Below, piece after piece: positions 1 through 62,194 of a DNA stretch of 62,194 nt. Location: positions 1-62,194 of the forward strand of contig JAFTGH010000030.1 in NCBI GenBank assembly GCA_017458005.1, written 5' to 3'. Positions within the stretch are counted from its first letter, which is position 1. Every line of letters starts with the position of its first letter. Below the pieces are notes generated by a model, which did not search any database, had not been told where the DNA came from, and saw only the letters and a program-made list of their open reading frames with translations. The DNA comes from Prevotella sp. (GTDB lineage Bacteria; Bacteroidota; Bacteroidia; Bacteroidales; Bacteroidaceae). A program made the position numbers and the translations under genes.

Positions 1-120
1 CAGACGTTCATCATCCCTGCCAATGCGCCCCATGCCGTCAATGCCGTGGAGCCGTTCAAGATGATTATCACGATGATTAAGGACAACATCAGTCAGAAAG
101 TAAAATTTGAGAAAGCATAA
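1..120 (+). CDS. Cupin-domain protein, C-terminal fragment
   Basis: The window opens inside a reading frame that ends with TAA at 118-120. The 39 visible residues contain IIPANAPHAVNAVE, the usual last strand of a small cupin barrel where a histidine-bearing motif is followed by a hydrophobic strand. The 5' part is outside the window, so function cannot be assigned beyond the cupin fold. The stop overlaps the next start (TAATG), so it is probably cotranscribed with the flavodiiron gene. Confidence 0.6.
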   Translation, partial: QTFIIPANAPHAVNAVEPFKMIITMIKDNISQKVKFEKA

Positions 121-1313
121 TGGCAAAGCAGATTACCCCCAAGGTCAGTTGGGTCGGCAAGGTCGACTGGGAACTGACACGTTTTCACGGCGACGAGTAC
201 TCCACGCACCGTGGTTCCAGTTACAACTCCTATCTGGTGCGCGACCAGAAGACGGCGCTCATCGACACCGTCTGGCAGCCCTACGACCGCGAGTTCGTCA
301 GCCGTCTGAAGCAGGAGATAGACCTGAAGGAGATTGACTACATCGTGATGCAGCACAACGAGATAGACCACAGCGGCGCACTGCCCGAACTGATGCGCGA
401 GATTCCCGACACGCCCATCTATTGCACCAAGAAGGGCGAGGCCATCATCCGTGGGCACTATCATGCGGACTGGAACTTTGTCAACGTCAAGACGGGCGAC
501 ACACTCTCGCTGGGCGACACCACGCTGACCTTTATCGAGGCCACCATGCTGCACTGGCCCGACACGATGTTCACCTACATGAACCAGGACGGCGGCATCC
601 TTTTCTCCAACGACGGCTTCGGTCAGCACTTTGCCACCGAGTCGCTGTTCAACGACACCGTGGAGCAGGCAGCACTGATGTACGAGGCAGAGAAATACTA
701 TGCCAACATCCTCAACCTGTACAGTCCGATGGTGACGAAGAAGATTCAGCAGATACTCTCGATGAACCTTCCGCTGTCGATGATTTGCCCCAGCCACGGC
801 GTCATCTGGAAGGAGAACCCCGCACAGATTGTGGAGAAATATCTGGCCTGGGCCGATGCCTATCAGGAGAACCTGGTGACGATAGTCTATGACACCATGT
901 GGCAATCGACCCGCAAGATGGCTGAGGCCATTGCCGACGGCATCCGTGAGGTCGTCCCCGACACGAAGGTGGTCATCAAGAACATCGCCCACGACGACAA
1001 GAACGATGTCATCACCGAAATCTTCCGTTCCCGTGCCGTCCTCGTCGGCTCGCCCACCATCAACAACAGCCACTCCTTCGCCATTGCAGGGCTGTTGGAA
1101 ATGATGAGCGGCCTGAAGTTCAAGCGTAAGCAGGCGGCAGCCTTCGGCTCCTACGGCTGGGGAGGCGGCTCCGTAAAGCAAATCAGCACCAAACTCGCCG
1201 AGGCAGGCTTTGAACTGGTGAACGACGGCATTGGCAAACTCTGGGTGCCCGACAACACCGCCCTTGACGACTGCAAAGAGTTCGGACGGGAATTTGCAAA
1301 ACAACTTAAATAG
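120..1313 (+). CDS. FprA-type flavodiiron protein (flavo-diiron O2/NO reductase)
   Basis: This 397-residue protein has the two-domain A-type flavoprotein architecture. An N-terminal metallo-beta-lactamase-like domain carries the diiron ligands, visible as H79-x-E81-x-D83-H84, a later HWPDT, SNDGFGQH and CPSHG. A C-terminal flavodoxin domain begins near residue 255 (IVYDTMWQSTRKMAEA) and binds FMN. Family members are cytosolic four-electron O2 or NO reductases that protect anaerobes. The ATG overlaps the upstream stop as TAATG, implying translational coupling with the cupin gene. Which of O2 or NO is the substrate cannot be read from sequence. Confidence 0.93.
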   Translation: MAKQITPKVSWVGKVDWELTRFHGDEYSTHRGSSYNSYLVRDQKTALIDTVWQPYDREFVSRLKQEIDLKEIDYIVMQHNEIDHSGALPELMREIPDTPIYCTKKGEAIIRGHYHADWNFVNVKTGDTLSLGDTTLTFIEATMLHWPDTMFTYMNQDGGILFSNDGFGQHFATESLFNDTVEQAALMYEAEKYYANILNLYSPMVTKKIQQILSMNLPLSMICPSHGVIWKENPAQIVEKYLAWADAYQENLVTIVYDTMWQSTRKMAEAIADGIREVVPDTKVVIKNIAHDDKNDVITEIFRSRAVLVGSPTINNSHSFAIAGLLEMMSGLKFKRKQAAAFGSYGWGGGSVKQISTKLAEAGFELVNDGIGKLWVPDNTALDDCKEFGREFAKQLK

Positions 1314-1354
1314 CTTAAGGATTCTCTGGCATGTAACAGGTAAATCGGAATTTA

Positions 1355-1729
1355 ATGATACGTGTAATTACAAAATATTGGTGGGCATTACCCTGCCTGT
1401 TCGGACTGCTTTTATTGATAGACGCAGGCTTACATACATGGCTTTATGCAGCCGTCTGGTCTGTGAAAATACAGGTAATGTTTCTACGTCTGATATGGGG
1501 TGTTGTGCTGATTCTGACGATTATTGCCCTACTAACTTCTTGGGCTATGCTATTATCAAGTAAGCAATGGCGTAAGTTCCTTATTTCTTTACTTCTGCTT
1601 GTTGTTGCTGTTCTGCTTTCAGTCAAGCCTCTTTCCTCCGCATATATGACTCCTCCAAGTGATAATGATTGCGACATGTATGTGGAGAGCGATACGATTA
1701 TGGTTCTTAATAACACTGATACGGATTAA
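1355..1729 (+). CDS. Small integral membrane protein, unknown function
   Basis: A 124-residue protein with about three hydrophobic helices (around residues 9-30, 36-67 and 76-93) and a polar acidic tail ending NNTDTD. I do not recognise a family. It sits 41 bases after the flavodiiron gene with no obvious promoter of its own, so it may be a trailing operon member. Base composition is more AT-rich than the flanking genes, which could mean a recent or poorly constrained gene. Confidence 0.55.
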   Translation: MIRVITKYWWALPCLFGLLLLIDAGLHTWLYAAVWSVKIQVMFLRLIWGVVLILTIIALLTSWAMLLSSKQWRKFLISLLLLVVAVLLSVKPLSSAYMTPPSDNDCDMYVESDTIMVLNNTDTD

Positions 1730-1750
1730 GTAAATTCCAATTTAAATTTG

Positions 1751-1758
1751 TACCTTTG
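1751..1758 (+). promoter_or_regulatory. Bacteroidota -7 box TACCTTTG
   Basis: TACCTTTG fits the TAnnTTTG consensus and lies 22 bases before the ATG at 1780. It makes the more upstream in-frame ATG at 1756 impossible as a start, because that codon is inside the box. No convincing -33 TTTG is seen. Confidence 0.7.
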
Positions 1759-1779
1759 CACCCAAAATCGAGTTTACGC

Positions 1780-2961
1780 ATGACAACAACCTATTTGGCT
1801 TCAAAGCCCCGATACGAGATACTTGACGGACTGCGCGGCGTGGCGGCTATGCTCGTCGTCATGTTTCACCTGTTTGAGACTTACTCGCCGGGCACCCCTT
1901 ATCAGATTATCAACCACGGCTATCTGGCCGTCGATTTCTTCTTTGTGCTCTCGGGCTTCGTCATCGGCTATGCGTATGATGACCGTTGGGAAAAGATGAC
2001 TACATGGGCGTTCTGCAAGCGCCGACTGATCCGACTGCACCCGATGCTGGTTCTGGGCACACTGTTTGGCGTGCTGATGTTCTACTTTACTGGCGACCAT
2101 CCCGCCTTTGCCGGACTGAATGAGACGCCTGTGTGGTTGCTGCTGGTCGTTGGACTGCTCTGCCTGGTGATGTTTCCCGTACCGACGAGTCTCGACATCC
2201 GCGGCTGGGGAGAAATGAACCCGCTGAACGGGCCTCAGTGGTCGCTCTTCTGGGAGTATCTGGCCAACCTTGCCTACGCCCTCGTCATCCGTCGCTTCTC
2301 CAAGGCGGTGCTTGCCGCCCTCGTGACCTGCTCTGCTGTACTCACCGTTATCCTCTGCCTTAACATCGATGTATTCGACTGCCTGTCAGCCCGCGACTAT
2401 GCACAGTATACCGTCATCGGTGGCTGGAGCCTGACGCCCGACCAGATTCAGATAGGTCTCACCCGTCTGCTCTACCCCTTCTTCTGTGGACTGCTGCTGT
2501 CACGTGTCGGAAAACTCATCACGGTGAAGGGCGGCTTTTGGTGGTGCAGTCTGATCATCGTTGTTCTCTTTGCGATGCCTCGTATTGGTGGTGACAATCC
2601 TGAAAACTACTGGATGAACGGACTCTACGAAGCCATTTGCATCCTGGTAGCCTTCCCATTCATCGTGGCTGTCGGGGCAGGTAGCAGTACGAAGGGCAAG
2701 ACGACAGCCATCAACCGCTTCCTGGGCGACATCAGTTTTCCGCTTTACATCACCCACTATCCACTTATCTACATGCAGATGTCGTGGGCTACGACCCACA
2801 AGGATCTGCCCGCTGCAACCCACTTCTTTGTAGCCGTCAGCCTCTTCATCCTTGCCGTCGCCATCGCCTACGCCTCACTCAAACTCTACGATGAGCCTGT
2901 ACGTGAGTGGCTGAAGCGCAAACTCTTCAAGAAAGTTGGGACACATATTGTGCAAAAGTAG
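1780..2961 (+). CDS. Acyltransferase 3 family membrane protein (OafA/YrhL-like)
   Basis: About 393 residues from the ATG at 1780. The opening YEILDGLRGVAAMLVVMFH and the following DFFFVLSGFVIGY are the hallmark of the acyltransferase 3 family: multi-pass inner-membrane enzymes that O-acylate surface glycans or other extracytoplasmic sugars. The conserved H-containing first helix and the R-x10-H region (KRRLIRLHPML) are present. About ten membrane segments can be traced. The acceptor is unknown, and there is no polysaccharide cluster nearby to hint at one. Confidence 0.88.
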   Translation: MTTTYLASKPRYEILDGLRGVAAMLVVMFHLFETYSPGTPYQIINHGYLAVDFFFVLSGFVIGYAYDDRWEKMTTWAFCKRRLIRLHPMLVLGTLFGVLMFYFTGDHPAFAGLNETPVWLLLVVGLLCLVMFPVPTSLDIRGWGEMNPLNGPQWSLFWEYLANLAYALVIRRFSKAVLAALVTCSAVLTVILCLNIDVFDCLSARDYAQYTVIGGWSLTPDQIQIGLTRLLYPFFCGLLLSRVGKLITVKGGFWWCSLIIVVLFAMPRIGGDNPENYWMNGLYEAICILVAFPFIVAVGAGSSTKGKTTAINRFLGDISFPLYITHYPLIYMQMSWATTHKDLPAATHFFVAVSLFILAVAIAYASLKLYDEPVREWLKRKLFKKVGTHIVQK

Positions 2962-2984
2962 TGGTGTTATTCAAAGAGTAAAAT

Positions 2985-4424
2985 ATGGATAGACGGGAAT
3001 TCCTAAAGCGGAGCATAGGTGCGGTAGTGGCTTCTTCGGCATTGCTCTCGGCTTGTACAGGAAGAAAGGAACAGCAGGCGAAAAGACAGGACGGGCTGGA
3101 CGGTGGCGGCGAGATGACCATGCGCACAAACCCGAACACGGGCGACCAAGTGTCGCTGTTGGGCTACGGCATGATGCGCCTGCCCGTAGAGGGAGGCGGC
3201 ACGGTACACGAAAATCCAGATGCCCCCGTTGACCAGGAGCAGGTGAATCGGCTAGTGGACTACGCCATTGAGCACGGCGTGAATTATTTCGACACGGCTC
3301 CAGTCTATTGCAAGGGATTCTCGGAACACGCCACGGGCATCGCCCTCTCACGCCATCCGCGACATTCATATTTCATTGCCACCAAAATGTCAAACCACAA
3401 TATGGTGGGGCAAGGGCTGTCGCACGATGAGTTCTACCGGCAGTCGGTCGAAATGTATCGCAATTCCATGAAGGAACTGCAAGTGGATTACATCGACTAC
3501 TACCTGCTGCACTCCATCGGTGGTGGCGTAGCCTACGGCTCTAATACAGACGACGGAATGCCCGTACTGCGTGAGCGATTCCTTGACAGCGGTGTGCTCG
3601 ACTTCCTCATGACCGAGCGTCGCGCAGGACGCATACGCAACCTCGGTTTCTCGTTCCACGGCGACGTGAAGGTGTTTGACTATATGTTGCGTCAGCACGA
3701 CGAGGGGCACTACCACTGGGACTTCGTACAAATTGAACTGAACTATCTGGACTGGAACTATGCCCACCAGATAAACGAGCGAAACACCAATGCCTCCTAC
3801 CTCTACAACGAGGTGAACCGACGGGGCATTCCGGCAACCATCATGGAGCCGCTGCTTGGAGGCAGGCTCGCCCGTCAGCCCGACTTCATCGTTCGCCGCA
3901 TGAAGCAGCGCGAACCCGAAAGCCCAGTTGCCCGCTGGGCTTTCCGCTATGCTGGTACGCCCGAAGGTGTGCTGACGGTGCTCAGCGGCATGACTTATAT
4001 GGAACACTTGCAGCAGAATGTGGCCACCTTCTCTCCCCTGCGCCCCGTGACAGACGAAGAAGACAAGTTCCTAATGGAGATTGCCGACGAACTGTTCCGC
4101 CTCAATGCCGTACCCTGCACCGCCTGCCAGTATTGCATGCCCTGCCCCTACGGCCTGAATATTCCCGCCATATTCACCCATTTCAACAAGTGCCTCACGG
4201 AGAGCGAACTCGTCAGTGGTCGTCTGACAGGCAACGAGTACCTCCGCCTCCGCCGTGCATTCCTCATCGGCTACGACCGTTCCGTACCCCGCTTGCGCCA
4301 GGCCGACCATTGCATCGGTTGCGGTCAATGTGCCCCTCATTGCCCCCAACGCATTGACATTCCCCGCCAGATGCGCCGCATCGACGAGTTTGTGGAACAA
4401 CTGAAACGGAGCGTACCAGCGTAA
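2985..4424 (+). CDS. Tat-exported aldo/keto reductase with ferredoxin-like C-terminus
   Basis: The 479-residue protein starts MDRREFLKRS, a twin-arginine (RRxFLK) signal, followed by a lipobox-like LLSAC, so a lipid-anchored exported protein is plausible. Residues about 40-370 form an aldo/keto reductase barrel (GYGMMRLP, NYFDTAPVY, DYYLLHS). The C-terminus adds CTACQYCMPCP and CIGCGQCAPHCP, enough cysteines for iron-sulfur clusters. This AKR plus 4Fe-4S form is common in anaerobic Bacteroidota and its physiological substrate is not known. It stands 23 bases after the acyltransferase gene. Confidence 0.88.
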   Translation: MDRREFLKRSIGAVVASSALLSACTGRKEQQAKRQDGLDGGGEMTMRTNPNTGDQVSLLGYGMMRLPVEGGGTVHENPDAPVDQEQVNRLVDYAIEHGVNYFDTAPVYCKGFSEHATGIALSRHPRHSYFIATKMSNHNMVGQGLSHDEFYRQSVEMYRNSMKELQVDYIDYYLLHSIGGGVAYGSNTDDGMPVLRERFLDSGVLDFLMTERRAGRIRNLGFSFHGDVKVFDYMLRQHDEGHYHWDFVQIELNYLDWNYAHQINERNTNASYLYNEVNRRGIPATIMEPLLGGRLARQPDFIVRRMKQREPESPVARWAFRYAGTPEGVLTVLSGMTYMEHLQQNVATFSPLRPVTDEEDKFLMEIADELFRLNAVPCTACQYCMPCPYGLNIPAIFTHFNKCLTESELVSGRLTGNEYLRLRRAFLIGYDRSVPRLRQADHCIGCGQCAPHCPQRIDIPRQMRRIDEFVEQLKRSVPA

Positions 4425-4531
4425 ATAGACAAACCTCTTTTGATGAATCAGGGAGAGATTGCAAGATACTAAAATCCCAATTTACCGCCCCGCCGATTTC
4501 ATAAATATCCATAAATCTCGCGGATTATCCG

Positions 4532-4539
4532 TAACTTTG
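4532..4539 (+). promoter_or_regulatory. Bacteroidota -7 box TAACTTTG
   Basis: TAACTTTG fits TAnnTTTG and lies 38 bases before the MFS gene start. The upstream region is AT-rich; no clear TTTG is seen at the expected distance. Confidence 0.6.
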
Positions 4540-4577
4540 CAGCCAATTAGTGAAACAGATAAATCGGAAATGACAAT

Positions 4578-5765
4578 ATGATACGTCTCACACCCGACAA
4601 CGGCATACCCCGCCATATTCTGCTGATGATGGCAGTATTGGCGGGATTCACAGTGGCTAACCTGTACTATAACCAGCCACTGCTGGATATGATTTGCCGT
4701 GAGACAGGCATCACGCAAGTGCAGGCAAATCTCATTACCGTCATTACACAGACAGGCTATGCCCTGGGACTGCTGTTTATAGTGCCGATAGCCGACATGG
4801 TCTCTTTGAGGCGCATCGTCATGACGTGCATGTCGGTGGCATCACTGTCTGCCGTAGCAATCGGTCTGGTCGATAATGTCTGGCTGCTGTGGGGAGCATC
4901 GTTGACGCTGGGACTTTCCTCTATCACGCCACAACTCTTCATCCCTATGACCACTCGCTATTCCCGTCCAGAGAACAAGTCACGGAATATGGGCTATGTA
5001 GCGTCGGGACTCATAACAGGCATCGTCTCGGCACGTGCCGTCAGCGGGTATATCGGTGATTGGTTCGGATGGCGAGCCATATTCTTTATTGTGGCAGTGC
5101 TGATGCTCATAGGCTTGCTCGTCACTTTGCGGATGATGCCACAGGTGAGCCAGACGTTTCATGGTACCTACCGCCAACTGATGCATACCGTTGGCAGCAT
5201 CTTTGTATCCCATTCCCGCATCCGGCTCTATTCCCTTCGTCCTGCCATGAGTTTTGCCAGTATGCTGTGCATCTGGTCGTGCATGGCGTTCCATCTGGCT
5301 CAGCCACCATTCCATGCTGGCAGCGACGCAGTTGGCATGCTCGGTCTTTGCGGTGTCCTGGGTGCCATTGCAGCCAGTGGTGTCGGGAAACATGTCCAGA
5401 AGGCAGGCATTCTCCGCCTGTCTGTCATTGGCAGTTGTCTGCAAGTCGTGGCTTGGATGTCAGCCTGGCTGTGGGGGGACACCTACGCAGGACTGATTAT
5501 TGCCATCACTCTTGCCGACATCGGAGCCCAGTGCCTGCAGGTGAGCAATCAGAGTGCCAGCCTACAACTGTTTCCAGAGGCTACCAACCGTGTGAACACC
5601 ATCTTCATGACCACCATGTTCATCGGCGGCAGTTTCGGCACATTCTGCTCTGGTCTTGGCTGGAGCATGGCAGGATGGACTGGTGTCTGCGTTGTCGGAG
5701 CAATCTTTGCGTCAGCCTCTCTGTTTCTCTCCTGCTATGAGCAGTTATTTATGAAACAATATTAA
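4578..5765 (+). CDS. MFS transporter, YnfM-like drug/metabolite exporter type
   Basis: A 395-residue, roughly 12-helix major facilitator protein. The segment GFTVANLYYNQPLLDMI near residue 25 is typical of the MFS group that contains YnfM and similar putative effluxers. The loop 2-3 region carries IADMVSLRRIVM, a weak version of the MFS motif A. Substrate cannot be inferred. It is monocistronic, flanked by its own -7 box and by that of parC. Confidence 0.85.
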   Translation: MIRLTPDNGIPRHILLMMAVLAGFTVANLYYNQPLLDMICRETGITQVQANLITVITQTGYALGLLFIVPIADMVSLRRIVMTCMSVASLSAVAIGLVDNVWLLWGASLTLGLSSITPQLFIPMTTRYSRPENKSRNMGYVASGLITGIVSARAVSGYIGDWFGWRAIFFIVAVLMLIGLLVTLRMMPQVSQTFHGTYRQLMHTVGSIFVSHSRIRLYSLRPAMSFASMLCIWSCMAFHLAQPPFHAGSDAVGMLGLCGVLGAIAASGVGKHVQKAGILRLSVIGSCLQVVAWMSAWLWGDTYAGLIIAITLADIGAQCLQVSNQSASLQLFPEATNRVNTIFMTTMFIGGSFGTFCSGLGWSMAGWTGVCVVGAIFASASLFLSCYEQLFMKQY

Positions 5766-5907
5766 GCAATCTCGTTGCCAATCAATGGGGTTTTTCGCTA
5801 TTGGCAAATTTGTGAGCACTGCCTTTCTGGACTATAGACAAACCCATTACCTGTTGTTTTTTTAAAAGAAAAACTGACAAAGATTTCGATAATTCAGAAA
5901 TTATTAC

Positions 5908-5915
5908 TAACTTTG
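5908..5915 (+). promoter_or_regulatory. Bacteroidota -7 box for parC
   Basis: TAACTTTG, 46 bases before the ATG of the topoisomerase gene, in an AT-rich intergenic region of 196 bases that otherwise holds nothing I recognise. Confidence 0.6.
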
Positions 5916-5961
5916 CAACAATCCGTAATATCGGGGCTTTTTGACAAGTAAATAAACATTC

Positions 5962-8667
5962 ATGGACGACGAAATCAAGGACGACGAGATTCTGGAGGAA
6001 ACCCCAGAAGAACTGGAAGAGGAACTCTCTGAGGGACATTCTGACTATAAACCTGTCAACCGTTTTGACGCGGCAGCGGTGCACCACCTGAGCGGCATGT
6101 ACCAGAACTGGTTTCTGGACTATGCCTCATATACCATTCTGGATCGTGCCGTGCCCCATATCGAGGACGGACTGAAACCCGTACAGCGTCGCATCCTGCA
6201 CTCGATGAAGCGCATGGACGACGGACGCTTCAACAAGGTGGCGAACATTGTGGGACACACCATGCAGTTTCACCCCCATGGCGACGCCTCTATCGGTGAT
6301 GCCTTGGTGCAGTTGGGACAGAAAGACCTGCTGATAGACACCCAGGGCAACTGGGGTAACATCCTGACAGGCAACAGTGCCGCCGCTCCCCGTTATATCG
6401 AGGCACGACTCTCGAAATTTGCCCTCGACACGGTGTTCAATCCCAAGACAACGGAATGGCAGATGTCGTACGACGGACGTAACAAGGAGCCTATCACGCT
6501 GCCTGTGAAATACCCCTTGCTGCTGGCGCAAGGTGCGGAGGGTATCGCTGTCGGACTATCGACAAAGATACTGCCCCACAACTTCGTGGAGATCTGTGAT
6601 GCCGCCATTGCCTACCTGCATGGAGAGGACTTCCAACTCTATCCTGACTTCCCCACTGGCGGAAGTATCGATGTGTCGAAATACAACGACGGACAGCGTG
6701 GCGGTGTGCTAAAGGTACGCGCCAAGATTGAGAAACTCGACCCCAAGACCCTCGTCATCCGTGAGATACCCTTCTCAAAGACGACAGAGACGCTGATAGA
6801 CTCTATCCTGAAGCAGATTGAGAAAGGAAAGATCAAGGCTCGCCACGTGGAGGACCTGACTGCGGCGAAGGTGGAGATACAGGTGCAACTCGCCCCTGGC
6901 GCCTCCTCTGACAAGACACTGGATGCGCTCTATGCTTTCTCCGACTGCGAAATCAACATATCGCCTAACTGTTGTGTCATCGAGGACAACAAACCTAAGT
7001 TCCTGACTGTATCTGACGTGCTGCGCCACTCGGTAGACCGCACGAAAGACCTCATCCGCCAGGAGTTGGAGATTCGCAAAGGAGAACTCTTGGAGCAACT
7101 GCATTTCCAGTCGCTGGAGCGTATCTTCATCGAGGAGCGTATCTATAAGGACAAGAAATTCGAGAACGCGCCTACAGTGGATGCTGTCTGCGAGCATATT
7201 GACGACCGACTGACTCCTTTCTATCCCCAGATGATTCGCGAGGTGACCAAGGACGACATCCTGAAACTGCTGGAGATCAAGATGCAGCGCATCCTGAAAT
7301 TCAATAAGGACAAAGCGGACGAGTTGATGGCACGCCTCAAGGCGGAGATTGAGGACATAGACCGCGACCTCGCCAACCTCGTGGAGGTGACCGCCGATTG
7401 GTTTAAGTTCCTCAAAGACAAATACGGCAAGGACCATCCACGCCTGACAGAGATCCGCAACTTCGACACCATCGAGGCTACGAAGGTGGTGGAGGCGAAC
7501 CAGAAACTCTACATCAACCGCACGGACGGCTTCATCGGCACAGGACTGAAGAAAGACGAGTTCGTATGTAACTGCTCGGACATCGACGATATCATCATCT
7601 TCTATAAGGATGGTAAGTTCAAGGTGGTGCGTGTTGCCGACAAACTCTTCGTCGGCAAGAACGTGCTGTGGCTAGGTGTCTTTAAGAAGAACGACCAGCG
7701 CACCATCTATAACGCTGTCTACCGTGACGGCAAGAAGGGCTTCTACTATATCAAGCGCTTCAATGTGCCTACCATCACCCGTGATCGTGAGTACGACATC
7801 ACCAGTGGCACACCTGGCTCTAAGGTGGTCTACTTCACCGCAAACCCCAATGGCGAGGCGGAGGTCATCAAGGTGACCCTCGACCCAGCCCCCAAACTCA
7901 AGAAGATCTTCTTTGACAAGGACTTCTCGGAGGTGTTCATCAAAGGACGTAGCGCCAAGGGTAATATCCTGACGAAATACCAGGTGCACCGCATCGGGCT
8001 CAAGAGCCATGGACACTCCACGCTGGGTGGCAGAAAAGTCTGGTATGACCCCGATGTCAACCGTCTGAACTACGACGAGCACGGACGACTGCTGGGTGAG
8101 TTCAATGACGGCGACCAAATCCTCGTTATCCTGAAGAATGGCGACTACTACCTGACTGGTTTCGATGCCAACATCCATTTCGAGGACGATATCGCCCTGT
8201 TGGAGAAATACGAGGCAGAGAAGGTATGGAGTTGTGTGCTCTATGATGCCGACAACCAAGGCTATCCATACGTGAAACGCTTCCTGATGGAGGCTTCGAA
8301 GAGGAAACAGAACTATCTGGGCGAGAACCCCAACTCCCAGCAAATTCTGTTGACTGACCAGGTATATCCTCGTATTCAAGTGACTTACGGAGGTGCTGAC
8401 GAGTTCCGAGGCACAGAGGAATTCGACGTAGAACAGTTTATTGCTGTCAAGGGCTATAAGGCTAAGGGTAAGCGACTGACGACCTGTCAAATAGAAAACA
8501 TCATCGAATTGGAACCGACAAGATTCCCAGAACCTCTGGAGAACTTCGAGAACTCTGAGAGCTCCGAGAACTCCGAGAACTCTGAGAGCTCCGAGAACTC
8601 CGCACACTCCGAAGCCCCCCAACCCTCCAATGAGCAACCGTCTCTTTTCTCGGATGAAGACTTCTAA
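5962..8667 (+). CDS. parC: DNA topoisomerase IV subunit A
   Basis: A 901-residue type IIA topoisomerase A subunit that cuts and religates DNA during decatenation, in complex with a ParE-type subunit not in the window. DGLKPVQRRIL, HTMQFHPHGDAS and the active-site tyrosine Y145 in AAPRYIEARLS are visible; the C-terminal half has beta-pinwheel-like blades. ParC rather than GyrA is inferred from the acidic N-terminal leader, the length and the absence of a clear GyrA box. The last 40 residues are a Glu/Asn/Ser stutter encoded by a tandem DNA repeat and are unlikely to be catalytic. Confidence 0.92.
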   Translation: MDDEIKDDEILEETPEELEEELSEGHSDYKPVNRFDAAAVHHLSGMYQNWFLDYASYTILDRAVPHIEDGLKPVQRRILHSMKRMDDGRFNKVANIVGHTMQFHPHGDASIGDALVQLGQKDLLIDTQGNWGNILTGNSAAAPRYIEARLSKFALDTVFNPKTTEWQMSYDGRNKEPITLPVKYPLLLAQGAEGIAVGLSTKILPHNFVEICDAAIAYLHGEDFQLYPDFPTGGSIDVSKYNDGQRGGVLKVRAKIEKLDPKTLVIREIPFSKTTETLIDSILKQIEKGKIKARHVEDLTAAKVEIQVQLAPGASSDKTLDALYAFSDCEINISPNCCVIEDNKPKFLTVSDVLRHSVDRTKDLIRQELEIRKGELLEQLHFQSLERIFIEERIYKDKKFENAPTVDAVCEHIDDRLTPFYPQMIREVTKDDILKLLEIKMQRILKFNKDKADELMARLKAEIEDIDRDLANLVEVTADWFKFLKDKYGKDHPRLTEIRNFDTIEATKVVEANQKLYINRTDGFIGTGLKKDEFVCNCSDIDDIIIFYKDGKFKVVRVADKLFVGKNVLWLGVFKKNDQRTIYNAVYRDGKKGFYYIKRFNVPTITRDREYDITSGTPGSKVVYFTANPNGEAEVIKVTLDPAPKLKKIFFDKDFSEVFIKGRSAKGNILTKYQVHRIGLKSHGHSTLGGRKVWYDPDVNRLNYDEHGRLLGEFNDGDQILVILKNGDYYLTGFDANIHFEDDIALLEKYEAEKVWSCVLYDADNQGYPYVKRFLMEASKRKQNYLGENPNSQQILLTDQVYPRIQVTYGGADEFRGTEEFDVEQFIAVKGYKAKGKRLTTCQIENIIELEPTRFPEPLENFENSESSENSENSESSENSAHSEAPQPSNEQPSLFSDEDF
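8548..8601 (+). repeat. Perfect 27-bp tandem duplication at the parC 3' end
   Basis: Two identical adjacent 27-bp copies (8548-8574, 8575-8601) are themselves built of nine-base words of the GAGAACTCC / GAGAGCTCC type. They encode the ENSESSENS stutter near the ParC C-terminus. Because the unit is a multiple of three, copy-number change would keep frame. Confidence 0.9.
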
Positions 8668-9487
8668 TAAATATAGGCTTTTGGCTTTTAGCTTTTGGCT
8701 TTTGGCAATAAACACACCTGCCAATAGCCAAGAGCTAACAGCTAACAGCCAGAAAGTCATTACCAGCAGCAGAATGATTGGTATTGGTGGCTCTAACATA
8801 TTAGATACCTACCTCTCTGCAGAACAATTCAAAGGATTCGGTATCAGTTTTCTTGCTACAGTAGAGCGTCATCGTCCCAACAAACGTTGGAGTACTTTGA
8901 TGGAACATGAAGCTAACCTCTCTTTTGTCCGTGACCGCGCCAACTCAAAGAAAGAACTGGAAGGTGCTTATAATTTCTATTGGGGAAAACTCTATCGCTG
9001 GCAGTTTTTCGACGACCGACTAACGTTACAGGCTGGCGGTGTCGTCAATGCTACGCTGGGATTCATCTACAACACCTCCAACTCTAACAATCCTGCTCAA
9101 GCTCGTGCCCATCTGAATATCATGCCGACAGGTGTCGCCTCTTATCGCTTTTCACTATTCGGCAAACCAATAATGGCTCGTTATGAGTTGAATCTCCCAT
9201 TGGTGGGAATCATGTTCTCACCGAATTACGGACAGTCGTACTATGAGATATTCACCCGTGGTAACTATGACCATAACGTGATACTGACCTCTTTTGGCAA
9301 TGCTCCAGAATGGCGACAGATGCTTACCGTTGATGCTTGTATCACAGGAAAATGGACGTTACGGATCGGTTATCTGGGTAACTACCAGCAATATAAGGTC
9401 AACCAACTCAAACAGCATGTCTATACACACCGCTTTCTGATTGGTTTCACCCGACGATTCTCTATTGTTAATGTAAAAATGAGATAA
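8654..9487 (+). CDS. DUF3316-like exported protein
   Basis: About 277 residues from ATG 8654, overlapping the parC stop by 14 bases. The upstream in-frame ATG at 8630 would extend further into parC and lacks a signal peptide start. The N-terminus MKTSNKYRLLAFSFWLLA is a signal peptide. The rest is rich in alternating aromatic strands (LTLQAGGVVNATLGF, LRIGYLGNYQQYKVN), compatible with a beta-rich periplasmic or outer-membrane protein of the DUF3316 kind seen in Bacteroidota. The signal peptide and mature N-terminus are encoded by a stuttering palindrome. The next gene, an S41 protease, follows closely. Confidence 0.7.
   Translation: MKTSNKYRLLAFSFWLLAINTPANSQELTANSQKVITSSRMIGIGGSNILDTYLSAEQFKGFGISFLATVERHRPNKRWSTLMEHEANLSFVRDRANSKKELEGAYNFYWGKLYRWQFFDDRLTLQAGGVVNATLGFIYNTSNSNNPAQARAHLNIMPTGVASYRFSLFGKPIMARYELNLPLVGIMFSPNYGQSYYEIFTRGNYDHNVILTSFGNAPEWRQMLTVDACITGKWTLRIGYLGNYQQYKVNQLKQHVYTHRFLIGFTRRFSIVNVKMR
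8676..8750. repeat. Imperfect stutter palindrome inside a signal-peptide coding region
   Basis: Left arm 8676-8706 is made of GGCTTTTGGC / GGCTTTTAGC words; right arm 8720-8750 is made of GCCAATAGCC / GAGCTAACAGC words. The right arm matches the reverse complement of the left at about 26 of 31 positions, with a 13-base loop. Both arms lie in the frame of the DUF3316-like gene. Confidence 0.85.
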
Positions 9488-9542
9488 TGTAAAAATGAAA
9501 CGATACCAATCTTTATTTTTTAAATTCTTTAATTTTTACATT
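9470..9542. repeat. Word AATGTAAAAAT: two direct copies and one inverted copy around a start codon
   Basis: AATGTAAAAAT occurs at 9470-9480 and 9486-9496, and its exact reverse complement at 9532-9542. The second direct copy contains the first two bases of the S41 protease ATG, and the inverted copy is inside the gene, so an 11-bp hairpin stem could enclose the start codon. Confidence 0.9.
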
Positions 9543-10520
9543 GCCGCCATACTGATGGCGGCCTGCATCTTCGAGGACGAGCGTCCTGATACACCGTCAG
9601 GCAATTTCGAAGCATTATGGCAGATTATCGATGAGCATTATTGTTTCTTCGCTTATAAACAACATGAGTACGGACTTGACTGGCAGGAAGTCTATAATAA
9701 ATATAAGGTACGCGTAAATGAAAAGATGACGGAGACGCAACTCTTTGAGGTTCTCTGTGACATGCTTGCCGAACTGCGCGACGGACACGTTAACCTCTCT
9801 ACGAGTTATGACTACGGACGCTATTGGACGTGGCAGGAGGCTTATCCCAAGAATTTCAGCGACAGCCTGTCACGTATCTATATGGGAACAGACTATAAGA
9901 TTGCCAGTGGAATGAAATACAGGGTATTGGACGATAATATCGGCTATATCCGCTATGAGTCTTGTCAAGATCCTATTGGTGAGGGTAATTTGGACGATGT
10001 CCTCGCCTACTTCGCCCTTTGTCAGGGTATCATTATTGACATCCGTAACAATGGTGGAGGCGACTTGACGAACGCTGAAAAACTGGCTGCCCGCTTTGTC
10101 CATGAGAAAACACTGGTGGGGTATATGCAGCACAAGACGGGAAAGGGGCATGACGACTTCAGCGATATGGAGGCACAATACTTAGAACCGTCAAGTAATA
10201 TCCGTTGGCATAAACCCGTATGTGTGCTGACCAACCGCTCCGTATTTAGTGCCGCCAACGAGTTTACCTCCATGATGCATGCACTACCCAACGTCAAGAT
10301 TGTAGGCGACCATACAGGTGGTGGCTCTGGAATGCCTATGAGTAGTAGTCTGCCTAACGGATGGAGCGTCCGTTACTCTGCCTGTCCTATGTATGACAAA
10401 AACAAACAGCAAACAGAGTTTGGTATTGAACCAGACTATAACGTGCAACTGACCGATGAGGATACAAGGAAAGGAATTGATACGATTATCGAGGCGGCAA
10501 GGAAAATAATTGCCAAATAA
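9495..10520 (+). CDS. S41-family serine peptidase, lipoprotein
   Basis: A 341-residue protein with a short hydrophobic N-terminus ending MAAC, a lipoprotein cleavage site, so it is probably anchored in the cell envelope. Residues about 30-110 form the tricorn-like N-terminal region; GIIIDIRNNGGGDL and SVFSAANEF are the S41 core, with the latter serine the likely nucleophile, and GDHTGGGSG follows. Unlike CtpA-type proteases I see no obvious PDZ domain. The start codon is embedded in a repeat word, and translation may be coupled to the DUF3316 gene ending 7 bases earlier. Confidence 0.88.
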   Translation: MKRYQSLFFKFFNFYIAAILMAACIFEDERPDTPSGNFEALWQIIDEHYCFFAYKQHEYGLDWQEVYNKYKVRVNEKMTETQLFEVLCDMLAELRDGHVNLSTSYDYGRYWTWQEAYPKNFSDSLSRIYMGTDYKIASGMKYRVLDDNIGYIRYESCQDPIGEGNLDDVLAYFALCQGIIIDIRNNGGGDLTNAEKLAARFVHEKTLVGYMQHKTGKGHDDFSDMEAQYLEPSSNIRWHKPVCVLTNRSVFSAANEFTSMMHALPNVKIVGDHTGGGSGMPMSSSLPNGWSVRYSACPMYDKNKQQTEFGIEPDYNVQLTDEDTRKGIDTIIEAARKIIAK

Positions 10521-10522
10521 AT

Positions 10523-10553
10523 TTTGTAATATTCTTTTTTTATCGTACCTTTG
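10523..10553 (+). promoter_or_regulatory. Promoter for the tRNA-Leu/tRNA-Val pair
   Basis: TTTG at 10523-10526, a 19-base spacer and TACCTTTG at 10546-10553 form a near-consensus Bacteroidota promoter, 36 bases before the first tRNA. Confidence 0.8.
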
Positions 10554-10589
10554 CATCCGCAAACGACAGAAGCGTCTTAAAAGGGATGA

Positions 10590-10671
10590 GCGCCTGTGGC
10601 GGAATTGGTAGACGCGCTAGACTTAGGATCTAGTGTTTCGCGACGTGCAGGTTCGAGTCCTGTCAGGCGCA
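10590..10671 (+). tRNA. tRNA-Leu(TAG)
   Basis: The acceptor stem GCGCCTG pairs with CAGGCGC, the discriminator is A at 10671. The anticodon stem CTAGA/TCTAG holds loop CTTAGGA with anticodon TAG, and the T arm contains GGTTCGAGTCC. A long variable arm is present, as expected for leucine tRNA. CCA is not encoded. Confidence 0.97.
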
Positions 10672-10674
10672 CTT

Positions 10675-10740
10675 AAAGGTAAAAAAGTAAAAAGGTAAAA
10701 AGGTAAAAAAGGTAAAAAGTAAAAAAGTAAAAAGGTAAAA
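10675..10740 (+). repeat. GTAAAAA stutter array between two tRNA genes
   Basis: About 65 bases made almost only of the words GGTAAAAA, AGTAAAAA and GGTAAAAAA in irregular order. It fills the whole gap between tRNA-Leu and tRNA-Val. Similar words occur at 23630-23658 and 59435-59460 (opposite strand). Confidence 0.95.
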
Positions 10741-10814
10741 GTCGGCATAGCTCAGTTGGTTAGAGTATCACCTTGACATGGTGGGGGTCCTTGGTCCGAA
10801 TCCAAGTGTCGACA
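10741..10814 (+). tRNA. tRNA-Val(GAC)
   Basis: Acceptor GTCGGCA pairs with TGTCGAC (one G-U), discriminator A at 10814. The anticodon loop TTGACAT gives anticodon GAC. D arm and T arm (GGTCCGAATCC) are normal; CCA is not encoded. Confidence 0.95.
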
Positions 10815-10818
10815 CAAT

Positions 10819-10851
10819 AAAAGGAGCAGCCTTAAGAGGTTGCTCCTTTTT
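10819..10851 (+). terminator. Intrinsic terminator after tRNA-Val
   Basis: A perfect 10-bp stem, AAAAGGAGCA at 10819-10828 with TGCTCCTTTT at 10841-10850, followed by T. It closes the tRNA transcript. Confidence 0.85.
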
Positions 10852-10931
10852 ATATGTACAAGCAAAATGCTTATTTTACATTACCTACTTTAACTAAGTA
10901 TTGACTTTCAGTCGATACCTTGCTACACTCG

Positions 10932-10959
10932 GACTTGCTCATGCAAAGCATGGCAAGTC
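10932..10959. repeat. Palindrome overlapping the asd stop codon
   Basis: GACTTGC (10932-10938) and GCAAGTC (10953-10959) enclose ATGC and GCAT, giving an 11-bp interrupted hairpin. It supplies the last codons and stop of asd on the minus strand and may also act in termination or mRNA stability. Confidence 0.8.
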
Positions 10960-11961
10960 TCTCGTTTGCACCAGGTATTCTCCTATCTGAACTGCATTCA
11001 GAGCAGCACCCTTACGTATCTGGTCACCAGAGAGCCAGAAGGTAAGACCATTCTCATCAGAGAGGTCCTTGCGCACACGTCCTACATAGACATCATCCTT
11101 ACCTGCAGTCTCCAACGGCATCGGATAAACAAGGTTGGCTGGATCGTCAACAAGTGTACAACCAGGAGCAGCAGCAATCGCTTTCTGTGCCTCTTCGACA
11201 CTGATAGGACGCTCCGTTTCAATCCATACACTTTCAGAATGAGAGCGTAAAGAACTGACCCGCACACACATAGCAGAACACTTGGCATCGGTATGCATAA
11301 TCTTCTGTGTCTCGTTATACATCTTCATCTCCTCCTTGGTGTAACCATTAGGCTGGAAAACATCAATCTGAGGGATGACGTTGTATGCTAACTGATGAGG
11401 GAATTTCTTAATCGTTTTAACTTCGCCCTCTTCTACCATTTCCTTATACTGCTGTTGCAGTTCTGCCATAGCAGCGGCACCGGCACCTGAAGCACTCTGA
11501 TAAGAGCTGACATGGATACGCTTGATATGACTCAGTTGCTCCAGCGGCTGTAACACCACAACCATCATGATAGTTGTACAGTTGGGGTTGGCAATGATAC
11601 CACGAGGACGTTTCAACGCATCCTCCGCATTACATTCAGGTACTACCAAGGGTACATCGTCATCCATACGGAAGGCTGAACTATTATCTATCATCACACA
11701 TCCATATTTGGTAATGGTCTCAGCAAACTCCTTCGACGTTCCTGCACCTGCGGAGGTAAAGGCAATATCGATATCTTTGAAGTCGTCGTTATGCTGAAGC
11801 AGTTTTACTGTCAGTTCCTTGCCACGGAAAGTATAAGATCTGCCAGCACTACGCTCTGAGCCGAACAATACCAACTCATCCATGGGGAAATTTCTCTGGT
11901 CGAGGATTCTCAAGAACTCCTGGCCTACGGCACCTGAGGCACCTACTATTGCAACTTTCAT
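10939..11961 (-). CDS. asd: Aspartate-semialdehyde dehydrogenase
   Basis: A 340-residue cytosolic enzyme that reduces aspartyl-4-phosphate to aspartate semialdehyde with NADPH, feeding lysine/diaminopimelate, threonine and methionine synthesis. The NADP-binding [15 protein letters not shown], the catalytic cysteine in NPNCTTI and the [10 protein letters not shown] loop are visible. The C-terminal tail RDLPCFA is encoded by a palindrome that also carries the stop, so the end of the protein looks secondarily altered compared with the conserved part that ends near EYLV. It has its own promoter and is not in an operon here. Confidence 0.95.
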
Positions 11962-11996
11962 CTCTCTAAATTTTTCCTTTTATACTAATTTGGCTG

Positions 11997-12027
11997 CGAA
12001 GGTACGAAGAATTTTTGATATGACAAA
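11997..12027 (-). promoter_or_regulatory. Promoter of asd
   Basis: On the minus strand TTTG (12024-12027), a 19-base spacer and TACCTTCG (11997-12004), one mismatch from TAnnTTTG, lie about 36 bases before the asd ATG. Confidence 0.7.
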
Positions 12028-12108
12028 GAATAGGAAAGAAAAATCTCATTGTCATGAAGTGATAACATCCAATATTGGATTACCAAGAAAGATTGGTTCC
12101 CTATCGGA

Positions 12109-14445
12109 TTACAATTTCACCTGTATCTCCTTACCCTCATAGCTGACTATCTGACGCTGTCCGTCAGGAAGGACGATGGTGAACTGGCGTTTCTGTAGCA
12201 TACCAGGATAATCACCCTTCCTCTGACTAATCGTCAGTATCTTCGACTTGTCATTCCACTGGAAGGTGATAGTACTATAGACACCCTTCTCATAGTTGTA
12301 GTTGTCGCCTTCATCCTCATACAGCACAAACGAACCGTCAGCACCAGGATAGACACGCAGCTCAAGGTTATCCCAAGGCTTCTCACCTACATACTGCATC
12401 TCAGGACCAAGCGGCAGAATGCTGCCTGCACGTACATACATCGGCACTTGATCGAGCGTTGCTTGTATCGTTACACTCTGTCCACCCTTCATGCGTGTAT
12501 TCGTCCAGAAGTCATACCAGTCAGTGCCTTGCGGCAGGTATTTCGTGACTGTCTTTGACTGCGACCAATCCACATCTTCATTTTTATTTTCTTTCATTTT
12601 TACATTATTCCTGTCCCAGCCCGTCATTGCATCCTCCTTGATGATTTGCTCTTCCGTATACAAAGGATTGACAATAGGAGCTGCAAGGATACTACGTCCG
12701 AACATCAACTCATCCGTCATGTCCCACACACGCTTGTCGGCAGCGAAGTCACTGAACAACGGACGGATATAACTCTCGTTATTACTCGTTACCTGCCAAG
12801 CCGTACTATATAAATAAGGTATTAGACGATAGCGCAGGCGGATCATCTTCTCGATAGCATCATAGACAGGCTCACCCTTTTTACCAAACTGCCATATCTC
12901 ACGAGGCGCATCAGCACCATGGCTGCGGAATACAGGAGTAAAGAGTCCATACTGCATCCAGCGCACATACAACTCCTGATACTGTGGATTCTGAGGTGCA
13001 GAGCCTGGGCCCTTGGTGTTATAGGCATTACAGAAGAAGCCACCGATATCTGTATTGAAATTAGGATTACCTGTCAACGAGAAACTCATTCCTGCAGGCA
13101 CCTGCTTACGCAGCATATCCCATGAGGATGCTACATCACCACTCCACATGTTCGAACCATAATGCTGTTGACCTGCATACGACGAGCGCGTCATGATGAA
13201 GACACGCTTAGGAGAGTTCGGATAATCCCTGCGCTGCGACTGATAGATACCACGTACAGTTTCCAATGGGAAGGCATTACGCAGTGAACGCCATGTCCCA
13301 CCATAGACAGGATGCTGATAGTCACTCTCACGCGGATTAAAGAAGTCGGGATCAGTAGAATCCATCCACCATGCATCCGTGCCATAGTCATACAATGTTT
13401 TCAGATACTTCCAATAGATATTACGCGCCACAGGACTAAAGGCATCATACACCTTCACCCCCGACGGATAATCCATACGTGGAGGCCAGATATGTGAGAG
13501 ACCACTCTGCGGCCATGTCTCAAAAGGCATCAGCAATCCTTTCTCATTGAGTTCACGGAACTGTTGTGTCTGTGGTCCGAAACTCGCCCATATCGAAATC
13601 ATGAAGTGCGCATGCTTTGCATGGACATTCTTAATCATCTGCGGTCCATTGGCGAAATCTTCTGACAGGAAGTCCATCGCATTCCATAGATAGTTGCTTC
13701 CCCAGTACTGCCAATCCTGAATGATTCCGTCAAGAGGCACTTGCAACGCACGATACTTATCAACGATGCTCTCCGTTTCTGCAGCCGTCTTATAACGCTC
13801 CTTCGACTGCCAAAAACCGTAGGTCCACAATGGGAACATGGGAACATCACCAGAGAGATGGCGCATCTGGGCTACCACGCCATCGGCAGAGCCACCATAC
13901 ATGAAATAATAGTCGATACCCTCGCCTACCTCTGAGGTAAACGACATCCCATTGGCATCGTCATCAAACTGCGTCGGCGAATAATTCTCCCAATAGATAC
14001 CCCAGCCCTTGATGCTCTGCAACACGTTCTGGAAATCCTCGAGGTTCGACTGTTCCATGCGCTTATGCTCACCACGACGATTCATCTTCCCATTCTGTAT
14101 CGTACCGAGACCATAGACAGCCTCATCCTTATCAAGCATGAAAGTCTGGCGCACCTTGGACACATCACAACTCTTCTCGCGAAGCAACACCTTTCCTTTT
14201 GCTGTCAGGAAGGTCAGATTACCATTTGCATCCTGTCTGACAGTCAGTTCGCTGCTCTTCCACAGACCATGAGTCATCGAACATTGAACATTCTCTGGTT
14301 TAGCAATTACTACCAACGACTTCGTGGGTTGACCTTTCACCACATGCACGATACGTGGTGTCATAAACTCTATCTTCACATCCTGTGCCCTACTAGTCAT
14401 GACCAGTCCACAGCACAACATCAATGACAGGAATACTCTTTTCAT
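12109..14445 (-). CDS. Glycoside hydrolase family 31, alpha-xylosidase/alpha-glucosidase-like
   Basis: A 778-residue secreted or periplasmic glycosidase with signal peptide MKRVFLSLMLCCGLVMTSRA. The GH31 barrel shows the nucleophile D362 in AWWMDSTDPD and the acid/base D437 in MWSGDVASSW; an N-terminal beta domain precedes it and a DUF5110-like beta domain follows. The TDPD form resembles alpha-xylosidase-like members more than maltases, but specificity is inference. It starts 4 bases after the Zn-dehydrogenase ends, so it is the last gene of the sugar operon. Residues around NNVKMKENKNED, encoded near 12580-12610, look like a low-complexity insertion containing the repeat word ATTTTTACATT. 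Confidence 0.92.
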   Translation of the reverse strand: MKRVFLSLMLCCGLVMTSRAQDVKIEFMTPRIVHVVKGQPTKSLVVIAKPENVQCSMTHGLWKSSELTVRQDANGNLTFLTAKGKVLLREKSCDVSKVRQTFMLDKDEAVYGLGTIQNGKMNRRGEHKRMEQSNLEDFQNVLQSIKGWGIYWENYSPTQFDDDANGMSFTSEVGEGIDYYFMYGGSADGVVAQMRHLSGDVPMFPLWTYGFWQSKERYKTAAETESIVDKYRALQVPLDGIIQDWQYWGSNYLWNAMDFLSEDFANGPQMIKNVHAKHAHFMISIWASFGPQTQQFRELNEKGLLMPFETWPQSGLSHIWPPRMDYPSGVKVYDAFSPVARNIYWKYLKTLYDYGTDAWWMDSTDPDFFNPRESDYQHPVYGGTWRSLRNAFPLETVRGIYQSQRRDYPNSPKRVFIMTRSSYAGQQHYGSNMWSGDVASSWDMLRKQVPAGMSFSLTGNPNFNTDIGGFFCNAYNTKGPGSAPQNPQYQELYVRWMQYGLFTPVFRSHGADAPREIWQFGKKGEPVYDAIEKMIRLRYRLIPYLYSTAWQVTSNNESYIRPLFSDFAADKRVWDMTDELMFGRSILAAPIVNPLYTEEQIIKEDAMTGWDRNNVKMKENKNEDVDWSQSKTVTKYLPQGTDWYDFWTNTRMKGGQSVTIQATLDQVPMYVRAGSILPLGPEMQYVGEKPWDNLELRVYPGADGSFVLYEDEGDNYNYEKGVYSTITFQWNDKSKILTISQRKGDYPGMLQKRQFTIVLPDGQRQIVSYEGKEIQVKL

Positions 14446-14449
14446 ATGC

Positions 14450-15469
14450 TTATCGGAAATTGACTAAAATACGGAACACTTTACCTGGATTTTCTGTCCA
14501 CTGTTGCATGGCAGCAGAAGCCTCCTCGGGCTTTACTTCATTACTGATGAGACGGTCAACGGGACAAGTACCTTTCTCCAAATAACGGATAACAGCACGG
14601 AAATCGCTGGACTGAGCATTACGTGAGCCTCGGATATCAAGTTCCTTCTGTACGAAATACTTCGTCTGGAACGATACCTCCGACTTTGCATAACCGATAC
14701 ATACAACACGTCCTGTAAAGGCAACCTCATCGACAGCCATGCGATAGGTTACAGGACTGCCTACTGCCTCAATGACCACATCAGGACCGAAACCATCTGT
14801 TATCTCCTGCAGACAAACCTGTACATCGTCCGACATCGTATTAACAGTGTACTTGGCACCCATCTCACGAGCCAGTGCCAGTTTCTCGTCATCGATATCG
14901 GCAGCGATGACAATAGCACCACGCTGGGCAGCACGTACCACAGCACCCATGCCCACCATGCCGCAACCAATCACCATCACAACATCAATATCTGTTACCT
15001 GCGCACGATTAACTGCATGGAAGCCCACACTCATCGGCTCTATCAATGCACTGGTACGGGAAGACAGTGATCCGACAGGGATTATCTTCGTCCAAGGCAG
15101 ACAAAGATACTCACGCATAGCGCCCCAACGCTGGACTCCCAGTGTCTCGTTATTCTGACAGGCATTCACGCGGTCGTTACGACAAGAAGCACACTTGCCA
15201 CAATTGGTATAAGGATTGACTGTCACTGTCATACCAGGAGTCAAGCTTGCAGGCACGTTCTTTCCCACCCTGACAATAGAAGCACCCACCTCATGGCCAG
15301 GCACCACTGGCATCTTCACCATCGGGTTTGCACCACGATACGTGTTCAGGTCACTACCACAAAAACCTACATATTCCATTTTCAAGAGTACTTCCTCATC
15401 GCCCATCTGGGGCTCAGCCATCTCAATAACCTTCATTACCGACGGCTCTACAATCTGTATTGCTTTCAT
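14450..15469 (-). CDS. Zinc-dependent alcohol dehydrogenase, probable L-galactonate 5-dehydrogenase
   Basis: A 339-residue medium-chain dehydrogenase. GHEVGASIVRVG and GFCGSDLNTYRG carry catalytic-zinc ligands, CGKCASCRNDRVNAC the structural zinc site, and VIGCGMVGMGAVVRAAQRGA the Rossmann fold. By gene order with the neighbouring reductase, lactonase-like hydrolase and FucP-like symporter, it matches the dehydrogenase that turns L-galactonate into D-tagaturonate in Bacteroides vulgatus. That step is inference from synteny; a general polyol dehydrogenase is the alternative. It is 6 bases from the transporter and 4 from GH31. Confidence 0.85.
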   Translation of the reverse strand: MKAIQIVEPSVMKVIEMAEPQMGDEEVLLKMEYVGFCGSDLNTYRGANPMVKMPVVPGHEVGASIVRVGKNVPASLTPGMTVTVNPYTNCGKCASCRNDRVNACQNNETLGVQRWGAMREYLCLPWTKIIPVGSLSSRTSALIEPMSVGFHAVNRAQVTDIDVVMVIGCGMVGMGAVVRAAQRGAIVIAADIDDEKLALAREMGAKYTVNTMSDDVQVCLQEITDGFGPDVVIEAVGSPVTYRMAVDEVAFTGRVVCIGYAKSEVSFQTKYFVQKELDIRGSRNAQSSDFRAVIRYLEKGTCPVDRLISNEVKPEEASAAMQQWTENPGKVFRILVNFR

Positions 15470-15475
15470 ATATAT

Positions 15476-16795
15476 TTAGTCTTTATTCTTACTCAAATGA
15501 ACTCTATATCCATAAACGGTCACTATCAGGAAACAGACGAAGGGCAGGATAAACGAGACATTCGTGGCTGGGAAGTCACCAAATACTGTTCCCTTGTCAA
15601 TAATCATCGCCTGAAGCGGGGGAAGCACGGAACCTCCAAGGATGGCCATAATCAGTCCTGCGGCTCCAAACTTCGCCTCGTCGCCCAAGCCTTTGAGGGC
15701 AATAGCATAAATGGTCGGGAACATCAGCGACATACAACCACTGACACATACGAGGCAATAGATACCCATACGATTCTGGAAAACGATTACTCCTACTGTG
15801 AATATCATGGCAAGAATGCCAAAGATACTCAATAACACAGCGGGCTTCAACCATTTCATCAGGAAGGTTGCTATGAAACGAGAGCAGATGAAAAAGATCA
15901 TCGCATAGATATTGAACTGCTGTGACAATACCTCTGCCGCCTGTTCTTCCATCCCCTCTGCCATAAATACCCGTGTACCATATTGGATAATGAAGGTCCA
16001 ACACATTATCTGGGCTCCCACATAAAAGAACTGTGCAATGACTCCCTCCCGATAGCGTTTCATTGACACAAGTTTCTTCAGGGTAGTCATAATATGGATA
16101 TCATGGTTCTGGTCACCATTCTTTGGCATCTTCGTGAAGAGGATAATGAGGAACATCACGATAATGACGGCTCCGATAGCAAGATAGGGAGAGATCAATA
16201 TGTCGAGGTCAGCATTCTTCAATGCTTCAAATTCTGAATCATCCAACATTGCACGCTCACTGCTGTTCAGCGGATTCAACTTCGCCTGAATGTAGTTCAT
16301 CGCCACATACATACCAATGATGGAGCCACAAGGATTGAAGCACTGTGCCAGATTCAGTCGTCGTGCAGCTGTATCCTTAGAACCCATCGTCAGGATATAT
16401 GGATTACAGGAGGTCTCCAAGAAAGACAGTCCACAGGTCATAATAAAATAGGCGACCAAGAAACAGCCATAGAGACCGATGCTCTTGGAAGGGAAGAAGA
16501 GTAAGGCGCCGGCGGCATACAGTCCCAACCCCATCAGGACACCTGCCTTATAGGAATATTTACGAATGAAGATTGCAGCAGGGAAAGCCATTGCGAAATA
16601 ACCGCCATAGAAGGCAACCTGTACCAATGAGCCGTCTGTGACGTTCATCCGGAATATCTTTGAAAACGCCTTGACCATCGGATTGGTGATGTCGTTGGCA
16701 AAGCCCCAAAGGGCAAAACAAAATGTCACGAGGATAAACGGCAGGAGAAGACTCACACCATCCTTCGTAATCAGAGATGATTGTTGTTTTTCCAT
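15476..16795 (-). CDS. FucP-like sugar:H+ symporter (MFS)
   Basis: A 439-residue, 12-helix major facilitator of the L-fucose permease group. LPFILVTFCFALWGFANDITNPMV in the first helix and the LETSCNPYI segment near helix 5 are characteristic of FucP relatives. It lies between the amidohydrolase and the Zn-dehydrogenase, suggesting that it brings in the hexose (L-galactose or a related 6-deoxysugar) that the operon oxidises. L-galactose and L-fucose have the same stereochemistry, so a FucP relative is a natural carrier for either. Confidence 0.9.
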   Translation of the reverse strand: MEKQQSSLITKDGVSLLLPFILVTFCFALWGFANDITNPMVKAFSKIFRMNVTDGSLVQVAFYGGYFAMAFPAAIFIRKYSYKAGVLMGLGLYAAGALLFFPSKSIGLYGCFLVAYFIMTCGLSFLETSCNPYILTMGSKDTAARRLNLAQCFNPCGSIIGMYVAMNYIQAKLNPLNSSERAMLDDSEFEALKNADLDILISPYLAIGAVIIVMFLIILFTKMPKNGDQNHDIHIMTTLKKLVSMKRYREGVIAQFFYVGAQIMCWTFIIQYGTRVFMAEGMEEQAAEVLSQQFNIYAMIFFICSRFIATFLMKWLKPAVLLSIFGILAMIFTVGVIVFQNRMGIYCLVCVSGCMSLMFPTIYAIALKGLGDEAKFGAAGLIMAILGGSVLPPLQAMIIDKGTVFGDFPATNVSFILPFVCFLIVTVYGYRVHLSKNKD

Positions 16796-16821
16796 ATCTC
16801 AATAATTATTCTACTCCATTT

Positions 16822-17733
16822 TCATTCACTCATATTCTTAATATACGGAAGACCGGGTAATTCACCGAAGCCGAAGAACTGCTTGGCATTCCCACCCAAG
16901 AAGAGTCGTTTATCGTTGTCACTGAGTTCTTTTGTCTTCTCAATGAAGTCATACGACATCTTGTATGTGATGGCAGTAATGGTACGAGGATAATCACTAC
17001 CCCACATCAGTTTTTCCATACCTACTAACTCTGCTGCCTCCTTAATAGCGCGGACGGCAGAGGGAAAGGGATAGAACTCATCATTGAAAAGCCATGTAAT
17101 TCCCCCACTTTCAATGTAAACATGCTCATGACGTGCCAATTTGATCTGAGACAACCAACCTGGACGTGTCACCATACCAAAATGGCCGATAGCAATTTTC
17201 AGTTGAGGGCACTCCTGAATGATCTCCTCCATCTGTCCTACCTGTGCATCACCATCCATCAATTCGATACCGAGAATCTTACCACATTCTTCCATTTGGT
17301 GCAGCATTTTAACCATCTCGTCATTAAGGAAATGCAGTGGCAATCGGGCTGCAGGAACTTTAATACCCTTGAAATCCTTCATCAGTCTATCGGCGTGTGC
17401 AGAAAAGCCAGATTCACGACAGTCAGCCATACCAAAGGTAAAGAAGCGATTCGGATAACGCTGTTCTACTTGCAGTAGATAGTCGTTTTGCAATCCATCT
17501 ATGAACTCTTGTGTGACAACGGCAGCCGCTACCTGTGCATAGTCCATATTACTCAAGAAACGCTCTGCCGTATTCTGACCATCCGTCATAAAAGGCGGCA
17601 ACATCTGACGCTCCTCTCCCAAGAACATACTACGGCTGCGATTAGGTTCCAATTGATAAATCGGCAGACCATTTACCTGTGTGTCCTGTGTCAACCACAG
17701 ATGACTATGTGCATCGATTATGAGTTTTTCCAT
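16822..17733 (-). CDS. Amidohydrolase 2 family lactonase, probable L-galactono-1,5-lactonase
   Basis: A 303-residue metal-dependent hydrolase. IDAHSHLWL provides the HxH motif at the start of the barrel, IAIGHFGM and MWGSDYPR supply the later histidine and aspartate. Such proteins in sugar-acid operons open aldonolactones. Its start overlaps the end of the aldo/keto reductase gene by 16 bases, so the two are translationally linked. L-galactono-lactone is the favoured substrate by synteny with Bacteroides vulgatus; L-fuconolactone is the main alternative. Confidence 0.85.
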   Translation of the reverse strand: MEKLIIDAHSHLWLTQDTQVNGLPIYQLEPNRSRSMFLGEERQMLPPFMTDGQNTAERFLSNMDYAQVAAAVVTQEFIDGLQNDYLLQVEQRYPNRFFTFGMADCRESGFSAHADRLMKDFKGIKVPAARLPLHFLNDEMVKMLHQMEECGKILGIELMDGDAQVGQMEEIIQECPQLKIAIGHFGMVTRPGWLSQIKLARHEHVYIESGGITWLFNDEFYPFPSAVRAIKEAAELVGMEKLMWGSDYPRTITAITYKMSYDFIEKTKELSDNDKRLFLGGNAKQFFGFGELPGLPYIKNMSE

Positions 17734-18668
17734 CTTACAAACATCTGGTCACCGATCATCTGCTGTACCTCCATTACCAACTGTTCGTCCATCGGTTCAT
17801 TGACATAACTGATATTCTTTAACACATTGTCAGGATTGGCACTACTGAAAAGCGTCGTGGCAATACGAGGATTCATACTGGTAGAGAACTGTATGGCAAG
17901 TTTCTCAATGGGATAGCCCTTTCCCTGACAATATGCAGCTGCCTTGGCACAGGCTTCCTTCAAATCCTTTGGAGCCGGATGCCAGTCAGGGGTTCCTCGT
18001 TGGGAAAGCAATCCCATAGACAACGGAGAGGCATTGATAACTCCCACATGATGCTGTTCAAAGAACCCGAGATAGTCGGCAAGCAAGGTATCATTCAAAC
18101 TGTAATGACAGAAATTAAGGATACTCTCTACTGTTCCTTCTTCACAATGCTCAACAACCCATTTCAGATTCTCGGGCTGCAAGTCAGTGATACCCACATG
18201 ACGCACCACTCCCTCCCGTTTCAGTCCTACCAATACTGGCAAGGTCTCGTCGACAATCTTCTGCAGTCCACCCTCCATGCCTGCCTGAAACTCGATGTCA
18301 TGTACATTAATCAAGTCGATATAGTCAACATTCAACCGTTCCAAGCTCTCATACACGCTCTCTATAGCACGTTTGCCACTGTAATCCCAGGTGTTCACGC
18401 CATCCTTCCCATAGCGCCCGACTTTCGTCGACAAGTAATACTTATCACGAGGAATATCCTTGAGAGCCTTTCCTAATACGGTTTCTGCCTTCAGATGACC
18501 ATAATAGGGAGATACGTCTATGAAGTTAATGCCGTTATCCACTGCCGTATGGACGGCACGGATACCCTCTTCCTCACGGATGGAATGGAACACACCGCCT
18601 AATGACGACGCGCCAAAACCTAGGTTCGACACCCGCATACCAGTCTTTCCAATTTCGTTGTATGTCAT
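17718..18668 (-). CDS. Aldo/keto reductase, probable L-galactose (or L-fucose) 1-dehydrogenase
   Basis: About 316 residues from MTYNEIGKTGMRVSNLGFG. An upstream in-frame ATG at 18701 is rejected because it lies upstream of the -7 box and hence before the transcript start. Barrel and catalytic residues are visible: NFIDVSPYYG (D, Y), STKVGRYG (K) and DLINVHDIE (H). The family includes plant and bacterial L-galactose dehydrogenases and D-threo-aldose dehydrogenases. It is the first gene of the five-gene operon, which fits the first oxidation of the imported sugar to its lactone. Confidence 0.86.
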   Translation of the reverse strand: MTYNEIGKTGMRVSNLGFGASSLGGVFHSIREEEGIRAVHTAVDNGINFIDVSPYYGHLKAETVLGKALKDIPRDKYYLSTKVGRYGKDGVNTWDYSGKRAIESVYESLERLNVDYIDLINVHDIEFQAGMEGGLQKIVDETLPVLVGLKREGVVRHVGITDLQPENLKWVVEHCEEGTVESILNFCHYSLNDTLLADYLGFFEQHHVGVINASPLSMGLLSQRGTPDWHPAPKDLKEACAKAAAYCQGKGYPIEKLAIQFSTSMNPRIATTLFSSANPDNVLKNISYVNEPMDEQLVMEVQQMIGDQMFVRWKNS

Positions 18669-18686
18669 AGTCTTTTCTTTATAGTT

Positions 18687-18721
18687 TTTGCAAAGGTACA
18701 AAAAAAATTTTGTACCTTTGC
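18687..18721. promoter_or_regulatory. Mirror-image divergent promoters in a 14-bp perfect inverted repeat
   Basis: GCAAAGGTACAAAA (18690-18703) and TTTTGTACCTTTGC (18708-18721) are exact inverted copies around AAAA. Each arm is a TACCTTTG -7 box: the left serves the sugar operon on the minus strand, the right the antiporter on the plus strand. TTTG at 18687-18690 is a usable -33 for the plus promoter. The two polymerases cannot bind at once, so the genes may be expressed alternately. Confidence 0.8.
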
Positions 18722-18728
18722 ATTTGAA

Positions 18729-20858
18729 ATGATATATTTAGCATCCTATTTCCCAATTACCAGCCCGACGCTGATTTTCTTCGTCGTGCTTCTGATTATA
18801 TTGTTTGCTCCTATCATCATGGGCAAACTGCGTATTCCGCATATTATTGGGATGGTTTTGGCTGGTGTAATAATTGGTAAATACGGACTGAACATTCTGG
18901 AACGCGACTCCTCTTTTGAGTTGTTTGGGAAGGTTGGACTTTTGTATATCATGTTCCTCGCAGGATTGGAAATGGATTTGGAAAGTGTAAAGAAGAACTC
19001 CAAACGATTCCTGATTTTCGGATTACTCACCTGTCTTGTACCACTTATTATGACCTACTTCATGGCTATGTGGCTACTGGATTATTCCTCTCAGGCCTCC
19101 TTCCTTTTAGGATGTATCATGGCATCGAACACCCTGATAGCCTATCCTATCATTGGACGCTATGGACTGCAACGTCACTCCAGCGTGATGTTGAGTGTGG
19201 GTTCATCCATGCTATCCCTCTTCCTTGCACTGATGATGCTGGCCGCATTAGCTGCCTCATATGGAGAAGATGTGGGCTTTTGGTTCTGGATTCTCTTCCT
19301 GCTGAAATTCTCTTTGTTCTGTGTAGCCAGTGCCTGGCTGATACCCAAGCTTGCCCGATATTTCCTACGCCGTTACTCCGATGCCGTGATGCAGTTTATC
19401 TTCGTTCTTGCGGTGATGTTCCTCAGTGCTGCAGTCTCTGAGGCTATTGGTGTAGAAGGTATCGTAGGCGCATTTCTCTCCGGATTGATTCTCAACCGTT
19501 ATATCCCACATGTATCTCCGTTGATGAACCGTATTGAGTTTATCGGTAACGCTCTCTTCATCCCCTATTTCCTGATTGGAGTGGGTATGCTTATCAATGT
19601 CGGTTCCCTCTTTACAGGGTTGCACATGCTGTGGATTGTGCTGTTGATAGCCTTCTTCGGTACCTTCGGAAAGGCTGTAGCCGCCTACCTGTCGAGTCTG
19701 TTATTCCATCTGCCCCAGTCGGCAGGCAATATGATGTTCGGACTGACGAGTGCTCATGCCGCAGGAGCCATTGCAATGGTCATGGTGGGTATGCGACTGG
19801 AGGTCAGTCCTGGTATCTATCTGGTTAATGACGAGATCCTGAACGGTGTGGTTATCATGATCCTCGTTACCTGTGTCATCAGTACATTTATGACCTCACA
19901 TGCTGCCCAACAGATTATCCTGCAAGAAAAGACACACTTAAAGACGGACGATGCCCAACGGGATGACGAGAAGATATTACTATGTGTGAAATATCCTGAG
20001 ATTGCTCCTCAACTGTTAGAACTTGCTATCATGATGCGTAATAACAGGCTGAACAGGGGACTCGTAGCATTGAATGTCGTCTATGACGATACCAATTCAG
20101 CTGTTAACAGGGAGAAGGGTTTGCGCCTGCTGGAACAGTTACAACAACAGGCAAGTGCCAGTGACGTCAAGATGCAGACACAGGTGCGCCTTGCCTCTAA
20201 TATCGCCAACGGCATCAAACATGCCTTCCGCGAATTTGCCAATTCAGAGATTATCATGGGTATGCATGTCCATACGGAAGTGAACCCTAAGTTCTGGGGT
20301 GACTTCATCCAGAGTCTCTATAACGGACTGAACAGACAGATTATACTGACTCGTTTTGTACAACCCTTGAATACACTACGCCGCATACAAGTAGTAGTCC
20401 CCTCACGTGCGGAATTCGAGCCAGGATTCCATCGCTGGCTGGAACGTCTGGCACGAATGGCAGGCAATCTGGATTGTCGCATCCAGTTCCATGGACGTGA
20501 AGAGAGTATGTCACTCATCAGGGAATATATCAACAACCGACATCCCGGGGTACGTGCAGGATATACTTATATGGCACATTGGAACGAACTGCCTAAACTT
20601 GCGGAGAGTATCAATGACGACCATATGTTTGCCGTCATTACGGCACGTAAAGGTACTATCTCCTACAAGAATGCACTGGAACGACTGCCCAATGAGTTAA
20701 TGCAGCATTTCTCTGGCAAGAATCTGATGATTATCTTCCCTGACCAATATGGTGATGCAAAAGAGAACAGCATGACCTTCACGGAGGCACAACATCAGGA
20801 AGAGAGTAGTATCTATGCTACCATTGCCAGTTGGATCAACAGTCACCGTCCCCTTTAA
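18729..20858 (+). CDS. CPA2-type cation:proton antiporter with C-terminal soluble domain
   Basis: A 709-residue protein. The first about 390 residues form the 12-13 helix Na+(K+)/H+ antiporter domain ([44 protein letters not shown]). The last about 290 residues are soluble and contain [27 protein letters not shown], resembling a universal-stress-protein fold rather than a TrkA-N domain. The start is 8 bases after the -7 box, so the message is almost leaderless. It probably controls pH or sodium; the ion is not readable. Confidence 0.88.
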
Positions 20859-20871
20859 ATCTATTAAGCCC

Positions 20872-21573
20872 ATGATATCAATCCAAGGAATCAAAAAAAG
20901 TTTCGGCTCTCTCGAAGTTCTGAAAGGCATCGACCTTCACATCGACAAAGGAGAAGTTGTCAGTATTGTTGGACCCAGTGGGGCTGGTAAGACAACACTT
21001 TTACAGATTATCGGTACATTGGATAAACCTGATGCTGGTACTGTCTGTGTCAACGGCATTGACGTTAGTAACCTCAGTAAGAAGAAACTCTCTGATTTCC
21101 GCAACCAGCATATCGGTTTTGTGTTCCAGTTTCACCAGTTGTTACCTGAGTTTACGGCTATTGAGAATATCATGATACCTGCCTATATCGCAGGAGTTCC
21201 ACAACGGGAGGCGAAACAACATGCACAAGAGTTATTGGAATTCATGGGACTAACAGACAGGGCAAGTCATAAGCCTAACGAACTGAGTGGTGGAGAGAAA
21301 CAGCGTGTTGCTGTGGCACGTGCCCTCATTAATCATCCGGCAGTCATCCTTGCCGATGAGCCCAGCGGTTCCCTTGATTCTAAGAACAAGGAGGAGTTAC
21401 ACCAATTGTTCTTCGACCTGCGTGACAAGTTCGGACAAACCTTTGTCATCGTCACACACGACGAACAACTGGCAAATATTACAGACCGTACTATCCATAT
21501 GCGGGATGGACTCTTAGAGACACTAGAAAACCTAGAGCCACTAGATAACCTAGAAACACTAGAACAACTATGA
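20872..21573 (+). CDS. LolD-like ABC transporter ATPase
   Basis: About 233 residues from ATG 20872, 13 bases after the antiporter stop. Walker [10 protein letters not shown], signature LSGGEKQR and Walker [10 protein letters not shown] are intact, and the [25 protein letters not shown] segment is typical of LolD/MacB-type ATPases that drive lipoprotein release or mechanotransmission. The partner permease is not in the window. The C-terminal 18 residues ([18 protein letters not shown]) come from a nine-base CTAGANNNC stutter and look like an added tail. The TGA overlaps the next ATG. Confidence 0.88.
21513..21570 (+). repeat. CTAGA stutter at the lolD 3' end
   Basis: Seven imperfect copies of a six- to nine-base word around CTAGA (CTAGAAAAC, CTAGAGCCA, CTAGATAAC, CTAGAAACA) run to the stop codon, encoding a Leu-Glu-rich tail. 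Confidence 0.9.
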
Positions 21574-22193
21574 TCAAACTCGGCGACTATAACACCCTGC
21601 GCATCGTCAAGAGCGTAGACTTTGGTCTCTACCTCGACGGTGGCGATGAAGGCGAGATCCTGCTTCCTTCCCGCTATGTGCCCAAAGGAGTAAGGATTGG
21701 CGATGATATCGAGGTGTTTGTCTACCTCGACCAAGACGAGAAACTCATTGCCACCACCCTAAAACCTCTTGCCAAAGTAGGCGACTTTGCTTGGTTGGAG
21801 TGCGCATGGACCAATGAGTATGGTGCTTTCCTCAACTGGGGACTGATGAAAGACCTGTTCTGTCCTTTCCGAGAGCAGAAGCAACGGATGCAGAAAGGAC
21901 AGCGCTATTACGTCTATGTGATGGAGGACGAGAGGACCCACCGCTTGATGGCAACGGCGAAGGTAGAGCGTTATCAGAAACATAGCGGCTACGAGCAGGC
22001 ACTCGATTTCTCTGAGGAGTTGCTACGCTACCTCAAGGAAAACGGAGGCTTCTGCGACCTGGGCGACAAGAGTCCGTCGGAGGAGATCGCCCATCGTTTC
22101 GGTGTCTCGAAGAAAGTCTATAAAAAAGCAGTCGGCGACCTTTACCGCCGCCGACTGATTACTATCTCTGATGAGGGTATCACCCTCGTTTAG
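21570..22193 (+). CDS. CvfB-like S1-domain RNA-binding protein
   Basis: A 207-residue protein with S1-type strands ([20 protein letters not shown], then [21 protein letters not shown]) and a winged-helix C-terminus ([22 protein letters not shown]). This is the CvfB/YitL arrangement, a regulator that binds RNA; it is shorter than the roughly 280 residues I expect, so one S1 unit seems absent. Its ATG overlaps the lolD stop (ATGA). It converges on asnS with a 4-base overlap of the two stops. Confidence 0.8.
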
Positions 22194-23629
22194 AACTCTG
22201 CACTCTTCGGGGTACGTGGGAAAGGTATGACGTCACGGATGTTCTGCATACCTGTTACAAAGAGAATCAGACGCTCGAAACCGAGTCCGAAACCAGCATG
22301 TGGACAGGTTCCCCAACGACGGGTATCAATATACCACCACAGGTGGGTCTTATCCATCTGACGACGCTCTATCTCACCCATCAGTTTTTCATAACTTTCC
22401 TCACGGACTGAACCACCGATAATCTCACCAATCTGTGGGAACAGCACGTCTGTACCCTGCATCGTAGGACCAGGAGCAACAGCACCTTTGTAACCTACAG
22501 AACCGCCATCGGCTGTATCAGTGTTCTGTTTCATATAGAACGACTTGAACGCACGTGGATAGTCGGTCATGATAACAGGCTTCTTAAAGTGTTCCTCTAC
22601 GAGATAGCGCTCATGCTCAGAGGCAAGGTCATCACCCCAGTTGCAGGGGAATTCAAACTTCTTACCCTTCTTCATCGCTTCTTGCAGGATATTGATACCC
22701 TCTGTATAAGGCAGGCGCACGAAGGTATCCTTCAACACACCTTCCAAACGTTCAATGAGTGTCTTGTCAATCATCTGGTTGAGGAAGGCAATATCGTCCT
22801 TACAGTTGTCAAGTGCCCAACGGACACAGTATTTGATGAAGTCTTCCTCCAGATCCATCAACTCATCCTGGTCCATGAAGGCAACCTCTGGCTCCACCAT
22901 CCAGAACTCAGCGAGGTGGCGGGGCGTATTAGAGTTCTCCGCACGGAATGTAGGACCGAAGGTATAGATGGCACCCAGTGCCGTAGCACCCAACTCACCC
23001 TCCAACTGTCCTGATACCGTCAGGGATGTCTGCTCTCCGAAGAAGTCATCATCATAGATGATCTTCCCGTTCTCGTCCTTCTTCAGGTCATAGAGATTCT
23101 TGGTGGTTACCTGGAACATGTTTCCTGCTCCCTCGCAGTCACTTGCCGTAATCAGCGGGGTATGGAAATAGAAGAAACCATGCTCATGGAAATAGGTATG
23201 GATTGCCATTGCCATGTTATGGCGGATGCGCATGACAGCACCAAAGGTATTGGTACGAAGACGCATGTGCGCATTCTTACGCATCACCTCAAACGACTGT
23301 CCCTTCTTCTGCATCGGATAGGTGTTGTCACAGGCTCCATAGAGTTCCAGACTGGTAGCCTGGATCTCACTGGTCTGTCCTGCTCCCTGGCTCTCCACCA
23401 AAGTTCCTACGGCACAGATACAAGCACCTGTAGTGATCTGCTTCAGCAATTCCTCATCGAACTTCGTGGGGTCGACGACCACCTGTACATTCTTGATGGT
23501 AGAGCCGTCGTTCAGGGCGATGAAGTCAACAGCCTTACTGCTGCGGTGCGTACGCACCCAGCCCTTCACGCAGACCTCTTTTCCAAAATCCGTACTCTTC
23601 AGTACGTCTACTATCTTTATTCTTTTCAC
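22190..23629 (-). CDS. asnS: Asparaginyl-tRNA synthetase
   Basis: A 479-residue class IIb synthetase that charges tRNA-Asn. The N-terminal OB fold ([25 protein letters not shown]) binds the anticodon. The catalytic core shows [25 protein letters not shown] (motif 2) and [27 protein letters not shown] (motif 3). The start is GTG at 23627-23629, inside a GTAAAA stutter that fills the 26-base gap after the pseudouridine synthase gene and must contain the ribosome-binding region. Confidence 0.97.
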
Positions 23630-23658
23630 TTTTTTACCTTTTTACTTTTTTACCTTTA
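23630..23658 (-). repeat. GTAAAAAAG stutter array in the asnS leader
   Basis: On the minus strand the rluB-like stop codon is followed at once by AGGTAAAAAAGTAAAAAGG and another copy that runs into the asnS GTG. The word family is the one seen between the tRNAs at 10675-10740. Confidence 0.9.
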
Positions 23659-25044
23659 CTCATAGGCACCCATACGCAGGCGGTCAACCTCCTCCTCGGT
23701 GAGGTAACGCCAGTCGCCACGACGCAGGTTCTTCTTGGTCAGTCCTGCAAACTGTACGCGGTCGAGTTTCGTCACCTTATAGCCAAGGCTCTCGAAGATA
23801 CGGCGCACGATGCGGTTCTTGCCAGAGTGGATCTCGATACCCACTTGCTTCTTGTCGTTAGCATCTGCATACTGTACGTCATCTGCCTTGATCTCACCGT
23901 CCTCCAACGTGATACCGTCAGCAATCTGCTGCAAGTCATGGGCGGTCACGTTCTTGTCGAGGTGTACGTGATAGATCTTCTTCTTCAGGAACTTCGGATG
24001 GGTCAGTTTAGAAGCCATGTCACCATCGTTCGTCAGGAGCAGCACACCAGTGGTGTTGCGGTCAAGACGACCAACAGGATAGATACGCTCTGGGCAAGCG
24101 CCCTTCACGAGGTCCATCACCGTCTTACGCTGCTGTGGATCGTCACTGGTCGTCACGTAGTCCTTTGGCTTGTTAAGCAGCACGTAAACCTTCTTCTCTG
24201 GAGTAACAGGAGTGTCGTGGAACTTCACCTCATCAGTGCGGAGCACCTTGGTACCCAACTCGGTAACCACCTCGCCATTCACGGTCACTACACCTGCCTG
24301 GATGAACTCATCAGCCTCACGACGGCTGCATACACCAGCATTGGCAAGGAACTTGTTCAGACGGATGGGCTCGTTGGGATCGTAGTTCTCCTCCTTATAC
24401 TCTATACGCTTCTTGAAACTGTACTTTGCATTGGGATCGTAATCAGCGGTATGCTGGCGATAGCCACGCTGCTTGTTATAGCCACCACGAGGCTGACCAT
24501 AACCACCACGCTGCTGATAACCGCCACGAGGCTGACCATAGCCACCACGCTGCTGATAGCCGCCCTGCTGACGAGGCTGATAGCCACGGGGCTGGTAACC
24601 GCCCTGCTGACGAGGCTGGTATCCACCCTCCTCACCTTCTACCTGCTGGTTATAACGGGGACGATAACCACCCTGTTGGTAGCCGCCACGAGGCTGATAA
24701 CCACCACGGGGCTGGTAGCCGCCCTGCTGATAATTGTTACGAGGACGATAGCCACCCTCGCCATTATTTGGATTGAAACGGGGACGATAACCACCTTGAC
24801 GCTGTGGGGCACCGCCTTGCAGACCGGACCCAAAGCCCTCAGGACGGAAGCCGCCCTCCTCTTGATTCTGACTACGGTTATAACCACCCTGTCCATAAGG
24901 GCGTACCTGTTGATGGATACGTGGACGGGGTGAGCGTCCTGGCTTGTAACCTTGATAACCACTTGTTTGGTTTGAATAGCCCTCACGGCTGCTGTTCTGC
25001 TCTGCGGACTGTTCCTCTGTTTTCTTTTCGTTCTCTAATTCCAT
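23656..25044 (-). CDS. Pseudouridine synthase (RluB/RsuA family) with RGG-like N-terminal tail
   Basis: A 462-residue enzyme. Residues about 226-290 are an S4 RNA-binding domain (IRLNKFLANAGVCSRREADEF). The catalytic domain follows, with the active aspartate in YPVGRLDRNTTGVLLL. It isomerises uridine in rRNA; 23S versus 16S is not decidable but RluB is favoured. Residues about 25-200 are a disordered Gly/Arg/Gln/Tyr-rich stretch of repeated GGYQPRGGYQQ units, resembling RGG RNA-binding tails. It lies upstream of asnS and downstream of purB on the same strand. Confidence 0.92.
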   Translation of the reverse strand: MELENEKKTEEQSAEQNSSREGYSNQTSGYQGYKPGRSPRPRIHQQVRPYGQGGYNRSQNQEEGGFRPEGFGSGLQGGAPQRQGGYRPRFNPNNGEGGYRPRNNYQQGGYQPRGGYQPRGGYQQGGYRPRYNQQVEGEEGGYQPRQQGGYQPRGYQPRQQGGYQQRGGYGQPRGGYQQRGGYGQPRGGYNKQRGYRQHTADYDPNAKYSFKKRIEYKEENYDPNEPIRLNKFLANAGVCSRREADEFIQAGVVTVNGEVVTELGTKVLRTDEVKFHDTPVTPEKKVYVLLNKPKDYVTTSDDPQQRKTVMDLVKGACPERIYPVGRLDRNTTGVLLLTNDGDMASKLTHPKFLKKKIYHVHLDKNVTAHDLQQIADGITLEDGEIKADDVQYADANDKKQVGIEIHSGKNRIVRRIFESLGYKVTKLDRVQFAGLTKKNLRRGDWRYLTEEEVDRLRMGAYE

Positions 25045-25106
25045 AATTTTCTTGTTGATTTTAGTCCGGAAGCCTCACGGCTCCCTTTGTGTTGTTAATA
25101 ATTCAT

Positions 25107-26453
25107 TTAAATTCCAGTATAATTCATTGGCGTGATAGCCATTAATTCTTCTTTCACCTCCTCGCTGACATCAAGTCCCTGGATGAACTCATGAATCAAT
25201 TCGGGAGTCATCTTCTGATTGGTGCGTGTCAGCGCCTTCAGTGCCTCATAGGGATGGGGATATGCCTCACGACGCAGGATGGTCTGGATAGCCTCAGCCA
25301 CCACAGCCCATGTATTGTCGAGGTCCTCCTGTAATTTCTCCTCGTTGAGGATCAGTTTACGCAATCCTTTCAAAGTGCTCTGGATGGCGATGAGGGCATG
25401 TCCCATGGGAACACCCACGTTGCGAAGCACGGTGGAGTCGGTCAGGTCACGCTGCAAACGACTCACAGGCAACTTCTGGGCAAGAAACTGCAGGATGGCA
25501 TTGGCGATGCCAAGGTTGCCCTCCGAGTTCTCGTAGTCAATCGGGTTCACCTTATGTGGCATGGCACTCGACCCTACCTCACCAGCCTTGATCTTCTGCT
25601 TGAAATACTCCATCGAGATATACATCCAGAAGTCACGGTCAAGGTCGATGATGATGGTGTTGATACGGCGCATGGCATCGAAGATAGCACCCAGCCAGTC
25701 GTAATTGGATATCTGGGTGGTCCACTGCTCGCGCTCCAGTCCGAGTTTCTCGCTGACGAACTTGTTGCCGAACTCCCGCCAGTCGTACTGTGGGTAAGCC
25801 ACATGGTGGGCGTTATAGTTACCCGTGGCACCACCAAACTTAGCGGTGATGGGTGTGTCCTTCAAACCGCGCAACTGCTCCTCCAGACGATAGACATACA
25901 CCATCACCTCCTTACCCAAGCGGGTTGGAGAGGCTGGCTGTCCGTGTGTCTTGGCAAGCATCGGCACGTTCTTCCACTGCTCAGCGTAGTCATTCAACTG
26001 CTCGATCAGTTCCTCCACCATCGGATAATACACCTCCTCCAGTGCCTCCTTCACCGAGAGGGGCACACTGGTGTTGTTGATGTCTTGCGAGGTCAGTCCG
26101 AAGTGGATAAACTCCTTGTACTTCTCGAAGTCACCAATCTTGTCGAGTTCCTCCTTGATGAAGTACTCTACAGCCTTCACATCGTGATTAGTCGTCTTCT
26201 CTATCTCCTTCACACGGGCGGCATGCTCCTCCGTGAAGTTCCTGTAGATGTCGCGCAACGGCTCGAAAAGGCTATGGTCGAAGTCCTCCAGTTGTGGCAA
26301 GGGCAACTCACAAAGAGTAATGAAGTATTCTATCTCCACACGCACCCTGTAGCGAATGAGCGCATATTCCGAGAAGTATCCTGCCAACTGCTCTGTCTTA
26401 CTCCTATAACGGCCATCTATAGGCGAGATGGCTGTCAATACGTCTAATTCCAT
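25107..26453 (-). CDS. purB: Adenylosuccinate lyase
   Basis: A 448-residue fumarase/aspartase-superfamily enzyme that removes fumarate from SAICAR and adenylosuccinate in purine synthesis. The signature GSSAMPHKVNPIDYENSEGN and the THGQPASPTRLGKE catalytic-histidine region are intact, and length and sequence match the Escherichia coli-type PurB. It has its own promoter. A GGAGCC/GGCTTCC hairpin follows it at about 25070-25090 before the pseudouridine synthase gene. Confidence 0.97.
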   Translation of the reverse strand: MELDVLTAISPIDGRYRSKTEQLAGYFSEYALIRYRVRVEIEYFITLCELPLPQLEDFDHSLFEPLRDIYRNFTEEHAARVKEIEKTTNHDVKAVEYFIKEELDKIGDFEKYKEFIHFGLTSQDINNTSVPLSVKEALEEVYYPMVEELIEQLNDYAEQWKNVPMLAKTHGQPASPTRLGKEVMVYVYRLEEQLRGLKDTPITAKFGGATGNYNAHHVAYPQYDWREFGNKFVSEKLGLEREQWTTQISNYDWLGAIFDAMRRINTIIIDLDRDFWMYISMEYFKQKIKAGEVGSSAMPHKVNPIDYENSEGNLGIANAILQFLAQKLPVSRLQRDLTDSTVLRNVGVPMGHALIAIQSTLKGLRKLILNEEKLQEDLDNTWAVVAEAIQTILRREAYPHPYEALKALTRTNQKMTPELIHEFIQGLDVSEEVKEELMAITPMNYTGI

Positions 26454-26509
26454 TACTTTCTCTTAAATACCTTATTATAAAATATAGCTATATTCTCTCT
26501 TAGAGACTG

Positions 26510-26541
26510 CAAAGGTACGAAAACCCCTGCAAACCACCAAA
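26510..26541 (-). promoter_or_regulatory. Promoter of purB
   Basis: On the minus strand TTTG (26538-26541), a 20-base spacer and TACCTTTG (26510-26517) match the Bacteroidota consensus, 57 bases before the ATG. No PurR-like or riboswitch structure is apparent. Confidence 0.8.
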
Positions 26542-26603
26542 ATAAAATCAGAAAATTAACAGTCTGTCACATACTACCAAAAAGGTAATACGCTTCATTT
26601 TGC

Positions 26604-27032
26604 TTATCCGTGAGATACCTCTTCTGCCTTGCAACCGTCCAGCAGGTCACGATGGATATGGTGGGAAAGGTCACCACTACCCGGTTTGTAACGCCGTCCT
26701 GCAGGGGTGTAATTGCATTTGAAACCGTTCAGGTGCCTGTCAGCACGGAATTGCCTGGGATCGTCGACACAAACACTCTTCACAGAGATAGAAAAGCGCC
26801 CCAAGTCACCCAGTTTCACCACATAACCTGCCTGTAGGTAATGGCGGACAGAGTCGAACAACTCCTTGACGACCATTCGCACATCAGAGGCTTTGGCACT
26901 ACAACTCTGTTCTATCATGCGCTCTATCTCCTCCAACGTCACATCACCTGATTTCACCGTGTGGGCATAATACTTACCGTAGTTCTTACTACTCTTGATC
27001 TTGTTCTGTATTAATCTGTACTTGACACTCAT
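26604..27032 (-). CDS. HU-family DNA-binding protein
   Basis: A 142-residue protein of the extended HU/IHF-like type common in Bacteroidota. MSVKYRLIQNKIKSSKNYGKYYA opens the fold, TLEEIERMIEQSCSAKASDVRMVVKELFDSV forms the helical dimer core and GYVVKLGDLGRFSISVKS the saddle strands. The tail beyond about residue 100 is a basic extension with GRRYKPGSG. It probably bends or compacts DNA. Upstream of it sits an array of 22-bp dyad repeats that could be its own target. Confidence 0.9.
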   Translation of the reverse strand: MSVKYRLIQNKIKSSKNYGKYYAHTVKSGDVTLEEIERMIEQSCSAKASDVRMVVKELFDSVRHYLQAGYVVKLGDLGRFSISVKSVCVDDPRQFRADRHLNGFKCNYTPAGRRYKPGSGDLSHHIHRDLLDGCKAEEVSHG

Positions 27033-27053
27033 AGTTTGATGGATTTAATGCCG

Positions 27054-27061
27054 CAAAGATA
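27054..27061 (-). promoter_or_regulatory. -7 box of the HU-like gene
   Basis: TATCTTTG on the minus strand, 21 bases before the ATG. No TTTG is found at the normal upstream distance, so activation through the nearby dyad array is possible. Confidence 0.6.
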
Positions 27062-27093
27062 CTAAAAAATCAATGAACTTCCGTCATTATACT

Positions 27094-27202
27094 ATTAAAT
27101 TAAGTGAAATATAAAAGTAAATTCAGTGAATTTAGTAAGTAAATTCAGTAGGTTTACTTAGTAAATTCAGTGAGATTACTCAGTAAATTCAGTGAATTTA
27201 CT
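27094..27202. repeat. 22-bp dyad array A (four good units, one decayed)
   Basis: Units start at 27116, 27138, 27160 and 27182, exactly 22 bases apart. Each is 21 bp: AGTAAATTC, then AGT, then GAATTTACT (small variations), so each is a 9-3-9 inverted repeat with one base between units. A degenerate copy at 27094-27114 matches at 14 of 21 positions. The array lies 84-170 bases upstream of the HU-like start codon and beyond its -7 box. Confidence 0.95.
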
Positions 27203-27228
27203 AAATAAATGACTTGAGGTGTCCGTAT

Positions 27229-27261
27229 AAAAAACCCTCCACACTTTTAAGATGTGAAGGG
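27229..27261 (-). terminator. Terminator of the TolB-like gene
   Basis: On the minus strand a nine-pair stem with one mismatch (27253-27261 with 27235-27243) is followed by six T residues (27229-27234). It ends transcription 19 bases after the coding region. Confidence 0.8.
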
Positions 27262-27279
27262 AATTTGCTTATAGATTTT

Positions 27280-28269
27280 CTACTCTAGCATCTTGAAACG
27301 CCAAATCTGGAAATTACCATCAGTATTTCCTCGGTCTGAAACAAAATATAGATAATTGTCTTTAGTCCAATAAGGCATTCCATCATATGACTTATTGATA
27401 GTCACTTGAACTAAGTTATTACCATCAACGTCAATGATATAAATATCATAATCTTTCTTATCTTTCTTGGAAGCCTCAAATACAATTCTAGTACCATCGG
27501 GGCTCCAGCGAGGATTAGAAGCGTATCCTTTCTTCGCATCAGTAATTTGCACTTGCTCACTACCGTCAATATTCATTGTCCAAATACTACAACTCTTGGC
27601 ATCAGAAGAATACTTCACATAGGCTATTTGCTTTCCATCTGGAGAGAATACCGGCTGATAGCCATTGCCTAAAAGAGTTGTTTCACCCGTTTTCAGGTTC
27701 TTCAGCCAGATTTCACTGTTCTCTACAATGACAGTGGTTCCTCCTAATCCAAAGAAAGAACCCCAGAAATTAAATTTTTTATAATAGGAATATTGTACCT
27801 TACTATATACCAGCATGGTACCATCTTCATTGAAACTGGGATAATCCTCAAAAGCATTAGAAGATTCTGTAATCTGATTCAATGCCTTTCCCTTGCTATC
27901 AGTCATCATATATATATCAGAGGTGCTACTACCTTCCAATTGACACCGGAAAGCAAGTTTATCCGTTGCAGGACAATAAACAGGAGAATAATTGAAGTTC
28001 TTTCCACTTGTCTTCTGAGTCATTGCTGCAGAGAAAGGATTTTCTTTCTTATAGATATTAAAATATCTCTTATTTTCCCTTGCGGAGAAATAGAGCGCAC
28101 TGCCGTTATCACCTCCAAAGGGATACAAACAAGGCTCCTCATTGTCGGTAACTTGAGTCAGTGCCTGAAGGCTTTCACCTGTTGTTGTAATTGCATACTT
28201 TTTCTTTCCGTAGCCAGATAGTGCTACTACAAAAAGAACTAATGTAAATAATAATTTTTTCATAATCAT
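27280..28269 (-). CDS. Exported TolB-like beta-propeller protein
   Basis: A 329-residue protein with signal peptide MKKLLFTLVLFVVALSGYG. Repeated blade motifs of the TolB/PD40 type are visible: YSPVYCPATDKLAFRC, DYPSFNEDGTMLVYSK, YQPVFSPDGKQIAYVK, SNPRWSPDGTRIVFEA and GMPYWTKDNYLYFVSD. It is a periplasmic or surface propeller, perhaps a binding scaffold. It follows the DUF4384 gene by 32 bases and is probably in the same transcript. Confidence 0.87.
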   Translation of the reverse strand: MIMKKLLFTLVLFVVALSGYGKKKYAITTTGESLQALTQVTDNEEPCLYPFGGDNGSALYFSARENKRYFNIYKKENPFSAAMTQKTSGKNFNYSPVYCPATDKLAFRCQLEGSSTSDIYMMTDSKGKALNQITESSNAFEDYPSFNEDGTMLVYSKVQYSYYKKFNFWGSFFGLGGTTVIVENSEIWLKNLKTGETTLLGNGYQPVFSPDGKQIAYVKYSSDAKSCSIWTMNIDGSEQVQITDAKKGYASNPRWSPDGTRIVFEASKKDKKDYDIYIIDVDGNNLVQVTINKSYDGMPYWTKDNYLYFVSDRGNTDGNFQIWRFKMLE

Positions 28270-28301
28270 AGGGTTTTTTAGTGAATAAATATATCATTTT
28301 T

Positions 28302-29168
28302 CTATTTCTTGACTACAATAGGTATTCGTCGCGGGATCATGTCATGATCATGCTTGCGGCATTTGGCAAGCCATCTCTGGAAATCATCGTATGAGAGTTC
28401 ACGAGGCAAAAGTTCACTCGTCGCATTATCCGCTGCCTTGGCAAACTGATTAGGCGAGAAGACAACATAGATCACATTATGCTCCATGGAACGCTCACAG
28501 GTCATATTATACTCATCAACATAAGGGCGATCCTGCTGTGATGCCTCCTTGATATTAAAGAACAGGTAACGACGATTTGCCTCAATAGGATAGATACCAT
28601 CCATCTGATTGCGATAGGGCAATAGACAGAAAGCCTTCTCACTCGAGTCGACGAGATAAACGGCAAGATAACCACTTACAGGAGAGACAAACGACAAGAA
28701 GAGGTCGTCACCGCTCTTGAAATCATCGTCCTCAAACTTATCCTCAATCCCATTGCGCAAGACATGTGCCTGAAAATCTATTTGAGCCGTGACAATCTCA
28801 CGTGCCTTACCCTTCACCTTACAGGTAATGATAACCATATTCTCCTGAAAGACAGGATTGCTGAACTTAGGCTCCCCGATAGTCTCAATCCATTCTCCCT
28901 TCACCTCACTGCCTCCAATCGTGAAGAAATCTGTCGACGACTCGCTGCCATTGGTATGGATACGGGTCGTATTAGTCTGCTGAACAATAGTACCAAACTC
29001 ATCGGCTATCGCCTGTATTTTGGCACGCTCTAAGGCTGTCCGCCTAATCTCCTCCACCGATACATTCTCAGGGGCATGGTAGGTATATTCTCCCTCCACC
29101 GTCTTCACTTTCTGGGCAAAGGCAGTGAGCGACAGCATCATGAGTATGAAGACTACGGCTTGTCTCAT
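28302..29168 (-). CDS. DUF4384-domain exported protein
   Basis: A 288-residue protein with signal peptide MRQAVVFILMMLSLTAFAQ. The first half (ENVSVEEIRRTALERAKIQAIADEFGTIV) resembles LPP20/flagellar-assembly-like helices; the second half (GDDLFLSFVSPVSGYLAVYLVD, then FCLLPYRNQMDG) is the DUF4384 region. Such proteins are envelope-associated with unknown function in Bacteroidota. It has a strong consensus promoter and precedes the TolB-like gene. Confidence 0.82.
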   Translation of the reverse strand: MRQAVVFILMMLSLTAFAQKVKTVEGEYTYHAPENVSVEEIRRTALERAKIQAIADEFGTIVQQTNTTRIHTNGSESSTDFFTIGGSEVKGEWIETIGEPKFSNPVFQENMVIITCKVKGKAREIVTAQIDFQAHVLRNGIEDKFEDDDFKSGDDLFLSFVSPVSGYLAVYLVDSSEKAFCLLPYRNQMDGIYPIEANRRYLFFNIKEASQQDRPYVDEYNMTCERSMEHNVIYVVFSPNQFAKAADNATSELLPRELSYDDFQRWLAKCRKHDHDMIPRRIPIVVKK

Positions 29169-29196
29169 TCTATAAAATTTTTAGTTTTTGATGCGG

Positions 29197-29228
29197 CAAA
29201 GTTAATAATAAGTGAAGGAAAAACCAAA
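29197..29228 (-). promoter_or_regulatory. Promoter of the DUF4384 gene, core shared with tig
   Basis: On the minus strand TTTG (29225-29228), a 20-base spacer and TAACTTTG (29197-29204). The 23 bases 29207-29229 are identical to 45993-46015 in the tig promoter, so the -33 box and most of the spacer are shared. Confidence 0.85.
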
Positions 29229-29256
29229 TTTCTACACTCATTTTTTATTATTAAAA

Positions 29257-29290
29257 CGAAAAAACCTCTTCCGAGTTTGGGAAGAGGTTT
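29257..29290 (-). terminator. Terminator after tRNA-Val (copy 1)
   Basis: An 11-bp perfect stem (29280-29290 with 29262-29272) with loop of seven bases, followed on the minus strand by a T run. Confidence 0.85.
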
Positions 29291-29296
29291 CCTTGG

Positions 29297-29371
29297 TGGG
29301 CGCTGAGGGATTCGAACCCCCGACCCTCTGCTTGTAAGGCAGATGCTCTAAACCAACTGAGCTAAGCGCCC
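29297..29371 (-). tRNA. tRNA-Val(TAC), copy 1
   Basis: On the minus strand GGGCGCT opens the acceptor stem and the discriminator is A. The anticodon stem TCTGC/GCAGA holds CTTACAA with anticodon TAC. The T arm has GGTTCGAATCC. The 75 bases are identical to the copy at 31353-31427. Confidence 0.97.
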
Positions 29372-29450
29372 TTATTTCTTGTAAGCGGGTGCAAAGGTAA
29401 GGCATTTTTTTCATTCTGCCAAACTTTTGCACCACTTTTTTCAAGATTTC

Positions 29451-29876
29451 TTATAATTTGTACAAATCACTGGCGGCAAGCAGGTCAACTTTCTTCTCTG
29501 CCAGGATGCGCTCGCACGCCTCCAAATCGGTAGGACGGATAATCACATGGGCGACATCGCCATTGGCAAAGGAGTACATATACTCGATGAACACGCCTGC
29601 GTCAGACAGCATCTTGAGCACCTTGGCAAGCGAGCCGCTGGTGTTCGGACAGATAAAGCCGATGACATCAGTAATCTTCACTGCGAAATGGGCAGCCTTC
29701 AGCACTTGGTATGCCTTGTCGGGATCGCTGACGATACAGCGCAGAATACCAAAGTCCGAGTTATCGGCAATACTCATGGCGGAGAGGTTGACACCTGCAG
29801 CACCTAACACATCAGTCACCTCGGTGAGGCGTCCTGACTTGTTCTCCAAGAAAATAGACAATTGTTTTGCTAACAT
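29451..29876 (-). CDS. ACT-domain amino-acid-binding protein
   Basis: A 141-residue protein made of two ACT domains: AKQLSIFLENKSGRLTEVTDVLGAAGVNLSAMSI and, after residue 70, VIGFICPNTSGSLAKVLKMLSDAGVFIEYM. ACT domains bind small effectors, usually amino acids. It follows the phenylacetate-CoA ligase gene by 55 bases on the same strand, a pairing often seen in Bacteroidota and archaea, so it may regulate arylacetate or branched-acid metabolism. Confidence 0.88.
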   Translation of the reverse strand: MLAKQLSIFLENKSGRLTEVTDVLGAAGVNLSAMSIADNSDFGILRCIVSDPDKAYQVLKAAHFAVKITDVIGFICPNTSGSLAKVLKMLSDAGVFIEYMYSFANGDVAHVIIRPTDLEACERILAEKKVDLLAASDLYKL

Positions 29877-29886
29877 ATTATTTCGA

Positions 29887-29935
29887 TTTTAATTTTTAAT
29901 CTATAATATTTAATGTTTAATATTTAATATTTTAG
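29887..29935 (-). repeat. TTTAATATT stutter between paaK and the ACT gene
   Basis: An AT-only tract of related eight- to nine-base words (AATTTTTAATC, ATATTTAATG, TTTAATATTTAATATTTT) starts at the ligase stop codon and fills most of the gap to the ACT gene. Confidence 0.8.
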
Positions 29936-31230
29936 AATTTACGGTTATCGATGACGCGCTTTGCCTTACCTGTAGAACGCTCGATGCCCTTAGGCTCCAC
30001 GAGTTTGATCTTGAAGCCCAAACCAATGACGGAGCGGAGTTCTGCCTCCAGTTTCTTCTGCAAGCCCACCATTGTCGCCATGTCGTCAGTGAAGTATTCC
30101 TCCTTCACCTCTACCTTCAGTTCGCTGGTGTCTGTGTTGTTCACACGGTCGACAGTCAGCAGGAAGTGTGGCTCATACTCTGGCAACGACAGGATGACGG
30201 CCTCAATCTGGGATGGGAAGACATTGACACCACGGATGATGAGCATATCGTCGCAACGACCCAGGATACGGTCCATACGTACCAACGTGCGTCCACATGA
30301 GCACTTCTCATAATGCAGTGCCGTGAGGTCGTGGGTGCGATAGCGCAGGAGCGGCATACCCTCTTTCGTCAGATGGGTAAAGGTCAGTTCTCCCAACTCG
30401 CCCTCAGGCATCGGCTCGCCAGTCTCGGGATTCAGGATCTCTGGATAGAAATAGTCCTCACTGAGGTGGGTGCCATGCTGATACTCGCACTCATAGCCCA
30501 CACCAGGTCCTGCGATCTCACTCAGACCATAGATATCATAGGCCTTGATGCCCAGCGAAGCCTCCAACTTCTGGCGCATCTCCTCTGTCCAAGGCTCTGC
30601 GCCAAAGGCGCCAATCCTCAACTTGAACTCGTCACGCGACCACTCGCTCTCGCCCATCGCCTCTCCCAAGAACATCGCATAAGAGGGGGTACAGCAGAGC
30701 ACAGAGGCTCCAAAGTCATGCATCAGCGTGATCTGCTTCTGCGTATTTCCTGACGACATGGGAATGACACTGGCTCCGATATTCGTGGCACCATCATGGG
30801 CACCCAAGCCACCAGTGAACAGCCCATAGCCGTACGACACCTGGAAGATATCGTCTTTCGTAGCGCCATAGGCGGTAAAGGCACGTGAGATAGACTCCGT
30901 CCACATCGCCAAGTCTTTACGAGTATGCAGCACAACGACAGGTTTTCCCGTCGTACCACTGGATGCGTGGATGCGCACTATCTGGCTCATCGGCACTGCT
31001 GCCAGCCCGAATGGATAGTTATCACGAAGGTCGAGTTTGTTGGTAAACGGCAACTTGACGATATCGTCAATATCCTTGATATCGCCAGGCTCCAGCCCCA
31101 TCTCTTGAAATTTCTTACGATAGAATGGCGTGTTATGGTACACATACTCTGCCATCTTCCTTAATCTGATGCTCTGAATCTCACGCAACTGCTCACGATC
31201 CATGCACTCCACAGTCTCATTCCAAATCAT
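29932..31230 (-). CDS. paaK: Phenylacetate-CoA ligase
   Basis: A 432-residue AMP-forming ligase that activates phenylacetate or a related aryl acid to its CoA ester. The adenylation motifs RIHASSGTTGKPVVV and DIYGLSEIAGPG are present, and the C-terminal domain ends IERSTGKAKRVIDNRKF. In anaerobes it often serves the reverse or reductive metabolism of aromatic amino acids with indolepyruvate:ferredoxin oxidoreductase; that partner is not in the window. Transcription runs into the ACT-domain gene. Confidence 0.93.
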   Translation of the reverse strand: MIWNETVECMDREQLREIQSIRLRKMAEYVYHNTPFYRKKFQEMGLEPGDIKDIDDIVKLPFTNKLDLRDNYPFGLAAVPMSQIVRIHASSGTTGKPVVVLHTRKDLAMWTESISRAFTAYGATKDDIFQVSYGYGLFTGGLGAHDGATNIGASVIPMSSGNTQKQITLMHDFGASVLCCTPSYAMFLGEAMGESEWSRDEFKLRIGAFGAEPWTEEMRQKLEASLGIKAYDIYGLSEIAGPGVGYECEYQHGTHLSEDYFYPEILNPETGEPMPEGELGELTFTHLTKEGMPLLRYRTHDLTALHYEKCSCGRTLVRMDRILGRCDDMLIIRGVNVFPSQIEAVILSLPEYEPHFLLTVDRVNNTDTSELKVEVKEEYFTDDMATMVGLQKKLEAELRSVIGLGFKIKLVEPKGIERSTGKAKRVIDNRKF

Positions 31231-31310
31231 TGTTCTTTATTTTTCTTGTTTCGTTTTAAGTTTGTATAGTTCTGTGTGCTGCAAATTTAGTACATTTTTT
31301 CGAAAACACC

Positions 31311-31346
31311 AAAGAAAAGACTGCAAAACTATTTGTCTTGCAGTCT
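31311..31346 (-). terminator. Terminator after tRNA-Val (copy 2)
   Basis: A 9-bp stem AGACTGCAA (31318-31326) with TTGCAGTCT (31338-31346), T-rich on the minus-strand 3' side. Confidence 0.8.
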
Positions 31347-31352
31347 TCTTCG

Positions 31353-31427
31353 TGGGCGCTGAGGGATTCGAACCCCCGACCCTCTGCTTGTAAGGCAGAT
31401 GCTCTAAACCAACTGAGCTAAGCGCCC
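31353..31427 (-). tRNA. tRNA-Val(TAC), copy 2
   Basis: Identical over 75 bases to the copy at 29297-29371, with anticodon TAC. It sits between the porin terminator and its own terminator. Confidence 0.97.
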
Positions 31428-31433
31428 TCAAGA

Positions 31434-31462
31434 AATCCCGAGCACTAGAGGTACTCGGGATT
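31434..31462 (-). terminator. Probable terminator of the OmpA-family gene
   Basis: Stem AATCCCGAG (31434-31442) with CTCGGGATT (31454-31462), 26 bases after the coding region; the T tract is weak. Confidence 0.65.
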
Positions 31463-31487
31463 ATCATTTATCATGCTAATTCGTGAA

Positions 31488-32657
31488 TTACTTCAACTCA
31501 ACAGTTGCACGACGGTTGTAACTGATAGGAGACAGAGTGTCAACACCACCAGCAGCATTGATCTCGATGTTAGAGCGATCAACACCCATGTTAACGAGAG
31601 CGTCAGCAACAGCCTCAGCACGCTTCTGAGACAGGCTCTGGTTGAGGTTTGCACTACCAGTCTTGCTGTCAGCGTAACCAGTTACGACGATCTTAGCGTT
31701 GTTAGCCTTTGCAGCGTCAGCAACAGCCTGTACGTTCTGCAGATCCTTCTGAGAAGCGATCTTAGCCTTACCCAGGTTGAAGAATACTGACACAGGAGCA
31801 GAAACAATTACCTTCTCAGCGCTCTTAGTGTCAAGTGCGTTGGTAGTAGTTGGGCACTTGTGGTCGCGGATCTGCTTCTGCAGACGAGCGTTCTCAGCGT
31901 TAGCGTCAGCCAACTGAGCGTTCAGAGCGTCGATCTGACCCTGAGAGAGAGCCTTGATAGCCTCTACGTCTGGAGTCTTGTTCCAACCAGTAGTCTTGCC
32001 AATGTTGAAAGTAGCACCTACCTCAACTGCGAACTGGTTTACGCGATGCTTTGGAGAAACACCACCCATGCCGCTCCACTCGCTACCATAACTGTTGTAA
32101 GCGAGTTCGAGGTTCAGAGAAACAACCTTACCCAGACGGAAGGTGTTCAACAGACCTGCGCTATAAACGAGGGTATTAGACTTAGCGTCGAAGTTACGAC
32201 CTACACCAGCACCAGCATAAGGAATGAAGTTCCAAATACGGTTCTCATTGTAGCCACAAATCATATTGCTCAGATTGAACAATACCTGCTCGTTAACGGT
32301 CAAATACTTCTGAACATCGCTGTCAAAAGCCTTACCCAGCCACATGAAGTTACCCTTGGTGCGGAGTCCGATACCTGGAGTAAACCACTTACCAATAGCA
32401 ACAGAGAATCCCAGAGCGGTAGTTACGTTGTGATCATTGTCATTCACACCAGTTCCGAGGGGGAACTTGTAGAATGGATTGGCAAAAATGTTGCTTGTGC
32501 CATTGTAGAAAGCACTGTAATTCACATTTGCCTGAACAAACCAGTTGCTCCAGAAAGAATTAGTTGCAACACTGTACTTCTCTGTAGGTACAGCATCCTG
32601 TGCCATTGAGGCAACAGAAACACTGGCAAAAGCCAGTAACATTAAAAACTTTTTCAT
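31488..32657 (-). CDS. OmpA-family outer-membrane porin
   Basis: A 389-residue protein with signal peptide MKKFLMLLAFASVSVASMA. Residues about 25-230 form an eight-strand-like barrel with alternating aromatics, then a short coiled linker (LNAQLADANAENARLQKQIRDH). The C-terminal 110 residues are a peptidoglycan-binding OmpA domain (VVTGYADSKTGSANLNQSLSQKRAEAV). A single cysteine in the linker (HKCPT) and the codon bias toward frequent codons fit a very abundant outer-membrane protein. It has an excellent promoter with a roughly 55-base leader. Confidence 0.93.
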   Translation of the reverse strand: MKKFLMLLAFASVSVASMAQDAVPTEKYSVATNSFWSNWFVQANVNYSAFYNGTSNIFANPFYKFPLGTGVNDNDHNVTTALGFSVAIGKWFTPGIGLRTKGNFMWLGKAFDSDVQKYLTVNEQVLFNLSNMICGYNENRIWNFIPYAGAGVGRNFDAKSNTLVYSAGLLNTFRLGKVVSLNLELAYNSYGSEWSGMGGVSPKHRVNQFAVEVGATFNIGKTTGWNKTPDVEAIKALSQGQIDALNAQLADANAENARLQKQIRDHKCPTTTNALDTKSAEKVIVSAPVSVFFNLGKAKIASQKDLQNVQAVADAAKANNAKIVVTGYADSKTGSANLNQSLSQKRAEAVADALVNMGVDRSNIEINAAGGVDTLSPISYNRRATVELK

Positions 32658-32717
32658 ACCTATACTAATATTAATGTTAAATGATATTACGCTATTACAC
32701 TTTTATCAATTTGTGTG

Positions 32718-32748
32718 CAAAATTAAACATTTATTTTATATCTGCAAA
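32718..32748 (-). promoter_or_regulatory. Strong promoter of the OmpA-family gene
   Basis: On the minus strand TTTG (32745-32748), 19-base spacer, TAATTTTG (32718-32725). Exact consensus spacing. Confidence 0.85.
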
Positions 32749-32835
32749 CTTTTTTGGGAAAAAATTGCACTTTTTTACGAAAAAACTTGTTTTATATCAC
32801 ATTTTTACGTTAATAAGCCTAACTTTTCCTGCAAA

Positions 32836-34653
32836 TCAGCCTAACAACTGCTCTATTTCCTTTTGGGGCAGAATGCAGAGTATCGCTTTTCCATCAGGGG
32901 TGTAATTCACATTAGAGCAGGCAAACAACTCATTGACGATACTCTCCATCTCCTCATTACTGAGAATCTGTCCCTGAGGGATAGCCGCATGGCGGGCAAG
33001 GCTCAAGGCAAGCGACGAATGGATATCGTGCAAGTTTCCCGCTCCTTTCTCTATGGCATCACTGACCATGTCATGAACCAACTGGACGTAATTGAGTCCT
33101 TCAAGACCAGCGGGAATAGCCTGAATGGCATAACTATACTGTCCGAGGTCGCTCAACTCAAAGCCCATCCCCTGTAACTCTGGTAAGATTTTTTCTAACA
33201 CGACAGCATCAGACGGAGAGAAACGGACAACCTCAGGGAAGAGCATCCGCTGACTATTGACAGCCTGTGCCTCCAACTGCGACAGATAGCGCTCATAGCG
33301 AATACGGACATCAGCCCTGTATTGGTCGATAATCATCAGTCCAGACTTCACGGCGGTCATGATATAGCGCCCCTTATATTGATAATGTACGGGAGACTTC
33401 TCCTCTATCAGCGGCTCCACCTCGGAAGCAGGAGTCTCATCGACTGTGGTGTCGAACACCTCTGTCTCCGTTGGACGGCGACGAGCCAACTGGTCGTAGA
33501 GTTGCTCCCATCCGTTGGCAGACTTCGTCGAGCGCTCGGAGTGCTGCTTGAAGGGGTTATAAGTCGAGTTATAAGAAGGTTGGGGAGGCGCCACCTGCTG
33601 CTCAGGGCTGAACACAGGGATGTCTGGTCGCCCCTCTGTATCAAAGTCTATCTGTGGTATCTCGCAGAACTTCCCAATAGCGTCTTTGACAGCCGCCATC
33701 AGAATCTGCCAAACCGCCTGCTCGTTCTCGAACTTGATCTCCGTCTTGGTGGGATGAATATTCACATCAATATCAGAAGGGGCAACTTCGAAATAGATGA
33801 AATACGGCACCTGCATCCCCACAGGCACCAGACGGTCGAAAGCCTGCATCACTGCCTTATGGAAATAGGCATGCTTCATGAAACGCCCATTGACGAAGAA
33901 GTAGTCATGCGCCCCTTTCTTCCGAGCGGACTCTGGTTTACCCACGAAACCGCTTATCTTGCAGATCGCCGTCTCCACACTCACCTCCAACAAATCCTGG
34001 TTAAAGCGTTTGCCAAAGACATCTGAGATACGCTGACGGAGGGTGCCGTTCTTCAGGTTCATTAACTCCTGCCCGTTGCTATAGAGTGAGAAGGCTATCT
34101 CCGGGTAGACTAGGACGATGCGCTCAAAGGCAGTCAGGATATTATTCAACTCCGTCGCATTCGTCTTCAAGAACTTACGACGTGCCGGCACGTTGAAGAA
34201 GAGGTTCTCCACTTTGAAATTACTACCCTTCGGACAACTGACCAGTTCCTGTTCCTCAACCTTAGAGCCAGAGAGTCGTATGCGAGTCCCCAACTCCTGC
34301 TCCTCCATCCTGGTACGCAACTCGACTTGCGACACGGCGGCAATGGAGGGCAAAGCCTCTCCACGGAATCCCATCGTCGTTAAGGCAAAGAGGTCGTCGG
34401 CCTTGCGAATCTTAGAAGTGGCATGACGCTCAAAGGCAAGGCGGGCATCCGTCTCCGACATGCCCTTCCCGTCGTCTATCACCTGGAGAGAAGTGCGTCC
34501 TGCGTCAACCACGATGACCTGAATGGTACGGGCTCCCGCATCAACGGCATTCTCCACCAACTCTTTAATCACAGAGGCCGGTCGCTGGATGACCTCGCCA
34601 GCGGCGATCTGGTTGGCAACGGAGTCTGGTAGTAGTTGTATCACATCACTCAT
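32836..34653 (-). CDS. mutL: DNA mismatch repair protein MutL
   Basis: A 605-residue GHKL ATPase. [32 protein letters not shown] and [15 protein letters not shown] are the N-terminal ATP motifs; the C-terminal dimerisation domain ends [15 protein letters not shown]. The region that carries the endonuclease motif DQHA(x)2E in many MutL proteins reads [12 protein letters not shown] at residues 443-454, so the histidine is lost and nicking activity is doubtful. It is the last gene of the long minus-strand block, 4 bases after the ostA-like gene. Confidence 0.96.
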
Positions 34654-34657
34654 CCGG

Positions 34658-36295
34658 CTATCCCTCCTTCCTGTTTAGTTTCTGTCTGGGTGCCTCCCTG
34701 CGTTTGATCTCCTTCAGTTCCTGCCCTGCCTTCTTCGAACGCCAGTTGAAGATGTCTTGTTTGTTGAGGGGACGGATATAATCAAACCACGCATACTGTG
34801 GCAGGAAATACTTAGACGGTGGTATCTGTGTCATCGGATAGAGGGTTCCCACAGGTTTCTCCATCCATATCTTTTTCATCTTACGGTTCTCCAAGAACAT
34901 CTTCATCCACGGAGTCTCTGTATAGTTGAGTCCTATCAACGTACTGTCTGAATCATCGACAGGATAATAGACGATCAAGACATTGCCAACAGCATCTGTC
35001 TCATAGATCTCGCCTTTCTCAAAATAGGCGAGCATCTCCTTCGATGACACTTGGTTAAAATGAATGGTATCGGGCATCTGCTCTGTGGAGAAAGCCTGTC
35101 CCACCACATGGGCTCTGTTGATGGTGGAGTCTTTCATATAGACACGGATCTCCTCGCCAAAGAGTTGCTGGTTGTTATTCCAGACGATAGGATCACGATA
35201 CATCGTCATACAGGAGTCCTGCGAGTTATAGACCAGTGAGTCACAGACTGCCTGTACATCAACACGGTACGCGCGTACCTTATTATACGCATGTATCTTG
35301 CGGTAGACAGAGTCGGTATTGATATTGAAGGTAAACAACTTAAACGTATCGGCATGCATATAGAGCGTATCCTTCTGGGAATAGTCCATGGCAACGGCAT
35401 TCTTGGTCGCCATCGCATAGCCAGTGGAGTCGTTGTACTCACAATAATCACCTGTCAGACTGTTCTTATTCGTGGAGTCGGTATAGATGACGTTCCAGTA
35501 AGCATAACTGGTACCCTTCTTAGCGTCATGATAGACACTATCCCCCACGATGGTACGCCCTTGGTCCTTCATCACCGAGCGTCCAAAGAGTTCTGAGGTC
35601 TCTGTCTTGGTGTTATAATAGCCATCCTCGCTGTAAATATGACTACTGCCCGACGTGATATTCGATGGTCCTACGATATGAGCACGAGAGGTCTGGGTAT
35701 CGTAATACAAGGAGTCTGTCGTCAGATAGAGATTCTTGTCACGCAGACGGACATCATAATAGAAGATAGCCATCTTCGTGTCGGTATGATACTCGCCCCA
35801 GTCACTGGTCAGAGTCGATCCGTTGTCCACGAGTTTACCGCCCTCGAAGAAGTTGCCGAAATTATATAGTCTGTCATAGTCAAGACTATCGGTATAAAGG
35901 GTGGACTGGCGATGCTTCAGGATGACATTATAACGAGCCTGCGCTATCTGAGCATTACCATCATAGTAAGCATAGTCGCTGAAGAGTTTCAGGGTGTCGC
36001 CCTGCAACATCCTCACATGCCCGAAAGCCTCAAAGGAATTGGTCTGCTGAAAGAAGTTGGCACTGTCGCAATACAGGTTGGCGCCCATGTGCCGGAAATG
36101 CACATTACCCACCAGGATCTGAGCGTCGCCATTACGATACTGGTCATACCGCAACTGGTCGGAATGAACCAAATAGACACGCTTGTCCGTGGTCCGCTTG
36201 CTGGTATTGCTACGCTTGCGAACTGGCTGCACAGCCCAGACGAGACTTAATCCGAAAAGGCACAGCAGCATAAACGCTACGGTACGGAGTCTCAT
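34658..36295 (-). CDS. OstA-like (LptA/LptD-related) envelope protein
   Basis: A 545-residue protein with signal peptide [21 protein letters not shown]. Repeated beta-jellyroll units of the OstA type are visible ([63 protein letters not shown]). In Bacteroidota this OstA-like protein next to SurA is thought to help transport or assemble LPS in the outer membrane; the direct role is inference. Its start overlaps the surA stop by 4 bases. Confidence 0.85.
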
Positions 36296-37662
36296 TTAAT
36301 CCAACCCTGATATTCAAATTGACAATCCTTATAACGGTCGTTGACACGAACGTAGGTCGACTTAATCTTACCGACCACCCACTCATGCAGTTTCTCCTGA
36401 CGGCGTTTCTCTAGTACGACATCCTTCATCACCTGGAAATCCTCCGTGATCGTTGCCTTATGACCTTCCGTACGACTCTTCAACTTCGCAATGACACATA
36501 CCGTCTTACCACGGTCGTTAATCATCTGGAAGGGAGCAGATATCTCACCAACTTTCAGATTATCCACCGCACGAGCCACCTCAGAGGGAAGGTCTTGCAA
36601 CTGGAATCTGGAAGTTCGTCCGTTCTGTGTCACATTAGCCATCAGTCCATTGTTGTTACGTGTATCCTTATCATCGGAAATCATGGTAGCACCTACCTCA
36701 AAAGAGAACTTACCTTCCACGATATCCGCACGGATAGAGTCCAGACGAGCCAGCGACTTATCGATAGCCTCCTGACTGACCACTGGTTTGCGGAGGATAT
36801 GGCGCACATTCACCTTATCACCACGCTTGTCTATCAACTGGATGATATGGAATCCAAACTCTGACTCCACGATCTTGGATATCTTCTTAGGATCAGTCAA
36901 GTTAAAGGCGACGTTGGCAAATGCCTGGTCGAGCGTTCCACGACCCGTATAGCCTAACTCACCACCACGACGTGCGGAGCCAGGATCCTCAGAGTACATA
37001 CGAGCCAGTGTCTGGAAAGATGTCTCTCCTCTGTTCACACGATCGGTATAGTCACGCAGTTCCTCCTTCACACGGTTAATCTCCTCTTGGTCGATACGTG
37101 GTGTCTGGGCGATAATCTGCACCTCCACCTCAGTGGGAACAAAAGGAATACTGTCTTGCGGCAGATTGGCGAAATACCTGCGCACATCGGCAGGAGTCAC
37201 GGTGATGTCCTTCACCAACTGACGTTGCATCTCCTGAATCATTTGGCGGTCACGATAAGAGTCACGGAGTTCTGCGCGAATCTGCGTCATCGTCTTCTTA
37301 TGGTACTCCTCCAGTTTCTCACGAGAGCCGATGACAGAAACCATATACTCTATCTGCTGCTCAATGCCTTGGGAGATCTCAGCCTCCGTCACCTCGATAC
37401 TATCGATGGCTGCCTGATGCAGGTAGAGTTTCTGGACAGCGATCTGCTCAGGAATGGCACAGTCGGGATCCCCATTCCATCGAATACCCTCCTGTTGACC
37501 TTGCAGGCGCATGGCCTCCACGTCAGACTTCAGGATAGCCTCATCGCCAACTACCCAGATAACCTCGTCGACAATACTCTGTATACTGTCATTGGCTGTC
37601 TTAGCCTGCATCGGCAGGACCACCAGCCATGAGACGATTGCTATAATGCTACGTATCTTCAT
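36292..37662 (-). CDS. surA: Periplasmic peptidyl-prolyl isomerase SurA-like
   Basis: A 456-residue chaperone with signal peptide and an N-terminal SurA helical domain (SIVDEVIWVVGDEAILKSDVEAM). Two parvulin domains follow: TEVEVQIIAQTPRID to FGFHIIQLIDKRGDKV, then NVRHILRKPVVSQEAI onward. It should help fold outer-membrane proteins. It sits 2 bases after a second parvulin gene and overlaps the ostA-like gene, so all three envelope genes are co-translated. Confidence 0.92.
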   Translation of the reverse strand: MKIRSIIAIVSWLVVLPMQAKTANDSIQSIVDEVIWVVGDEAILKSDVEAMRLQGQQEGIRWNGDPDCAIPEQIAVQKLYLHQAAIDSIEVTEAEISQGIEQQIEYMVSVIGSREKLEEYHKKTMTQIRAELRDSYRDRQMIQEMQRQLVKDITVTPADVRRYFANLPQDSIPFVPTEVEVQIIAQTPRIDQEEINRVKEELRDYTDRVNRGETSFQTLARMYSEDPGSARRGGELGYTGRGTLDQAFANVAFNLTDPKKISKIVESEFGFHIIQLIDKRGDKVNVRHILRKPVVSQEAIDKSLARLDSIRADIVEGKFSFEVGATMISDDKDTRNNNGLMANVTQNGRTSRFQLQDLPSEVARAVDNLKVGEISAPFQMINDRGKTVCVIAKLKSRTEGHKATITEDFQVMKDVVLEKRRQEKLHEWVVGKIKSTYVRVNDRYKDCQFEYQGWIK

Positions 37663-37664
37663 TC

Positions 37665-38789
37665 TTATCGGTGATTATTTACTGTCTTTAATACTTTCTT
37701 ATTCACATTCACTGGATATCGTCTCCTCAGGTCGGCAACCCAGTGTTTATCCATCTCTTCCTGCAAGTCGCTGACCACAAGTTCCCGAACTTCCGTATAG
37801 TCCTTTGGCTTAAAGCCATTCCGTCTGTACTTCTTCTTGTTCTTCTTGAAATAGTATTTCAGCGCCTCCTCGTCTTCTGCGGCATGTCTGCCCACAGACT
37901 GTTTGCTCAACTCATACAGGAGCAGTCCCTCGTAATACTCTCTCATCAAACCGTTCTCTGGCATCTGGGATGTCTCAGCCGTCGTGGAGACTTGTGCGAT
38001 CACCTCCCCAGACAAACGGTTTGTGGCTATTTGCTGATGGATGAGCCGTTGCGCTTTCTCGGCAGAGAGTTCGTCCCTGACGGCATCATAGTCCTCTACC
38101 GCTTTCCTGTCAGTCATCAAAAAGATATGATAACCTATCGTTGAGAGAAAGGGACGACTCATCTCCCCTTTGTCCAAGGCAAATACCACATCCTCTATCT
38201 CCTTGAGCATCTGTCCACGAGCATACCATCCCATCTCACCACCTTTGGGGGAGGATGCCTTATCCTGAGAATACTGACGAGCCAACTGGGCGAAATCCGC
38301 TCCTTGCTGCAATTCCCGATAGATAGACTCTATGCGCTGCTGAGCCTGTCGCTGCTCATTAACACTCGCCTTCTGTGGCACCTGGATGAAAATCTGGGCA
38401 GGACAGATGAGCCCGTCATACCCTGCCTTCCGTCTCAACGTCTCATATTCGTCATAAACATCAAGAGCAGGGACAGAGTGACCAGACGACACGACAGGTA
38501 TCTCCTGCTCTGACAGACATTGCGCATACGCCTCCTTAAAGGATGCCGTCGCGTCAATATGAGCATCAAGAGCCGTCTTCACCTTCAATTTATAGACGAT
38601 ATACGACTCCAGATAGTCTGCCACAGACTGGCGACTCACCTGATTCGTGTTGATATTCTTCAAGTACGACTGCTCAAACTCCGAACGTGTCACTGGCATA
38701 TCGCCAACAGTAAACAGTATCGGATCATCTGCTGCCTGCGCCATCATCGGCACAAGCATCATGAAGACGAGCAATAGTCGTGACTTCAT
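37665..38789 (-). CDS. PpiC/parvulin-type peptidyl-prolyl isomerase
   Basis: About 374 residues from MKSRLLLVFMMLVPMMAQA, a signal peptide. The longer frame reaching 38858 lies inside guaB and has no signal peptide at its start, so 38789 is chosen; it begins directly after the guaB stop (TAAGATG). A parvulin domain is seen at CPAQIFIQVPQKASVNEQRQ through KGGEMGWYARGQMLKEIE to IGYHIFLMTDRKAV. The C-terminus has a basic helix (YYFKKNKKKYRRNGFKPKDY). It probably assists outer-membrane protein folding with SurA. Confidence 0.9.
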   Translation of the reverse strand: MKSRLLLVFMMLVPMMAQAADDPILFTVGDMPVTRSEFEQSYLKNINTNQVSRQSVADYLESYIVYKLKVKTALDAHIDATASFKEAYAQCLSEQEIPVVSSGHSVPALDVYDEYETLRRKAGYDGLICPAQIFIQVPQKASVNEQRQAQQRIESIYRELQQGADFAQLARQYSQDKASSPKGGEMGWYARGQMLKEIEDVVFALDKGEMSRPFLSTIGYHIFLMTDRKAVEDYDAVRDELSAEKAQRLIHQQIATNRLSGEVIAQVSTTAETSQMPENGLMREYYEGLLLYELSKQSVGRHAAEDEEALKYYFKKNKKKYRRNGFKPKDYTEVRELVVSDLQEEMDKHWVADLRRRYPVNVNKKVLKTVNNHR

Positions 38790-38790
38790 C

Positions 38791-40284
<1,494 letters not shown>

Positions 40285-40371
40285 TTAAATTTTATTGCGT
40301 GCAAAATTACTCATTTTTTCCGACATAGCAAGCGTTTCACCTTATTATTAATACGATTTAACGCGAAGCCT

Positions 40372-42555
40372 TTAGTTTGCCATTTCCGAGATAAACTTGA
40401 TACGCACCAGACGAATCTCGTCCTCCGAGCACTCATCGCCCAGTTCCTCAATAGCCGCCTCCAAGGAATCTGTGTCACTCTCCGCAAAATAGTCGTAGAT
40501 ATCATCCAGATGGTCCTCGTCCATCACCTCATCAAGGAAGTAGTCGATATTCAGTTTGGTACCACTATAGACGATAGCCTCCACCTCGTCGAGCAATTCC
40601 TCAAACTCCAGTCCCTGCGCATTGGCGATATCATCGAGAGCCACCTGACGGTCGATGCCCTGGATAATTTTCACTTTCAGCATCGATTTCTTGGCGACAG
40701 TACGCACACGAAGGTCTGCCTGACGGGTAATATCGTTCTCCTCGCAATAGCGCTTGATCAAGTCGACGAACTCTTTGGCGTAAGGCTGTTTCACCTTTCC
40801 CTCTCCTACTCCCTGGATATTCTTCAACTCCTCGAGGTTGACGGGGTAGTCGGTCGCCATCTGCTCCAGCGACACATCTTGGAAGATGACGTAAGGAGGA
40901 CGGTTCATCTGCTTCGACACCTTCTTCCGCAAGTCTTTCAGCATCGCATTCAATGTCGGATCCAGCGCACTGGTACCTCCCTCCTGATCTGGAGAGCCGT
41001 CATAGTCCTCGTTGAACTCCTTGTCCTCCACGATCATGAACGACTCTGGTTTCTTGAGGAATTTCTTTCCTGCGGAGGTAATCTTCAGCAGACCGTAGTT
41101 CTCCACGTCCTTCTTCAGGTAACCTGCTATCAAAGCCTGTCGGATGACAGGGTTCCACAGTTTCTCGTCGTCATCCTCACCTGCCCCGAAGAGTTCCAGT
41201 TCCTGATGCTTATGTGCCACGATCTCATCCGTCTCACGACCCATGATGAAGTCTATCACATAGTCGGAGCGGAAATTCTCCTTGACGGCTATCACGGTAT
41301 TGAGGACAATCTCCAACTGTCTCTTCGCCTCTATCTTCGTCTTCGGATGCAGACAGTTGTCGCAGTTATGGCAGTTGTCTTGCTCATACACCTCTCCAAA
41401 ATAGTGCAACAGCATCTTTCGACGGCACACAGAGGTCTCGGCATAGGCGGCTGTCTCTTGCAGCAACTGTCTGCCGATGTCCTGCTCTGCGACAGGTTTG
41501 CCCTCCATAAACTTATCGAGTTTCTGCAGGTCCTTATTTGAGTAGAAGGTGACACACAGTCCCTCGCCGCCATCACGACCAGCACGCCCAGTCTCCTGAT
41601 AGTAGCCTTCCAGCGACTTCGGGATGTCATAATGGATGACGAAGCGCACGTCTGGCTTGTCGATACCCATACCAAAGGCTATCGTCGCTACGATGACATC
41701 TATCTTCTCCATCAGGAAGTCATCCTGTGTCTGGGAGCGCAGTGCCGAGTCCAGTCCCGCATGATACGCCTGTGCCTTGATATCATTGGCACGCAGTATC
41801 TCTGCAAGTTCCTCCACCTTTTTACGGGAGAGGCAATAGATGATACCGCTCTTCCCTGGATGCTGCTTGATGAACTTGATGATATCCTTATCGACATCCT
41901 TGGTCTTGGGGCGCACCTCATAATAGAGGTTCGGGCGGTTGAAGGAACTCTTGAACTCGTCCGCATCCACAATACCCAGGTTCTTCTTGATATCCGTACG
42001 GACCTTGTCTGTCGCCGTCGCTGTCAGCGCGATAATCGGCGCATCGCCTATCTCGTTGATAATCGGACGGATACGGCGGTATTCTGGTCGGAAGTCATGA
42101 CCCCATTCCGAGATACAGTGCGCCTCATCAATGGCATAGAAAGATATCTTTGCCTGCTTCAGGAACTCCACGTTATCCTCCTTCGTCAACGACTCTGGAG
42201 CGACATAGAGCAATTTGGTACGACCCTCTTTGACATCTGCTTTCACCTGGTCTATCGCCGATTTATTCAGCGAAGAGTTGAGGTAGTGGGCTGTCCCCTC
42301 CTCACTCATAGCACTGATCACGTCTACCTGATTCTTCATCAGTGCTATGAGTGGGGAGATGACAATCGCCGTTCCGTCCATCAGCAGTGAGGGCAACTGA
42401 TAGCATAGCGACTTTCCGCCACCTGTAGGCATCAGCACAAAGGTGTTCTTGCCATCAAGCACGTTCTGCACGATGGCTTCCTGATCCCCTTTGAACTTGT
42501 CGAAACCGAAATATTTCTTCAGGGCTTCTGTCAGATTCACTTTTGTTTTTGGCAT
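40372..42555 (-). CDS. recQ: ATP-dependent DNA helicase RecQ
   Basis: A 727-residue 3'-5' superfamily 2 helicase. Walker A MPTGGGKSLCYQLP, DEAHCISEWGHDFR, motif V-VI GMGIDKPDVRFV and QETGRAGRDG are clear. A zinc-binding RQC domain follows (CRRKMLLHYFGEVYEQDNCHNC), then an HRDC domain near residue 530-610 and an extra acidic C-terminal region of about 110 residues (DYFLDEVMDEDHLDDIYDYF) typical of Bacteroidota RecQ. It repairs stalled forks. It lies 12 bases downstream of clpX. Confidence 0.96.
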   Translation of the reverse strand: MPKTKVNLTEALKKYFGFDKFKGDQEAIVQNVLDGKNTFVLMPTGGGKSLCYQLPSLLMDGTAIVISPLIALMKNQVDVISAMSEEGTAHYLNSSLNKSAIDQVKADVKEGRTKLLYVAPESLTKEDNVEFLKQAKISFYAIDEAHCISEWGHDFRPEYRRIRPIINEIGDAPIIALTATATDKVRTDIKKNLGIVDADEFKSSFNRPNLYYEVRPKTKDVDKDIIKFIKQHPGKSGIIYCLSRKKVEELAEILRANDIKAQAYHAGLDSALRSQTQDDFLMEKIDVIVATIAFGMGIDKPDVRFVIHYDIPKSLEGYYQETGRAGRDGGEGLCVTFYSNKDLQKLDKFMEGKPVAEQDIGRQLLQETAAYAETSVCRRKMLLHYFGEVYEQDNCHNCDNCLHPKTKIEAKRQLEIVLNTVIAVKENFRSDYVIDFIMGRETDEIVAHKHQELELFGAGEDDDEKLWNPVIRQALIAGYLKKDVENYGLLKITSAGKKFLKKPESFMIVEDKEFNEDYDGSPDQEGGTSALDPTLNAMLKDLRKKVSKQMNRPPYVIFQDVSLEQMATDYPVNLEELKNIQGVGEGKVKQPYAKEFVDLIKRYCEENDITRQADLRVRTVAKKSMLKVKIIQGIDRQVALDDIANAQGLEFEELLDEVEAIVYSGTKLNIDYFLDEVMDEDHLDDIYDYFAESDTDSLEAAIEELGDECSEDEIRLVRIKFISEMAN

Positions 42556-42567
42556 AGGCTTTTTCTG

Positions 42568-43785
42568 TTATTGCAAATGTGACTTGTCGAGTTGCTGTTG
42601 GGCATACTCTGCTGTCACCTCAAAGGATTTAGTTCGTTTCGAGGGCACCTCAAACATCGCGTCCATCATGATGCTCTCCACGATAGAGCGGAGTCCGCGG
42701 GCACCAAGTTTATATTCCACCGCCTTATCGACAATGAGTCGCAACGCCTCTGGTGTGAACGTCAATTTTATCCCATCCATCTCGAACAGTTTCTCGTATT
42801 GCTTGACGATAGAGTTCTTCGGCTCCACCAGGATTCTCTCTAACGCCTCACGGTCAAGTGGGTTAAGATAGGTCAGCACGGGCAGACGACCAATAATCTC
42901 CGGTATCAGTCCGAACGACTTCAAGTCCTGCGGCAACACGTATTTCATCAAGTCGTCCTTGTCTATCTTACGCACATTCTGCACGGAGTTATACCCCACC
43001 ACGTGGGTATTCAGACGCTGGGCTATCTTACGCTCAATGCCATCGAAGGCACCACCACAGATAAACAGGATATTCCTGGTGTCCACATGGATATACTCCT
43101 GGTCTGGGTGCTTACGGCCTCCCTGCGGCGGCACGTTGACAATCGTTCCCTCCAACAATTTCAGCAATCCCTGCTGCACGCCCTCACCACTCACGTCACG
43201 AGTGATGCTGGGGTTGTCGCTCTTACGGGCTATCTTGTCGATCTCGTCGATAAAGACGATACCACGCTGGGCAGCCTCCAATTTATAGTCTGCAACCTGC
43301 AACAGGCGGGAGAGGATACTCTCCACGTCCTCACCGACATAGCCCGCCTCTGTGAATACTGTCGCATCGACAATGGTGAAAGGCACGTCGAGCAGTTTGG
43401 CGATGGTACGGGCAAGCAGCGTCTTACCTGTTCCCGTCGAGCCCACCATGATGATATTGCTCTTCTCGATCTCCACGCCGTTCTCGTCGACGGGCTGCTG
43501 CAAACGCTTATAGTGGTTATAGACGGCGACAGAGAGGAAACGCTTCGCCTCATCCTGTCCGATGACATACTGGTCGAGATAGTCCTTGATCTCCTTGGGC
43601 TTGGGCACCTTTTTCAAGTCAAGATGCTCTGGCGCACTCTTCTTCGCCTCAGGACCATAGCCGTTTGCCGTCGCTATCTCGTAGGCCTGTACGGCACAAT
43701 CTTCACAGATATTGCCGTTGATGCCTGTTATCAGCAGTTTGACCTCCTTGTCTGATCTTCCGCAGAAGTTACATACTTTCTTCAT
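42568..43785 (-). CDS. clpX: ClpX ATP-dependent unfoldase subunit
   Basis: A 405-residue AAA+ unfoldase that feeds substrates to ClpP. The N-terminal zinc finger [15 protein letters not shown]...ICEDC, Walker [14 protein letters not shown], Walker [14 protein letters not shown] and the sensor region near [10 protein letters not shown] are visible. The ClpP-contacting IGF-like loop appears near LLKLLEGT region neighbours, though I did not pin it exactly. The start overlaps the clpP stop by one base. Confidence 0.97.
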
Positions 43786-44450
43786 TACTTCTTCACCAAA
43801 ACCTGATCAATCATACCATACTCCTTTGCCTCCTCTGCCGTCATCCAGTAGTTACGGTCTGAGTCGTTCCACACCTTGTCGTATGGGGTATGCGAGTGCT
43901 CCGAGATAATGGTATAGAGTTCCTTCTTGAACTTCATGATCTCCTTCGCCTCAATCTCGATATCGGATGCCTGACCCTGCACACCGCCCAACGGCTGGTG
44001 GATCATCACACGGCTGTGGGGCAGTGCGGAACGCTTGCCCTCCTTGCCTGCCACCAGCAGGACTGCCGCCATCGATGCTGCCATACCCGTACAGATAGTG
44101 GCGACATCAGAGGAGATAAACTGCATGGTGTCGTAGATGCCGAGACCTGCCGTCACACTTCCGCCAGGGGAGTTGAGGTAGATAGAGATGTCCTTACCCG
44201 AGTCCACAGAGTCGAGATACAGCAACTGCGCCTGCAGCGTATTCGCCGTATAGTCGTCAATCTGTGTGCCCAGGAAGATGATGCGGTCCATCATCAAGCG
44301 GGAAAACACATCCATCTGGGTCACGTTCAACTGACGCTCCTCCAGAATATAGGGGTTCAGATACTGTGCCTGAGCGCTCATCACCTCGTCGAGTACGAGG
44401 CCGTTAATGCCTAAATGCTTGGTAGCATATTTTCTAAAATCGTTGTTCAT
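43785..44450 (-). CDS. clpP: ClpP protease subunit
   Basis: A 221-residue serine protease. The nucleophile is S126 in [12 protein letters not shown] and the catalytic histidine H151 in VMIHQPLGG. It forms a barrel with ClpX, whose gene follows immediately. A leader of about 55 bases between promoter and ATG contains a terminator-like hairpin, so expression could be attenuated. Confidence 0.97.
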
Positions 44451-44463
44451 ATTTCTTTTTTCG

Positions 44464-44536
44464 ATTTAGCAAAAAAGAGAGTTACCAACTCTTTTCCGCA
44501 CATTGTAAATACAAAATTACGAAAAAAGTTGGTAAC
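44464..44536 (-). promoter_or_regulatory. clpP promoter with flanking inverted repeats and leader hairpin
   Basis: The -7 box TAATTTTG (44512-44519, minus strand) sits between GTTACCAAC (44481-44489) and its reverse complement GTTGGTAAC (44528-44536). Within the leader, AGAGTT-GGT-AACTCT (44478-44492 region) is followed by TCTTTTTT, which resembles a short intrinsic terminator. The distal copy can pair with the same bases, giving two exclusive folds in tig read-through RNA. Confidence 0.6.
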
Positions 44537-44572
44537 CCCGAAAGATAATACTGTTTTTTTTCTTAAAAAAAC

Positions 44573-45937
44573 TTATTTTTCCTGCAACATCTTCTGGAAG
44601 TCCTCCAAAGAGATACTCTGCTCATTGAGTTTGACAACACCCTTGAGCGCCTCTGTCAACTTCACGTCAACGGCACGGTCAACGAGTCCGTCCACGTTCT
44701 CACGCTTCTTCAGCATCTCCGTGGCGTAGTTCTCCAGATACTCATCGGGCACGTTCGACATACCATACTGGGCGAACTGGGCACGGGCAGCCTCCTTGGC
44801 GACATTCTTCAGGTCGGCATCCTCCACCTTGATACCCTGGGCGGCAACGAGTTGCTCCTTGATCAGGTGCCAACCGAGTTCCTTGATGCTTGCCTCGAAG
44901 TTCTTCTCCACGAAGTCAGCACCCTTGTCCTTGTTATTGTTCAGCATCACACGCTTCAGGATAGCCTCTGGGAACTCCAGTTTGCCCACCTTCTTCTCCA
45001 TGTGCTTGCGGACATCGAGCAGGAACTTATAGTCGCTGTCTGCCTTGAACTGCTGACTAATCTGGTCTGCAATCTTCTGGCGGAACTCCTTCTCATCCTT
45101 CACAGCGCCCTCGCCGAAGGTCTGGTCGAACAACGTTTGATTCACCTCTGCCTTCACGAAGCGGCTGATCTCTGTGATCTGATAGGTGAAGTCGCCCTCG
45201 TGGTCCTTCACGTCCTCTTTCTGGATCTTCAACAGGGAAGACACCTCCACATCGCTCTCAGGATATGCCTTGCGGGGATTCCATGTGATGATGTCGCCCA
45301 ACTTAGCGCCATCGAAGAGTTTCTTCTGGTCGTCCACCTTCATATACTGGGGCATCAGCACAGCGTCGGCAACGGTGATGCCACCCTCTTTCACATTACC
45401 CTTCTCGTCCAACTCACGCAGGTCGCCCTTCAGCATGTCACGCTGCTCCGGGTCAAACTGCTCAGCCTTCTCATACTGTCCGGCGCGCTGCTGGTACATC
45501 TCCACCTGCTGGTCGATGAGTTTGTCGTCAACAGTGATGTTATAGTAGTCAATCTTATCCTTACCACTCAGCGCAGCCTTGAACTCAGGAGCCACAGCGA
45601 TGTCGAACTTGAAAGTCAGCGCATCGTCGCCCTCGAAGTTCAATGCCTCCTGCTGGTCACTTGGCAGGGGCTCACCCAGCATCTGGATGTTGTTCTCACG
45701 AACATACTCATAGAGTTTCTCACCCAGCATCTTGTTCACTACGTCCACCTTCACGGCTGTTCCATACTGGCGCTTGATCAGACCCATTGGCGTCATGCCG
45801 GGGCGGAAGCCAGGAACGTTAGCACGTTTACGATAGTCTTTCAAGGTCTTCTCGACCTCTCCCTGATAGTCGTCTTTCTCCAGAGTAATGGTCATCAAGC
45901 CATTAATCTTGTCAGGAGCCTCAAATGAAATATTCAT
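44573..45937 (-). CDS. tig: Trigger factor
   Basis: A 454-residue ribosome-associated chaperone. The N-terminal ribosome-binding domain has the FRPGMTPMGLIKRQYG signature loop (normally GFRxGxxP), followed by a PPIase-like segment and the long helical C-terminal arms. The family helps nascent chains fold. It stands upstream of clpP in the classic tig-clpP-clpX order, but clpP also has its own promoter. Confidence 0.95.
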   Translation of the reverse strand: MNISFEAPDKINGLMTITLEKDDYQGEVEKTLKDYRKRANVPGFRPGMTPMGLIKRQYGTAVKVDVVNKMLGEKLYEYVRENNIQMLGEPLPSDQQEALNFEGDDALTFKFDIAVAPEFKAALSGKDKIDYYNITVDDKLIDQQVEMYQQRAGQYEKAEQFDPEQRDMLKGDLRELDEKGNVKEGGITVADAVLMPQYMKVDDQKKLFDGAKLGDIITWNPRKAYPESDVEVSSLLKIQKEDVKDHEGDFTYQITEISRFVKAEVNQTLFDQTFGEGAVKDEKEFRQKIADQISQQFKADSDYKFLLDVRKHMEKKVGKLEFPEAILKRVMLNNNKDKGADFVEKNFEASIKELGWHLIKEQLVAAQGIKVEDADLKNVAKEAARAQFAQYGMSNVPDEYLENYATEMLKKRENVDGLVDRAVDVKLTEALKGVVKLNEQSISLEDFQKMLQEK

Positions 45938-45982
45938 CTTTCTTATACCTTATTTATATTTGTATTTTCTGTTTTGAGCGTG

Positions 45983-46014
45983 CAAAGGTACAAATAAGTG
46001 AAGGAAAAACCAAA
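45983..46014 (-). promoter_or_regulatory. Promoter of tig, core shared with the DUF4384 gene
   Basis: On the minus strand TTTG (46011-46014), a 20-base spacer and TACCTTTG (45983-45990). The 23 bases 45993-46015 equal 29207-29229. Confidence 0.85.
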
Positions 46015-46032
46015 TAAATCAATACTTTTTAT

Positions 46033-46040
46033 TATTTTTG
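46033..46040 (+). promoter_or_regulatory. -7 box of the 49-residue small ORF
   Basis: TATTTTTG, 28 bases before the small ORF start. It diverges from the tig promoter. Confidence 0.55.
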
Positions 46041-46068
46041 CACCAAACTTTTAAGATACATTGTGACT

Positions 46069-46218
46069 ATGGCATACACAGACAGATTCGGACAGTCGGA
46101 CGACTATCGGCGCGAGGAACTGATACGCGTCATCGAGCATTCCGTGGAGAACCTCACCCTCCAGGAGTTAGAAGCCCTCTATTACGACATGTCGACCAAG
46201 AACTATATTAATGAATAA
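46069..46218 (+). CDS. Small acidic conserved-type protein, 49 residues
   Basis: The frame MAYTDRFGQSDDYRREELIR to TKNYINE ends at TAA 46216-46218. It is very acidic and mainly helical (EELIRVIEHSVENLTLQELEALYYDM). It has a promoter box and normal codon use, so I think it is real. No family is recognised; it could be a small regulator or anti-toxin-like peptide, but that is a guess. Confidence 0.6.
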   Translation: MAYTDRFGQSDDYRREELIRVIEHSVENLTLQELEALYYDMSTKNYINE

Positions 46219-46311
46219 GAGTAACTGGATGAGAATGCAGAGGCTGCTTTAGCACTATAATTAAACTCCATCTTTGATTTCACAGAGTATCAAAGGGATT
46301 AGGGGTACATC

Positions 46312-46372
46312 AACTTTTACATAAAAAAGTTACTTAAAAACTTGCGAGTGTACCTGAAAATAGTTACCTTTG
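46312..46372 (+). promoter_or_regulatory. hicAB promoter with candidate operator
   Basis: TACCTTTG at 46365-46372 lies 5 bases before the hicA ATG, so the mRNA is nearly leaderless. Upstream, AACTTTT (46312-46318) and AAAAGTT (46325-46331) form a 7-bp inverted repeat, and GGTACA/TGTACC (46304-46309, 46349-46354) a second; either could be the HicB operator. Confidence 0.6.
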
Positions 46373-46377
46373 CAGCG

Positions 46378-46638
46378 ATGAATAAAAAAGACAAACTCGT
46401 CAGACGGTTTAGGACTCAGCCCAAAGACTTCACTTTTGAAGAAGTGACAGCATTGTTTCAAGGGTATGGCTTTACCCTTGAGAATAAGGGGGCTACGTCT
46501 GGATCACGTATTAGGTTTTATAATGAGACTGACCAAAAATCATATATCATGCATAAGCCCCATCCCAGTAACATTATCAAGGGCTACATGATGCGGGATA
46601 TTTTAAATTATCTATTGAAGAACAATTATATAGAATAA
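46378..46638 (+). CDS. hicA: HicA-like toxin (mRNA interferase family)
   Basis: An 86-residue protein from MNKKDKLVRRF; the longer frame at 46342 starts upstream of the promoter box and is rejected. The small double-stranded RNA-binding-like fold is recognisable (FEEVTALFQGYGFTLENKGATSGS, then HKPHPSNIIKGYMMRDILNYL). The usual G-S-H catalytic site reads G-S-R, but the HKPHP motif carries two histidines, as in the SGSR subfamily. It is paired with hicB 12 bases downstream. Confidence 0.85.
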   Translation: MNKKDKLVRRFRTQPKDFTFEEVTALFQGYGFTLENKGATSGSRIRFYNETDQKSYIMHKPHPSNIIKGYMMRDILNYLLKNNYIE

Positions 46639-46650
46639 AGGAGGTGCGAT

Positions 46651-46992
46651 ATGGGATTTTTAAAGTATAAAGGCTATACGGGAAGTGTAGAGTATAGTGA
46701 AGAAGACAAATGTCTGTTTGGTAAGGTGCAGGGAATGATAAAGGACGGTATCACCTATGAGGGGAATACTATCGAGGAACTCACGAAGGATTTCCAAGGT
46801 GCTATTGACGACTATCTCCAAATGTGCGAGGAGAAAGGTATTGTCCCAAGAAAGCCATATACGGGAGTACTGAATGTTAGGCTTACACCAGAAATTCACA
46901 GTAGTGCGGCAATGGCAGCCAGCAAGGAAGGCATCACCATTAATGCTTTCATCAAAAACGCTGTTGCCAAGGCATTAGGCATCATGCTTTGA
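46651..46992 (+). CDS. hicB: HicB-like antitoxin
   Basis: A 113-residue protein. The N-terminal partial RNase-H-like domain reads YKGYTGSVEYSEEDKCLFGKV and TIEELTKDFQGAIDDYLQMCEE; the C-terminal ribbon-helix-helix reads LNVRLTPEIHSSAAMAASKEGITINAFIKNAVAKAL and should bind DNA. It neutralises HicA and probably represses the operon. The order toxin first, antitoxin second is normal for hicAB. Confidence 0.9.
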   Translation: MGFLKYKGYTGSVEYSEEDKCLFGKVQGMIKDGITYEGNTIEELTKDFQGAIDDYLQMCEEKGIVPRKPYTGVLNVRLTPEIHSSAAMAASKEGITINAFIKNAVAKALGIML

Positions 46993-47033
46993 CTTATTGG
47001 CAAACTTGGAGGAGAGTTTTGTTACTTAATTAA

Positions 47034-47057
47034 AAAGGGAGGTTGATGCCTCCCTTT
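47034..47057 (+). terminator. Terminator of hicAB
   Basis: AAAGGGAGG (47034-47042) and CCTCCCTTT (47049-47057), a perfect 9-bp stem with a six-base loop, 41 bases after hicB. Confidence 0.8.
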
Positions 47058-47134
47058 AAATAATCATCGTGATGATGACTGCTCTCTTCCGTTTATGTAT
47101 CATTGTGGATCAGGAGAACTTTTCCACATCTTTA

Positions 47135-48109
47135 CTATTCTATTGTCCAATCAGACAGTTTCTCCTTCTCGTCAAAAAATAACGTCAAAACTAACGGGTT
47201 CCCTTTTTCATCAAAAACCTTATTCTTATAAACCCATTTTTCTGTTTTTGTAGTTATCCCATTTTTCATGATAATTGAAGTTGACCTAGAGCAGCCGGTC
47301 TGATTACCCATGAAAGACTCTATCATGGCTTTCGTCATCCCTTTCTCAAACCTGCCATTTGCTATTGCCTCACCATATTTCCTCCCAAATTTTGAAACAA
47401 GATAGTTATTGGTAACAATACTATCAGGTATTTCTCTATCAGAGACTTCTTCCATATCATAGAAAGCCTCAAAATAACAATAGATGTTCTTTTTATGGCT
47501 ATTTGATTGGAACACCATCAATAAAGGACTGTATTTATGCACTTTGTGATCATTCCGATTTTCCACCTGAATATCGATACAAGTCCATACAGACCCATCA
47601 TAGATTGTTGCATAATTGCCTGTATCAATATCATAAAAAGTAGATTCTGAACTGAAGGGAGACTGTTTATATACATATTTCTTCCCTACATACAATTGCT
47701 TTATTTTCTCATAATGCCCCTGGACAACAAATTGACTGTTATAAGAGATTCCTGTTATCTCTATTTTCTGCTTTGTCTTTTTATTAATTAGTCTCAGATA
47801 AGGGAGATTATTCTTCGTGACAATCGTTTCTATATTGTAATATTCCCCATATCTACACTTCTTAAAACTGGAACCACAATATAATATCGTTTGTCCTATC
47901 AAATGATGATATGTCATTTTGCCTAAATAATTAGGATTCTCTTGTCCATAATACTTCTCTTCAAAATTAGTAAGACTGTCATATTTCTGGACAGACAAGC
48001 CCTCTGCCTTTGGCTTATCCATTATCTTGATTTGGCTTATAGCCGTTAAGGAACAAGCCAATAGCAACATGGTGAAGACAAGTTTCCTAATGGTTTCCAT
48101 CGTATGCAT
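47135..48109 (-). CDS. Exported protein of unknown function with BamE/SmpA-like C-terminus
   Basis: A 324-residue protein; the hydrophobic segment LVFTMLLLACSLTAIS near residues 10-26 is a signal peptide. The middle is a beta-rich, lysine-rich region I do not recognise. The last 70 residues (RFEKGMTKAMIESFMGN, TEKWVYKNKVFDEKGNPLVLTLFFDEKEKL) resemble the SmpA/OmlA fold of BamE. GC content is clearly lower than the neighbours, as in the adjacent hicAB, suggesting that this segment was acquired. Confidence 0.65.
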   Translation of the reverse strand: MHTMETIRKLVFTMLLLACSLTAISQIKIMDKPKAEGLSVQKYDSLTNFEEKYYGQENPNYLGKMTYHHLIGQTILYCGSSFKKCRYGEYYNIETIVTKNNLPYLRLINKKTKQKIEITGISYNSQFVVQGHYEKIKQLYVGKKYVYKQSPFSSESTFYDIDTGNYATIYDGSVWTCIDIQVENRNDHKVHKYSPLLMVFQSNSHKKNIYCYFEAFYDMEEVSDREIPDSIVTNNYLVSKFGRKYGEAIANGRFEKGMTKAMIESFMGNQTGCSRSTSIIMKNGITTKTEKWVYKNKVFDEKGNPLVLTLFFDEKEKLSDWTIE

Positions 48110-48171
48110 ATTTCATTTATTCCTTATTGGTCAGTATTCTTATTTACAAAAATCAGCACAAAATTACTTTG

Positions 48172-48203
48172 CAAATATACGCACTTTCCTTGAAACTTCC
48201 AAA
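48172..48203 (-). promoter_or_regulatory. Promoter of the unknown exported gene
   Basis: On the minus strand TTTG (48200-48203), a 20-base spacer and TATATTTG (48172-48179), 62 bases before the ATG. Confidence 0.75.
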
Positions 48204-48242
48204 TTTTGGGAGGGAAAGATTTGGCTTCGCTTTAACTACGAT

Positions 48243-48402
48243 GCACCCAAAGGGGACGAAGGCACCGCCTAACGAGGTGGGAGGTGCCGCCTAAAGGGGA
48301 TTCAGGTGGCTGCTAACGAGTTTGCACCTACGGGTGAAGATATGTTCACCTATAGGTGCAAATATGTTCAGCCGTAGGCGCACATGTTTTCACCTAAGGC
48401 TG
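48243..48402. repeat. 22-bp array B with dyad units
   Basis: Seven related 22-base units start at 48243, 48265, 48287, 48309, 48331, 48353 and 48375. At the right end the units form clear 12-bp dyads 22 bases apart: CACCTACGGGTG (48325), CACCTATAGGTG (48347), CAGCCGTAGGCG (48369) and CACCTAAGGCTG (48391). Left-hand units carry CCGCCTAACG / CCGCCTAAAG words instead. The array fills the 298-base gap between the exported gene promoter and the HU-HIG stop codon; nothing else is seen there. Confidence 0.9.
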
Positions 48403-48407
48403 AAAAC

Positions 48408-49028
48408 CTATATTCGATAATAGACATACGTGCGTCCCATTTGCTTTCTCCGCAAGAGGGGGCTTTCTCCTCCGCAAAAGTCATCGAGGCAACGACGTGC
48501 GGAGTGGTATCGCAGTCCACTCAATGCCTGAAACTGGCGGGCGGTGGTCATGCCGTTGCAGTTGTCGAGGATGCGGTTGAGGATGCTGAGCATCAGTTCC
48601 TTGTCGTACATCTGACTATTGCCACAGAGGTCTGTCGCCTTGTGGAAGCCACGGATGCGATTGCCCACCTCCAGGAGGAAGTCCTTGTTGGGGGTGAAGG
48701 TGACGGTGTCGAAATAGATGTCGTTTGCCGTAATCTTTTTCGGATCGGTCTCCTCACGGCGCAGTCGGAGCACTGGGGCGAAGGTTCCGATGGGGGTCTC
48801 CACTGTCATACCTTCAGAGAGGTACCACTTGGCAGCCTCCTGAAAGGCGATGAACACACGTTTGAACTCGCCGAGGGGCAGTGCGAGATGGTTATGGCAG
48901 AACTGCTCGATGCCCTCCGTACTGATCTTGTTGCGCTTTCTGGGGCGCACATAGAGCAAGGAGCGACCCTCCGCGTCCTTCTTCGGACTTGGATGAATCT
49001 CATAGGGAATACCTGAACTTCTTGGCAT
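48408..49028 (-). CDS. HU-HIG family DNA-binding protein with C-terminal winged helix
   Basis: A 206-residue protein. The N-terminal 110 residues resemble HU-like folds of Bacteroidota (SLLYVRPRKRNKISTEGIEQFCHNHL, LPLGEFKRVFIAFQEAAKWYLSEG, VETPIGTFAPVLRLR). The C-terminal 70 residues read like a winged helix (MTTARQFQALSGLRYHSARRCLDDFCG). It is likely to bind specific DNA, and the 22-bp dyad array starts 6 bases past its stop. It has its own promoter, divergent from the lipid module. Confidence 0.82.
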   Translation of the reverse strand: MPRSSGIPYEIHPSPKKDAEGRSLLYVRPRKRNKISTEGIEQFCHNHLALPLGEFKRVFIAFQEAAKWYLSEGMTVETPIGTFAPVLRLRREETDPKKITANDIYFDTVTFTPNKDFLLEVGNRIRGFHKATDLCGNSQMYDKELMLSILNRILDNCNGMTTARQFQALSGLRYHSARRCLDDFCGGESPLLRRKQMGRTYVYYRI

Positions 49029-49060
49029 GGTTGATGTTAGTTAAATGGTTTATAGTGGTG

Positions 49061-49138
49061 CAAAGGTACAAAAAATATTGAGAATATGGCAAAATAACTA
49101 AATAAATTTGCAAGTTCGCCCAAATTGCAGTACCTTTG
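49061..49138. promoter_or_regulatory. Divergent promoter pair
   Basis: Minus strand: TTTG (49090-49093), a 21-base spacer, TACCTTTG (49061-49068) for the HU-HIG gene. Plus strand: TTTG (49107-49110), a 20-base spacer, TACCTTTG (49131-49138) for the CDP-alcohol phosphatidyltransferase gene. Both match consensus and are back to back. Confidence 0.85.
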
Positions 49139-49169
49139 CAGGCTGAATTTTATATTTTATATAAAAAAG

Positions 49170-50177
49170 ATGAACGAGAAGATTCAAAAGACACTCAAGT
49201 CTGCAGAGACTGAAGACTGGTTGGACTTGCACGTGGTACGCCCCTTCTGCTATTGGTGGGCAGTGCTTTTTGCCAAACTTGACATACACCCGAATACCGT
49301 TACTATCCTATCGATGATCATAGGTGCCGCCAGCGCCTTCTTCTTCGCCTGTGGCAGTTTCTATTATGAGGGCACCCATGGACTTGTGATGAACATCATC
49401 GCCATCCTGCTGCTGTGCCTCGCAGACATCTTCGACTGCACAGACGGGCAACTGGCTCGCATGACGGGCAAGAAGAGCCGACTGGGTCGCATCCTCGACG
49501 GTGTGGCAGGTTTCGCATGGTTTACACCTATCTATGTACTATTGGTATATCGCTTCTACCAGCACCATACGTTGGAGTTCGACTTCCTGGGTATTGCTGA
49601 CACGGAGCAGAACGTCATCATCGCCACCGTCATCGTCTTCATCCTGGGACTGGTCTCTGGCATCACAGGACTTGCTGGACAGCAGCGTCTTGCCGACTAT
49701 TACATCCAGGCACACCTGTTCTTCCTCAAGGGAGAGAAGGGCAGCGAACTCGACAACTCGAAGAAGCAGCAGGAGATCTACGACCAGATGACGAGCGACA
49801 CCCCTTGGGTGGAGCGCCTCTTCCAGAAGTCGTATATCGGCTATACGCAGAAGCAGGAGAAGCGGACCCCTGAGTTCCAGCGGATGCTTGCCACGATGCG
49901 TGAGACATACGGCAGTTTTGACAACATCCCCGCTGACATCCGTGAGGAGTTCCACAGCAACTCGCTGCCCGTCATCAAGTGGAACGGTCTGCTGACCTTC
50001 AACTTCCGCTCGGCATGGCTCTTCCTGTTCTGTCTGTTAGACGTGCCTGCCATGAACTTCGTGTTCGAGATCTTTGCCATGGGACTGCTCGCTTGGTATG
50101 TCAACCATCGCCATGAGGCGTTCTGCAAACAGATTACAGAGAAGATTAAAAGCCAAAAGCCGACGGCTAACAGTTAA
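49170..50177 (+). CDS. CDP-alcohol phosphatidyltransferase family protein
   Basis: About 335 residues from ATG 49170, chosen because the earlier ATG at 49125 precedes the promoter box. The membrane enzyme motif is D89-C-T-D92-G93-Q-L-A96-R97, G106, D110, with G114 where a fourth aspartate is normally found. Hydrophobic helices lie on both sides. Family members join an alcohol phosphate carrier (diacylglycerol or CDP-diacylglycerol) to a polar alcohol. It is the first of four genes that together suggest headgroup synthesis. The 3' end lies in an AGCCAAAAGCC stutter. Confidence 0.85.
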   Translation: MNEKIQKTLKSAETEDWLDLHVVRPFCYWWAVLFAKLDIHPNTVTILSMIIGAASAFFFACGSFYYEGTHGLVMNIIAILLLCLADIFDCTDGQLARMTGKKSRLGRILDGVAGFAWFTPIYVLLVYRFYQHHTLEFDFLGIADTEQNVIIATVIVFILGLVSGITGLAGQQRLADYYIQAHLFFLKGEKGSELDNSKKQQEIYDQMTSDTPWVERLFQKSYIGYTQKQEKRTPEFQRMLATMRETYGSFDNIPADIREEFHSNSLPVIKWNGLLTFNFRSAWLFLFCLLDVPAMNFVFEIFAMGLLAWYVNHRHEAFCKQITEKIKSQKPTANS

Positions 50178-50188
50178 AAGCCAACATC

Positions 50189-51226
50189 ATGAAGTGGACG
50201 AAGCAACAGTTAAATAACCTGTTTTTCTTCCTCGGTGTCGCCGCCGTGGTGGTGATGCTGTTCACGTTCGACGTGAGTTTCGTCGAACTGTGGGAGCATC
50301 TCTGTCATGCCGGCTACTGGCTCATCCCCATCATCGGCATCTGGATCTTCGTCTATGCCCTTAACGCCCTCGCATGGCAGAGCATCATCGAGGGAAACAT
50401 CCAAGGGAAGATGCCTGTGAGTTTCTGGCGGCTCTACCGACTGACCATCACAGGCTATGCCCTCAACTATGCCACTCCTGTCGGAGGACTGGGCGGCGAG
50501 CCCTATCGCATCATGGAACTCTCGAAGGACATCGACAAGCAGCATGCCACGTCGTCTGTCATCCTGTATGCCATGATGCACTTCTTCGCCCACTTCTGGT
50601 TCTGGTTTATCAGTATCTTCATCTACCTTGCCCTGGTGCTTGTAGGTGACATGCCCATGACGACAGTTATCGGCACCATCCTTGGCATCATCGTCGTCTT
50701 CTGCCTGTTCTTCTTCTACCTCTTCTCCAAGGGGTATCGCAACGGACTGGTGAAATACGTGCTGGGCGTGGTGGCGAAGATTCCCGGACTGAAGAAATGG
50801 ACCCTGCGCTTCTGGGCACGCCACTCGGAGGCGATAGAGAACATCGACAAACAGATCGCGGCACTCTATGCGCAAGACACCCGTGCCTTCTACAAGAGTC
50901 TTTTCCTGGAATTCTCCTCTCGTGTGGTACAGAGCCTGGAGGTGATGTTCATGCTCCTCTTGTTTGGCATCGACTGCGGAGGTGGACTGGGAGGACTGAC
51001 GCTGACATTCCTCCACAGCATCCTGATTGTCGCCTTCACGACCCTCTTCGCCAATATGATTGGTTTCCTGCCCATGCAGTTGGGAGTGCAGGAGGGCGGT
51101 TTCGTGCTCTCGATAGCAGCCTTAGGACTCTCCGCAGCCCTAGGTATCTTCGTGAGTATCATCTGCCGTGTGAGGGAGATCATCTGGATTGCCATTGGCA
51201 TGGCGTTGATGAAAATGAAAAGTTGA
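50189..51226 (+). CDS. Lysylphosphatidylglycerol-synthase-like transmembrane protein (UPF0104)
   Basis: A 345-residue, roughly eight-helix membrane protein of the LPG_synthase_TM/UPF0104 type (GYALNYATPVGGLGGEPYRIMELSKD, FANMIGFLPMQLGVQEGGF). These segments are flippase-like and often accompany glycolipid or phospholipid headgroup enzymes; the soluble synthase domain is absent. It lies 11 bases after the phosphatidyltransferase, so a role in moving its product across the membrane is a fair inference. Confidence 0.82.
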   Translation: MKWTKQQLNNLFFFLGVAAVVVMLFTFDVSFVELWEHLCHAGYWLIPIIGIWIFVYALNALAWQSIIEGNIQGKMPVSFWRLYRLTITGYALNYATPVGGLGGEPYRIMELSKDIDKQHATSSVILYAMMHFFAHFWFWFISIFIYLALVLVGDMPMTTVIGTILGIIVVFCLFFFYLFSKGYRNGLVKYVLGVVAKIPGLKKWTLRFWARHSEAIENIDKQIAALYAQDTRAFYKSLFLEFSSRVVQSLEVMFMLLLFGIDCGGGLGGLTLTFLHSILIVAFTTLFANMIGFLPMQLGVQEGGFVLSIAALGLSAALGIFVSIICRVREIIWIAIGMALMKMKS

Positions 51227-51232
51227 AGCAAC

Positions 51233-51267
51233 ATCGTAATATCGCTATATCGTAATATCGAAATATC
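51233..51267 (+). repeat. ATCGTAATATCG stutter before the aminotransferase gene
   Basis: Four related words (ATCGTAAT, ATCGCTAT, ATCGTAAT, ATCGAAAT) occupy the gap between the membrane protein and the aminotransferase start. Confidence 0.85.
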
Positions 51268-51283
51268 AAAAAAACAAAACAAT

Positions 51284-52333
51284 ATGAATTATCTCGACAG
51301 AAACGAATTTAACTTTGAGCCCAGCCAGAAAGTGGTTGACGCTATCAAGAATTTCGACCCCAAGACTTTGTGTTTCTACACTCGTATCTACGACGAGGGC
51401 AAGAAGAGTGTCATCTCCGTCCGCCTGAGCGAGATCTATGGTGTGCCTGAGAGCCAGGTGCTCCTGACCTATGGTGGCGAGGACATGCTGAAGAATGCCA
51501 TCCACTATTTCCTCTCTGTCAACAGCCAGGAGGGAACCCCCAACACCAAGATCCTCATCCCAGAGTTCTCATGGTGGTACTACAACCGTGTGGCAAGTGA
51601 GTGTGGCGGTACTTTTGAGATGTATCCCCTCCACGAGCAGGAGGACACCTTCGCCTACGACATCGACGAGGTCATCGAGTACACCAACCGTGTGCATCCC
51701 CGCATGCTGTTGCTCGCCTCTCCCAACAACCCCACAGGTAACGGACTGACCCCAGAGGAGATTGGTCGTATCATGGAGAACATCCCTTCCGACACGATGG
51801 TGCTCATCGACGAGGCATACGCTAGTTTCATCAGCACGGATACGGCATATATCGCCCCACTGGTGAACAAATACAGCAACCTCATCATCTCACGCACCCT
51901 GTCTAAGTTCTACGGACTGCCTGGTCTGCGTGTGGGCTTCGGCTTCATCGGCAAGGGACACGACCAGTTTGAGAGTTATGTCAACAAATACCTGGGCTAC
52001 AACCGCTTCTCTGAGGCTGTGGCACTGGCTGCCCTCGACAGCGACGAGCATTACCGCAAGGTTGCCGACGACATGGAATGGGGTCGCCAGTTGTATAAGA
52101 AGGAGTTGGGCAATCTGCCTGGCTTCAAGGTATATAAGTCTGTCGCTAACTTCATCCTCATCAAGTATCCTGTGGAGATCAAGGAGCAGTTGATGGAGGC
52201 ACTGAAGGTGCAGGACTATAAGATCAAGTTCATGGGCGACAAGGGACTGGAGTCCTGTCTGCGCATCACCTTGGGACGCAAGGAGCAGACCCAGACTGTT
52301 GTTGACACCATCCTAAAGATTGTCAAGAAATGA
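51284..52333 (+). CDS. PLP-dependent aminotransferase, HisC/CobD-like
   Basis: A 349-residue fold-type I PLP enzyme. SPNNPTGN, LIDEAYASF and the PLP lysine in SRTLSKFYGLPGLRVGFGF are clear. It is annotated by eye as histidinol-phosphate aminotransferase-like, but the same subfamily includes threonine- and serine-phosphate decarboxylases. The absence of any other his gene and its place before a nucleotidyltransferase favour an enzyme that makes a phosphorylated aminoalcohol or amino acid for a lipid headgroup; this is inference. Confidence 0.82.
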   Translation: MNYLDRNEFNFEPSQKVVDAIKNFDPKTLCFYTRIYDEGKKSVISVRLSEIYGVPESQVLLTYGGEDMLKNAIHYFLSVNSQEGTPNTKILIPEFSWWYYNRVASECGGTFEMYPLHEQEDTFAYDIDEVIEYTNRVHPRMLLLASPNNPTGNGLTPEEIGRIMENIPSDTMVLIDEAYASFISTDTAYIAPLVNKYSNLIISRTLSKFYGLPGLRVGFGFIGKGHDQFESYVNKYLGYNRFSEAVALAALDSDEHYRKVADDMEWGRQLYKKELGNLPGFKVYKSVANFILIKYPVEIKEQLMEALKVQDYKIKFMGDKGLESCLRITLGRKEQTQTVVDTILKIVKK

Positions 52334-53073
52334 TAGGAGTGATTCTTGCCGCTGGCATGGCGAAGCGCCTGCGCCCTCTGACAGACACGAAACCCAAGTG
52401 CCTGCTGAAGGTGGGCGAGCGCACACTGCTTGAGCGCACTGTCCGTGCCATGCAACAGGCTGGCATCAGCGAGTTCGTGGTGGTCACTGGCTATCGCGCG
52501 GAGCAGATTGTCGATTTCCTAGACCATCTAGATCATCTAGAAGGACAAGTCGCCCCCACCTTCCACTTCCTCCACAACGCCGACTACGAGCACAACAACA
52601 ACATCTATTCACTGTGGATGGCTGGCGAGTTCGTACGAGGCAAGGAGTTCCTGTTGATGGACAGCGACATCCTCTGCGACCCTGCCGCCGTGGCACGTAT
52701 CGCCCACGAGCCGGAGTCCGCCCTTGCCCTCAATCGCCATGCGTGTGGCGAGGAGGAGATCAAGGTCATCGTGGATGCCGATGGGCATATCACGGAGATC
52801 AGTAAGGTATGCAGCATCCAGGACGCCATCGGTGAGTCAGTGGGTATCGAGAAGATGACGGCAGACTATAGCACGGCACTCTACAAGGAACTCGACCAGA
52901 TGATTCTCAAGGAAGGTCTCATCGACGTGTTCTACGAGCGTTGCTTCGAGCGCCTCATCCCACAAGGACATACCTTCAAGGTGGTCGACACCACGAGTTT
53001 TTTCTCGTATGAGTTAGACACCCCTGAGGATTTCGAGCGAGCCAAGGAGTTGATGCCAAAGGAACTACTATAA
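52330..53073 (+). CDS. Nucleotidyltransferase, phosphocholine/phosphoethanolamine cytidylyltransferase-like
   Basis: A 247-residue NTP-transferase fold. The N-terminus MIGVILAAGMAKRLRPLTDTKPKCLLKVGE is the nucleotide-binding P-loop, HNADYEHNNNIYSLWMA and LMDSDILCD supply metal and sugar/alcohol binding residues. The group includes LicC-like CTP:phosphocholine cytidylyltransferases. It overlaps the aminotransferase stop (ATGA). Residues LDHLDHLEG come from a nine-base CTAGANCAT stutter at 52519-52546. Confidence 0.85.
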   Translation: MIGVILAAGMAKRLRPLTDTKPKCLLKVGERTLLERTVRAMQQAGISEFVVVTGYRAEQIVDFLDHLDHLEGQVAPTFHFLHNADYEHNNNIYSLWMAGEFVRGKEFLLMDSDILCDPAAVARIAHEPESALALNRHACGEEEIKVIVDADGHITEISKVCSIQDAIGESVGIEKMTADYSTALYKELDQMILKEGLIDVFYERCFERLIPQGHTFKVVDTTSFFSYELDTPEDFERAKELMPKELL

Positions 53074-53077
53074 TAAT

Positions 53078-53109
53078 AAAAGGAATCAGTCAATCAACTG
53101 ATTCCTTTT
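53078..53109. terminator. Bidirectional terminator between the lipid module and lptB
   Basis: A 13-bp perfect stem (53078-53090 with 53097-53109) with A tract on one side and T tract on the other, serving two convergent genes. Confidence 0.9.
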
Positions 53110-53113
53110 TGTT

Positions 53114-53935
53114 TTATGATTCTGCGTCTTCTTCCTCTTCCTTCCGTCTCTTGTCCTCCGCCATCCGCTGGAAGTCTTTCTTCTGCAAGACGAAGTTAGA
53201 GCCCAGGTATTTCTCCTTCACGATAGGATTGACGGCAAGTTCGTCAGGACTGCCCTGGAACAGGATGCGCCCCTCGAACAACAGATAGGCGCGGTCTGTG
53301 ATATTCAGGGTCTCATGCACGTTATGGTCTGTAATCAGGATACCGATATTACGATACTTCAACTGCCATACGATCTGCTGGATATCCTCCACGGCGATAG
53401 GGTCGACACCAGCGAAAGGCTCGTCGAGCATGATGAACTTCGGCTCGATGGCAAGACAACGGGCTATCTCCGTACGACGACGCTCACCACCAGACAACTG
53501 GTCGCCCTTGTTCTTACGCACCTTCCCTAAACGGAACTCCTTGATCAGGCTCTCCAACTTCTCCAACTGGTAGTCACGAGGCTTACCCGTCATCTCCAGT
53601 ACTGAGAGGATGTTATCCTCCACGGACATCTTACGGAACACGGAGTTCTCCTGCGCCAGATAGCCGATACCAGCACGGGCACGACGATAAACGGGATAGT
53701 CAGTCACCTCCTCGTCGCCCAGATAGACATGACCGCCATTAGGCACCACCAGACCTGTCGTCATATAGAAAGAGGTGGTCTTACCAGCACCATTAGGTCC
53801 CAGCAGCCCCACGATCTCACCCTGCCGCACGTCAAAACTCACGTCGTTGACCACGGTGCGCTTGCCGTAGATCTTCACCAGTCCCTCTGTGCGAAGCACC
53901 AGTTGCTCTTCCTGCTTGTTTGTCATCTCGTCCAT
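53114..53935 (-). CDS. lptB: LPS export ABC transporter ATP-binding protein LptB
   Basis: About 273 residues from ATG 53935; ATG 53926 is also possible, and a still longer frame to 53974 is excluded by the promoter box. Walker [12 protein letters not shown], signature [15 protein letters not shown] and Walker [13 protein letters not shown] are intact. The [18 protein letters not shown] and KRT-type regions match LptB, the motor that lifts LPS from the inner membrane with LptFG. A charged tail ([14 protein letters not shown]) ends the protein. Confidence 0.92.
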
Positions 53936-53943
53936 AACGAGTG

Positions 53944-54013
53944 CAAAGATAGTGCAAATTGCGAGAAAAACCAACCAAACCTATTAGTTTTTTCATAAAT
54001 TTATGTACCTTTG
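53944..54013. promoter_or_regulatory. Divergent promoters of lptB and mlaE
   Basis: Minus-strand TATCTTTG (53944-53951) serves lptB, with a TTGG and CTTTTTGG-like -33 region related to the tig promoter. Plus-strand TACCTTTG (54006-54013) lies 20 bases before the mlaE start. Confidence 0.7.
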
Positions 54014-54033
54014 CAGCGAAAAGAGAAAGAAAG

Positions 54034-54786
54034 ATGATCAATTTACTATATAAGTGGCTGACCATGTTTGGCAAATTCCTTTTGCTGATGGGACGCACTT
54101 TCTCCATTCCTGAGCGATTCCGCATGTTCTGGAAACAATATGTGAAAGAGATGGCACAACTGGGTGTCAACTCCATTGGAATCGTGTTGCTGATATCGTT
54201 CTTCATCGGTGCGGTCATCTGTATTCAGATGAAAGTGAACATCGAGTCACCATGGATGCCCCGATGGGTGGCTGGCTACACCACTCGCGAGATCATGCTG
54301 CTGGAGTTCTCCTCGTCTATCATGTGTCTGATCCTTGCTGGAAAGGTGGGCTCGAACATCGCATCAGAGATAGGAACGATGCGAGTGACACAGCAGATTG
54401 ACGCCCTGGACATCATGGGAGTCAACTCCGCATGCTACCTCATACTACCCAAGATATTGGGAATGCTCACCATCATGCCCCTGCTGGTCATCTTCTCCTC
54501 TGGCATGGGTATTATCGGAGCCTATGGCACTGCCTATGTGGGACATATCATCGTGCCTGACGACCTCACCTTAGGACTACAGCATGCCTTCATACCTTGG
54601 TTTGTGTGGATGAGTATCATCAAGAGCCAGTTCTTTGCCTTCATCATCACGGCAGTCCCCTCATACTTCGGCTATACCGTTGAGGGCGGTTCCGTCAACG
54701 TAGGTAAAGCGTCAACTGACGCCGTCGTGTCGTCCAGTGCCCTGATCCTTTTCTCTGATGTCTTCCTAACCCAACTGCTGTCATGA
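54034..54786 (+). CDS. mlaE: MlaE-family lipid ABC transporter permease
   Basis: About 250 residues from ATG 54034, chosen from the promoter position rather than the earlier ATG at 53959. Five or six hydrophobic segments and the family motifs GVNSIGIVLLISFFIGAVICIQ, VGSNIASEIGTMRVTQQIDAL are present. It moves phospholipids between membranes with MlaF, whose gene overlaps it by 4 bases. The MlaD-type MCE subunit is not in the window. Confidence 0.92.
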   Translation: MINLLYKWLTMFGKFLLLMGRTFSIPERFRMFWKQYVKEMAQLGVNSIGIVLLISFFIGAVICIQMKVNIESPWMPRWVAGYTTREIMLLEFSSSIMCLILAGKVGSNIASEIGTMRVTQQIDALDIMGVNSACYLILPKILGMLTIMPLLVIFSSGMGIIGAYGTAYVGHIIVPDDLTLGLQHAFIPWFVWMSIIKSQFFAFIITAVPSYFGYTVEGGSVNVGKASTDAVVSSSALILFSDVFLTQLLS

Positions 54787-55574
54787 TAGAGGTAAAGAAC
54801 TTATACAAGAGTTTTGACGACAAAGACGTGCTACAGGATATCAACGCCGTCTTTGAGGATGGAAAGACCAATCTGATCATCGGACAGAGTGGTAGCGGTA
54901 AGACGGTATTGATCAAGAACCTTGTTGGACTGCTAGAGCCTACCAGTGGACAGATTCTGTACGACGGACGCGACTTTGTATCTATGTCGAAACAAGAGAA
55001 GATACACATGCGAAGGGAGATGGGCATGATTTTCCAGAGCGCCGCCCTCTTCGACTCCATGACGGTATTGGAGAATGTGATGTTCCCACTGGATATGTTT
55101 TCTACGATGAACCTACGGGAGCGTCAGAAGCGCGCCATGGATTGCCTTGACCGTGTCAATCTGGTAGGAGCAGAGGAGAAATACCCTGGGGAGATATCCG
55201 GCGGTATGCAGAAACGTGTAGCCATCGCCCGCGCCATCGCCCTGAATCCTAAATATCTGTTCTGCGATGAGCCGAACTCTGGTCTGGATCCCAAAACCTC
55301 ATTAGTCATTGACGACCTGCTGCATAGTATCACGCAGGAGTTCAACATGACGACGATTATCAATACGCATGATATGAACTCGGTGACGACAATCGGCGAG
55401 AACATCATTTTCATCTATGAAGGGCATAAGGAATGGCAAGGGGTCTCTGCTGATATTATGGGATCAACGAATAAACGGTTGACAGACTTCATCTTCGCCT
55501 CAGACCTGTTGAAGGAAATGCGTGAGGTCGTCAACGCATCTTCCACTGCCCATCACGAAGCACCATCGGAATAA
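54783..55574 (+). CDS. mlaF: MlaF-family ABC transporter ATPase
   Basis: A 263-residue ATPase with Walker A GQSGSGKTVLIKNL, signature ISGGMQKRVAIARA and Walker B YLFCDEPNSGLDP. The GMIFQSAALFDSMTVLENVMFPL segment is typical of MlaF. It energises MlaE. The last 14 codons overlap the 3' end of the opposite-strand lipoprotein gene by 44 bases. Confidence 0.93.
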   Translation: MIEVKNLYKSFDDKDVLQDINAVFEDGKTNLIIGQSGSGKTVLIKNLVGLLEPTSGQILYDGRDFVSMSKQEKIHMRREMGMIFQSAALFDSMTVLENVMFPLDMFSTMNLRERQKRAMDCLDRVNLVGAEEKYPGEISGGMQKRVAIARAIALNPKYLFCDEPNSGLDPKTSLVIDDLLHSITQEFNMTTIINTHDMNSVTTIGENIIFIYEGHKEWQGVSADIMGSTNKRLTDFIFASDLLKEMREVVNASSTAHHEAPSE

Positions 55575-55929
55575 CAATCTCCTCTTTGACGGAATCCTTG
55601 AAGGTCAGAAGCAGGAACGCCTGCATGATTTGTTGAAGGCTATCGTTCCTCGCATTGGTGAGGGCGACCCCCACAATACCACCATGACTTTTCTCTTGCT
55701 CTTGCATGAACTGCTCATAGGCATGCAGCAACTCTTGACGGTAGCCGCTTGGCAACGAGTCGCTATCCGCCTTCCCTTGTAGAAAAGCCTCATAATCGCC
55801 AGCCAAAAGGTGGTCGTAATACTCCTTTGCCGCTTTGCCTGCCAACTCCTCTGGCGTTGGTTCCTGATGGGAACAACTCTGCCAAAAAACAGACAAAAGA
55901 CAAAAGACAACAGCCCAGACTTTCCTCAT
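55531..55929 (-). CDS. Small lipoprotein with DUF-like helical domain
   Basis: A 132-residue protein starting [22 protein letters not shown], a signal peptide with lipobox QSC. The mature part is helical ([26 protein letters not shown]) ending in two strands ([17 protein letters not shown]), like DUF4878/NTF2-like lumazine-related lipoproteins. It is the last gene of the operon with der, overlapping its end by 4 bases, and converges on mlaF with a 44-base overlap. Confidence 0.75.
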
Positions 55930-57239
55930 TTCTGTCGCACAAATACGTTGATGGGGGTTCCTGTCAATGTCCAGTTCTCACGGAGTTTGTTCTCTAAGAA
56001 ACGCTTATAGGGCTCCTTCACATACTGGGGAAGGTTCGCATAGAACACAAAAGTGGGAATCTGGGTGTCGGGCACCTGACTGACATACTTGATCTTGATA
56101 TACTTACCCTTGATAGAGGGTGGCGGTGTCGCCTCTATCAATGGCAACATCACCTCATTGAGTTTCGAGGTACCTATCTTGATCGTACGATTCAAATAGA
56201 CTTGCTTAGCGGTCTCCAACACTTTGAAGATACGCTGCTTCGTGACAGCGGAGGCAAAGATGATGGGGAAGTCGACAAAAGGAGCCATGCGGTTGCGGAT
56301 GGCATCCTCGAAGGTCTTAATGGCTATCTGTGACTTGTCCTCCACCAAGTCCCACTTGTTCACCACCACAACCAGCGACTTGTTATTCTTCTGTATCAAC
56401 TGGAAGATATTCATATCCTGCGCCTCAATGCCACGGGTAGCGTCAATCATCAGGATGCAGACATCTGAGTTCTCGATGGCACGGATGGAGCGCATCACAC
56501 TATAGAACTCCAAGTCCTCCGTCACCTTGTTCTTACGACGGATACCTGCCGTATCTACCAGATAGAAATCAAAACCGAACTTATCGTATTTCGTGTAGAT
56601 AGAGTCACGGGTAGTTCCCGCGATCTCTGTCACGATGTTACGATCCTCGCCGATAAAGGCGTTGATAATACTCGACTTACCTGCGTTCGGACGACCGACC
56701 ACCGCAAAGCGGGGAGTACCGTCTATCACGTCATCGACCTCATCCGTCTTGAGTTTCGACAGCACATGGTCGAGCAGATCACCTGTACCCGAGCCTGTAG
56801 CGGCACTGACACAGAATGGGTCACCAAGACCGAGTTTATAGAACTCATACTGTCCGTACAGGTCCTTTCCGTCATCTGCCTTGTTGGCGACCAAGACGAC
56901 AGGGAGTTTAGAACGACGCAGAATCTGGGCGACATCCATATCCAAGTCGGTCACACCGTTCTTGATATCTACCAGAAACAGCACTAAGTCTGCCTCCTCT
57001 GTAGCGACTGTCACTTGTTTCCGAATCTCTTCCTCGAAGATGTCATCGCTATTGACGACCCATCCGCCAGTATCCACTACCGAGAACTCACGACCGTTCC
57101 ACTCACACTTGCCATACTGGCGGTCACGAGTGGTACCTGCCTCGTCGCTCACAATGGCACGACGAGAGTTCGTCAATCTATTAAATAAGGTGGACTTGCC
57201 GACATTCGGACGTCCTACTATCGCTACTAAATTTCCCAT
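55926..57239 (-). CDS. der: Ribosome-assembly GTPase Der (EngA)
   Basis: A 437-residue double GTPase. The first domain has [17 protein letters not shown] and NKAD; the second [17 protein letters not shown] and NKWD; a KH-like domain follows ([22 protein letters not shown]). It binds the 50S subunit. It lies 6 bases after era in the same operon. Confidence 0.97.
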
Positions 57240-57245
57240 ATCTTC

Positions 57246-58220
57246 TTATTCCGGATTATAACCAAATGAATCGAGTTCACGCTGACTGGAGCGCCAGTCC
57301 TTATCAACCTTGACAAAGGTCTCTAAATAGATGGGCTTGTCAAAGAATTTCTCCAGTGCCTTACGTGCCTCTGTACTTACCTTCTTCAAGGCAACACCCT
57401 GATGACCGATGATAATACCCTTCTGCGAGTCACGCTCCACATAGATGACAGCATTGATATGGATAACCTTCTCCGTCTCCTTGAAACGCTCCACACGCAC
57501 CTCGACGGCATAAGGTATCTCCTTATCATAATAGAGGAGTATCTTCTCGCGGATAATCTCTGAGACAAAGAAACGGGCAGGCTTGTCTGTCAACTGGTCC
57601 TTATCGAAATAGGCAGGACTCTCGGGCAACAGTTCCTTGATACGCTTCAACAGCATATCCGTGCCAAACTTATTCTTTGCCGAGATAGGCAGTATCTCCG
57701 CATTGGGCAGCAGACCATGCCAACGCTCGACAATGGCTGAAAGCAATTGCTCGGGGGTTCGGGGCTGCGAAGGTACGGGGGTACGAGATATGTCTGATGC
57801 AGAAGTATTCTCGCACCCACGCACCTCCGCACCTTCGTTCCCCCGACCAAGTTCATCTATCTTATTGATGAGCAATATGACAGGAATGGTCATCTTCTGC
57901 ACCTTCTCCAGGAAGTCCATGTTCTTCTCCGGATTCTCCACGACATCTGTCACGTAGAGCAACACGTCCGCATCTTGCAAGGCGGACTCCGAGAAGGCAA
58001 GCATCGACTCCTGCAACTTATAGTTAGGCTTCAGCACGCCTGGCGTGTCGCTGAACACAATCTGCGTATCGTCGGTATTCACAATACCCATGATACGATG
58101 CCGTGTGGTCTGCGCCTTGAACGTCGCAATCGAAATACGCTCACCAACCAATTGGTTCATGAGCGTACTTTTTCCTACATTGGGATTCCCAACGATATTT
58201 ACGAATCCTGCTTTATGCAT
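57246..58220 (-). CDS. era: GTPase Era with an in-frame inserted palindrome
   Basis: About 324 residues from ATG 58220, which overlaps the fabH stop by 8 bases (58232 is an alternative). G1 [13 protein letters not shown]3 DTPG, G4 NKID at residues 119-122 and a C-terminal KH domain (IIIGHQGVALKKVSTEARKAL) are intact. Era matures 16S rRNA. Right after NKID the protein carries about 30 extra residues (GRGNEGAEVRGCENTS and on), encoded by a GC-rich palindrome; Era is usually near 295 residues. Confidence 0.95.
   Translation of the reverse strand: MHKAGFVNIVGNPNVGKSTLMNQLVGERISIATFKAQTTRHRIMGIVNTDDTQIVFSDTPGVLKPNYKLQESMLAFSESALQDADVLLYVTDVVENPEKNMDFLEKVQKMTIPVILLINKIDELGRGNEGAEVRGCENTSASDISRTPVPSQPRTPEQLLSAIVERWHGLLPNAEILPISAKNKFGTDMLLKRIKELLPESPAYFDKDQLTDKPARFFVSEIIREKILLYYDKEIPYAVEVRVERFKETEKVIHINAVIYVERDSQKGIIIGHQGVALKKVSTEARKALEKFFDKPIYLETFVKVDKDWRSSQRELDSFGYNPE
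57753..57844. repeat. 92-bp palindromic insertion inside era
   Basis: Left arm 57753-57787 and right arm 57810-57844 are imperfect inverted repeats (about 26 of 35 matching) around a 22-base loop. Arms are built of GGTGCG, GGTACG, CGGGGG words, different in composition from the flanking gene. Confidence 0.85.
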
Positions 58221-59223
58221 CTTTGTTTCCATCATACGCCCATCGGTAATAACTTGCCCCATGGACGAACCCTGCTCCGAAAGCGGTCATAATGATGTTA
58301 TCACCCTTCCTCAGCAGATGCTCATTCTCCCATAGTGCCAGTGGTATCGTAGCGGCAGAGGTGTTTCCGAAATGCTCGATGTTTACCATCACCTGCTCCA
58401 TGGGCAACTCCAAGCGCTTGGCAACAGCCTCGATGATACGCAAATTAGCCTGATGCGGCACTACCCACTGGATATTGTCCTTGTTCAGACCGTTACGCTC
58501 GGCTATCAAAGCACAGTCGTCACTCATATTCGTCACTGCATAACGGAATACCGTGCGACCTTCCTGATAGAGGTAATGCAAGCGGTGGTCTACTGTGAAA
58601 TGACTGGGAGGAGATACTGATCCACCTGCTTTCAGGTGCAAGAAAGGAAGTCCCTTACCGTCAGCACGGAAATAAGAGTCCATCACACCAATATTCTCTT
58701 CCTCGGTGCCCTCTACCAGAACGGCTGCCGCACCATCACCAAACAAGGGGCAGGTAGCACGGTCTTTGTAGTCGACTACCGACGACATCTTGTCGGCACC
58801 AATCACAATAATCTTCTTGTAACGCCCGCACTGAATCATGGAGGCGGCGACATCAAGCGTATAGAGGAATCCACAGCATGCTGCCCAGAAATCGAATGCG
58901 AAAGCATTCTTCAATCCAAGTTTACCTAATACGATACTTGCCGTAGACGGGAACTTATAATCAGCCGTTGAGGTGGTGACAATGACTGCGTCAATAGTAT
59001 CGGGATCGACACCAGTCTTGTGCAGCAACTGCTTGGCAGCCTTGCGCGCCATATAACTGGTACCCAATCCCTCCTCGGCTAGAATGCGCCGTTCCTTGAT
59101 TCCAACGCGCGTCATAATCCACTCATCATTGGTGTCTACCATGCGCGACAACTCCTCGTTATTGAGGACATAGTCGGGCACGTAGCCACCAATGCCGGTG
59201 ATTATCGCATTGATTTTTCCCAT
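58213..59223 (-). CDS. fabH: 3-oxoacyl-ACP synthase III
   Basis: A 336-residue ketosynthase that starts fatty-acid synthesis by joining acetyl-CoA (or branched acyl-CoA) to malonyl-ACP. The active cysteine is C116 in DFWAACCGFL, the histidine is in VPHQANLRIIEAV and asparagine in NIEHFGNTSAAT. It follows rpmF by 3 bases in the typical yceD-rpmF-fabH order; plsX is absent. Confidence 0.96.
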   Translation of the reverse strand: MGKINAIITGIGGYVPDYVLNNEELSRMVDTNDEWIMTRVGIKERRILAEEGLGTSYMARKAAKQLLHKTGVDPDTIDAVIVTTSTADYKFPSTASIVLGKLGLKNAFAFDFWAACCGFLYTLDVAASMIQCGRYKKIIVIGADKMSSVVDYKDRATCPLFGDGAAAVLVEGTEEENIGVMDSYFRADGKGLPFLHLKAGGSVSPPSHFTVDHRLHYLYQEGRTVFRYAVTNMSDDCALIAERNGLNKDNIQWVVPHQANLRIIEAVAKRLELPMEQVMVNIEHFGNTSAATIPLALWENEHLLRKGDNIIMTAFGAGFVHGASYYRWAYDGNKDA

Positions 59224-59226
59224 GCT

Positions 59227-59415
59227 TTACTCTGCTGCTTCGTCCATTACAATAGCAATCTTACCACGATAGTAGCCACAAGTGGGGCATACGGTATGGT
59301 AAACGTGATAAGCACCGCAGTTAGGACATACTGCCAATGTGGGTGCTACTGCCTTGTCATGAGTACGACGCTTCAGCGTACGGGTCTTTGACTGTCTTCT
59401 TTTAGGATGTGCCAT
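59227..59415 (-). CDS. rpmF: Ribosomal protein L32
   Basis: A 62-residue zinc-ribbon ribosomal protein. MAHPKRRQSKTRTLKRR is the conserved start and CPNCGAYHVYHTVCPTCGYY provides the two CxxC pairs. It sits between the YceD-like gene and fabH. Confidence 0.98.
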   Translation of the reverse strand: MAHPKRRQSKTRTLKRRTHDKAVAPTLAVCPNCGAYHVYHTVCPTCGYYRGKIAIVMDEAAE

Positions 59416-59434
59416 AATTCTATTACTTTAAATG

Positions 59435-59460
59435 TTTTTACTTTTTTACCTTTTTACTCT
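59435..59460 (-). repeat. GGTAAAAAAG stutter between yceD and rpmF
   Basis: On the minus strand the yceD-like stop codon is followed at once by AAAGGTAAAAAAGTAAAAA. The words equal those after the rluB-like stop codon. Confidence 0.85.
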
Positions 59461-59975
59461 TTTAATTTTAAAAGTGCCTCCCACCGCGGGTCTATCTCTT
59501 GAGCCTCCTCTTTGCCTCTCAGGTTGGCACCGCTTAACTCTTGGAGTTTCTGCGTCATCGCACTATTGCATTTTCCAGGTGCATGAACGTGCTTGATGGG
59601 TATGGCTAAAGCAATAAACTCATAGATGAGCCATGATATGTCGAGTATTCCTTCGTTCTCGTCTACTATCACGACATCATCCTCAGTGTTCGTCTCGGCT
59701 CCCAACTTAGCCACCAGACGGTTGTCCGTCTCAATGGGCTGCTCCATGTCGTCAAGACAAAGGTCGCAGGGAACTGTCACTATGCCCTCAGTGTGGAACT
59801 GGAACTCATAAAAGCCGGTTGCCTTGCGTATAGACACCGACACGTGCAATGTTCCGCCATTCACCTCCGAGGTGTCCAAAGCCTTGAAGAAATCATTATC
59901 CAGGTCAAATTCCAGACGTTGCTCGTCGGTCTTCATCCCTTTTAAATCAATCTTAAATGTCTCCAGACTACACAT
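59454..59975 (-). CDS. YceD-like DUF177 protein
   Basis: About 173 residues from ATG 59975; the upstream ATG at 59996 lies within the promoter box and is rejected. DUF177 motifs PCDLCLDDMEQPIE and the acidic EDDVVIVDENEGILDISWLIYEFI are present. YceD-type proteins are linked to 23S rRNA and L32 expression. The gene leads the operon and a GGTAAAAAAG stutter follows the stop. Confidence 0.9.
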   Translation of the reverse strand: MCSLETFKIDLKGMKTDEQRLEFDLDNDFFKALDTSEVNGGTLHVSVSIRKATGFYEFQFHTEGIVTVPCDLCLDDMEQPIETDNRLVAKLGAETNTEDDVVIVDENEGILDISWLIYEFIALAIPIKHVHAPGKCNSAMTQKLQELSGANLRGKEEAQEIDPRWEALLKLKE

Positions 59976-59993
59976 AACTACACTTTTGGCTTG

Positions 59994-60023
59994 CAAAGTT
60001 ACAAAATAATTACGAATTACAAA
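59994..60023 (-). promoter_or_regulatory. Promoter of the yceD-rpmF-fabH-era-der operon
   Basis: On the minus strand TTTG (60020-60023), an 18-base spacer and TAACTTTG (59994-60001), 19 bases before the ATG. Confidence 0.75.
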
Positions 60024-60112
60024 TTGTGAATTATGTTTTTTTTGCTTTTCCTTTGAAAATCAGCCACTAACAAACACGTAGATTGCACATTGACGAGGGG
60101 AAGTGTGCAAAA

Positions 60113-61228
60113 TCACAGCGGCATCTCGATACGGAACGTGGTACCCTTGCCAATCTCTGACGACTTCACAAAGATGTGTCCTTTATGATATTCCTCCACA
60201 ATGCGCTTGGCAAGCGACAAGCCAAGTCCCCACCCTCGCTTCTTGGTCGTGAAACCTGGTGTAAACACATTATTGATGTCCTTCTTCTTGATACCCTTGC
60301 CCGTGTCCTGCACCTCTATGACCACACGACTGTCCTCCTTCCATAGAGACAAGGTGATAGAGCCTTCCCCCTCCATGGCATCCACCGCGTTCTTGCAGAG
60401 ATTCTCGATCACCCACTCAAACAGCGAGGCATTCATCTTGACAATGACATCCTCGTCCGGCATACGACTTACTATCTGCACCTTCTGCGAGGTACGACGC
60501 CCCATGTACTCTATGACATGTTGCAAGACTTCATTCATGGAGGCATCAACAGGCTCTGGCACTGACCCGATCTTGGAGAAACGCTCGGCAATACGCTCCA
60601 ACCGTTTCACGTCCTTATCCATCTCAGGCAGGAGTTCATCGTCGGGATAGTTCTCCTTCAACATCTCCGTCCATGCCATCAAACTGGAGATAGGAGTCCC
60701 TAACTGGTGGGCGGTCTCCTTCGACAAGCCTACCCATACCTTGTTCTGCTCGGCACGCTTGGACGACAGCAGGGCGAAGATGGCGACAACGACAAAGATA
60801 AGGACAATGCCTAACTGCACATAGGGCCATGCCGCCAACCGTTTCAACATCACTGAGTCGTCGTAGCACACCAACTGCGAGCCCACCCGTATGGTGTCAC
60901 CCGCCCCAATCATGCGCTTGGCATATTCGTTCACGTGCAGAGAGTCTTTGATGTTGCGGAAATCGTAGATACTGCCGTCCTCGTTGACCACAATAACGGG
61001 AATGGTGTTATTGCCTTGCAAGACACTCAGCACTAATGGGATATCCGTATTCTCGTCCGCCTCATTCAAAGAGTGCAAAGCCTGCGCCCAGATCTCCATC
61101 TTGCTTCGCTCCTCATTGGACAGGTCACGAACCAAGAAGTGGGAAACCAACAAAGAGGCGACGGCAATCACGATTGCTGCCACCACCAGAATAATCTTGA
61201 TCTGTCGGATTCTGTCAGTCCACTGCAT
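60113..61228 (-). CDS. Membrane sensor histidine kinase
   Basis: A 371-residue kinase with two membrane helices (residues about 11-30 and 138-160) and a periplasmic sensor of about 105 residues between them. The H box is KETAHQLGTPISSLMAW; the N box ENLCKNAVDAM, G1 DTGKGIKK and G2 GWGLGLSLAKRI follow. No HAMP region is evident and no response regulator lies beside it, so the partner is elsewhere. A 22-bp dyad array lies upstream. Confidence 0.9.
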   Translation of the reverse strand: MQWTDRIRQIKIILVVAAIVIAVASLLVSHFLVRDLSNEERSKMEIWAQALHSLNEADENTDIPLVLSVLQGNNTIPVIVVNEDGSIYDFRNIKDSLHVNEYAKRMIGAGDTIRVGSQLVCYDDSVMLKRLAAWPYVQLGIVLIFVVVAIFALLSSKRAEQNKVWVGLSKETAHQLGTPISSLMAWTEMLKENYPDDELLPEMDKDVKRLERIAERFSKIGSVPEPVDASMNEVLQHVIEYMGRRTSQKVQIVSRMPDEDVIVKMNASLFEWVIENLCKNAVDAMEGEGSITLSLWKEDSRVVIEVQDTGKGIKKKDINNVFTPGFTTKKRGWGLGLSLAKRIVEEYHKGHIFVKSSEIGKGTTFRIEMPL

Positions 61229-61299
61229 ACCTTATTATAACGTACCAGTAGCGGGATTATTGCTTTTGCCGTAACACCTTGAAAGTGTGTGCTTTGTTA

Positions 61300-61380
61300 T
61301 TCCCACGCTGGGAATCCATCTTTCCCACGTTGGGAATCTAACTTTCCCACGTTGGGAATCCATCTTTCCCACGTTGGGAA
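61300..61380. repeat. 22-bp dyad array C (four units)
   Basis: TTCCCACG(C/T)TGGGAA occurs at 61300, 61322, 61344 and 61366, each 22 bases apart. Every unit is a 6-3-6 inverted repeat, TTCCCA and TGGGAA around CGT or CGC, with seven-base spacers TCCATCT, TCTAACT, TCCATCT. It lies 72-152 bases upstream of the kinase start. Confidence 0.97.
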
Positions 61381-61433
61381 TTTTGAGTACTATAAATACT
61401 GGTTAGAGAATTCAGCGACTATCCCGTCTCTGA

Positions 61434-61515
61434 TGACAACCTTATGACAACCTTGACAACCTCAAAAAAGGTTGCAAACGCAGTGGCTATCGGCGTTTTG
61501 TCAACCTGACAACCT
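61434..61515. repeat. TGACAACCT direct repeats
   Basis: TGACAACCT occurs at 61434, 61445, 61454 and 61507, spaced by 9 and 11 bases among the first three, with inverted GGTTG at 61470 between. A separate 8-bp inverted repeat GACGGTTC/GAACCGTC lies at 61564 and 61594. Confidence 0.8.
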
Positions 61516-61788
61516 TTCCTTGAAAATTTCTAGTAAGCATTTATTCTTATCCGTCCGACCTTCGACGGTTCATGTACCAAAGTGGATCAGGCAGAACCGT
61601 CCCGCTTTCTCCACTTTTCTCCAATTGACAGATGCCATCCTTTTGACTCCTTCAATGCGTGATCACCAGTCATTGACGAAGTCACTTGCAAGGCAAGAAC
61701 CATCCATGTTTCCATTAATCGGTATGAATTGTCATCCCAATTAACATATATTAAGAGGAGAATGTGCCCTAAATTCCTTTTTTTGCCT

Positions 61789-61796
61789 TATCTTTG
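61789..61796 (+). promoter_or_regulatory. -7 box TATCTTTG before the structured RNA
   Basis: TATCTTTG fits TAnnTTTG. A transcript would start near 61801, just before the predicted stems. The T-rich upstream stretch does not place TTTG at the ideal distance. Confidence 0.55.
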
Positions 61797-61801
61797 CATT
61801 G

Positions 61802-62003
61802 TATTCTTGATGAGCACAACTTTATATTTGCTCAATTCCCCAATCGAATCACCACCTCGATCATCAGGAAATAAAGAGTGAACAAAACTTATACCAAATT
61901 GAAGATGCGCTTAATGCGCAGACTTCACTGTAGGTATAAGTGGCTTGTGGTGAGCCAGATTGGGTACGGCTGGAGTTTGCGCTTTTTAGTTTTACTCTGC
62001 CGT
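61802..62003 (+). ncRNA. Candidate structured noncoding RNA
   Basis: Nested complementary segments: CCCAATC (61839-61845) with GATTGGG (61958-61964), ACCAC (61851-61855) with GTGGT (61947-61951), CTTATACC (61888-61895) with GGTATAAG (61933-61940), and an inner hairpin GAAG-TGCGC with GCGCA-CTTC (61901-61926). Flanking hairpins are TGAGCA/TGCTCA (61811, 61829) and ACGGC/GCCGT (61966, 61999). The rod-like shape recalls 6S-type RNA but no family is identified. A 33-codon frame inside is probably incidental. Confidence 0.45.
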
Positions 62004-62091
62004 TAGTTGTCGAAGACAAAACCAATTAAGATTATACGCAGATGAAAGTAAAACGATTTTTGGCTTATTGGTCATTTTGAGTGGTGAAATC

Positions 62092-62121
62092 TTTGGAAAC
62101 GTCGATAAATACTTACCTTTG
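62092..62121 (+). promoter_or_regulatory. Promoter near the window end
   Basis: TTTG (62092-62095), an 18-base spacer and TACCTTTG (62114-62121) direct rightward transcription out of the window. Confidence 0.7.
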
Positions 62122-62138
62122 CAGCATTTATTATTAAT

Positions 62139-62192
62139 ATGATGCAAAAAATGCTTTTTCTGCGGTTCAAATTCTACGATAAAGTATGGTAA
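62139..62192 (+). CDS. Short 17-codon reading frame after a promoter
   Basis: MMQKMLFLRFKFYDKVW then TAA, starting 18 bases after the -7 box. It could be a leader peptide or a decayed gene start. The true downstream gene is outside the window, so I cannot decide. Confidence 0.25.
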   Translation: MMQKMLFLRFKFYDKVW

Positions 62193-62194
62193 GC

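Follow-up and report, generated by a model that had tools for sequence, protein, structure and literature searches.

Short tandem arrays with a common 22-bp period and differing sequence units in Prevotella: putative phased binding sites on chromosomal DNA

In the lambdoid OR and OL regions, about three dyad operators lie 20–24 bp apart and are occupied by cooperating dimers, and the immunity words vary between phages. Plasmid iterons and the R1 parC centromere (11-bp repeats) are short, helix-phased repeats at a regulatory region, REP/BIME elements are palindromes of 20–40 bp with a GTAG or CGTC tag at one end, and CRISPR arrays combine repeats of 24–48 bp with unique spacers of similar length. 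The arrays described here resemble the lambdoid operators in having dyad sites at a similar spacing and with differing words, but are dispersed over the chromosome, at the 3' ends of genes and within genes. Three further systems come close, namely Cluster A mycobacteriophage stoperators, asymmetric sites at which a phage repressor acts within the phage genome (PMC9283540), Rickettsia palindromic elements (RPE), which occur in frame within genes (PMC3733652), and prokaryotic satellites, which are tandem repeat families scattered within a genome (PMC6749651). Stoperators offer a likeness in that one repressor has many genome-wide sites, but the Prevotella sites are symmetric, occur in arrays, and lie on bacterial chromosomes. 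Compared to the satellites, our arrays are short and diverged, and neither "Prevotella" nor "Bacteroid-" occurs in the available text of the satellite paper. No description of these arrays was recognised in the open-licence papers searched.

The window (the whole stretch of DNA analysed, 62,194 nucleotides from Prevotella sp.) contains three arrays, for which a preliminary description had claimed a 22-bp period, dyad units, and positions upstream of minus-strand genes, with HU-type genes beside arrays A and B:

26604..27032, minus strand: HU-HIG family DNA-binding protein, 142 aa (PF18291, E=6e-24; TIGR01201 above cut-off)
27054..27061, minus strand: -7-box-like TATCTTTG, in the gap from array A to the start of the HU-HIG gene
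27088..27210, no strand: array A, each 22-bp unit made of AAATTCAnTGAATTT (15 bp) and a further 7 bp; clean part 27116-27202
48243..48402, no strand: array B, weakest of the three, with two words (CACCTnnnGGTG-type units at 48325-48402, another word at 48243-48324)
48408..49028, minus strand: HU-HIG family protein, 206 aa (PF18291, E=1.1e-15), 3' end 6 bp from array B
60113..61228, minus strand: histidine kinase gene (PF02518 and PF00512 matches), start 72 bp from array C
61300..61380, no strand: array C, four TTCCCA-N3-TGGGAA units separated by 7-bp spacers; belongs to a dispersed family

The period was borne out for all three arrays. Lag-22 identity amounted to 0.76 for A (27094-27215), 0.54 for B (48225-48410), and 0.70 for C (61290-61395), in each case above the highest value from 2000 shuffles (0.54, 0.38, and 0.48, respectively); the highest values in equal-length stretches elsewhere in the window were 0.50, 0.41, and 0.54. 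TRF returned clear 22-bp arrays for A (score 130) and C (score 143), and 2–3 copies with scores of 64 and 61 for B, which is real, though weaker and composite. Dyad symmetry of the units is strong in A (p=0.001) and clear in C (p=0.021); it is ambiguous in B, since 48325-48392 reaches significance (p<0.05) and neither 48325-48402 (p=0.47) nor the first half (p=0.71) does. The distances to the minus-strand starts are as described before, namely 84 bp for A (27032), 134 bp for B (48109), and 72 bp for C (61228), and A and B do lie beside HU-HIG genes (PF18291; 26604-27032 and 48408-49028). For the minus-strand gene downstream of B, gene calling favours 48022 over 48109 as the start.

Blind stretches of the source genome yielded 4 period-22 arrays in 160 kb, so that three arrays in 62 kb are unsurprising, and the real finding is a genome-wide class. 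Three arrays in one window would by themselves be weak evidence against functionless slippage products whose common length is coincidental. This least probable of the explanations was, however, already disfavoured by two results: five rounds of shuffling 434 kb produced 5 arrays in total and none of period 22, and among intergenic periods longer than 8 bp, 22 is the commonest in the stretches sampled from the source genome and from a second genome (G016). The observation of different words at one period, made on the window, holds genome-wide and in some related genomes, where period 22 and the family of array C (family C) recur, some arrays at orthologous places. Four genomes from other families, sampled over 601 kb, yielded no period-22 arrays. 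The preliminary description had named two findings that would refute it, namely a period 22 no commoner than other periods and arrays not preserved in related strains; both checks came out on its side. The arrays form a class whose words differ between lineages. When family C is left aside, the first 80 named loci hold more arrays of period 11 (30) than of period 22 (13). Internal dyads did not extend to the class as a general trait; they were detected in 18 of the 83 other arrays of period 21–23, the remaining 65 being without a detectable dyad in an arm-based test, which replaced a majority-consensus test that had picked up a dyad in just 44 of 110 arrays of family C.

Family C, the kind studied most closely here, has units of TTCCCA-N3-TGGGAA plus 7 bp, comprising 6-bp arms, a 3-bp core, and an AT-rich spacer (YRWWWYR). 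Neighbouring palindromes lie exactly 22 bp apart in 106 of 116 pairs (nine genomes; 15–45 bp allowed), several dyads thus sharing a constant helical phase, and the family is dispersed over roughly 6–16 places per genome in the genomes counted. As dispersed palindromes they are akin to RPE and REP/BIME, but differ in the fixed 22-bp tandem pitch, the 15-bp palindromes, and the conservation of arms at synonymous sites. Because the 7-bp spacer is free apart from its consensus, family C carries no fixed GTAG or CGTC end tag, and its 15-bp palindromes and 7-bp spacers do not match a CRISPR array.

Such dispersal also suits selfish or passively copied palindromic repeats, i.e., small REP- or RPE-like satellites that are copied, grow by slippage, and settle where harm is small, without a host function. 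Several features fit this explanation: the three 5-unit arrays C13, C58, and C63 have an identical 21-bp unit at the end, as would result from copying of entire arrays, cores within one array resemble each other, upstream regions are avoided, and in-gene copies occupy length-variable linkers. Indeed, 19 of 135 family C arrays lie inside genes, with in-frame copies in linkers of RsmF, GH106, and an acyltransferase (where the array replaces a loop), much like RPE, and homologues of these proteins lack them. The GH106 array of G007 has decayed, as a selfish repeat might, and L071 is one unit short compared to L031 and L132. Against this explanation, which we consider unlikely, stand the one pitch across unrelated words and different species, and the fixation of arms at synonymous sites while spacers drift. 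At fourfold sites of six acyltransferase genes, 5 of 79 pairwise comparisons within arms show a difference, versus 964 of 1696 elsewhere; cores and spacers drift, and arms hardly change. The orthologous intergenic arrays L047, L081, L136, and L166 likewise keep all arms of their three units with changed cores and spacers, the named loci having been found through a perfect pair, which biases them toward intact arms. In family C, the pitch is fixed, arms are conserved while cores and spacers vary freely, and the arrays are dispersed, some of them at orthologous places. That arms are kept letter for letter even in protein genes points to proteins gripping DNA at a fixed pitch.

Placement upstream of genes, correct for A, B, and C, does not describe family C at large, which is mostly not linked to promoters. 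For 38 of 47 arrays in tandem gaps, the nearer gene boundary is the 3' end of the upstream neighbour, and the reading of all arrays as promoter operators was rejected for this family. The 3'-end bias, and the possible folding of the unit into a 6-bp stem with a 3-nt loop, would also suit RNA hairpins acting in transcripts as terminators or as stabilisers of mRNA 3' ends. This is nevertheless very improbable, as there is no obvious RNA reason for a strict 22-nt pitch, the arms in the orthologous sets shown stay the same and do not co-vary, the centre of word A is a single base, and some arrays lie inside reading frames. For family C, a chromosome-structural or transcription-blocking role would agree better than promoter control with the positions at 3' ends and inside genes.

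The commonest neighbours of family C are VapE-like genes (PF05272; 15 of 135 loci, five members Pfam-checked); in the 14 loci listed, the array lies toward the gene start. The arrays could accordingly belong to the replication of VapE-helicase elements, as iteron-like origins or as element ends, solitary arrays being remnants, and inverted repeats made of 11-bp words flank the VapE genes of L048, L083, L084, and L092. These 11-bp arrays look like iterons and parC, but family C consists of dyad arrays on the chromosome, most of which have no replication gene beside them: no replication initiator adjoins it as a rule, and 120 of the 135 loci fall outside the VapE-like cluster. As the flanking words are 11-bp words and not 22-bp dyads, and word A and the C58 word sit at HU-HIG genes instead, we regard this origin as improbable. 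A phage-borne origin found little support, with 5 stretches among 2.9 million viral contigs.

The suspected link to HU-type genes stands in part. Array A lies just upstream of the HU-HIG gene 26604-27032, and in G052, another species, word A again precedes its closest HU-HIG relative (62% identity). A second word lies at an HU-HIG gene at C58:41344; both words are in promoter position. The octamer TATCTTTG, which resembles the Bacteroidetes -7 box (consensus TAnnTTTG), recurs in L296, again separating the array from the gene start, and also precedes the HU-HIG gene at C58. Word A recurs at 22-bp spacing in C28:27549-27631, L296, L297, and L034, and no HU-HIG gene is nearby at C28, L297, and L034. 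Since the array lies at a likely HU-HIG promoter in two species, the most likely candidate reader of word A is that HU-HIG protein, which would act on its own gene. A single-sequence AlphaFold model of the window HU-HIG protein had a mean pLDDT of 33.6 and was not used. Overall, 11 of 20 HU-type genes had an array nearby, compared to 40 of 477 controls (Fisher 3.8e-7), an uneven enrichment (G016, p=0.08; G020, 1 of 8, without a control set). As a rule for family C the link fails: a profile search, which also missed the gene beside B, found no HU-HIG genes in 117 named family-C loci, and family C was dropped as a marker of such genes. PF18291 matches number 8 in the source genome and 30 in G003; since 9 of the 14 control genomes give matches as well, short ones may be ordinary HU.

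Taken together, the arrays are probably phased multi-site platforms on double-stranded DNA, bound by dimers and with lineage-specific words. Each family C unit would be a dyad site for one protein dimer, and the 22-bp repeat would place successive, cooperating dimers on one helix face, stacked two turns apart and most often three in a row. A common mechanism on the same face every two turns, as first proposed, agrees with the conservation of family C, and less so with the dyads in only 18 of 83 other arrays. One protein family with a single oligomer geometry and diverging specificity could give one period and many words. More tentatively, and doubtful as a whole, a Bacteroidales genus might carry chromosome-wide, sequence-specific nucleoprotein arrays of fixed 22-bp pitch and lineage-switching words, intergenic and coding. 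Their readers would be diversified HU-HIG paralogues, HU-type proteins turned word-specific phased binders, or else members of another family with the same geometry.

If true, rumen-type Prevotella would hold an unrecognised class of putative DNA-binding sites that stay constant even in coding regions, and such sites would shape protein linkers as well as regulation. The numerous HU-HIG proteins would gain concrete, testable DNA targets, and the natural series of words on one geometry would allow the study of how DNA-binding specificity changes.

A lag scan of the window returned 22 bp as the strongest period in each of its three tandem arrays, and their lag-22 identity exceeded that of all 2000 shuffles and of every other equal-length window stretch examined. 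The exact common period of three different sequences, as put forward in the preliminary description, was thereby borne out. The arrays and their neighbours are:

26604-27032, minus strand, HU-HIG gene (PF18291), downstream of array A
27116-27202, array A, without a perfect neighbouring pair of its unit sequence (word A)
48243-48402, array B, a mixture of two words, adjoined by a second HU-HIG gene
61300-61380, array C
61433-61462, 11-bp short repeat ATGACAACCTT next to array C

The dyad-symmetric units described for all three stood in part: arrays A and C are clean, whereas the dyad evidence for the two-word array B is ambiguous in an arm-based test. In this test (p < 0.05), dyads were found in 102 of 120 family-C arrays (dispersed relatives of array C), in only 18 of 83 other arrays of period 21–23 (one of the 18, L127, being family-C-like), in 5 of 12 at periods 41–46, in 1 of 44 at other periods, and in 0 of 45 at periods 11–12. 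Dyads are enriched among period 21–23 arrays, yet not universal.

The family-C unit is TTCCCA-N3-TGGGAA plus a 7-bp spacer. With spacers of 0–30 allowed, 28 of 32 forward pairs in the window's own genome (G000) were at 22 bp, three at 21 bp, each at the end of an array, and one at 45 bp. Pairs occurred in 4 of 39 relatives searched (28 of 28 at 22 bp), and four genomes reached via named loci held 56 (50 at 22 bp, two at 23, four at 44). A contig database scan yielded at least 117 stretches; those listed carried the titles Prevotella, Prevotellaceae, Xylanibacter, Bacteroidales, or Bacteroidaceae, apart from a single MAG labelled Clostridiales. Among the matches listed, the 135 arrays, orthologous ones included, had three copies in 77 cases, two in 36, four in 15, five in six, and six in one. 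By gene calls from a custom script, 47 of these 135 lay in tandem gaps (38 closer to the upstream gene's 3' end), 29 in convergent and 14 in divergent gaps, 19 in called genes, and 26 at contig edges.

Preservation in related genomes was supported by four orthologous intergenic family-C arrays, in which every arm is retained and only cores and spacers vary; in a further orthologous set, L071 lacks the fourth unit present in L031 and L132. Nine array-bearing genes searched by Pfam gave GH106, acyltransferase, RsmF, an ABC-F-type protein, GH92, CobB/CbiA, and THUMP-like matches. The RsmF array, in the methyltransferase-PUA linker, is present in G000 and G007 and absent from 19 other aligned homologues; the GH106 array is present in G000, L033, and L075, decayed in G007, and absent from six other homologues, some of them paralogues. 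Of the acyltransferase genes, those of G000, G013, and five named loci have the array and 13 further homologues lack it; another piece of G013 stops short of the site. In L039 the third unit of the acyltransferase array is broken up. At L061:2369-3490, a second, long perfect hairpin interrupts the family-C array, and the acyltransferase reading frame stays open. Pairwise differences at fourfold sites of six acyltransferases amounted to 5 of 79 in arms versus 964 of 1696 elsewhere, in mutually dependent comparisons that count arm sites only where the arm is recognisable and use named loci found via a perfect pair, G013 likewise being a pattern match. We read this arm conservation in acyltransferases and orthologous intergenic arrays, with drifting cores and spacers, as selection on the DNA.

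Lag scans (periods 8–60) covered 434 kb of G000, i.e., the window plus 20 stretches, 12 picked for holding family C or A and eight blind. Window and blind stretches (222 kb) held seven intergenic arrays at period 22 (three being A, B, and C), seven at period 8, and no more than two at each further period; the blind stretches alone gave four at 22, three at 8, and two at 14. When the full 434 kb were block-shuffled five times, five arrays arose, none of them at period 22. In 420 kb of G016, a one-contig genome of the same genus without a family-C pair, 13 of 25 intergenic arrays had period 22, with a word other than family C. G003 (100 kb) held two arrays at 22, one at 21, and three at 23; no period-22 array was found in 100 kb each of G004 and G009. 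Neither was one found in 601 kb from other families of the order (60 + 200 kb each of G025 and G031, 60 kb of G029, 21 kb of G035), G025 giving a single period-23 array. Among periods above 8 bp, 22 led in the sampled stretches of both G000 and G016, which favours the preliminary description. With family C itself excluded, the first 80 named loci of that family contained 30 arrays of period 11, one helical turn, against 13 of period 22, which speaks against a simple period-22 rule. Longer periods were also seen: G016 has period-41 arrays (about four helical turns; L241:2765-3433 and L245:9-609) whose palindromic units vary from block to block, and G031, of another family, has long period-52 arrays (L264:14595-15129 and L267:4736-5400).

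PF18291 matches numbered 8 in G000, 30 in G003, 7 in G016, and 14 in G020; as 9 of 14 control genomes also had matches, short ones may be ordinary HU. Of the best 30 loci, 28 were scored for nearby arrays; one overlapping locus was omitted and the gene beside array B was missed by the profile. Arrays of period 21–23 or 43–45 lay no farther than 400 bp from 4 of 6 HU-type genes in G000 (control genes 5 of 114; Fisher p = 0.0002), 5 of 8 in G003 (12 of 61; p = 0.018), 2 of 6 in G016 (23 of 302; p = 0.078), and 1 of 8 in G020 (no controls). Counting upstream arrays only, the figures for G000, G003, and G016 were 3 of 6, 4 of 8, and 1 of 6, against 2 of 24, 4 of 23, and 5 of 81 for control genes whose upstream gap measured 200 bp or more. 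The suggested association with HU-type genes was therefore upheld in the pooled data of these three genomes (11 of 20 versus 40 of 477 control genes, p = 3.8e-7), but did not extend to the 117 named family-C loci listed, where profile search, which also missed the gene beside B, found no HU-HIG gene. In G003, three to four distinct period-22 arrays follow one another upstream of one HU-HIG gene (L333:1061-1438).

A perfect word-A pair occurred in 2 of 60 genus genomes. In G052, a 48-bp gap containing TATCTTTG separates the upstream word-A array from the start of the HU-HIG gene most closely related to the window's (62% over 141 aa; reciprocal best match among those compared). Word A stands without a neighbouring HU-HIG gene in G055 (L297), in L034, and in stretch C28 of G000. 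The G000 paralogue on stretch C58 (47% identity) has a different word, GCAATCTAATCTAAATTGC, 90 bp upstream, found again at C5:16620, six bases past a reading-frame end.

The most recurrent family-C neighbours were VapE-like helicase genes (15 of 135 loci among the matches listed). In L048, L083, L084, and L092, inverted repeats of 11-bp words (e.g., ACCTAAC) flank such a gene on both sides as if marking its boundaries, which suggests a parallel system. Composite intergenic structures (L038:6208-6620, L054:2743-3072, L078:2936-3315, and L103:1-310) combine, in varying order, an 11-bp direct array whose word recurs inverted on the far side, a period-21 AATAAGG..CCTTATT dyad array, and a family-C array; the words differ from locus to locus.

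The arrays combine pitch, conservation, dispersal, word diversity, and enrichment near HU-type genes. We liken their working to that of multi-operator arrays and claim no membership in a known family. Protein dimers would sit on one face of the helix, possibly with cooperativity between them; the HU-HIG protein is a candidate reader of word A, and family C may have a structural or blocking role.
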